Source: Dentipellis sp. KUC8613 (lineage: Eukaryota; Basidiomycota; Agaricomycetes; Russulales; Hericiaceae). Taken from it: a stretch of DNA of 44,081 bases. The notes below the pieces were generated by a model. It worked only from the letters and a program-made list of their open reading frames with translations, was not told where the DNA came from and made no database searches. The position numbers and the translations under genes are program-made. Positions 1-44,081 of the stretch are shown in pieces (position 1 is the stretch's first letter; every line of letters starts with the position of its first letter). Location: the NCBI GenBank assembly GCA_002286715.1, contig NSJX01000040.1, forward strand, positions 1 to 44,081. The letters run 5' to 3'.

Positions 1-51
1 TATATTGCTTAGAGTCTTAACAGGAAAATCAAGGAAAATAGCGAAAAATAA

Positions 52-1851
52 ATACTCCTCTTCTACGTCCGTGACACATACAAAGTCGACGTATATTCCG
101 ATCACGAAAACTTAACATACTTTAAGCAACCGCACAAATTGTCACGGCGACAGGCATGTTGGGTCTTATTCTTATCCCGCTTCGACTTCCGCATTCTTCA
201 CAAACCCGGCAAGACTATGGGCAAGCCCGATGCCCTTTCGAGGCGAAAGGACCACAACAAAGGGGGTAATGACAACGAGGACCAAATCCTGTTACCTGAA
301 ACCCTATTCGTCAAGGCAATGGAAGTAGTTGAAGCACACAACGAAGACTTTGCAGAACGACTAAAGGACTACAAAGGATCGGACAAAGAACTGTTCAACG
401 CATTGCAAGGAGCCAAGAATGTACACCTTACACAGCTGGACAAGGATCTGGAGGACTGGTCAATCGACAATGGGTTTATTTGTTACAAGGACCACATCTA
501 TGTTCGAAATGATGAGGAACTACGACGAGAACTAGTTAGACAGCACCATGATCTCCCACAATATGGACACCCAGGCGAACACAAGACAGTTGATCTAGTC
601 AAACGCAACTACTGGTGGCCTGGAGCTACACGATTCATCAAAGAATACGTCAAAGGCTGCACTATATGTCAAACCACAAAGAACTTGCCAAACCGCACAC
701 CAATACCATTACAACCAATACCAACTGAACCAAATGTACTACTGTTCGAAGTTGTTAGCATTGATTTCATCACGGACCTACCCAAGTCAGAAGGATACGA
801 TGCAATTGCAGTAGTGGTCGACCACAATGTGACAAAAGGAGTCGTACTGATCCCTTGCCACAAAACCACGACGGCAGAACAACTAGCAACATTGTATCGC
901 AAACACGTGTTCACATACTATGGTTTACCACGCAAAGTTATCTCGGACAGAGGAACCCAATTCATGTCCAAGATGATGCAAGAATTGTGTCGCCTACTGG
1001 AGATCCAACAAAGCTTCACCACGGCATATCATCCACAAGCAGATGGTCAGACGGAGAGGGTAAATCAAGAACTGGAACAATACCTAAGGATCTTTTGCAG
1101 TTTCCAACAGGACAACTGGGCGTCATTGTTACCCACGGCACAGTTCTCGCACAACGTTAGGATACACTCGACCACAGGCAAAACACCCTTCGAATTGTTA
1201 TATGGATTTACACTGCGATCACACCTGCCCATCAGCCCCAAATCCAAAGTTCCATCAGTGGAGAAACGCCTTACAATACTTGGCAAAGTTCGTGAAGACA
1301 TGATATCAGCACACAAACTTGCAGCAGACATTATGCGTCGACGCATACAATCAATAGCGCCTCAATACAAGAAAGGCGACAAGGTTTGGCTCGAAGCTAA
1401 ACACCTTCGGATACAGCGACCGACGGCTAAATTATCGGACAAACGGCTTGGACCGTTCGAGATAACAAAGGAAATGGGTCCGGTGACATTCAAGCTAAAG
1501 CTTCCGGCCCAATGGAGAATCCACCCGGTCTTCCATGCGTCCCTGCTGACCCCTTATCGCCAGACACATGCCCATGGACCCACAGCACCTCCGCCGCCTC
1601 CTGACCTTATCAAAGGAGAAGACTACTACGAGGTCCAAGAGATCCTCGATAGTCGACGCTATCGCGGACGGATCCAATACCTCGTGCGCTGGAAGGGCTA
1701 TACTTCAGCCGAAGATACATGGGAACCAACAACACTATTGGCCGATACTGCACAAGAAGCCATAGATGAATTCCACAAGGCACACCCTGAAGCAATAAGC
1801 CCCACCTCACCACCGACAACCAAGAATAGACGTCGAGGGCGACGACTATAA
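52..1851 (+). CDS. Ty3/gypsy pol fragment: RNase H end, integrase, chromodomain
   Basis: The open frame runs from just after a TAA at 49-51 to TAA at 1849-1851; its true start is upstream of the window. The first 60 residues carry the end of RNase H (SDHENLTYF, then KPDALSRR). The integrase HHCC zinc finger follows (HPGEH about nt 565, CTICQ about nt 658). The catalytic core has Asp in SIDFITDLP (about nt 760), Asp in ISDRGTQF (about nt 940) and Glu in QTERVNQELE (about nt 1050). A chromodomain occupies about nt 1620-1800 (YLVRWKGY, DTWEP) and probably targets insertion to modified chromatin. The integrase and chromodomain have no breaks. In the same frame upstream there are stops at 10-12 and 49-51 inside the RNase H region, so the polyprotein is interrupted. 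Confidence 0.9.
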   Translation: MLLFYVRDTYKVDVYSDHENLTYFKQPHKLSRRQACWVLFLSRFDFRILHKPGKTMGKPDALSRRKDHNKGGNDNEDQILLPETLFVKAMEVVEAHNEDFAERLKDYKGSDKELFNALQGAKNVHLTQLDKDLEDWSIDNGFICYKDHIYVRNDEELRRELVRQHHDLPQYGHPGEHKTVDLVKRNYWWPGATRFIKEYVKGCTICQTTKNLPNRTPIPLQPIPTEPNVLLFEVVSIDFITDLPKSEGYDAIAVVVDHNVTKGVVLIPCHKTTTAEQLATLYRKHVFTYYGLPRKVISDRGTQFMSKMMQELCRLLEIQQSFTTAYHPQADGQTERVNQELEQYLRIFCSFQQDNWASLLPTAQFSHNVRIHSTTGKTPFELLYGFTLRSHLPISPKSKVPSVEKRLTILGKVREDMISAHKLAADIMRRRIQSIAPQYKKGDKVWLEAKHLRIQRPTAKLSDKRLGPFEITKEMGPVTFKLKLPAQWRIHPVFHASLLTPYRQTHAHGPTAPPPPPDLIKGEDYYEVQEILDSRRYRGRIQYLVRWKGYTSAEDTWEPTTLLADTAQEAIDEFHKAHPEAISPTSPPTTKNRRRGRRL

Positions 1852-1882
1852 GAGAGGGGGTGAAACTCACTCAGTTGACAGG

Positions 1883-2095
1883 ATGCTCGTCTTCGACACC
1901 CTTCACATTCTACTCACTTTCATCGCCTCTACTTGCATAACATGTCTACTACTTCTCGCGTGTCTACTACGCTCAACCAGACAAACTGATCCCTTGTACC
2001 ATACACCGGCACCCCAGCCCCATCTCGCGACCCATCCCCTGCCCCCAGCCTACAATACCCATCCACGCCAGTCCTGCCGACATTCCCGTCGATAA
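1883..2095 (+). CDS. small hydrophobic ORF after pol
   Basis: This 70-codon frame starts at an ATG 31 nt after the pol stop. Residues 5-32 are strongly hydrophobic (HILLTFIASTCITCLLLL) and could be one membrane segment or signal anchor; the rest is Pro- and His-rich. It overlaps the larger 3' ORF (1990-3300) in another frame. It may be the N-terminus of that protein, joined by a frameshift or by splicing, or it may not be expressed. I recognise no family, and no GT-AG intron I tried joins the two frames in phase. Confidence 0.3.
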   Translation: MLVFDTLHILLTFIASTCITCLLLLACLLRSTRQTDPLYHTPAPQPHLATHPLPPAYNTHPRQSCRHSRR

Positions 2096-3300
2096 CTGCG
2101 ATCCATAGAATCATAGATGACCCCAACCCATCGCAGGAGGACAGGGACACAGCGATCAGGTGGCTGTTCTACCAAGGGAGCCTCACGACTCGGACGCGGC
2201 TGGAAGAGCAAGCGGCATTCTTGATACTGGAGAGGAGCGGATCCTTCAGGGACAGGACCAAGTGGCAGCCTATTGCGCGACCGATAGCACGAGCGAACGA
2301 CTGGGTTGAACATGCACGGATCACAGCAGAGAGACAGGCAGAACAGGACGCGGAGATGAGAGATGCAGACGCTATAGAGCAGCAGAATGAGACGACACCG
2401 CCCCCACGAGGTGCATGGGAAGCGTTCAGGGAGTTGGAGTATGGCAGCGAGGATTCGAAGGATAAAGAATCGGAGAAGGGCGACCATCAAGAAAACACGA
2501 TACCCATTCCTATCCCACCACCACACGCCCCTCACCCACTCGCTCTGCTACAACAAGAAAATCGGGACACCAAGTTCGATGGCGACCTCCTCACATGTCC
2601 GACGCTCAGGAGGGCGGTGAATGCTCTAGTCAAAAGATTCAAGGGACGACAAACCGCAGATGGAGCTAGAGCGGAGGATGTGTGGGACAGTTACGCTGAA
2701 TCACACCGATCCATGCGAGCAATGGAGGAGACGATTGTCGATGCCTTCGACCGCTATGGAGAGATCGAACACCAGCGGTGGATGGCAGAACACGATTTCG
2801 AGCAGCTGGGCATGGGCGATTACCTGAGGGGATTGGAGCAGAGGGCGCGAGTGGCGCGAGGAGGTCTCAAGGCGGCGATTGACAACACCAAGATCAGGCC
2901 GCAAGGAGACAGCGAAGGAGAGTCGAGTGACGCAGAGGACGGACTGCCACCCTTCAAAAAGCCCAGGAAGGATACCCCCTATCCGTCAGCTATTGCACCT
3001 ACTCCAGGACGTTACCGCGGACATCTGATGCGAGGCCTACATGAGACGGCACCAGGACAAGACGCAGGGCCTTGGAAGGGAAAGCCGAAGAACTGGGGTC
3101 CCAAACCACCAAGCGATGTGCCTGATGACTGGTCAGGGAGTGATATCCCCAACAATGTCGAAGAGTGGGCTGCCATCATTGACAAACGCAAGGAAGCAAG
3201 GAAGGCATGGGCGGAGAAGCACCTGAAGGAGCTCGAGAAGATGGAGACGGACCTCGACAAGATGAAGAAGCAGTGGCGGGAAGGAGACACGCAGGATTAG
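1990..3300 (+). CDS. extra retroelement ORF 3' of integrase
   Basis: An uninterrupted frame of about 436 codons runs from a TGA at 1987-1989 to TAG at 3298-3300, between the chromodomain and the 3' LTR. No clear ATG opens it: the first in-frame ATGs lie about 370 nt in, near 2356. The N-terminal third is Pro-rich, then comes a charged helical part (DRDTAIRWLFYQG), an acidic stretch (EGESSDAEDGLPPF) followed by a basic cluster (KKPRK), and a C-terminal heptad-like helix (about nt 3150-3290) that could be a coiled coil. I see no gag zinc knuckle, protease or env-like motif. The length and composition support real coding sequence. The function is unknown; a structural or DNA-binding accessory protein is an inference only. 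Confidence 0.55.
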   Translation, partial: SLVPYTGTPAPSRDPSPAPSLQYPSTPVLPTFPSITAIHRIIDDPNPSQEDRDTAIRWLFYQGSLTTRTRLEEQAAFLILERSGSFRDRTKWQPIARPIARANDWVEHARITAERQAEQDAEMRDADAIEQQNETTPPPRGAWEAFRELEYGSEDSKDKESEKGDHQENTIPIPIPPPHAPHPLALLQQENRDTKFDGDLLTCPTLRRAVNALVKRFKGRQTADGARAEDVWDSYAESHRSMRAMEETIVDAFDRYGEIEHQRWMAEHDFEQLGMGDYLRGLEQRARVARGGLKAAIDNTKIRPQGDSEGESSDAEDGLPPFKKPRKDTPYPSAIAPTPGRYRGHLMRGLHETAPGQDAGPWKGKPKNWGPKPPSDVPDDWSGSDIPNNVEEWAAIIDKRKEARKAWAEKHLKELEKMETDLDKMKKQWREGDTQD

Positions 3301-3324
3301 ATGTCGAGGGCGACATTGAACTTA

Positions 3325-3336
3325 GCGGAGGGGTAA
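3325..3336 (+). other. polypurine tract of the retroelement
   Basis: A purine-rich stretch (gcggaggggtaa) lies immediately before the TGTTATG that begins the LTR. This is the usual place of the plus-strand primer for reverse transcription. The call depends on the LTR boundary being right. Confidence 0.5.
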
Positions 3337-3729
3337 TGTTATGACTTGATACGAACACATGACTGACCTATGGCACCTGACTTCGTCTTGGACTATTACT
3401 AATTTTCCTTTGTATTACTGATACGCTGACTGATACTGTACTATTCTTATCCGCCAGTACCATCCCATCCACTTATCTCCTATCCCCATCACTTACACTG
3501 GCGATGACCCACCGGCCCTAAACCCACTATACTATAAGTATGACGACTCCAGTAGCTACGATCCTTAGCTTGTTCTCCTAAGTGTAGTACTCAATACACT
3601 GGGTTCTCATCTATCTCTTCGCTCTCGCTTGGTCTGACAGGCTAGGCTCTCTATACCACAAGGTGTCTCCTTGTGTGTGAGTGTAGGAGTACTAAGGCCC
3701 GTGACCTGTCTTGGTCATCGGTCCTTACA
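3337..3729 (+). repeat. 3' LTR of the Ty3/gypsy element
   Basis: This is a 393-bp segment beginning TGTTATGAC and ending GGTCCTTACA, so the ends are TGT...ACA as in LTRs. It follows the polypurine tract and ends exactly where homology to the intact gene at 39157-42540 resumes. A TATA-like ACTATAAGTA near 3528-3541 could be the LTR promoter. The other LTR is outside the window, so identity between LTRs cannot be judged. The target duplication would be the next bases, GCCCT at 3730-3734, and can be confirmed only upstream of the missing 5' LTR. Confidence 0.75.
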
Positions 3730-5831
3730 GCCCTTCCGCTTCTTCTTCGGCTTCTCTTCTACTTTCTCCGATATATGGTGCTGTGGAGAAATTACATGGG
3801 AGTTCCGCCACCCACTGATGGACGGCGCGCTCCCAGACATGTCTAGTGAGGAGTTGACTGGATGGCCATGCGCATTCTCGCGTTGAGACGCAACGCTGAG
3901 ATGATAGAGTGAGCGCTGCGCACAATGCAGAGAGAAAAGGCACATACTGCATATCGACCATACTCCCAGAGAATCCAGATGGCGCGAAACTCGGCGCAAA
4001 GCTCTCCTGGCTGCGCCATCCGCTGCCAAATGACCGTCAAAAGAACCTCGTGCGGCGATTCGGCGACGACAGCGTGCTCTGCATATCCGACATCGACGCC
4101 GAATACGCCTGCGGCCGGCCAGGTGACGGATACTCGATGGGAGCGGTGAGCGTACTCGACGGCCGTGGCGACCGGGACTGAGAATAGCGATTGTTGGATG
4201 TCACACCGAGGTGGAACCCGCTGTCCATGTGCGAGAGCGGGCTGCCGGTCGAGTACACCGATGCGACGTCGTAGACGGAGCCGCGCGAGGACTTGCGCTG
4301 CCGCGCCCGCTCCTGCTTCTGCTCCTTCCGGCGCCGCTCCCGTTCATCGCGCTCCTCCCGCTTCATGTCGACGTGCTCGACGATCATGCCGTTCTCGAGC
4401 AGCGTCACCTCGCGCGGGTGCGAGCTCGCGATCGTCGACGAGCGCGGCGCCTTGATGCGCACGCCATCCGAGCCGTCGGTGGCCGTCACGGCGCTGCCGA
4501 GCTCGTACGCGGAGCGCCGCAGCTGCGAGTACGTGTCGTGCATCCGGTCGTCGAGCTGCTGCGACTCCTGCATCGCGCGCATGTGCGCGAGCGTGTCCGC
4601 CTTGGCGAGCGACCGCTGCGAGCGCACGTAGTTCTCCAGCGCGGCGCGCTTCGACGTCGGCTCTTTCGGATTCTGCGCTTTTCATCAGTAAGCAACACAG
4701 GCGCGGAACAAAGACGACGAGGCGCGCGCACCAGGCTGATCCACAGCTTCATGTTCTGTTCTGTGAGACGCCCGCCGCGAGCGCGCGGGCGATCGGGGTC
4801 GGCGGGGGGCGCGCCCGACGCCTCTTCCTCCTTCTCCTGCCGCAGCAAGTCCTGGTAGTACACGTCGCTGTCGCGCTCCCACACCCCAGGGCCCGTCACG
4901 TCCACGTCCGCCATGTCCTGGTCGCGCATCGCGCACTCGACGCACACCTCCTCGACGGGCGCCGGGGCCGGCGGCGGCGGGGAGAAAACAGGGTTGATCG
5001 GGTCGGGCGTCGCGGCGACGGGCGTGATGTACGTCGGCTGCTGCGCGGGCGCACGCAGGCCCGGCGACACGGGAATCGGGATGGGCATCGTGCCGCCGTA
5101 GCCCGACATGCGCGGCGGCTTGTTGCTGTAGCTCGGGCTCTGCTGGTGGCTCGGCCCCGCTCCCATGCCCACGCCGGCCGCGGGGTACGAGGCGTGCCGC
5201 GAGGGCGCGGTCAGCTGGGCCTCCTGCATCCCGTCGTGGTCGGGTTGCCAGGTCGCCCGCGCCGCGGCGTTGCGGTCCTGATGCGCACGCGCGTCGCCTG
5301 CGCCGGGGGGCAGCCGGCCGGCGTTGGGGTCGCTCGAGCCGTACGAGGAGGGAAAGGCCTGGTAGGTGTCGTTGTAGGTGTATTGTTCGTTGGCGCGTGG
5401 GGGCGCGGGGGAGGGATATGAATGCGAGTTGCGGTCGCCGTTGACGTTGACGTTGGCGTGTCGCGGGGGTGATTGGTATTCGGCTTCGGGCTCGTCGCGG
5501 TATGTGTACTGCTCGGCAACGTGGGGTGCGGGCTGGTGCGTGTCGTACATCGGCAGGGAGCCGTTGAGATCTGTTGGGTCTTACAGTTGCGCTTGTAGGT
5601 TGTGACGTTTGTTCTCGTACATGTCGGCGGAGGGTTCGGTGGAGATGTGTTGAGCTTCGTTCAGGGACTGCTGGGCATATGGGGGTGCTGCGAGAGGGTT
5701 GGGTAGTGATTGCCCTTGACGTCGAGGTCCGTGATGGCAAGGCCGCGGGTGTACATGGACATTACGTTGACAGCGACCCCGTTGTAGGAGGATGAGGGGT
5801 TGTCGGCGGGTGAATGAACGGCAGTCGCCAT
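3730..5831 (-). pseudogene. broken copy of the unknown protein gene at 39157-42540
   Basis: On the minus strand the ATG is at 5831-5829, exon 1 ends at 4732, exon 2 is 4672-3948, and exon 3 starts at 3895 and is cut at 3730 by the LTR. Intron positions and lengths equal those of the intact copy. Three defects are visible. One C is missing from a C-run (G-run 5681-5685 on plus), which shifts the frame after about 48 codons. A TAA lies in the ancestral frame at 5583-5581, where the intact gene has a Gln codon. The retrotransposon removes the last about 430 codons. The splice sites remain intact. Some long open stretches remain (for example 5550-4733) because the sequence is GC-rich and recently decayed. 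Confidence 0.9.
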
Positions 5832-6108
5832 GAAGGACGACGCGAGAAATTTACAAAGGCAAGCGACTGGGTGGAAAGGAGATCGTGATGTAGGCAAAGA
5901 TGGTGGGTGGGGCAGTGAGGATGAGATCCGAACGGCGTAGACAAAAGACCACGAGGGTGAGTGGACCTGAAGACGACGAAGGATACGAAAAGTGGAGGAG
6001 AAAGAAAAAGAGAGAGGAGGATGAGGATGAGAGCAAAGGAGGAGAAGGTCTGCTCAGAGTCGGGACTTGACTTTGCGTCGGACTCGTTCCGAGCGGGGAT
6101 TGAACAGG
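3730..6108 (-). repeat. inverted duplication, left arm
   Basis: This 2,379-bp segment matches 38850-41253 in opposite orientation. It holds the upstream region, exon 1, intron 1 (59 bp in both), exon 2, intron 2 (52 bp in both) and the start of exon 3 of the gene. Similarity starts at CCTGTTCAATCCCCG (rc of 6108 and inwards; right arm 38850) and ends at the LTR. Visible differences include scattered substitutions, a deletion of about 30 bp in the upstream region near 6068, a 6-bp difference in a Val-Asn/Ala-Asn tract and a 1-bp deletion in a G-run. It is an old duplication, not two identical copies. Confidence 0.93.
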
Positions 6109-6174
6109 GTGTACCCTATGTAGTAGTACGAACCCGTTCGTCATTGACACCATCTCCGCGCGGTCTCGCACAAC

Positions 6175-6321
6175 ATGTCTACCCCATTCATACTCAGTAC
6201 CCAGCCCGGCTTCGAAGCTCTCGCAGAATTCATAGGCGCATTGCACGCGTTCGCCAAAGAGAGCTCGCCCGAGCCCGCCCCTAATCCACACGATCAAGAT
6301 CAAGACGTCGTTTCAGGATGA
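6175..6321 (+). CDS. 48-codon ORF beside the duplication breakpoint
   Basis: A short frame starts at ATG 6175 (context CACAACATGT) and ends at TGA 6319-6321. Its product begins MSTPFILSTQPGFEAL and ends Asp/Gln-rich. It begins 67 bp beyond the point where similarity to the right arm stops. Codon use looks like that of neighbouring genes, but I recognise no family. It could be a small gene, a first exon, or a gene fragment cut by the duplication. Confidence 0.25.
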   Translation: MSTPFILSTQPGFEALAEFIGALHAFAKESSPEPAPNPHDQDQDVVSG

Positions 6322-7685
6322 TAACTTTGAAATTTGTCGGAACTTCAATAATGCTGCCTTTTGAGAGACAGATAATCACTGCGTTAGAATATCCTCATAC
6401 CCCATCCTCTTACTCATACCATTTTCAATGCTTCTACTGTACTTCTGCCGCTAATTTGCATGTAGGATATGCGGCTTTCGTAGTTTCGTACAGGTGGGAC
6501 GATGCGGGAGGATAGAAAGGTATGGAGTTGGGTAGTCTACAATGCGGTCATGCATGGTCGTGAATTTCGTATGCACAAGCATAAGATTCCAACGCAGCTG
6601 GTTTCTATCGGAGGAGCATCGGATCCTAAGGGAAGAATTGACAATGAACAGTTTGCACGCATAAAATAGAAATGAGCCGAGCTCACAGGCTGATCAGAGA
6701 AGGTACCTCGTCATTCGTGCCGGCGCATGGCATGTAAGTCGCCTAGGGGCGATGAACTGGGGTAATTGATTTGCAGCGGATGACTTTTACAATGAACATG
6801 TTCTTCTTAAGTATCGTGGTCGTTATGGTCGTGCATCTAAACACCCGTCAGCGTCAATCCCAGTCACAGAAAGAACTTCAGGAACCGACTTACGGGCGTG
6901 GAAGTTGCAGCGGTGCGAGGTTGCCAGTGACCCCGGGCCTTCTATGGTATAATACAATGATGATGATGGCGTTGAAGGAAATGAACGACTGCAGCTAGTG
7001 AGGCTCTCCGTAACACAAGCGCGCTTCTATGATAGTGAAAGCATAGAAGAAAGGGCTGGGGCAGAGCGAATTTAATACACCATTCGGGCCAAGATACTGG
7101 CTGACCTACGTGCAGGTCCAGTTCGGACAGCTTGTCTCTCCGTGGATCAGAAAATGCATCGGGGCGCGGCCGCGGATAGTACCCCTGGACGAACAGCCTT
7201 CGGAAGTGCGGATGAGACTATTTGGTCTGAAGGACGAGGCCAATCGAATAAACATATGGATGAAAGTTACGATGATCACTCACCTAATCGATAACACACG
7301 CGACCATTATCTTCATAGATTTGCCACCGCAAACCAGAATATGAACACGCTCGTGTGATTTCACGATTCTAGACAACAGGAAGCAAAGAAAATTACAGCA
7401 CAGACAAAACAGTTCCGAGTCATAGCACGGTGTGGGTGAGTAAGTTCCATCCAGTATTGTGAGGAAGATAATTAAGCTAGAAGAGTGTGATGCAGTGATC
7501 TCAGAATCTATAGTTCCGCCGAAACTCGTACAGACAACAGATAACAATCATCCACCATTGACAACGGGTCATATTTCGTCACAAGGTGTCCGGGATCCGG
7601 AGGAAATCTGGATAGCAGGTCGTCAGCATGGAAATCAAGGTTTTGAAAAGGGGGTGACGATGGCCGATGCTCACTTGGATGCACC
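6322..7685. other. intergenic stretch without recognised gene
   Basis: About 1.36 kb between the small ORF and the SSU1-like stop codon. It is less GC-rich than its surroundings. It holds only short open frames without family motifs (for example 7110-7358). I see no LTR ends, tRNA or clear repeat. Part of it must be the 3' UTR of the minus-strand SSU1-like gene. Confidence 0.5.
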
Positions 7686-9249
7686 TCAATGAGCATCTTC
7701 ACTGCCTTCGGCAGGCGCACCCTTCAGTGCGGAGGAAGTTCCACTTACAGGTGCATTCATATCAAGCGCCTTCCCATTCGCATCGACCAGCTCCCCGTTC
7801 CGCTTCTCATTGGACCGCTGGCACAGCGGCGTGACACCCATGTCTATGTCTTCAAGACACGGCGCTTCGAAGATCTCCCCGTACCGCACCATCCAGAGCG
7901 TCCGCAGAAACACGGCTGTCCACAGTGCCAACGTGATCGCGCCGTAGATGGCGCCCCATACACGGAAGAAGCGGGCATTAAACACACGGTAGAGTTCGAT
8001 CGTTAGATTAGCGTAAACGCCCTGTAAGAAACTTCGAGTCAGCACGCGATGCGAATGCACATAGGAAGAATACTGACGTTCGGGAAAATAAGACCCCAGA
8101 AAGGCACCTTGAAGGGAAACCTCGATTGCCGCACGACTTGCTGCACGCCCAAGAGCGCATATATGAGCCACATTGTCGACAGCGACCATAGGCCGAACCC
8201 GATGCACACGCAAACCCCGTAGATAATTTCGCCTATTTGGGTGCTCCCGAGGAACGGCGAAATGCTGCCGGCGACAGGCAAAAACTTCTGGAATATTTGT
8301 CCAATGAGCAGGAAAGAGAACCCTGCTTGGCCGGTCGGACCCAGAGGCACGAAGCAGGAGATAACACTGGCGCCAGGTGGTGGGCCGTGGACCATGAGGC
8401 GGTATAAATAGATGGTGAGGATCATCAGCGCCAGCGACAGACCGATCGACACCATGAATACACAGAAGGTGACAGTGATGAGTGCGTGTACGGGGGAGAT
8501 AGGGTGCATGGCGGAGGCGATGACATCCCCGGTGGAAGACGCGACGATGAGCGAGACAACGGGAAGAACCCAGACGGCAGTCATAGTCTTGAGACTGTGA
8601 TCTTGGTAAACAAACCTTCAGGTATATGTTAGTACACATAGAGAGGAGCCAGCAAGAGAAGAAGCTTACGCGACGTGGATCAAAGCCCAGCAGCAGAGGA
8701 TAGAAACGGCGACGTCGAGCCACCAGAAGGCCCAGATGGTATACAGAAAGCCAGTCCCACCAAATCCATAGGTATTATAGAACAGGGTGATAGCAACGGT
8801 GAGGATCGTCGCACCACCCATTGGGAAACAACCTAGATAGAGGCTCTGCACCGGATGCCGGATCATGAGGGACCATATGTCGGGGAATGCGATATATCGC
8901 AGTATCGTGGTCGTCGTGAATATGACGAAGAGAAGCAGGTTGAGGAAGAAGAAGATGGCGCTCATGACCCGCATTCCATCTGTCTCATTGCCGTAGGGGT
9001 AGTTCTGAAAGAGGATGGAGACGGCTCCGGTACCTGTAAGGTGAGAGTATTTGATCAGAACCATGGTTTAGGTAGACAACAGAGATGGTAGATGCGAGTG
9101 TGATCCTTACCCATGTTGACAGCGAACCATGCTGGCGTGAAATGGCTGCATGATCAGAAGAGGGTCAACCAAATGCAGTCTATGCGCAGTATAGCATAGA
9201 TGACGCACCGAACGCTGCCTTTGACGTCTTTCCGGCGGACTGAAGACAT
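7686..9249 (-). CDS. SSU1: SSU1-like sulfite efflux pump (TDT transporter family)
   Basis: Five exons on the minus strand (9249-9209, 9145-9111, 9033-8670, 8615-8078, 8021-7686) encode 437 aa, the usual size of fungal SSU1. The protein carries family signatures: HFTPAWFAVNMGTGAVSILF at residues 15-34 in the first helix, TAVWVLPVVSLIVASS in the middle, FVPLGPTGQAGFSF, and PFWGLIFPN at the exon 4/5 border. About ten hydrophobic segments make it a plasma-membrane protein. Known members export sulfite and belong to the tellurite-resistance/dicarboxylate transporter family with malate permease Mae1. The ATG is chosen because exon 1 (MSSVRRKDVKGSV) joins the first helix in frame and lies about 95 bp after a TATATAAA box (minus strand, 9348-9340). 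The C-terminal about 50 residues are hydrophilic. Substrate is inferred from family, and a malate or other anion transporter is possible. Confidence 0.88.
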
Positions 9250-9771
9250 TTCTGCCGCACAAAGTCAACGGGGGGACGTAAATGGCCTCTGAGGCGAGCG
9301 AGAAGAAGGATGGAGGGCGATTTCGGAGGGGGTGTGGTGTTTATATAGACGGCAGCTGGCTGTCCCCACCGAGTTTTCGCGAATTCGGAATTCCTAGTCA
9401 AGTGGCCCCAGCACGCCGCAGTCGCCGTGATAACGTCGATAACGCATACAAGAGGGAGTTGGAAAACACATCCGTCGAGAAAGTGGATTGTTTGGACCCA
9501 CGAGGAGGAGGAGGAGAGGAAGTTGCGGGGAAAGAGCTATTGGAAATGTTGGGTAGCTGGATGCGAGCGAGCAGCCAATCAGAGCAGCTCGGGAGACCCG
9601 GTCCAAAAGGTGTCATGGGTTCCCACGCCCTTGACGCGGTCGAAGCACCAGCACCAACCAAGAGACTTGCTCTCGCGGTGAGGACGGCCTCCCCGCTGTG
9701 CTCACAGCCTGTATAAATCTCCTGTTCAGAGCTACTCAGTCGTGAACCCATCCTTCTTTGTTACTCTCATC
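9250..9771. promoter_or_regulatory. divergent promoter, SSU1-like gene and 9772 gene
   Basis: A 522-bp intergenic region separates the ATGs of two divergent genes. On the minus strand TATATAAA lies at 9348-9340, about 95 bp before the SSU1-like ATG. On the plus strand TATAAAT lies at 9712-9718, 54 bp before the ATG at 9772. Purine-rich GAGGAGGAGG repeats are at about 9501-9520. I see no specific operator. Confidence 0.6.
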
Positions 9772-11599
9772 ATGCCTGTCCTTGACTTTCTCTCACCCAA
9801 GTTATCCAAGTCAACCGATGTTGTAAACGTGATTGGTAGTCCCACAGAGAAGAGTGCTGCTCGCACCACCGATGGTACGTTTCGTTCTCTACGCGAAGAA
9901 TAGGTAGGCTTACGACTCAATAGATACCCACTTGACTCCACAGGTCTCTGCGTTGACGTCGACTTCTGCCGACTCGCAGAACGCGTCTCCCGAAGCTCCC
10001 AAGCGCCCGGTCTCCCAATGGCGTCGTACTCTTGCGTATCTGAACCCGCCGCATGATCCTCACAAGCCCGTCCTGTCGACCGAGCAGGACCAGGAGAAAC
10101 GCCGGCTCGCTCTGAATGCATACGAAGTCGTGAGGCACGCGTCGATATTTCCGAACTCTGACCGCAAAGCAAAGCAGTCCGCTCTTGTCGTGCGTTCCGT
10201 CATGGTTGGCCCAGGTAGTATCTCGCCGACCCCGCGCAAGGGCCCAGCCAAGTCGGCTGTCACCAAAGAGCAGGTCAACAAAGTCAAGGCTCAGTTGCTG
10301 CAGCCGAAGGGTGCGAACAGGATTATCGCGCAGCTCAAGGCCCTTCCCGCAGTTCCAACCGAAGTGCCTGAAGGAGCTCCGGCTTCTGTAAGAAAGGGAG
10401 ATACGCTGCTGGCTGGAATGCCTATTCATGCTGTGTGTTTGTCTTTGGGCGAAGAGGAGGCAGACAAGAAAGCATTTTGCCGCTTGAAGGAGACGTCCGC
10501 TCCTCCCGCATCAGATGCGGGCGCGACAAGAGAGAAGGGTATCACCATGGAGGCTATCAAATCTACGCTGCCAAGTGTCGCCACGGCGAGTGTCGACTCC
10601 TTAGTCGAGGCGTTCAAAGACATGCACTTGATTAGTCTGGTAACGGCTCCTGATCTTGGACTCGGCCAGCCCGGCGATGGTCCTGGTCTTCTTGCCGGCG
10701 CAGTCCCCACCGCAGAGACCGTCTTGCAAGGCTTCGAGCAGATCACTCCGCAGTTGATGGCTTTGGGCTACGCGACTGGAAAGGCGGTATTACCGGACCA
10801 TACAGGTGTATACCCTCCTACCGACAGGATCTCTGTTCTCACTTGTAAGTCTAGGTTGCATCCTTGTAAGCTGCTGGGAGTAATCAGCATACACTTCTAG
10901 ATTGGTGGGGTCTTGAAGTCGTACTTCCGCCCGTCACTTTGTCTTATCTCGACGTAAGTATTCGTTCAAATCGAGATTCTTAAACTAATTGCGCATCTCT
11001 GGTTTAGCGAGCTGAATCTGTCTCGCATTCTGTAATGAACTTCTTGACTGCCTTGGGCGTCATATACAACGGCGTCCGCGAGATTCTCCCCTTCGTTCGG
11101 TACATCTCCCAGTATATGGAGTTCGAGTTCACATCCATAAAGAAGGAAGACAGAGGGAAAGGCGTTGTCTGCGCTGCTACCTGGTAAGCTTCTCCAGGCT
11201 TCAGCCTTCACTCCGTCTGACTCAAACGTCCTTCACTCTCGCAGGATCATGCCAGCTGCACTGGTGCCTCGCCCATGGGACTTCCCTCCTCGGCCACCAC
11301 CTAAGCCCGAAGTTACCAATGGGAACCCAGTTTCCCCTACTCCGGCTGAACCTGCATCAACTCCCCCCGAGCCTGCTGACACCGCTCCGGCCCTGCCTCC
11401 TTTGCCAGACAGCCCGACGCCTCCCATCACCATTCCCGCTGAACCTGAGGCGGAACCGAAACCCGTTCCCGAAGCCCCTCAGCCCGATGTCGCATCGCCG
11501 GTCGTCCAGCCTCCTGTGTCCGTCCCCGAGGTCACGATTGTTCCACCCACCCTTCGCGCGCACTCTCCCCAGTCTATTCCGATCCCGGCCGATGCCTGA
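9772..11599 (+). CDS. basidiomycete protein of unknown function
   Basis: Five exons (9772-9874, 9924-10844, 10901-10953, 11008-11183, 11245-11599) join in frame to 535 aa. All four introns are 49-61 bp with GT-AG ends. I recognise no named family. The N-terminal 60 residues are Ser/Thr-rich. A basic stretch with QWRRTLAYLNPPHDPHKP and QEKRRLALNAYEVVRHASIF follows, then a long Ala/Pro/Lys region. The most conserved-looking block is encoded by exons 3 and 4 (YWWGLEVVLPPVTLSYL; ALGVIYNGVREILPFVRYI; CAATWIMPAALVPRPWDFP) and contains one or two amphipathic or weakly hydrophobic helices. The last 100 residues are Pro/Glu-rich and probably disordered. It shares a promoter region with the SSU1-like gene, but shared function cannot be inferred from that. 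Confidence 0.8.
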
Positions 11600-11942
11600 T
11601 TACAGGCGCTCCGTCGCTATACGTTTCGCTTTCGCGCGCATTCTTGTTTCATCTCTCTAAGGACCGTCTCCATCTCTATTGTTGATCGTGATGATTGTTG
11701 ACCGGACTTTACGACCTCTGACGACTTTCGGATCCCAAGCTAGTGTCATGCACCCGTAACGACCCGCATATACCCATCCACTACATTATACCTGTGTATT
11801 TATCACCTTCCATTTCTCCGAATATGCATACAGTCGTAGAATTACACCTTCAGACCACTTCCGCGTTCGTACATACACCCAATCGCCTTCCATCGTCTCG
11901 ACAGGTCCCCTTATCATATCAATAAGTCATGAGTTAGGACCT
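11600..11942. other. convergent 3' intergenic region
   Basis: 343 bp between the ends of two converging genes (9772 gene and the I9 inhibitor). It is T- and C-rich and probably holds both 3' UTRs. I see no further feature. Confidence 0.5.
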
Positions 11943-12406
11943 TCACTGCGTCTTGACGACACCATCGGGCTCTGCACATTCACGATCAGCCTAATCTTTG
12001 GACGGTGGAGGTGGAACGGGTACGTACCGATGTAGTCGATGGGGCCGCTCTGGAGGTTGGACTGCAGAGTCTGCAGGTACTGATCAGGGATCTGCGCAGA
12101 GAAGCCCTGTGGAACTCTAGATCAGCGCGCCATCTCTTTCTTTACAAGCACCGTGTCATACCTTCAGGAGGGGGGTGAAGTGGTCGTGCACGGTGCCACC
12201 TGCCAAATCGCGTCAATAAAACCCATTGAACGGCCATCGAGATGCACAGACCGTTGGTGGAGACATCGTTGGCGTACTTCTCGATGTCCGCGTCGGTGGC
12301 GGTCTTCTTGAAGACGACGATGTACTCTGCGATAATGGTGTTTAGCGTCCCCGATCTCGATGATCAGCCGGCGTATCCGCATGCAGAGCGACGTACTTCC
12401 GGACAT
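11943..12406 (-). CDS. I9-type subtilisin propeptide-like proteinase inhibitor (POIA1/PBI2 type)
   Basis: Five small exons (12406-12397, 12326-12252, 12199-12162, 12106-12028, 11971-11943) are spliced across introns of 70, 52, 55 and 56 bp. They give 76 aa, the size of Pleurotus inhibitor POIA1. The sequence starts MSGKYIVVFKKTATDADIEK, then has GGTVHDHFTPLLKGFSAQIP, and ends IDYIEPDGVVKTQ. The KYIVVFK strand, the central KGFSAQIP strand and the C-terminal IEPDGVV strand are the marks of the I9 domain, which is the propeptide fold of subtilases. Such proteins (yeast Pbi2, POIA1) inhibit subtilisin-like vacuolar proteinase B and act in the cytoplasm or vacuole. There is no signal peptide. The first exon encodes only three codons and one base, so the gene is easily missed by predictors. 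A TTATAA lies about 70 bp upstream of the ATG. Confidence 0.88.
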
Positions 12407-12907
12407 GGTTGTTCTGGGTGTTCTAGTTGTTCTGAGGGCTTGTGTGAGGCGTATGTTGGGGGATGTAGGACGGGTTATAAGGATCTGATACGACTGCGCA
12501 GCTGCAGAGGGCTGTCCTTCGTCTGCACCAATTGAGCAAGCACCACTAGGCGCCCGCCTATGATGCAATAGCTGTGTCCGGAAAAGGAAAGACCAGTATG
12601 TGCGGGCTGCGGCCACCTTCATCTAATCTTATCTTTCCTCCCTACCATCACCCCCAGCTGACTGATTTACCCGCTGGGAGATATCTACAAGTATCTAACA
12701 GCAACTGTACGCCCTTTTACGTCTCTTTCTTCGCGTCAGGAAGCATCTCGACCTCGACTGGATATGGACTTAGGTTTGGAAGTGCATGTGCCCAGGAACA
12801 TAACGCAATGGGGTCCGCAGTCCGTCCATCACACGTTCAGTATTAAATAAACGGGACATCAGAAGCCTCGCGGCCCTCGACGCCCCTTCTCTCGACCAAG
12901 AGTCGCC
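12407..12907. promoter_or_regulatory. divergent promoter, I9 inhibitor and beta-lactamase-like gene
   Basis: 501 bp between divergent start codons. TTATAA at 12475-12480 lies about 70 bp before the inhibitor ATG (minus strand). An AT-rich TATTAAATAAA at 12840-12850 lies about 60 bp before the ATG at 12908 (plus strand). I see nothing else that can be named. Confidence 0.45.
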
Positions 12908-14955
12908 ATGCGAGTTAGAACTCGAGCTCTCCTCGTCGCGTGTCTCGTCAGTAGCTCGTTATGCGGGCATTCGCAGTCAACGCTCAGCGCGCCGGCTGGC
13001 ACTACATTGCAGCACAAGAATGCCATAACGCCTGAGCTGTCGAAGTACATCGACGAAGCGCTGCGCAGCGACACTATCCCTGGCTTGGCTTTGGGTGTAT
13101 TTCATGCGGACGGGGAGAGCGAGTTTGGGACGTGGGGTAATAAGACGGAGGATGGGGAGGCGATGAGCACCGACGTACGTTCTCTGCACGAACCGTTTGA
13201 GTTGGGTGGTGTTGACGGAAGCTGCAGACTCTGTTTATTATGGCATCCTGCTCGAAAGCTTTCCTTTCTGCATCTATCGGGATTTTGATGGACGACTACG
13301 CGCACGGGCGGAACGCGACGCTCCTGCCTGCGGGCGTCACGACGTTCAACTGGGATACGAAAGTTAAGGATATCCTGCCGGGGGAGTGGGGGCTCATGGA
13401 TGAGTGGGCAGATGCGAAGGCATCTTTCCGGGATATTTTGTCGCACAGATCTGGCGTGCCGAGGTCAGTCCAAACGTCCGAACCAGACTCCGAGAATCCA
13501 CAGTTTGAACTACGCTCCTCAGGCATGACTTCTCGTATGGTCCACAGGACTCGGCGAAGGATGTGGTCAGGAGGATGAAATACCTCCGGCCCGCGTTCGA
13601 ATTGCGCGAGAAGTGGTCCTACAACAATCTAGTGAGAGCTCTGTCTTCGTCGCGACATAATTCATAAACTCATCTTGTTGTGTAGTTTTACATGCTTGGA
13701 GCCCACTTAATCTCCAAGTACACGGGATCATATACGCAATTTGTCCAGGACCGTATATTTGACCCTCTCAATATGACCTCATCGACCTTCTCTCCTGGCA
13801 AGGCTGCGAGCTCAGGAAAGCTGACACAGACCTGGACAACTTTTGGCAGACGCATCCCTGTATGGTTCACGGAGGAAAATGCGGAGCTCAGCAGCGGCCC
13901 GGGTGGTATCATTTCCAATATTAAAGACTTGGTGCGCGATAATTCAGAGCTCTTCATCGACTCTGAATGAGGACTGAGTGCAGCGACGTCCAGGAACACT
14001 GGGTCCGGACGCTCATGAATCATGGAGTTGATCCCCGCACGAACCGCACCATTATCCCTCGCTCGGTCTTCGACGTCGTCACCACTGCGCAGGCGATCGT
14101 CCACGGCGAGGGCTCCGCCGTGACATCTATCTCGGGCTACGGCATGGGCTGGGGACGTTCGTCCTACTACGGGCATGATGTATGCGTGATTCTGCGTATC
14201 GCAGGGACCACACACTGAATCCCTATACATAGATCATTGAGCACAGCGGTGGCATCCCAGGAATCTCGACTTTGGTCACATTCTTGCCTGCCGAAGGCCT
14301 CGGCTTCGTCATACTCACGAATGCGGACACAAAATCCTTCACATATAACGATCTTCCCCAGCGCATCGTCCGCGACGTATTTGGCCACTCAGAACACAAG
14401 CCGGAAGACTTGGTCCCCCAACGCGCACCCCACACCACATCGTCGCCGGAATCGTCACAACTGTATCCAACCAGAAATCGTCAAGATTCTCACATTCCTC
14501 TTGATGCATACGCAGGCACCTACGGCAATGCCGGCTACGGTTCTTTAACGCTCTGCGCACCCTCGAGCACTTCAGCGCCCTGTGCCAAAGTGCTAGCCGA
14601 ATTCGACGCCATCGATGCCGCAGGAGGGTGGTCCGCTCGCTTTAATGGCTCAGCGCAGCTGTTTGCGTCCTGGGAGCGCCTCTGGAGCTCACATCTCCGC
14701 CTTGTGCATCTTTCCGGAAACAAGTTCGCGATGTTCCCCACGAGTTTGTTCCCGCAGGGTTATGGGAGGGATACGACTCCGTTTGAGACTAGCGATGCGC
14801 TCCTGAGAGACCTTGGGGGCGAGCCAGCGGTCGAGTTTGTGGTTGGGGCCAATGGAAAGGTCGTAGGTGGGGGATTGAACGGGTTGGTGGAGCAGGTCGG
14901 AAAGAAAGAAGGCACTGTGGAGGAGACGGCGGAAGCGTGGTTTGAGAAGGCGTAG
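12908..14955 (+). CDS. secreted serine beta-lactamase-like hydrolase (class C/esterase type)
   Basis: Six exons (12908-13174, 13228-13463, 13523-13631, 13686-13931, 13994-14179, 14233-14955) give 588 aa. The start MRVRTRALLVACLVSSSLCG is a typical signal peptide. The serine beta-lactamase motifs are present: S96-C-S-K99 at the start of exon 2 (catalytic Ser and Lys), Y201-N-N at the end of exon 3, and H352-S-G-G at the start of exon 6 in place of KTG. Other family blocks are FRDILSHRSGVPR and GPGGIISNIKDL. The C-terminal about 150 residues form an extra region common in fungal members. Fungal relatives are esterases or peptidases of unknown substrate; true penicillinase activity should not be assumed. 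Each intron fits GT-AG with preserved frame, so the gene appears intact. Confidence 0.87.
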
Positions 14956-15370
14956 GATATCATCCCCTGCTTTCCGTTTGATTCCACGTTCTGAAATGCT
15001 GCACTACTATTTTTTTTCGCATGGCTATGGTCGTGTATGTACGTACGAAAAGAAGTAGTTGAGTTGCGCATGCTTGAATTCATGCGAGGACTTGATCCTA
15101 ACACTGTCTCGGCAACTCCCGAACAGAATTGACTTTGTCATCGTCTGTAAGCTGGCACTGACCAAGCCGACCCTTGCCATTGATTTGCGGCCGCTCATTA
15201 GGTCGCCAGCCATGGGGCGGCTCCGATAATTGACTCGCTTGTGAACCAATATCGCGTCCTCATTTCATAGCACTTCAGACGCGTCGCCAGCGCGTCGTAT
15301 GCTCCTCATACCCCATCTTGTGAGACGACTATCATCTAGCCCAACAGCACTCTTTTCTCTCCGCAGCAAC
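14956..15370. other. intergenic region
   Basis: 415 bp between two plus-strand genes. It holds the 3' UTR of the beta-lactamase-like gene and the promoter of the glycosylase gene. I see no TATA box or repeat worth naming. Confidence 0.5.
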
Positions 15371-17298
15371 ATGGCAGTGACACGGTCTTCGACGCGATCC
15401 CAGACGAAGGCAGCGGGCGCTCCAGAGCCTGTATCTGAGCCCGTAGCAAAGACCCCTCGCGCGACGAAACGCAAAGCCGCTGACGGCGGAGCTGCCAGCG
15501 AAAGCAAGAAGAAGCGCGCAACTCCTGCAGCAAGCAAAGGAAAGGCTAAAGCTCCAGCCAAACCAGTCGAGGTGGCGGCCCCCACGGGATCTGTGCCCCC
15601 GCCAGACGATTTCAAGCCTGTAGTTCTCCCGGCAGAACTGACATTCTCGCTCGACGAGGCGAAGCAGCACCTGATACGCGCGGATAGGCGGTTCGCAGAT
15701 GTTTTTAGACGGCTGCCTTGTAAGCCTTTTGAAAGACTGGAGAGGGTCGAGCCTTTTAGGTGCGTTTTCGTTATTGTATAAAGTTTTATGCGCGGCGGTT
15801 GACGTGTATGCTGTTCGGCACTTGCCACGTAGAACATTGACGACTTCGATCTTGTAAGTTGACGGTTCTGTTCCCCACGCCCTGAGTATCTCACTAGGAA
15901 GCAGAGGACAACAAATCTCTTGGAAAGCTGCGCGATCTATCAACCACAGGTTCATTCGCCTGTATTTTCCCCACTTGCCAGAGAAACCAGACGAAAGTTT
16001 GTCAGTTGGAGGCGTGTCCTTTCATCACGATAATCCCAATTGCTGACACCCGCATATTGAAGCTGGGCCAAATCCCCCGATTCACCGTTCCCGACCCCTC
16101 ATCAGGTTGCGACAACAGAGCCCTCTCTCCTGCGTGAGGCGGGCCTGAGCGGTCGTAAAGTCGAATACGGTTCGATCTGCCGTCTTTCTAGCCCGGTTGA
16201 ATTAGTATTGACCACGAATAAAATCGTCTGCAGTACAAGACCTAGCTTCACGGTTTGCAGATGGAAGATTGACATCCCAGAAGCTGTTTGAAGCGAGCGA
16301 CGAGGAGCTTCACGAGATGTTGATCGCGGTTCGTGGGATTGGTAGAGTGAGCTCTTTTTCTGCAACACAACTCATCCCGTTGACTCACTTCACATCTTAG
16401 TGGACGGGTAAGTTCCGTCAGGATCCATATTGAACCGAATTCTGAAGTTTTGAATAAGTCGATATGTTCGCTATCTTCTCTTTACGTCGTCCCGACATAA
16501 TGCCAGTGGGTACGTGACTCATCTATCCGATTTTCTACGTATCAATGCCACAAGTCCTCACATGGGTTGAACCAGGTGATCTTGGTGTCCAACGCGGAAT
16601 CCAGCGCTGGTTCCTCTCGCTGCATCACCCCACCTACCGGATCGAAATTTCTCCAGAGAAGCTGCCCTCAGATCCAGAAGGGAAACCAGAAACGCCCGTC
16701 AAGGTCGGGGCCTCTCAAGACACGGGTGCCGTCGATGACGATGGCGATGAGCTACCCGTCTTTGGTGAGGCTAAGAAGAAGCCTTCTAAGCCGCCGAGGA
16801 CGCCTACGCCCGATGCGTCAATCGTCCCACCTGTTCCTTCCGGTGAACTCTGGAGAGCGGACACTCCTGTGAGAGACGGAGACCCGTCACAATCACAGTC
16901 GCAAGTGGCGGCGACGCCCTCAGTGATTGGGCTGCCTTCTATGCCTCCGGCTTTCACGCCATCCATCAACCAGACGCTGGAAGGCAAGACTCAGGACGAA
17001 GATTATGTGCCTCCGCCACTGCCTGAAGGGCTGACAGTCGCGGCGCTGAAGAGCCGATTGGATGGGAAAAAGAAGATAAAGTTCGTATGAATCTTACTCA
17101 GTGCATCGGCACATTACTCATCTCCTTGCTTTCTGTGCAGGGGCGCTCTGTTAACTCCGGAGGAGATGGAAGGCCTGACCGAGTCTTGGAAGCCGTATCG
17201 TAGTATAGGCAAGTGGTGCGCGCATTTTGTTCCTGTGGCTGCTCTAACGGTCCGCTTTAGGTGTTTATTATATGTGGGCACTGGCCGAGGAGAAATGA
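15371..17298 (+). CDS. MAG1: DNA-3-methyladenine glycosylase, HhH-GPD family (MAG1/AlkA type)
   Basis: Ten exons (15371-15759, 15833-15853, 15905-16000, 16063-16169, 16234-16346, 16401-16407, 16459-16509, 16576-17080, 17141-17208, 17261-17298) encode 464 aa. The enzyme removes alkylated bases in base excision repair in the nucleus. Residues 1-75 are rich in Lys, Ala and Pro with basic clusters, suiting nuclear import. The HhH-GPD core follows: RRFADVFRRLPC, SILGQQISWKAARS (137-140 is LGQQ), FPTPHQVATTEP, and the hairpin VRGIGRWTVDMF. The catalytic Asp is D263 in PVGDLGVQRGI. Exon 8 adds about 120 Pro/Asp-rich residues inside the domain, before the last helix (LTESWKPYRSIGVYYMWAL). Exon 6 is only 7 nt. 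Intron 9 (17209-17260) begins with GC, in an AG|GCAAGT donor. The exon 3 acceptor at 15903-15904 was chosen because it restores LGQQIS. Confidence 0.9.
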
Positions 17299-19702
17299 TG
17301 TATAATTCGTTCATGCGCCTCCTAGTGGAGATCTATCTGGCTTTATCGACGATGCGCGCCTGCGCACAGCAGATTGACTGACATGAGCCCACTTTCTTTC
17401 TGTTCCCTGAGCACCATCGGCGGTAGGTACCAGGTGGCGCTGCTAGCGTCCTCAGGGTTACGCCGTTGGTGACATCGTTATCAACTGACCTCTTGCTCCA
17501 ACGCTGCGTATGCTTTCGAGATGTGCCTAGAGCTAGATGTCGACCAACATTTGGTACGTCGGCTTTAGCACTGGTTTTTTTTGACATCCACGCTGATCAT
17601 GTGGTACTCGCAGTTGTGGTCCCTGTGACGTCCGGTAGGCTTCACTGAAACGGTCATGAAACGACAACAAGCGCTAAGTACAGCGTAAGGGCAGCCTGCA
17701 TAGGTGAGTCATCGCGCGTGAGTCCTCGAGAATTGATTGACGCTGGCGGACGCTGGGCGGTGGTCCTCGGAACTACAGTCAATGATATATGATTATGCCG
17801 GTTTCTGTGGCGAGTGCCCACGGGGAGTGTAGGGCACGTTGCGCAATACTCGATTCCTGGAGATACCTGCAGCATCGCATCTTCGGTGGTACACGTTACA
17901 GGTTGACTGCTTTCAGCATTGAATGTATGCAAACCTTCCGATTCTTTGTTCGTTCACAGGACTGATGATAGCCCCAATATGCTCGGCTCAAAAGTTTTAG
18001 ACATTCTTCTAGTCTTGTTTAGAGCAGTACTATCTGTTGTCTTCTACAGCAAGGCGCCAGCGTAACAAGACTTGATCCTGGTCTTCTAGTATATTATCCT
18101 TACTCCTAATAGCCAAGCGGGCGGCGATGTCGCTCAGTCTTTTGTGGGTCGTACATGCCCAATGAGTCGAAGTGCGTCGGTGAGTAGCTATCGCTCATGC
18201 ATCTGTTGGTGGCGCGTGGTGATGTGTTCAAAGTCGACGTCATCTTGATTGTGTTGGGCCAGTCGACCGTCCCCTTGGGTTCGACCGGTGGAGTCCCAAA
18301 CAAACGGCGAACTTAACGCGCAAATGGATGTGGTGGTTCCCAAAGGCTGTACGATGTTGGTCAAGGGCTATTTCTGATGTTATGCGAACACTTTTGCTAG
18401 GGTCCCGACTTGTCGTAGATCTCGTGTCTCCGAAAGGTGAGTGATTGCGGCATGAAATGATGGCGTACGAGATGCGTTTTTCTCACTCCATTTCTCTGTA
18501 GTCTTGGTCTCTGCCGTGTATATGGATCTGCTGATAGTTTTATCGATTTTGCTCATCTTGCGATCCATAGAACTATGCTATATGGCTCTAATACTCGGAT
18601 CACTGAACCTTCAAGCCGGTCCGCTTTCGACCAAGCAATGGAGAGCTGAGCAACGATGAGATGTAGATTGGGTTTGGACTCGGTCAACGGCGCGTTCCTC
18701 CGAGTCCATTCCTATTACATCACGGCGGAGTCGCCGCTGATTATCCGACCAACCACAACATATGTTCCGGAATTGTATCGCTGAGTCCAGGATCCGGACG
18801 ACGCTCGTATGCCGGCTGCCTTCACTTGAGCATGTCAAAGACAAGAACGGCATTGCTATGCATCCTATTGACATTTGATCAGATCAGACCAGGTGTGTTT
18901 CGTCGGTCGTCTCTTTTGTCTGCTGTTATACTCAAAACGAACCCATGGCTACCTTGCACTTCACATGCGGAGTGGAGAGCAAAATGCAGGTCTGTCGACT
19001 GGAGATCCCCGCTTTCTCGCTGTCCTATACGTGGGCTGTTTCCCACGCATGCTGTGTACGAGTGGGATGTCTGTCATCGCAGCTGTGTGGTTGTACCCAT
19101 GAAACGGATGTACTTGTCCGTTATCCGTTAACGGGTCCGATTCAATCGCGCGGTGCCGGCATTATGGTGTCCGCAAGAGAATGCGGAAGTTGTTAGTGCA
19201 CATGTTAGCACCTTGTGGCCGCGAGTTCTTGGGCCTGAGAAGGCCTGGGGCCCGAAACCCACCGTAGGATAGATGCATTGCTGGTACCCACGTGGTTGGA
19301 CACGGACGCCTCGTTGCCTCAAGGTTCCGTCTACCGGTGCCGTCCGTTTGCCCGCCGGATGCTGTTATGTGGTGCGTTTCCGTTATGTTGTTCCCTTTGT
19401 TGGACTATCATTTGTTTTGACTTGCCTCTGTGCCAGAGAAATGCTGCGGCACCATCATCACGCTGTCAGTATCGTCATGCCACAAGCCCGAACGGTGCCT
19501 CGAAAGTAATCTTTGCCTATCCGGCTGTAGCGAACTCACGGGCGGCTCGGAATAGCTAGTCGGAAGCTGGCTATGGTGCAGTTCTATGGCGTCGCTTAAA
19601 ATTGCCGCTCATCGGGATCGCCTGGCGATAGGTATTTATACCCCTTCGACCATAACATCCCAAACATCTCTCCAGGGGTTGCCGCCACGCAGTTCATCCA
19701 TA
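17299..19702. other. 2.4-kb stretch without recognised gene
   Basis: Between the glycosylase stop and the first P450 ATG I find only short open frames on both strands, none with a family motif, and no convincing spliced model. No LTR ends, terminal inverted repeats or tandem repeats stand out. It may hold decayed sequence or non-coding transcripts. The last about 100 bp are the P450-A promoter. Confidence 0.45.
19633..19640 (+). promoter_or_regulatory. TATTTATA core promoter element, P450-A
   Basis: TATTTATA within AGGTATTTATACCC lies 63 bp before the ATG at 19703. Nearly the same string precedes P450-D at the same distance, and a variant precedes P450-C. Confidence 0.7.
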
Positions 19703-21863
19703 ATGCAGCTGGAGGTGTCCTATCGCCTACTCCTTGCGACCTTCCTCTTTGGGACACTATGCGCCGCCTTCATCGTCTCAAAGCGCCGGCGCAGCAGCGT
19801 ACTGCCATGGCCTCCCGGTCCACCGTCTCTCCCTCTAGTTGGGAACTGGATGTCACTCCCTAGCCAGACGCCTTGGAAGACCTACGCAAAGTGGTCTCGA
19901 GATTACAATTGTGAGTTGTACTCGACGTTTCATAGCACGAGATGAAGTATGTTGACGCCCGAGAAGCTGATGTAGTGTCGATCAATGCTTTCGGCAAAGT
20001 CATCGTCGTGATCAATACTGCGAAGGCAGCGCAAGCGTTACTAGAGCAACGATCTGCGATATATTCAGACAGACCCTTTCTGACGATTGTTACCTTGTAA
20101 GTCGTTTTGACATACTGAATTTTTGGCGCCCATTCACTTCCGTGCCAGGTCCGGATGGGATTGGTTCCTTGGTTTCATCCCGTACTCGGACAAGTGGCGG
20201 GTGAGGCGTCGCATTTTCCAGTCGGCGCTTCGAGAGCAAGCATGCGAGGAGTATCGTCCTATGCAACACACAATGGCCGAGAACATGGTCAAATGGTTAT
20301 ATGAGGACCCGAAAGATTTCCAACGGTACACGAATTTGTGCGTTCCGTCGGCTATGCGTTAGCGTCTCCTCGCTTATATTTCAGGACAGGACTGCGTCTT
20401 GGCTGACCTTGTCCCTTGCATGGGGCTACGACGCGAAGCCTCGTGGTGACACCGTGGTCAAATTGATGGAAGATGCCGCCCAAATCGTCATTGACCTTAC
20501 CCTGCCCGGCACATCGGTGCTCAACGAGATCCCGCTGTGTGCGTACGATTCTCTAGCATTGCCATGGCGGGCAATACTGATTGATCTGATATTGCAGTGA
20601 GGCAATTGCCTGGCTGGTTCCCGGGAATGGGCTACAAGGCTCGAGCCAATGAATGCAGGAATATGACGGAAAGAATTCTGCACGGACCTATGAAGTCGGT
20701 CAAGCAATCCTTGGTGAGCTCTATGCTCTTCTTGCTTGTTATTCGACTTATTTGGACTTTTGCTGAAGGCGGACGGGACCGCGCGCGAGTCGATGGCAAG
20801 CAAATTGTTGAGAGCCGACGAAGGAGTTGTTGACTTGGATGCCGAGATGGCCATTCGTGACACAGTGGGCTCTGTCTATTCAGGTATGTGACATAGTCGC
20901 CCACCGTACGAAACTCATCCATAGCCTCCCATCTTTCTAGCCGGCGCAGAAACAGTACGTAGTCAGCCATTATACTGTCTTTATGGGAGGTCCTGATGCC
21001 CGCGCGCTATCTTACAGACAGGATCAGCAATTCACTTCGCCTTCCTAGCACTCGTCCTGAATCCCCATGTGCAAAGACGCGCCCAGGAAGAGATTGATCG
21101 CGTTGTAGGGCGTGATCGACTTCCTACGTTGAACGACCGGTCCATTCTCCCATACGTGGGCGCTGTGCTCAGAGAATCGATGCGCTGGAATAACGTCACT
21201 CCCATGGGGATACCGCATAAAGCATCCGAGGATGATGTTTATGAGGGTCATTTTATCCCAAAAGGTAAAGCTTACACTGTGTCCTTACATCTCCGTCATC
21301 CTCACCACGAATTCTTCAGGTGCAATCGTATTCGGGAATATATGGTAATTTGTGAGCTGTACTGATGTTAAATGTACGCTCACATGCCCGTCACGCGTAG
21401 GGCCATCATGCATGATCCCGCGAAGTATCCAGACCCAACGAGTTTCAGGCCCGAGCGTTTTCTTCAAGAAGATGGAACGCTGAACGACGACGATATCCCT
21501 ATGATTTTTGGTTTTGGCCGACGGTCTGTCTCTCTACATCTACGAATCCAGTTTCCTATCGCTCAATCTATGGATAAGGGTATGCCCCGGCAAGTTCATC
21601 GCCGATTCCAGCGTTTGGCTCGCTGTGGCGTCTTTGCTCGCTGTCTATAACCTGAGCCCTGCTCAAGACGAGCATGGACATGATATTCCTGTGAAAGAAG
21701 CCGTTGTGGACGGTCTTACAAGGTCTGTCTCGACCATCGCCCACAGGCGGTGATAAACGTGATTTCTAACGCTCAAATTTGCCTCAGTCGGCCTCTGCCC
21801 TTCGAATGCAGCATCAAACCTAGGGATTCAATAGCTGAAGCTTTGATTAAAGGCCTGGCGTAA
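19703..21863 (+). CDS. cytochrome P450 monooxygenase, tandem copy A
   Basis: Twelve exons (19703-19910, 19967-20096, 20149-20337, 20390-20538, 20598-20713, 20769-20883, 20941-20954, 21018-21264, 21320-21344, 21401-21523, 21579-21722, 21788-21863) join to 511 aa with no frame break. The N-terminus has one hydrophobic membrane anchor (LLLATFLFGTLCAAFIV), basic residues and the Pro-rich hinge LPWPPGPPSLPLVGNW. The I-helix is AGAETTG (T307). The K-helix ExxR is in VLRESMRW, the PERF motif in FRPERFL, and the heme loop is FGFGRRVCPGKF with Cys441. It is therefore a complete ER-bound class II P450, of the kind often annotated as OrdA/CYP64-like in basidiomycetes; the exact CYP family cannot be fixed by eye. 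Substrate is unknown. It is the first of four related genes with identical intron positions and phases. Confidence 0.93.
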
Positions 21864-23446
21864 GCTTTTTCGTTTTCTCGGGGTCAGACATGATACACGT
21901 TGTTACCTCCTGCGATTCATCGCTGGTAATATATCAACCCACAGTATGATAGGAGAATTCTGAATATGAATCTATTCTTTGATATCCTTATATCTTGGAT
22001 AGAGCGGTTATGTCTGGGCTTCAGCCGCAACTACATGTGCTCTGTTCGTCAGCGCCGTCGTATTCCCGGCTGGGTAGGGTGACCTCATTCGCGATCTCGG
22101 ACATTCTTTCTCTTGTCTGAACTCCAACATCGCCGACGCGCTCGAAGGAAAGATGTCAAATGCATTTATACGGAATTAGTCTTGTCGATCCATCAGCTTG
22201 GACATTCCAATTATACACTGAGGAAGCGTGGGTATGACGGCCGCACGATGCCCTCATGTAGCGGGATGACTGAGCCCATTGAATGCAGCTGTCACCGTAC
22301 CATGCAAAGCTTCAAGATTGCCTCCACAGGGCGAAAGTGCTTGCAATAGTGTACGACCGCATGATATACGGATGAAGATCGACCGAAAACAGAGAGCGGT
22401 GACGTGTTTACACAAATGTGTACGTGCGAACCTACTGGATGCATCACGGCCTGAAGACAATAGTTTATCAATGTGGGCGCGCATATTTGGGGATGGGGGC
22501 ACGGTGGTCCTCAACGCTAGGCATAGACTGAAGACGTCGATAGTCGCGCAGTATTAGGTGTGATAAAGTTCTCTGCACCAGATGTGAGCACAGCCAAGAT
22601 TTAGACGGAGGTTCAGTGGGTTCATAGAAGAGCAGATAAGCCCGCAATGAAAAGCCTCCGATTCATAGATCATCATGAGCGCCCCGATTGTCGATTGTCG
22701 TACAATTGGTCGCGGGCGGTGCCCGCTGCGGCGTTTAACGAGGTTCGACCACCACAACTGCATGCCAGTCTACATCGACATGATGGTAGAATTGTTCTGG
22801 GAAAACCATATGACCGAATCGAGTCCAGATAGTCTACGAGGAAGGTGTACCGTGGATACTCGTGGGAATAATGGATGGGGTTCAGCCGCTGGAGCGCAAA
22901 GGCCGCATTTCGTATCGGGCATCATTGCGGAGACGGCCTCTGCACGCAGCACATCTCTGTCACGACGTGCCTGAATGGAAGAGTGGCTGGTTCGTGGCAT
23001 GAGGCAGCTGCGCGAAAGGGCCATACCAATGCGACATGCACAGCGCCGATATCATCCCGACCCGGCTGTCGTATTAGGTACTCGGTACACGCCAGCAGAT
23101 TTGACACACTACACCTAGATCACCACTGATCAGCTTTCAGTCTTCCAAGAGACGAAGATAGAGAGGAGGTACGGGGCACTGGATAAGAATGTACCACTGG
23201 CATGGCAGTTGCTTTTATTCGGGAACTTCCGGTACAGTCCTCCTCTGTTAATACTGTAACGGTTGCCACATCTCCTGTTCTCCAGCCTGTTCTCCAGTTT
23301 CTGTAGTAGGGATCGTGTTAGCCCTGGGAGCGTACAGAACGCCGTGAAGGTGGAAGATACATGAGGGCACTGTTTCTACCGAGTTGCCTAGCGACTACCA
23401 GCCACATAGTACGCGTCGTCAAAATCAAAATTCAAGTTCTACCACA
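21864..23446. other. intergenic stretch, P450-A to candidate gene
   Basis: About 1.6 kb. After the P450-A 3' UTR it holds only short unrelated open frames on both strands. I see no P450 remnant or transposon end. Confidence 0.45.
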
Positions 23447-23960
23447 ATGGCGCTCATCCAAGTTGACAGAAGGTACGCATTTCGTTCCGATGACTTTCAG
23501 TACTGGTCGGTGAACATCACACGACTCGTTCTCTGACGGATACTGCAGTCGAACATGAGCGCCAATCGACTGTCTTCACCAGCGAATCTGACAACGGAAT
23601 CTCTTCATGGTCAGTACGTACGTTGGACCATGATTATGGTCTCAAATAATAGCACATACCGCCTTAGATGTGTTGGTTGATTCAGCCACGGAACTTGGTA
23701 TCGTCATTTCGACCACGGACCACAGGGTCTTGTTCACGATATTCCGAATCAATTCCGAGAGTTGATACCTGGTGTGTGTTTTCTCTTTCGCACATCGGTC
23801 AATTTTTCATTTCACGAATGTCTTCCATGAAGAGATGCAACTCGCAGAAGTCACGGACTCTTTTGGTGCCTCAATGATATCGATATGGGACGGTCAAAAG
23901 CCGATATTTGTCAAGTGTCATGAATACCTTTCACGCCTACTTGCAAATTTACGTACTTGA
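23447..23960 (+). CDS. candidate short multi-exon gene, unrecognised
   Basis: Several coding-looking blocks follow each other with plausible splice sites. An ATG at 23447 (MALIQVDR) is followed by a GTACGC donor. A block ending about 23614 reads EHERQSTVFTSESDNGISS and stops at a GTCAGT donor. A block from about 23692 reads HGTWYRHFDHGPQGLVHDIP and ends at a GTGTGT donor near 23772. A last block reads EMQLAEVTDSFGASMISIWD and ends at TGA 23958-23960. The last three can be joined in frame, but I could not join the first one in phase, so it may be non-coding or the gene may be damaged. No family is recognised. It lies between P450-A and P450-B in their orientation. Confidence 0.3.
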
Positions 23961-24143
23961 CGGCGTGGAGAAGGTCTCTTCTCACTCCAAGCGGGCCCAG
24001 CGAACCCGGAAACGATGAATGGATGCCTGTCAGATTTACCGTCCGCTGGTCAGCCCGCCATGCATGAGCATATATCAAACGACCAGAGACGCACGAGTAA
24101 ACCCAACCCCGGCCCATTTCATATCGCGCAGCGTTCAATATCC

Positions 24144-26349
24144 ATGTCGTCGATGCGTCCGGATGAGACTCTTCCTCTTTTCCTCGTAACCTTCGTCTTC
24201 GGAGGTCTTCTTGCCGCTTTCCTGGTCGCAAGACGACGGCAGGCTGCCTCTCGCCCACAGCCTCCAGGCCCTTCTTCTTATCCCCTCATCGGAAGCTGGC
24301 TGTCCCTGCCCAATCACACGCCATGGATGACTTATGCGAGATGGTCTCAGGAGTATGGCTGTGAGTGATGTTAGATAGTCTGGTAATTTCCTTCAATAAC
24401 CCTAATTCCCGAAAAGCCGATCTGGTGTCATTTAGTGCATTCGGCCAGCTCAGCGTTATCGTCAATACGGCGAAGGCGGCACAGGTCTTACTTGAGCAAC
24501 GATCGGCCATATATTCAGACAGGCCAACCTGGACTATTGTTGATTTGTGCGTAGACGGCACAAATTGCGGTGATTTTACACGGCTTACCCACATCCAGGA
24601 CTGGATGGGATTGGTTTCTTGGTTTCATGCCCTACTCCGAACGGTGGCGAGTCCGGCGTCGCATCTTTCAGAAAACACTTCGTGAACAAGTATGTTCGGA
24701 ATATCGTCCCTTACAACACAAGATGGCGGAGAACATGGTGAAGTGGATATACAACGATTCGAAAGACTTTCAACGATATCTGAGTCTGTGAGTCTTTCAT
24801 GCTATGCGATGACTTTGAAGTCCTTACTGACATAGAAGTCTAGAACAGCGGCTTGGTTGACCTTGTCTCTTGCATGGGGCTATGACGCGAAACCTCAGAA
24901 CGACCCTGTTGTTGAGATGACCGAGATAGCTACTGCAATGGCGGTCCAGAATGTCATGCCTGGTGCATCGATGCTGAACGAGGTACCTCTATGTACGGCG
25001 CCGTGCTTTGGATATGCACGATAACTGTTCTTTCTCATTGTACTCACCACCGCCACTTTTACAGTGAGCCGTCTGCCCCACTGGTTCCCAGGAATGGGAT
25101 ACAAATTGCGTGCTAAGGAGTGTAAGACCTTGACCAACAAAATCCTGCATGGACCGATCAAGGCAGTCAAACAATCCTTGGTGAGTGATATGGCTTTCAG
25201 TGTGCTTAGAGGTACAGACCAACTACGACGAACTCATTGAATGTCTCATCTCAGGCAGACGGAACGGCACCTGTGTCTATTGCGAGCAAACTGTTAAGAG
25301 AAGGCGGTCTTGACTTTCAGGCTGAAATGGCTATTGCTGAATCCGTGGGTTCTGTCTTTTCAGGCGAGTTCAACTGGTACTTCTGTCGGGCTACCGACGG
25401 TGCTAACCTACAATCCGGCGACTCTGTCTCTAGCTGGCGCAGAAACGGTAACAGTCTCCGACTACTCCCTATTTGTACAACTGACGCATGGAATACGATA
25501 GACAGGAGGCACGCTACACTTTGCGGTTCATGGGCTTGTTCTCAACCCGCATGTCCAGAAGCGTGCTCAAGAAGAAATCGATCGTGTGGTCGGACGTGAT
25601 CGACTTCCCAGCTTGGATGACCGACCCGCTCTCCCATACGTAGGGGCAATATTAAGAGAGGCCATGCGTTGGCATACCGTCGTTCCTCTTGGACTCCCGC
25701 ACATGACTACCGAGGACGATGTTTATGATGGATACCTGATTCCTAAGGGTACTATTTTCTCACCTCCAAATTCTCGTAGTGCTTAACCATCTTCCTCTAG
25801 GAACCATGGTTTTTGGAAATATCTGGTATACTTTATGCAATATCTGTGTTGACTGTACGCTGCAATGTTTTCGTTCAGGGCCATCACGCATGATCCCGAA
25901 AAATACGAGGACCCAGCGAGCTTCAAGCCTGAACGCTTTCTCGAGAATGACGGCACGTTAAACGATCAAGAAGTGCCTGCGATATTTGGGTTTGGTCGAC
26001 GGTTAGCTTCGGTGATCATGAAACTTCTCATTTGTGCTTATTCTAAGCCAGGGTGTGCCCCGGGAAGTACATCGCCGACTCTAGCCTTTGGATGGCTGTG
26101 GCATCCTTGCTGGCTGTTTTTGATATAAAGTTTGCGAAAGATGAACATGGTAACGCCATTCCTGTGAAGGATGCCGTTACGGAAGGTCTCACTAGGTGTG
26201 TTTGCGTGATCAGGGCTCAGCGCTCGGTCATGTCAATGAGGTCTCTGACGCTCATGTCTGCCTTTTGTTCCAGCCGACCGCAGTCTTTCGAATGCAGCAT
26301 TGTGCCTCGGGATTCGACAGCGGAAGCATTAATTCGAGGCCTGGCATAA
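24144..26349 (+). CDS. cytochrome P450 monooxygenase, tandem copy B
   Basis: Twelve exons (24144-24360, 24417-24546, 24599-24787, 24844-24992, 25065-25180, 25255-25363, 25434-25447, 25502-25748, 25801-25825, 25879-26001, 26052-26195, 26274-26349) give 512 aa. Intron positions and phases equal those of copies A, C and D. The anchor is LPLFLVTFVFGGLLAAFLVA and the hinge PQPPGPSSYPLIGSW. The I-helix is AGAETTGG (T308), the K-helix ILREAMRW, then FKPERFL and heme loop FGFGRRVCPGKY with Cys442. Exon 6 is two codons shorter than in copy A. Intron 6 (25364-25433) starts with GC (AG|GCGAGT) rather than GT; reading it as GC-AG restores the I-helix in frame. The start at 24144 gives MSSMRPDE; a second in-frame ATG at 24153 is equally possible. 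A TATATC element lies near 24070. Confidence 0.92.
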
Positions 26350-26731
26350 ATGGGGTGGGTCAGGTGTATTCTCTGAAGCAATCCATCTTTCATATAACGT
26401 TGTGAAGTGAAATTGGGTTAATCTAGTCTTTCGCGCAGTGAATTTGCGGTGATTGATGGAATTGGATCAGAAAGTGAAGGCTCTTCTTGCCGTTGCACGT
26501 CATCAGAACCCATTATTAGATCCGAATGGCACGGCCATTCTGTAAACAAGGGAGGCCCGAGAGGCACGCTTTGCAATTATGATCAGGCCTCGAACGGTCA
26601 GGCCAGTCACCTGGCGTTCCTTATCCTTCCAGTAAGGTTTCATAGTGATGGCCTCAGCCGCCGAGTATTTATTGTACCAGTACTTATGACCTGCTCGTGA
26701 CGACGGCTTCGGAGAAGACAGCCTCGTAGTC
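26350..26731. promoter_or_regulatory. intergenic region and promoter of P450-C
   Basis: 382 bp between P450-B and P450-C. TATTTATT in GAGTATTTATTGTACC at 26666-26673 lies about 60 bp before the ATG at 26732 and resembles the elements before copies A and D. Nothing else is recognised. Confidence 0.6.
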
Positions 26732-28893
26732 ATGCCTCTGGATATCAACTACAGCTCTGTCTCTACTCTCCTGCTCGCTTTTACTCTCGGCAGCATCATA
26801 CTCGTCGCCAACCGTCGACGTTCACATGCTCTGCCCTGGCCCCCTGGCCCGCGAGGTATCCCACTTATAGGAAGCTGGTTTTACATGCCCAGCCAGAAGC
26901 CACAGATCACTTATGCGAAATGGTCTCGGGATTATCAATGTAAGGTCTTCGTCAATGGCACGGGCAATGGAGTAAACTCACGCAAGTTGGTTCCTATAGC
27001 CGATCTAGTATCGGTGAATGCTTTCGGTCAACCAATTCTCATCATCAACTCTCAGAAATGTGCCGAGGCATTGCTGGAGGAACGGTCATCCATATACTCC
27101 GATAGACCATCCTTCACGATCGTCAACCTGTGAGTAGGCCATCCGCGCATGTGGCACAGTCTTTCGACACAGCTCTGAGTATATCACACTACAGTACAGG
27201 TTGGGATTGGTTTGTGGGGACTCTGCCTTACTCAGACCTCTGGCGTGCTCGTCGTCGCATATTGCAGCGAGAATTACATGAGAACGCGATTCTCGAGTAT
27301 CGGCCTAAACAACACACAATGGTGGAGAGCTTGATCAAGTGGTTGTATAAGGACCCTAAGGACTTCAAACACTACACCTATACGTGTGTCTCCACTATGT
27401 CCATTTCATTCTGACGACTCTTACGATTTCTTGTGGAAGGGCGGTCGCTTCGCTGTCGTTGTCTCTTGCTTATGGATATGAAGTCAAGCCCCGTGACGAC
27501 CCGCTGGTCGAGAAGCTTGAAAGGGCTTCGAAGATAGTCATAGACCTCATGCTACCTGGAACCTCGGCCTTGAATGAGATCCCATTATGTAGGTTATGCT
27601 TGTCCTTCCCTACTTCCGATTCTCATTACCTTCTTCGTTGCCTTCGATCCTTAGTGAACCAGCTGCCGAGCTGGTTCCCGGGATTCGGGTACAAGAAACG
27701 CGCCAAGGCTTGTAGGATTCTCACACACGAAGTCTTACACAGCCCACTAGACACAGTGAAGCAATCCGTTGTAAGGTTTTCAGTTCCTTTTCACTTGCTC
27801 GTATCTCATAGTGACCTGAGGCCGACGGGACCGCCTCTTTGTCTCTGGCGAGTGTTTTGTTGAGAGACAACGATGCACAGGACGCCAACGAGAGAAGGAA
27901 CGAGGAAGCAGTGATCCGTGAATCAGTAGCCTCGATCTACAGCGGTGAGCCTTTTGCCCACTATGTATGGCTGTCACTCACGCAGAATGGGACTTCAGCT
28001 GGAGCAGATGCCGTATGTCGTATCTCATCAGCTCGGACATGGTCCTGAATCCCTTCATCAGACGGGCGGATCGTTACACCATGCAATTCACACACTCGTT
28101 CTCAAACCAGACGCACAGAAACAAGCGCAGGCCGAGATTGATCGAGTAGTTGGCCGTGACCGCCTCCCCTCCTTTGACGACCGCGATGCGCTCCCATACT
28201 TGGGCGCCGTGGTGCGTGAAATCATGCGTTGGAACAATGTCGGTCCACTTGGCATCCCACATAAGAACACCCAGGATGACGTTTACGAGGGGTACTTCAT
28301 CCCGAAAGGTGATCCACTTTCCAACGTAGTACTCATGGCACGAGCTGACTGGACTCTTTTCCCAATAGGCTCGTTCTTGTTTCCTAATATATGGTTCGTG
28401 TTGCACCTCTTGGAAAAGATGGGTCTTGAACGGGCAATCCCAGGGCTATGATACACGACCCGGAGCGCTATCCGGACCCGATGACTTTCAAGCCCGAACG
28501 ATTCTTGCAAGCCGACGGATCTCTAAACGACGACGACATGCGCGCCATATTTGGATTTGGCCGACGGTCAGTCTATAGATGAACAATTATCTGAGTATTG
28601 CTCTCACGGACATACAGTGTATGTCCTGGCAGATTCATCGCAGTGTCGACCATATGGCTCGCCATAGCTGGTATGCTCGCCGTGTTTGATTTTGGGCTGG
28701 CCAAGGATGCAGAAGGGAACGACATACCTGTCGAGAACATTACAACGGATGGGACGTCTAGGTCAGCTCGCTCTCTCGAGTTCCTGTTGTGGTGCTGTGA
28801 CTGATCCTCCAGTTCAGTCGGCCGGCACCTTTCCAGTGTAGCATCAAACCCAGGGATTCATTGGCGGAAGCCTTGATCCAAAGTTTGGCGTAA
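26732..28893 (+). CDS. cytochrome P450, tandem copy C, I-helix Thr replaced by Ala
   Basis: Twelve exons (26732-26939, 27000-27129, 27195-27383, 27440-27588, 27655-27770, 27821-27944, 27999-28012, 28062-28308, 28369-28393, 28444-28566, 28618-28761, 28818-28893) give 514 aa with an unbroken frame. The anchor, hinge (LPWPPGPRGIPLIGSW), ExxR (VVREIMRW), FKPERFL and heme loop FGFGRRVCPGRF (Cys444) are intact. The 14-nt exon 7 encodes AGADA where A, B and D encode AGAET, so the conserved I-helix Thr is Ala310 and the acid is Asp. This Thr normally helps proton delivery during oxygen activation. A P450 without it may have altered chemistry (for example isomerase, dehydratase or peroxygenase-like) or reduced activity; this is inference. 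Exon 6 has a longer charged loop (DAQDANERRNEEA) than the other copies. Confidence 0.92.
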
Positions 28894-29375
28894 TTAGTGC
28901 CGTGTATATTTCCTGTATGCATATGGATAGGGCAGAACGGTAGTTAAATTATACGATTGTGTCAATTAGATCGACGAGTGGCGGCCAGAGTTTGAGCTTA
29001 TTCGTCGTCCAGACTCTACACCCTCTGAACGGTGGCCCGGTTCAATCGGAAGCTGCGTAATCCTCTGGCTGTGGGTTGATTGTGTGAGCCGATACTCGGA
29101 ACTGGTGGGAGCGAGTCACTTCTACGAGTCCTGCATCTCGCCAAGCTAGAGGCAGCCAGGGGTGCATCGGGAAGCGCACTACCACCGCTTCACCGAATGG
29201 TACCATTACCCGAGCGTACACAAGCGTCATAAGAGATTCTTCAGCTCAACCCTCTTCCGCCGAAAGAGGACGTAAGATGTCCATTAAGCTCACCGAAGCA
29301 TGCTCATAAGTATTTATACCCAAGTCGAACGATATTCTGCGTCGTCCTACACCCCTTCGACTCCTCACGTCGGCG
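28894..29375. promoter_or_regulatory. intergenic region and promoter of P450-D
   Basis: 482 bp between P450-C and P450-D. TATTTATA in AAGTATTTATACCC at 29311-29318 lies 58 bp before the ATG at 29376 and matches the element before P450-A at 12 of 14 or more positions. The rest shows nothing I can name. Confidence 0.6.
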
Positions 29376-31566
29376 ATGCAGGGAAGCAGTCTCGCATTCA
29401 TATGTGCTATAGTGCTGGGAGTTCTCGGTTGCTTCGCCCTCACCAGGAGGCGATCGAATAGCCTGCCGTGGCCTCCGGGCCCTCCTTCCCTTCCGCTGAT
29501 AGGAAACTGGAGACATTTGCCCCGGAGTAGGCACTGGGTCTCCTTTGCCAAATGGTCTCGGACCTATAAATGTAAGTTCTCGGTGGCTAATGACGCAGAC
29601 CTACTAATGATATATACTTAGCTGACGTGGTGTGCGTCAAGGCGTTCAACCAAGCCATCGTAGTGATAAACACCCAAAAAGCGGCCCAGGCATTGCTCGA
29701 CCAACGATCATCCATTTATTCTGATAGGCCTTTCTTCACCATTGTCTCTTTGTCAGATATCCTTCCCCGCTAGCATCTTGAAGACGCGGAACTGAAATTT
29801 CTCCTTCTAGGGCGGGAGGCGACTGGTTCCTAGGATTTATGCCTTACGCGGAGAAATGGCGCGCGCGCCGCCGAATTTTCCAGCAAGCCTTCCGCGATCA
29901 GATGTGTCTTGAATATCGGCCCAAGCAACAAAGCATGGCGGAGAACTTGATACGCTGGCTCTACGACGACCCAGAAGACTTCCAGCGTTACACAAACCTG
30001 TAAATCTCGCGTCGTCAGTACGATGCGTTGACGTTTATTGACGAACGCATCAGGGCAGCAGCTTCTCTCAGTCTTTCTATCGCCTATGCATATGATACCA
30101 AGCAACGCAATGATCCACTGGTTCAAAAGCTTCAGACAGCCGGCGACATTGTGATAGAGCTCTTACTACCTGGGACATCAATCCTCAACGAGATTCCACT
30201 ATGTATGAATAATCACGAGGCTGCGAGTTGCGATTTTACATTTTGATTTGACTGACGTAGTTTGTTGTAGTGAGCCGGCTGCCTAGCTGGTTCCCTGGAA
30301 TGGGATACAAATCGCGTGCCGAGGCCTGTCGGACGATAACGGATGAGGTCCTTCACAGCCCTATGGACGACGTGAAGAGATCCATGGTGTGTCCCTTGAT
30401 CCTCGAGAAAGCGTGCATGCTAGAAACTGCAGGAAAAGGCTGATGGTACCGCGCGAGAATCCATGGCTAGCAAACTGTTGGAGAAGCTCGAAGCAGATAA
30501 GCCAGAGGACGAAAAACAGGTCGAGGCAACGATCCGGGAGGCAGTGGCTTCGTTGTATGCTGGTGAGGGTGCCGTTCGTCAATACATCCAGCTAAATTAA
30601 TCCTTTGATACATACCAGCGGGAGCAGAGACGGTGAGTGACCCTTCACTGTATCTAATCAACCTTCTCTTGATCATGAGCGTCGATTGCTAGACGGGCTC
30701 GGCACTGCACGTCGCGATCTTAGCACTTGTTTTGCATCCCGACGTACAACAACGCGCTCGGGTCGAAATTGATAGCGTCGTGGGGCGGGACCGTCTGCCT
30801 ACCATTGAAGACCGCAATGCGCTTCCATATGTAGGGGCAATCTTGCGCGAGTCCTTGCGTTGGAATAGCAATATCCCGCTCGGCCTGCCACACCGGGCGA
30901 CCCAGGATGACGTATACGAAGGTCACCTTATTCCGAAAGGTGAGCTTGTTGGATGATCTGGTGCCAATGCGAGAGGACATGTCTGAGTTATCATTCATCA
31001 GGCGCGATCGTATTTGCGAATATATGGTTGAATTTACTATTCACCTTTACTTGATAGCCAGCGATCTCAAAGTGTTTATAGGGCTATGCTCAACGAGCCT
31101 GCTCGGTATCCTGACCCCGAGAGCTTCAAGCCTGAGCGTTTCCTACAACTCGATGGGAAGCTGAACGACGACGACGTAGACGTCGTTTTCGGGTTTGGAC
31201 GTCGGTGAGTGGTTGATCAGGCCCCTGTCTGAGTCCGCATCAACGCTAATGCATAATGTCCGGGCGTGGTAGCGTATGTCCTGGAAGATATCTTGCTGAC
31301 TCGAGCGCATGGCTCGCAATCGCCTGCATGCTTGCCGTCTTTGACTTTAGTAACGCAAAAGACGAGGATGGATTTACAATTCCGATTGAAGGCAAGATGT
31401 TGGATGGAACGTCAAGGTGCGTGCCTAGTGTCGTCACATCGAGTGGGCAATAGTGGTTCGATATTGACTGGTCCAACAACGTAGGCGGCCTGCGCCATTC
31501 CAGTGCAGCATAAAACCGAGAGATTCTATGGCAGAGGCGCTGATCAGAGGGCTGTCGGCGTCCTAG
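29376..31566 (+). CDS. cytochrome P450 monooxygenase, tandem copy D
   Basis: Twelve exons (29376-29571, 29622-29751, 29811-29999, 30054-30202, 30271-30386, 30439-30562, 30619-30632, 30693-30939, 31002-31026, 31082-31204, 31273-31416, 31485-31566) give 512 aa. Using the first AG at 30431-30432 for exon 6 adds two residues (514 aa). The later acceptor is preferred because it matches the other copies. The anchor is FICAIVLGVLGCFALT and the hinge LPWPPGPPSLPLIGNW. The I-helix is AGAETTGS, the K-helix ILRESLRW, then FKPERFL and FGFGRRVCPGRY. It is the most compact copy at its N-terminus and carries two extra C-terminal residues. It appears intact and functional. Substrate and redox product are unknown; electrons would come from the general cytochrome P450 reductase. 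Confidence 0.93.
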
Positions 31567-31839
31567 ACGGTCCGCGATAAGCACAGAGGGAATTCCGGAT
31601 TAGCTGTCAGAGTATATTCCTTGTAGAGTCAGCGTTGTCGTCTGTTGTGAATGGCTAGAAATCTCACAAAGGCGAAGTCGGATCTAGTACGAGTATGTCG
31701 GAGCCTGTGTAAAATGATCTCCTTCGTCGTTGTCAATCAGCCGCGAGTAGAGAACATCAGGTCAATGGAAACGTAGAGCACATACGGGCTTATCTCTGGT
31801 CGAGCACCTGCTTCTGAAAACCCCACCATTCCGTACACC

Positions 31840-32569
31840 ATGCCGCTCACAGACCAAGACGCCAAAGGGCTCGCTCTCGCTCTCGTGCAAGCCCGCACAA
31901 GCTATGCGCAAGGCGGCATACCCATCGGCTCAGCCCTCCTCGCGCCCTCATCTTCCCGCGAAGCAAGCTCGGATGCGCCAGACCCGGGGTTCAAAGTGCT
32001 CGGCGCAGGACATAACCAGCGCATGCAGAAGTCATCAGCGACGTTGCATGCAGAGATCGCGGCACTCGAGGATGCGGGGCGGCTGAAGGCGGACGTGTAT
32101 AGGGGCGCTACGTTGGTGCGCCTGAGACCGTGAAAATGTTCGTATATGCGTCTGATTGACCTCCAACTTCAATTCTCTTGGTGGCAGTATACGACATTGA
32201 GGTAGGTGTGTGCGGAAAGTAGCGACGAGCGTGAAGCTAATGGTGCACACATTGAATGTGCAGCCCGTGCAGCATGTGCACTGGCGCGGCGCTCCTGTAC
32301 GGCATCCCGCGTGTCGTGATCGGCGAGAACGTCAATTTTGTCGGCGGCGAGGACTTGCTACGAGCTCGAGGAGTTGAGGTGGTCGTCGTGGACGATGCGG
32401 ACTGCAAGGCGCTCATGGCAAAGTTTATCGAGGAGAAGCCCGAGGTGAGTCTTTCCGCCATTTGTTTGCGTCGTCGCGACTCGCGGCCCACATACATTGT
32501 ACGTTAACCATGTCGTTCTCTTCCACAACACGATAGATCTGGTACGAAGACATCGGGCAGACAGAATAA
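31840..32569 (+). CDS. FCY1: cytosine deaminase, FCY1-like
   Basis: Four exons (31840-32115, 32188-32201, 32264-32444, 32537-32569) give 167 aa, close to yeast Fcy1 (158 aa). The zinc and catalytic site is complete: H70-A-E72 in TLHAEIAALE and S97-P-C99-S-M-C102, with Glu72 as proton shuttle. The blocks LLYGIPRVVIGENVNF and IWYEDIGQTE at the C-terminus are typical of fungal cytosine deaminases. The enzyme converts cytosine to uracil and ammonia in pyrimidine salvage in the cytoplasm. Exon 2 is only 14 nt (YTTLS) yet is needed to complete the zinc site. The region of residues 40-50 is a family-variable Ser/Ala-rich loop. No relation to the neighbouring P450 array is apparent. Adenosine or guanine deaminases share the fold but lack the WYEDIG ending. 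Confidence 0.93.
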
Positions 32570-33064
32570 AGCGGTACACGTCCTTGATGTATGTGAAGGA
32601 GACATAAAAACGAGTGACGGATCCGAGTCGATTGCATTGCGTTTCGCCTTGAGCTGCATTTCTATATTTTCGAGGTCTTCAAAAGGTCCGCACTCTGTTC
32701 ATGATCTGCGTCGTTAACCGTCGTAGGAAATATGACTTGTAGTGACTGTCACTAGAGCTGCAAGCCATGCAGATGCTTGGGCGAAAGCAAAAAAGAAGTG
32801 ACCACCACATCTGAAACACTCCTCACGTCCACCACAACGTCTGGCTCTCCCCGTTACATGGGGTCTACCATACGAACTTCTGTACCAGATCTATGCGACA
32901 CCGCCTGCCGGAGGCATATCTGACGCCATGGGTTCGGCTGCCACGAACCCGGTTTGATTCCGGCCCACCCGTGTCTACAGCCGCTCTGAACCACCTACAG
33001 CCCTACATATGCTCCCCAATGTATACTATTCGTTACTGCCATACCCATCTGCTCTTTACCCAAG
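32570..33064. other. intergenic region
   Basis: 495 bp between the deaminase and the aspartic protease. It must contain the 3' UTR of one and the promoter of the other. I see no clear TATA box, repeat or RNA gene. Confidence 0.5.
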
Positions 33065-34732
33065 ATGCGCGCAGGTTTCCTCATCCTCTTCACCCTGCCC
33101 GCTGCCTTCGGCGCGGTCCCGCGCACAATCCAGCTCTCCGCGCGCCGAAACCCAGGCTCCATCTCGAAGCGCAACAACGGCGCCCCCATCCGCAGTGAGC
33201 CACTCTGGGATGACTACCGCGGAACCGACCTGCAGTACGTCTTCGCGCACCATTTATCCATTTTCACGACTCACCGACGTGGCACTGCCGTGCGCATTGG
33301 CAGATGGTACGGCCAGATCAGCTTCGGCACGCCGCCGCAGGCGTTCAGCGTCGTCTTCGACACGGGCTCGTTCGCGACGGAGGTGCCTGGGATCCAGTGC
33401 GGCTTGGAGTGCGCGAACGTGCACAAGTTTGATTATACGGCGAGCTCGACGTTCGTCAATCTGACGAAGACGGGGCAGCTGAAGTTCTCGACTGGAGGAG
33501 GCGTGGCGGCCAGTGCGTTGCTTCTCTCTCTTCTCTATCATTCGCTGCACTAGACCGGGGGACTTGTATGTTTCTCACCGGCCTTGTTAACTGACGCACG
33601 CGCGTATTAGGTGTCTGTGCATTATCTCTTCCCTGGCATGCTTTTGATATTGATATGCGCGCTGTTGCTACCAGGACTACGAACAACTCGACGTACTAGC
33701 GGTCAACGACACAATGTCCATCCTGGGCCTTTCGCAGCCCAACTTCACATTCTACCTCATCACCAACCAGACTGCTGGATTCGTGCGTAGTACCCTGCCC
33801 TACACACACGGCAGCGTTGCACGCTGACCGATCTTCACTCGTCCCAGGTCGGAAACCCCTACGACGGCATCGTACGTCCTCCCCTCTTTTGCAATACATC
33901 TTCACTCAATCCTCTCTGGTACAGGTTGGCATGGGCTGGCAGCCCTACGGCGGCATCTTCCCCGCCCTCCGCGCCGCGGGCCTCCCAGGTACACCCTCTC
34001 CCCACACCCCCACCCCATCCCTAACCCCGCACCCCAGCCGTCTTCTCTCTCTACCTGACCCCGCACACCGTGAACGGCGCGCAGCTGACGCTCGGGGGAT
34101 ACGACACGTCCAAGACGAACGGCGTCGAGCCCACGTACGCGGCGCTGCTCCCGCCGCCGGCATTCGCACCGGGCGCGGGCAACGGCTCGTACAACTACTG
34201 GTCCCTGCGCGCGGAGCACATCGACTCGAACGACCGGCGCGTGCCGCAGGCGCTGTTCGCGGGGCTCCCGATCATCTTCGACTCGGGCACGAGCAACATC
34301 GTCATGCCGCGCAACGTCACCGAGGTGCGCCTCCCTCCCTTCCTCATGTCTCAGCCGAACAGATCCACTGGAACATTGACGCCCGCCCGCGCATCCGTCC
34401 GCACGCAGGCCATCTACGCGCGCATCTCGCCGCAGATCAAGCCCCACGGCACAAAGGGCGCCTACGCGCTGCCCTGCGCCGCGCTCGCGAGCATGCCGTT
34501 CTCGCTCGTGTTCACGTTCACGGCGACGACGGGCGCGCCGTTCACGCTGAGCGTGCCGCGCGCGGAGCTGAGCGTCGGCCCGCTCGCGGACGCGCCGGGC
34601 ATGTGCCAGACGCTCGTCAACGCGCTCGACCGCGGCGTCGGCATCGTCGGCGGGTCGCTGCTCAAGTACTATTATTCCGTGTGGGACGTGGACCGCGCGC
34701 AGATTGGGTTTGTGCGGAATGAGTATGAGTAG
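33065..34732 (+). CDS. secreted pepsin-like aspartic protease (family A1)
   Basis: The start MRAGFLILFTLPAAFGAVP is a signal peptide, followed by a short propeptide. Exons supported by frame are 33065-33234, 33304 to 33502 or 33512, 33675-33782, 33848-33871, 33925-33988, 34038-34324 and 34409-34732, giving about 395 aa. The first catalytic motif is D76-T-G-S-F (F where S is usual), after QISFGTPPQAFSVVF. The second is DSGTSN in GLPIIFDSGTSNIVMPRN. Other family marks are FDGI-like NPYDGIVGMGW, TLGGYDTSK, and the C-terminal IVGGSLLKYYYSVWDVD with IGFVRNEYE. The enzyme should cleave extracellular protein at acid pH. The junction between 33503 and 33674 is unresolved: the simplest GT-AG choice loses a few residues, while others need a small extra exon of length 3n+2. 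The coding region is very GC-rich. Confidence 0.88.
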
Positions 34733-35285
34733 GGTGCCAGTGCGCGGAGAGGCTGTGGACTAGTACTACGTACGCGTAAGATAGTAGTTGAATGTTCGCG
34801 GTGTATGAGTCGGACTCTGCGTTTAGCCTAGAAGCGAAATGGTGCTACAATCGGAGTCGGCCAATATATCCTTCACGGCTACGAATACTCAGGATAACAT
34901 TCTCTAGGCAACCCACACTGGACCCCTTTCCTCGATTGAAACATCTACATATACGTCTCCATCGACATCCCAGAAACCCCAATGGAATAATACAGTATCG
35001 AAACCGAACAAATACTACGAGTACAACTACACATCTACAATCCACGATTACAATTCCAGTATAATGCTCAAGTGCTACAACGATGACGGAGACAATGATA
35101 AGGCTATAAAAAGAGAGACGCCGTTCCTCCCGGTGGTATAAATGTATGGTGCGCGATGGGTAATATATGATGTATGAAGAAAAAGAGGAATGTGGATAAA
35201 AAGAAATGCAGGGGATGGCGAAGGCGAAGGCGAGTCAACTACAAACGTAAGCAATGCATGCGCCCGTGGTAGAAAGGGCGACAGC
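34733..35285. other. convergent 3' intergenic region
   Basis: 553 bp between the ends of the protease gene and the minus-strand kinase gene. It is clearly more AT-rich than the flanking exons and probably holds both 3' UTRs. No repeat or RNA gene is recognised. Confidence 0.5.
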
Positions 35286-37190
35286 TCACGCCTGCGTCAC
35301 GTCCACATACATCGTGCCCTGCAGCCACGGGTGCGCGCGCACCTCCCCAATATCCGCGCGCTTCTCGGGCTCGGGCTCGAGACACCTGAGCATCAAGTCC
35401 GTCGCGAGCGACGGGATCTGGCTGCTCGTCGACACGCTGAGCACGACGCGGCCCGCGATGGCGTCGCGCTCCGTCGGGAACGGCGATGCCCCGGTGAGCA
35501 GGTACGACAGCAGCACGCCGAGGGTCCAGATCTCGACGGGCGGGGCCTGGTACGGCTTCTTCTGGAGGACCTCCGAGGCGGCGTAGGCGGTGGTGCCGAA
35601 AAAGAGGGTATAGTACGGCCGGGGCTCGGTGGGGTCTACCACGACGGCGCTGCCGAAGTCCACTAGCTTCACCTGTCAGATGTAAATTTATGAGAATGCA
35701 GAAAAAAGCGCGATTGAGCCGCATATATGGAGGCTATGACGCACACGGAGATCCTTGTCCACGAGGATGTTCTCGTCTTTGATGTCGCAGTGGCTGACGC
35801 CTTGGCTGTCAAGGTAGTGCACAGCCTCGACGACCTGGGCGAAGATGTACCGCGCCTGGTCTTCCGAGAGGCGCTTGTGGGCGGATTGCTCGATGCATTC
35901 GAACAGGTCGTGTGAAGGTCTGCGCACAAAGGACGGCCGCACTGCCGATGGCGAGGGCTCCAGATAAGTAGAGAAAGAGCGGTCGCAGTCCAAGTCGGTG
36001 CAAAAGTCCGGAGGACTGTGAAACGAGGAGTCGCCGGACGGGCTGCGGTTCATCAAGTGCCGGGAGGCGGAAACCTCTTCAATCTCGATGGAGAAGTCCA
36101 AAGGGGTGCTCGGGGGCAGCGGGATGTCGAAATCCGCGGACGGAGAAGGCGTAAGGGCGGGCGTCGATGCATAGGAAGACACAGATATCTTCCCAGGAGC
36201 TGTAGCCTGTCGGGGAGAGACATGGTCCTTATGCTTCACCCAGGGTGTGCCATGCAGCTCTTGGACCTGAGGCGTGTGTAAGTCAACAAATCAGGAAATG
36301 GGACTAATAAATTGGTAAATTACCAAATAAAAGTACAGGTCGTCTTCGAAGAGGTCGACACACTTGACAATATTATCGTGATCCAGGAGGCCGAGCAGCA
36401 GAGCCTCCGTCGGAACTTTGTTGCCGTGTTTGTCCTCCATCCACGCATGCGATGGAACCTTGTCTTTGATGATGAACTTGACGGCAACTTCAAGACCCTC
36501 AAGGCGCTGCCGGGCAGTCATCACGAAACCATATCCGCCGGCGCCGAGCTCATCCCCCAGTTGGTACCACTGGACGAATCCGGGGTTGAGATAGTGATCG
36601 GCTGGGAAACGCTCATTATATATGCGGGCGCGGGCGTTGGGGGTGTAGTCGGATTTGGAAGGCACGGACATCCGCGGACGAGAGGGGCGGCTGCGAGAAG
36701 GAGAAGCCAACTCTGGAGTGAACGCCAAAGAGTTCAGCTGGGTACAGGAGTAAGGGACGTGTGAGGAGGACTGAATTAGGAATGACGAGTCGCTAAAGTC
36801 GGCGGTCTCGTCCTTCAGAGGAGGGTTGTAATTATCGATGTCGAGATCGAAAGACAGAGAGTTGGAGGGAGAGAACGAATCGGGAGAATTATGTTGCTGT
36901 ACGGTAGGAGAAAACATGGGGGACAAAGGCGAGAGAGAATGCTCAACAAAAGATGGGTGGAGATGCTTTGTAGGAGCAGGCGAGAGATGGCGCGGCGATA
37001 CATGGTTGGGATCAGACAGGCGAGCACAGCGAGGCTTGTGAACGTGGCCATGGTCAAACAGGGGGGAGGAGTTGTGTTGTTCGAAGGGGGTATAAGGGGA
37101 ATCACCCTCGTCTGAGGAGTAGTCGGCGGGATGCATGTAGGGAGAGTAAAGGAAAGAGGGTGTCGCGGGGGAGACAGAAGCGCGGGGCAT
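35286..37190 (-). CDS. Ser/Thr protein kinase with insert in the kinase domain
   Basis: Three exons (37190-36324, 36266-35745, 35672-35286) encode 591 aa. Residues 1-200 are Ser/Pro-rich with many SP sites and probably disordered. The kinase domain follows: glycine loop GAGGYGFV (about 215), Lys in VAVKFI, and Glu in PTEALLLGLLDHDNIV. Between YFYL (289) and the helix before the catalytic loop there is an insert of about 100 Ser/Pro-rich residues. The catalytic loop is HCDIKDEN (about 448-455), with Cys in place of the usual Arg of HRD. The DFG motif is D468-F-G-S, followed by FFGTTAYAASE and EIWTLGVLLSYLLTG, where Glu replaces the usual Asp. The C-lobe ends LRCLEPEPEKRADIGEVRAH. It is CAMK-like, and the DIKDEN loop resembles PAS kinases and related fungal kinases. 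Catalytic residues are present, so activity is likely. Targets are unknown. An ATAAATA lies about 45 bp upstream of the ATG. Confidence 0.9.
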
Positions 37191-37633
37191 GGCCAACTAA
37201 GATTGAGAGAGGGTTAAGAGAGGCGGAGGAGTATTTATGCATAGCTCTCGCGCTCCATGTCAACATTGCAGCTGCCCATCGAATCTCTGCCACAACCGTT
37301 TGACTCCACATCCAAGACAGCTATGCAGCAGGAACCGTCTCCGTCTGACACCGCTCAAAGCGCTGTTGTAGTCTTGTAGCCTTACCTCTGAGACATTGAT
37401 AGAAACCGAGTGCAGTCGCAGTATTTGTAGCCGGGCGGGTACAGATAGGCAGGTCGATCCGAAGAGCCCATGCAAGCAAGTACTCGCCGGGTCGCATGGA
37501 TTCCTCTCGCGTCCTCCTTCGGAAGCGCCCGGCATCCGCCGCCACCAATCACCGTTCGCTTATTCAAGCGCCACGGCCTCTGCCGCCTTGCTCGACGCCG
37601 CCGCCAGCGACGACACTCCTCCTGTCCCTCACC
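37191..37633. promoter_or_regulatory. divergent promoter, kinase and complex I subunit
   Basis: 443 bp between divergent start codons. On the minus strand ATAAATA (37238-37232) lies about 45 bp before the kinase ATG. On the plus side there is no TATA; a C/T-rich stretch precedes the ATG at 37634, as in many housekeeping fungal genes. Confidence 0.5.
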
Positions 37634-38694
<1,061 letters not shown>

Positions 38695-38849
38695 GGACTG
38701 CGAAGGATTAGAGGGTGGCGGTCTTATTTAGTTTTATATCAGATATTTGCGTCGCATGACCTCGGATAAGGGATTGTGATGAGCGTTGAACGAGTGATTT
38801 ACATAAAAACGAGCGGCGGGACGGGATTCAGAAGCCATCTGGGGCAGGT

Positions 38850-41253
38850 CCTGTTCAATCCCCGCCCGGAACGAGTCCGACGCAAAGCCAAGCGAGTCCC
38901 CGACGTGCTGTGTCTCGCCAAGTCCCGACTCTGAGCAGACCTTCTCCTCCTTTGCTCTCATCCTCTTTCTCCTCTCTCTCTTTCTTTCTCCTCCTCTTTT
39001 CGTATCCTTCGTCGTCTTCAGGTCCACACACCCTCGTGGTCTTTATTCTGCGTCGTTCGGATCTCTTCCTCACCGCCCCACCCACCATCTTTGCCTACAT
39101 CACGATCTCCTTTCCACCCAGTCGCTTGCCTTTGTAAATTTCTCGCGTCGTCCTTCATGGCGACTGCCGTTCATTCACCCGCCGACAACCCCTCATCCTC
39201 CTACAACGGGGTCGCTGTCAACGTAATGCCCATGTACCCCCGCGGGCTCGCCATCACGGACCTCGACGTCAAGGGCAATCGTTACCCAACCCTGTCGCAG
39301 CACCCCCCACATGCCCGGCAGTCCATGCACGAAGCTCAGTACACCTGTGCCGAACCCTCTGCCGACATGTACGAGAACAACCGCTACGACCCACAAGCGC
39401 AATTCCAAGACCCAGCAGGTCTCAACGGCTCACGGCAGATGTACGACACACACCAGCCCGCACCCCACGCTGCCGAGCAGTACCCGTACCGCGACGAGCC
39501 CGAAGCCGAATACCAATCGCCCCCGCGACACGCCAACGCCAACGGCGACCGCAACTCGCATTCATATCCCTCCCCCGCGCCCCCACGCGCTAACGAACAA
39601 TACACCTACAACGACACCTACCAGGCCTTCCCCTCCTCGTACGGCTCGAGCGACCCCAACGCCGGCCGCCTGCCCCCCGGCGCAGGCGACGCGCGTGCGC
39701 ATCAGGACCGCAACGCCGCGGCGCGGGCGACCTGGCAACCCGACCACGACGGGATGCAGGAGGCCCAGCTGACCGCGCCCTCGCGGCACGCCTCGTACCC
39801 CGCGGCCGGCGTGGGCATGGGAGCGGGGCCGAGCCACCAGCAGAGCCCGAGCTACAGCAACAAGCCGCCGCGCATGTCGGGCTACGGCGGCACGATGCCC
39901 ATCCCGATCCCCGTGTCGCCAGGCCTGCGTGCGCCCGCGCAGCAGCCGACGTACATCACGCCCGTCGCCGCGACGCCCGACCCGATCAACCCCGTCTACT
40001 CCCCGCCGCCGCCGGCCCCGGCGCCCGTCGAGGAGGTGTGCGTCGAGTGCGCGATGCGCGACCAGGACATGGCGGACGTGGACGTGACGGGCCCTGGGGT
40101 GTGGGAGCGCGATAGCGACGTGTACTACCAGGACTTGCTCCGGCAGGAGAAGGAGGAAGAGGCGTCGGGCGCACCCCCCGCCGACCCCGATCGCCCGCGC
40201 GCTCGCGGCGGGCGTCTCACAGAGCAGAACATGAAGCTGTGGATCAGCCTGGTGCGCGCGCCCCGTCGTCTTTGTTCCGCGCCTGTGTTGCTTACTGATG
40301 AAACGCGCAGAATCCGAAAGAGCCGACGTCGAAGCGCGCCGCGCTGGAGAACTACGTGCGCTCGCAGCGGTCGCTCGCCAAGGCGGACACGCTCGCGCAC
40401 ATGCGCGCGATGCAGGAGTCGCAGCAGCTCGACGACCGCATGCGCGACACGTACTCGCAGCTGCGGCGCTCCGCGTACGAGCTCGGCAGCGCCGTGACGG
40501 CCACCGACGGCTCGGACGGCGTGCGCATCAAGGCGCCGCGCTCGTCGACGATCGCGAGCTCGCACCCGCGCGAGGTGACGCTGCTCGAGAACGGCATGAT
40601 CGTTGAGCACGTCGACATGAAGCGAGAGGAGCGCGATGAACGGGAGCGGCGCCGGAAGGAGCAGAAGCAGGAGCGGGCACGCCAACGCAAGTCGTCGCGC
40701 GGCTCCGTCTACGACGTCGCATCGGTGTACTCGACCGGCAGCCCGCTCCCGCACACGGACAGCGGGTTCCACCTCGGTGTCACATCCAACAATCGCTACT
40801 CCCAGTCCCGGTCGCCACGGCCGTCGAGTACGCTCACCGCTCCCATCGAGTATCCGTCACCTGGCCGGCCGCAGGCGTATTCGGCGTCGATGTCGGATAT
40901 GCAGAGCACGCTGTCGTCGCCGAATCGCCGCACGAGGTTCTTTGGACGGACGTTTGGCAGTGGATGGCGCAGCCAGGAGAGCTTTGCGCCGAGTTTCGCG
41001 CCATCTGGGTTTTCTGGGAGTATGGTCGATATGCAGTACGTGTCTCTTCTCTCTGCATTGTGTGCAGTGCTCACTCCATTATTCCAGCGTTGCGCTTCAA
41101 CGCGAGAATGCGCATGGCCATCCAGTCAACTCCTCACTAGACATGTCTGGGAGTGCGCCGTCCATCAGTGGGTGGCGGAACTCCCATGTAATTTCTCCAC
41201 AGCGCCATATATCGGAGAAAGTAGAAGAGAAGCCGAAGAAGAAGCGGAAAGGC
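38850..41253 (+). repeat. inverted duplication, right arm
   Basis: This 2,404-bp segment matches 3730-6108 in opposite orientation. It begins at CCTGTTCAATCCCCG (38850) in the upstream region of the gene and ends at the point where the left arm is cut by the LTR (GCGGAAAGGC, 41244-41253). The right arm keeps about 30 bp near 38900-38930 that the left arm lacks. The two arms enclose about 32.7 kb. Confidence 0.93.
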
Positions 41254-42540
41254 TTGGCTAAAATATGGCGCATCGTCACCGGAGCAGCATCGAAAAGCGA
41301 TCCCCATCTGGCCGCGCAATCCCGCTCGATTGATCGTGGACCAGACGACGATCACGACTACCCCCTGGCTCCTCCCCCTCCGCTCTCCTACCTCGTGAAC
41401 CGTAGCTCAGGAGAACAGGGCGGTGGCTCTGCCCTACGGCACGTCTCCACACCCTCGCTGCCGTCGTCCGTGTCGCCTAACAACGCCTTCTCGTCCGTCG
41501 GGGTGTCGCCGCCTACGGCTCCCTCCAGCCTTATACCCTCGCCCACGTCGTCGCGCCGCGCGGGCAACGACGGCGCCGATGGACGCAAGAGTGGCATCCC
41601 CACGGACCACGATGGCGAGCACTTCCCGCCCGTCGACGAGGAGCCGAGCCAGCCGCAAAACACAAGAAACGTGCATCCCGTCACGTCGGAACCGGACATG
41701 CGGCGCCAGTCGCAAATCCTGCAGAGCCCGCCCGAGCCGTCGCCCTCCACGAGGATGGTCGCCACCTTCAGCGGCCGGCCGCAGTCGTCGCAGGCGTGGA
41801 GAGAAAAGTCACTGCCTGCGCTCCCGACGGAGAACGGCAGCGGCAACGGGATCCGCTTCCCGGGGCAGCAGATGCAGATGGAGTCGCGGCCGCGCACGCT
41901 GTTCACGTACGACCCCAGCCAGCTTGGCGCGAGCAGCGACATGATGCAGGACCACGGGCTCGTCGCGCCGCAGGCGCCGTTCCGGCAGACCGCAAACCGG
42001 CGGCAGTCGTTCGGCGGCGTCAGCTCGCGGTCGAACGTGCTCACGAGCATGCTGTCGGGCGGACGGCCGCGCACGTCGCAGGCGATGGAACAGTCGCCGC
42101 AGCACTTCCAGCAGTATTCCGAGTTCGGCGCGGTGTCCATGCGCCCGCTCGATGGATCGCGCCACAACCAGCTGGTGCCGCCTGCGCCGACGCCCACGAA
42201 GCGGCGCAGCAAGTTTGGGTTCCACTCGCTGCTGGGGAAGAAGTCGCACAGCCGCGAGCACGAGATGCCCGTGAACATGAACATGAGCATGAACATGAAC
42301 ATGGGTATGGGTATGAGCATGGGCGGGGACGCGTCGGTCGCGCGTTCGTCGGGGTCCGAGGCACGGCATGAGGCGATGATGAACGTGAACGAGATGGGCA
42401 GCTCCGGGTCGGGCCATGCGTCGTTCCGCCGGACGTCGCAGGCGTCGCGCAGGAATCTCGACCAGCTCGTGGAGCAGTCGTCGGACTTTGTGGCGTATCG
42501 CTATCCGTCGAACGACCAAAATCTGAACCTGGCGCCATAG
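39157..42540 (+). CDS. large disordered basidiomycete protein, unknown function (intact copy)
   Basis: Three exons (39157-40251, 40311-41035, 41088-42540) give 1,090 aa. I recognise no named domain. Residues 1-320 are Pro/Tyr/Asn/Ser-rich and low in complexity. A more conserved segment follows: CAMRDQDMADVDVTGPGVWE, then NMKLWISLNPKEPTSKRAAL, YVRSQRSLAKADTLAHMRAM and SQLRRSAYELG, then a charged helix (VDMKREERDERERRRKEQK) that may form a coiled coil. The C-terminal half is Ser/Pro-rich with basic patches (KPKKKRKGLAKIWRIV, a possible nuclear or membrane-binding cluster), a KSLPALP motif near 41805, and a Met-rich repeat encoded at 42265-42323. The body resembles scaffold or signalling proteins rather than enzymes. 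The inverted copy at 3730-5831 is dead, so this is the only complete version in the window. Confidence 0.85.
42265..42323 (+). repeat. ATG-containing hexanucleotide repeat (Met-Asn/Met-Gly tract)
   Basis: Repeated ATGAAC, ATGAGC and ATGGGT units encode a run in which every second residue is Met (VNMNMSMNMNMGMGMSMGG) inside the unknown protein. Such short in-frame repeats usually vary in length between strains. Confidence 0.8.
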
Positions 42541-43342
42541 GACCCCCTTGTTGACGACGGGGGTGATGGGCTGGGGGCTGTCTTATGGTATGCTCTGCCT
42601 TCGAGTTTGCTGACTACTTCCGGTTGGTTGTGGTTGTTGGTTGGTGCTGCTCACCGTTATAATGCCGATTGATGTTTATTTTTTGAATTTCAACTCATCC
42701 TCATGGACTGTCCGACTCTCGTCATCTCCATCTCTATCTCTCTTGCACACTCTCTCCTGGTTACATGTTGCTCATTACTGTCTGAGGACGCGCACGCATA
42801 CGTTACAATATCAGGGTTGCACTTGTGATTCGAGCTCATCACCATCGCCACCACCGTGTCACTATGGACTGTCTGTCACACACTGATCCTGGTCCGCACT
42901 CTGCACTCTTACCCCTGCACCCTCATGATCCTCACCTCATTCCCCACTCTGCTCCACATCCCCTGCTCTGCCCCTGCCGTACCCTCTACCTCATGTCATA
43001 TATTGCTGTGTTGCTGTTGCCGTCACCTACTCAGTACTGTCTTTTCCTCCTCTGGCTTGCATGTACAGTCTGGAATCACTGCATCAGTGCTTTCTATAAT
43101 GCAGAGAATGTGGACTTGCTCCTTCTGTGAATCATTGAGGTAGCTATGATGTACATGGTTGTCTGTCATGAAGATATCTGGCTTGATGGTGCACTTGAAT
43201 TGTAGTTGACCCTATGGTTGGTGTGATTGTATGTTTACTCAAGACTTAAAATCAGTATTGGAAGAACTTACCAGTACAACAGGATATGTTTTTCTGTATA
43301 ATTATAGTCAAGTGAATCAGAATCATGATATTCAAATTGGTA
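42541..43342. other. intergenic region with low GC
   Basis: About 0.8 kb after the unknown gene. It is T/C-rich, then AT-rich near 43130-43340. It contains the 3' UTR of the unknown gene. No gene, tRNA or second transposon end is recognised. Confidence 0.5.
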
Positions 43343-43347
43343 CATAT
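43343..43347. other. target-site duplication CATAT, left
   Basis: CATAT directly before the solo LTR. It is repeated directly after it at 43800-43804. Confidence 0.85.
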
Positions 43348-43799
43348 TGTCAAGGATCGCTCCATTTCTTGTCACTTTCCTTGCCTCCTTCCGCGCGACG
43401 CGTCCTATCACATGACCCACACCACAGATCACATGCACATTTGACCCCATGACAACACAGCCTCGATCACACAGCCCTTACCATTGTATTCCCTTTCTGG
43501 TTCGTCCTATTGTTCTCTATTCTGGGCTGTGCCCATTACTGTACACTACTGTACCCATTCAGATTCCCTATTGTTCCCGTTCTGGACACTATGCTATTGT
43601 TCTCTGTCACATATATACCGCTTCGCTCTGTCCATAGTTCCCTAGATTGTCCATTTCGTCTACTCGTACTGTACCTGGCAATACCAGCTGCACTGCGTCC
43701 TTGACCTCGTCGGCACTCTCGTCCACCTCACTCACTCTCATACCCAGTCCGGTCGGTGACTTGGGTGGTTCTCTAGTCGTCTTAGCACCAGTCTTGACA
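43348..43799. repeat. solo LTR with perfect terminal repeats and target duplication
   Basis: A 452-bp segment begins TGTCAAG and ends CTTGACA, a perfect 7-bp inverted repeat with TG...CA ends. It is flanked on both sides by CATAT. A TATATA at about 43611-43617 could be the LTR promoter. No internal retroelement sequence is present, so this is what remains after recombination between two LTRs of one element. Its sequence does not resemble the LTR at 3337-3729, so it comes from a different family. Confidence 0.88.
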
Positions 43800-43804
43800 C
43801 ATAT
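43800..43804. other. target-site duplication CATAT, right
   Basis: CATAT directly after the solo LTR, identical to 43343-43347. Confidence 0.85.
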
Positions 43805-43831
43805 GTAGAGCAAGAAACAAAATCTATCAAA

Positions 43832-44081
43832 TCATGCTGAAGAGTCTTCATTGTAGCATTCAGTCCAGTTATCTCCAAGACATGCAGAAGTGAAATCAAC
43901 AGATGTGGACCCTCCAGTATATATAACATGAGTGCAATATGAGGTCAGAAGGGAAGTATGAAGTGCTGGTGCAAGAAACATCAATCTGTTGTGACTCTCA
44001 TCACAGATCCAACCTTCTCTTTGTAAGGTCCATCTCAGGGGAAGGTCATTCTGTATAGTCCAGATCCTCACAGTGGTGTCA
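43832..44081 (-). CDS. C-terminal end of a WD40-repeat protein (partial, runs off the window)
   Basis: The minus strand is open from the window edge to TGA at 43834-43832 and gives the last 82 residues. It begins DTTVRIWTIQN, the end of a WD40 repeat (the D-x-T-V-R-I-W strand). A segment GWICDESHNRLMFLAPALH follows. This resembles the terminal strand found after the last WD repeat in basidiomycete NACHT-WD40 proteins, where GW...(L/F)W(V/A)P is usual. The last about 30 residues are non-repeat tail. The gene would continue beyond 44081. WD40 propeller proteins of this kind are often part of large STAND-type receptors in fungi, but only the propeller end is visible here. The solo LTR lies 32 bp downstream of the stop. 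Confidence 0.72.
   Translation of the reverse strand, partial: DTTVRIWTIQNDLPLRWTLQREGWICDESHNRLMFLAPALHTSLLTSYCTHVIYTGGSTSVDFTSACLGDNWTECYNEDSSA

What the first reader, a model, noticed from the sequence alone, without database searches (positions are those of the whole stretch)
3730..41253. About 2.4-kb inverted gene duplication bracketing about 32.7 kb with the P450 array
3730-6108 and 38850-41253 are the same gene segment in opposite orientation, with identical intron positions and lengths and clear but limited divergence. The arms enclose SSU1, the I9 inhibitor, MAG1, four P450s, FCY1, an aspartic protease, a kinase and a complex I subunit. Recombination between arms would invert the whole block, so strains may differ in its orientation. 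The transcripts of both arms point outward from the block.
Basis: seen in the sequence. Interest (0 to 1): 0.75.

Follow-up and report, generated by a model that had tools for sequence, protein, structure and literature searches.

The report
Broken inverted copy of a gene
A wood-decay fungus carries, about 33 kb from a complete conserved gene, a reversed second copy that is decayed and cut off by a retrotransposon; it looks like an ordinary duplicated pseudogene rather than a working DNA switch.

Summary
3730-6108 and 38850-41253 are one gene segment in opposite orientation, 94.4% identical, both introns equal in place and length, the only 2 places found in the 34.1-Mb assembly. The right arm belongs to a complete 1090-aa gene with homologs across mushrooms. 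The left arm is a derived, broken copy: 1-bp deletion at codon 49, in-frame stops at codons 84 and 577, and a cut inside exon 3 exactly at the end of a Ty3 chromovirus LTR, 3337-3729. Its missing 3' part was not found elsewhere. Against Dentipellis fragilis, 25 of 32 residue or stop differences arose on the left, 1 on the right, 6 are unclear. D. fragilis has the complex I subunit next to this gene, so the right side keeps ancestral order. Most crossovers between arms would put the frameshift into the intact gene (inference). Homogenisation is not clear (one of four tests p = 0.016); no RIP-like signature. Most likely an ordinary duplicated pseudogene. One oddity: codons 129-576 look constrained.

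The parts
3337..3729 (+). 3' LTR of a Ty3 chromovirus; its last base abuts the left arm
   Evidence: Of 14 matches elsewhere (own place and right arm not counted), 7 are near full length (94-96%), 8 end at window 3729 and 1 at 3730, and 7 begin at 3337; begins TGT, ends ACA
1..3336 (+). 3' part of the Ty3 element: RNase H end, integrase and chromodomain (ORF 52-1851) and an extra ORF (1990-3300); cut by the contig start
   Evidence: Pfam Integrase_H2C2, rve, Chromo; related pieces on C93 (94%) and C55 (92%); window starts at contig base 1
3730..6108 (-). left arm: broken copy (5' flank, exon 1, intron 1, exon 2, intron 2, first 166 bp of exon 3)
   Evidence: 94.4% to the right arm; frameshift at codon 49, stops at codons 84 and 577, 30-bp deletion in the 5' flank
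38850..41253 (+). right arm: 5' flank, exons 1-2 and start of exon 3 of the intact gene
39157..42540 (+). complete gene, exons 39157-40251, 40311-41035, 41088-42540, 1090 aa plus stop; exon borders set by me
   Evidence: open spliced frame with GT-AG introns (where exon 3 was taken one base too long); homologs; no Pfam match in its three ORFs
38050..38700 (+). last part (end approximate) of the NADH:ubiquinone oxidoreductase 20-kDa subunit gene, ancestral upstream neighbour of the intact gene
   Evidence: Pfam Oxidored_q6 in ORF 38050-38361; same neighbour in the D. fragilis model P0121; 37200-38849 is single copy in the assembly
6109..7690 (.). sequence inside the left arm, not similar to the right arm's flank and found once in the assembly

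Best explanation
A DNA-level (intron-keeping) copy of a conserved gene with its 5' flank was placed about 33 kb away in reverse orientation, after the split from D. fragilis. The right copy stayed intact. The left copy decayed by frameshift, stops and a 5' flank deletion, and a Ty3 chromovirus lies exactly at its cut end, most simply because it inserted into exon 3. Shown: the arms, the lesions, the LTR junction, the one-sided residue changes and the ancestral order on the right. Inferred: the event that made the copy (for example break repair), that the element inserted into it rather than arriving with it, and that the missing 3' part was lost or not assembled.
For: Arms 94.4%, introns kept. 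Lesions only in the left copy. 25 of 32 residue or stop differences derived on the left, 1 on the right, 6 unclear. The LTR ends at 3729 as do most other copies that reach that end and the arm starts at 3730. Complex I subunit next to this gene in D. fragilis. The D. fragilis read-through spans the stretch that the left copy lacks (30 bp), so that gap is a left-copy deletion (read by eye from P0121). Both arms share Leu405 where D. fragilis and three other genera have Ile. Remainder of the left copy not found elsewhere.
Against: Codons 129-576 show 4 amino-acid against 22 silent differences, far from a 3:1 neutral ratio (p = 3e-10), so most of the divergence there arose while both sequences were under selection: the copy worked for a long time, or it derives from a divergent allele. 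If the element had inserted into a full copy, the far side should exist; a search for the target site joined to the LTR start (up to 2 mismatches) found 0 matches and the 3' remainder was not found. The silent changes could not be split between the arms, for want of outgroup DNA.
Confidence: 0.82

Rival explanations
1. The arms act as a flip-flop inverted repeat, so strains differ in the orientation of the 32.7-kb block, as in the Saccharomyces chromosome XIV region.
For: Inverted arms with exact tracts up to 239 bp; one of four run tests for homogenised tracts p = 0.016. A yeast precedent with 4-kb arms around 24 kb (PMC9731477, abstract and one section).
Against: Right junction is in the ancestral order. 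The other three run tests were not significant (0.055, 0.11, 0.22). 81-86% of exact-match positions lie downstream of the frameshift, where a crossover would break the intact gene.
Confidence: 0.05
2. The left copy long worked, or still works, as a shorter paralogue started at the internal Met95 (conserved in D. fragilis) and ending at the stop at codon 577. This overlaps with the best explanation as to how the copy arose.
For: The frame from Met95 to the stop at codon 577 is open after splicing intron 1. Amino-acid against silent changes: 19 to 5 in codons 49-94, between the frameshift and Met95, but 7 to 25 in codons 95-576 (Fisher p = 3e-5). The contrast exceeds that of the right copy against D. 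fragilis (residue differences 18 and 3 against 9 and 11, p = 0.009).
Against: Codons 49-94 also evolve fast between the right copy and D. fragilis (9 of 46 residues). The 3' end is cut by an LTR. A copy taken from a divergent allele would give the same constraint pattern in codons 129-576. I had no expression data.
Confidence: 0.12
3. Assembly artefact: another haplotype's allele was joined to this contig at 6108.
For: 6-9% silent divergence with strong constraint looks allelic. The left junction is near a contig end in a repeat. No reads could be checked.
Against: The stretches tested beside the arms (6090-7690, 37200-38849) and the 3' part of the gene are single copy in the assembly apart from the arms, so no second haplotype is seen here. 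The left copy has lesions of its own and its inner flank is not the complex I gene.
Confidence: 0.08

Closest known systems
Duplicated (unprocessed) pseudogene
   Same: Introns and 5' flank kept, frameshift and stops, one-sided excess of residue changes, truncated
   Different: Inverted orientation 33 kb from the parent; codons 129-576 still look constrained
Saccharomyces chromosome XIV 24-kb flip/flop region (PMC9731477, abstract and one section read)
   Same: Gene-bearing inverted repeats around a multi-gene block; a Ty element or LTR interrupts one arm in three yeast strains
   Different: There the 4-kb arms are almost identical, homogenised, and both orientations occur; here the arms are 94.4% identical, one is broken, and the right side shows the ancestral order
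Ty3 chromovirus insertion into a gene
   Same: LTR terminus at the gene break, integrase with chromodomain
   Different: The other end of the element and any target-site duplication lie off the contig

Membership tests
Duplicated (unprocessed) pseudogene | Introns of the parent kept | tested here: met
   59- and 52-bp introns in both arms
Duplicated (unprocessed) pseudogene | Reading frame disabled | tested here: met
   1-bp deletion at codon 49, stops at codons 84 and 577, truncation at 3730
Duplicated (unprocessed) pseudogene | Relaxed selection on the copy | tested here: inconclusive
   25 left-derived against 1 right-derived of 32 residue differences, 6 unclear, but dN/dS 0.24 overall and 0.058 over 440 codons
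Flip/flop inversion polymorphism | Both orientations exist among strains | not testable with these tools
   No second Dentipellis DNA was available; D. fragilis protein P0121 supports the assembled order on the right side only
Flip/flop inversion polymorphism | Arms homogenised by recombination | tested here: inconclusive
   Run tests p = 0.22 and 0.11 on silent sites, 0.055 and 0.016 with the 5' flank
Ty3 chromovirus | Integrase with C-terminal chromodomain, and an LTR | tested here: met
   Pfam rve and Chromo in ORF 52-1851; repeated 393-bp LTR
Ty3 chromovirus | Target-site duplication at both ends | not testable with these tools
   5' end lies beyond the contig start; 0 matches to target plus LTR start in the assembly

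The most novel reading that the evidence does not exclude
The frameshift did not kill the left copy: translation moved to Met95 and a shorter paralogue was kept by selection while the stretch between the frameshift and the new start drifted, until (or even after) a stop and a retrotransposon gave it a new 3' end.
Probability: 0.12. Interest if true: 0.4.

Novelty: new member of a known kind. Interest (0 to 1): 0.2.

Why it matters
It shows that a long inverted repeat with clear arms need not be an invertible switch: one arm is a decayed copy, and inversion through most of it would damage a conserved gene. If the internal-start reading held, it would be an example of a frameshifted duplicate kept as a shorter gene.

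Tried and rejected
Retrocopy: rejected, introns and 5' flank are kept. tRNA or known RNA at the boundary (a T-arm-like stretch near 38860 caught my eye): ARAGORN 0 genes (bacterial code, linear), Rfam 0 matches at gathering scores. RIP- or CpG-methylation-type decay: C:G to T:A differences at CpG 14 of 621 against 29 of 918 at other C/G, p = 0.35. Gene conversion: not significant on silent sites (0.22, 0.11); with the 5' flank 0.055 and 0.016, which I hold as weak because 5' UTR constraint could cause it. Rest of the left copy on another contig: not found. Papers: 35 papers held the terms, 20 listed; 9, 8 listed; 124, 10 listed; 20, 10 listed; by title and start of abstract none of those listed deals with this locus. 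Only PMC9731477 was opened (abstract, outline and one section). The Pfam scans covered 40 of the 140 ORFs listed, so gene names inside the block are partial. Rows dropped: residues 341-366 were masked in the D. fragilis comparison because that gene model looks mispredicted there, and codon 49 (gap) was not counted. A first Fisher test used a hand count of 10 for the D. fragilis differences in codons 49-94 (p = 0.02); the recount gave 9 (p = 0.009) and replaces it. One search also tested 3 left-derived changes against an assumed half of the silent changes (p = 4e-5); I do not lean on that assumption.

Full report
Observation. The two arms are real: 3730-6108 and 38850-41253 match in opposite orientation at 94.4% over 2411 columns, with 98 substitutions and three gap events of 30, 6 and 1 bp. 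They are the only 2 places found in the 34.1-Mb assembly. The window is the first 44,081 bases of a 258,017-bp contig.

The gene. The right arm belongs to a complete three-exon gene (39157-42540, 1090 aa, exon borders set by me). Its three long ORFs have no Pfam match. It has homologs across mushrooms: 359 proteins at E <= 0.001 among 7989 scored candidates for a C-terminal ORF, 120 listed, best Dentipellis fragilis at 94% over 76% of the query, and 186 among 7991 for the N-terminal ORF, 120 listed. The organism is therefore a Dentipellis or near relative (inference). An ORF of the adjoining retrotransposon has 2 relatives among 6544 scored candidates, both named Dentipellis sp. KUC8613.

The left copy. 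It keeps the start codon and both introns but has a 1-bp deletion at codon 49, in-frame stops at codons 84 and 577, and a 30-bp deletion in the 5' flank. It stops inside exon 3 at 3730, directly at the end of a 393-bp LTR (3337-3729). Of 14 LTR matches elsewhere, 8 end at that same base and 1 a base later; the other 5 are partial and do not reach it. The element carries integrase and chromodomain. The rest of the gene was found once only, in the right copy; besides it the search returned just the 55 bp at the left arm's own end.

Which copy is old. The D. fragilis model P0121 joins the complex I 20-kDa subunit to the N-terminus of this gene, reading through the spacer between them. The right side therefore keeps the ancestral order, and the spacer includes the stretch that the left copy lacks (by eye). 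Of 32 residue or stop differences between the arms, 25 are derived on the left, 1 on the right and 6 are unclear. Both arms share Leu405, where D. fragilis, Hericium, Artomyces and Auriscalpium have Ile, and agree against D. fragilis at 507, 647 and 649, so the copy most likely arose after that split. P0121 and P0001 come from two contigs, and that D. fragilis has a second copy cannot be excluded.

Selection. dN/dS between the arms is 0.24 overall and 0.058 over 440 codons. In codons 129-576 there are 4 amino-acid and 22 silent differences; in codons 49-94 there are 19 and 5. Silent differences are 43 of 711 sites without significant runs (p = 0.22 and 0.11); with the 5' flank added, 55 of 951, p = 0.055 and 0.016. 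So the centre of the gene was under selection on both sides for most of the divergence time, either because the left copy worked for long or because it was copied from a divergent allele. I cannot separate these without outgroup DNA.

Inversion. A crossover between the arms could invert the block. But 81-86% of exact-match positions (seeds of 20-100 bp) lie downstream of the left frameshift, and a crossover there would join the broken 5' end to the only complete 3' end (inference). With the ancestral order on the right, this speaks against frequent inversion; it does not exclude it. The known yeast flip/flop case has almost identical, homogenised arms (PMC9731477, abstract and one section).

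Verdict. An inverted, intron-keeping duplicate turned pseudogene beside a retrotransposon: ordinary, with one open point, the constraint in its central codons.

Noticed in passing
window 1990-3300 (+): Extra 436-aa ORF between the chromodomain pol and the 3' LTR of the Ty3 element, no Pfam family, 2 relatives found among 6544 scored candidates, both Dentipellis sp. KUC8613; similar pieces on contigs C93 and C55.
   Followed up: partly
D. fragilis protein P0121 (EVG20_g11688): The public gene model appears to be a false fusion of the complex I 20-kDa subunit with the neighbouring gene through the spacer.
   Followed up: partly
window 13216-13575 (+): ORF with a beta-lactamase-family (PF00144) match, not named in the finding.
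   Followed up: no
window 39301-39438 against 5553-5687: Codons 49-94 differ at 24 nucleotides between the arms (17% of 138), more than the silent rate overall (43 of 711); also a fast stretch between species (9 of 46 residues).
   Followed up: partly
window 6175-6321 (+): Short open frame (48 codons, read by eye) starting about 66 bp inside the left arm's inner end; possibly the cut start of another gene; 6090-7690 is single copy in the assembly.
   Followed up: no
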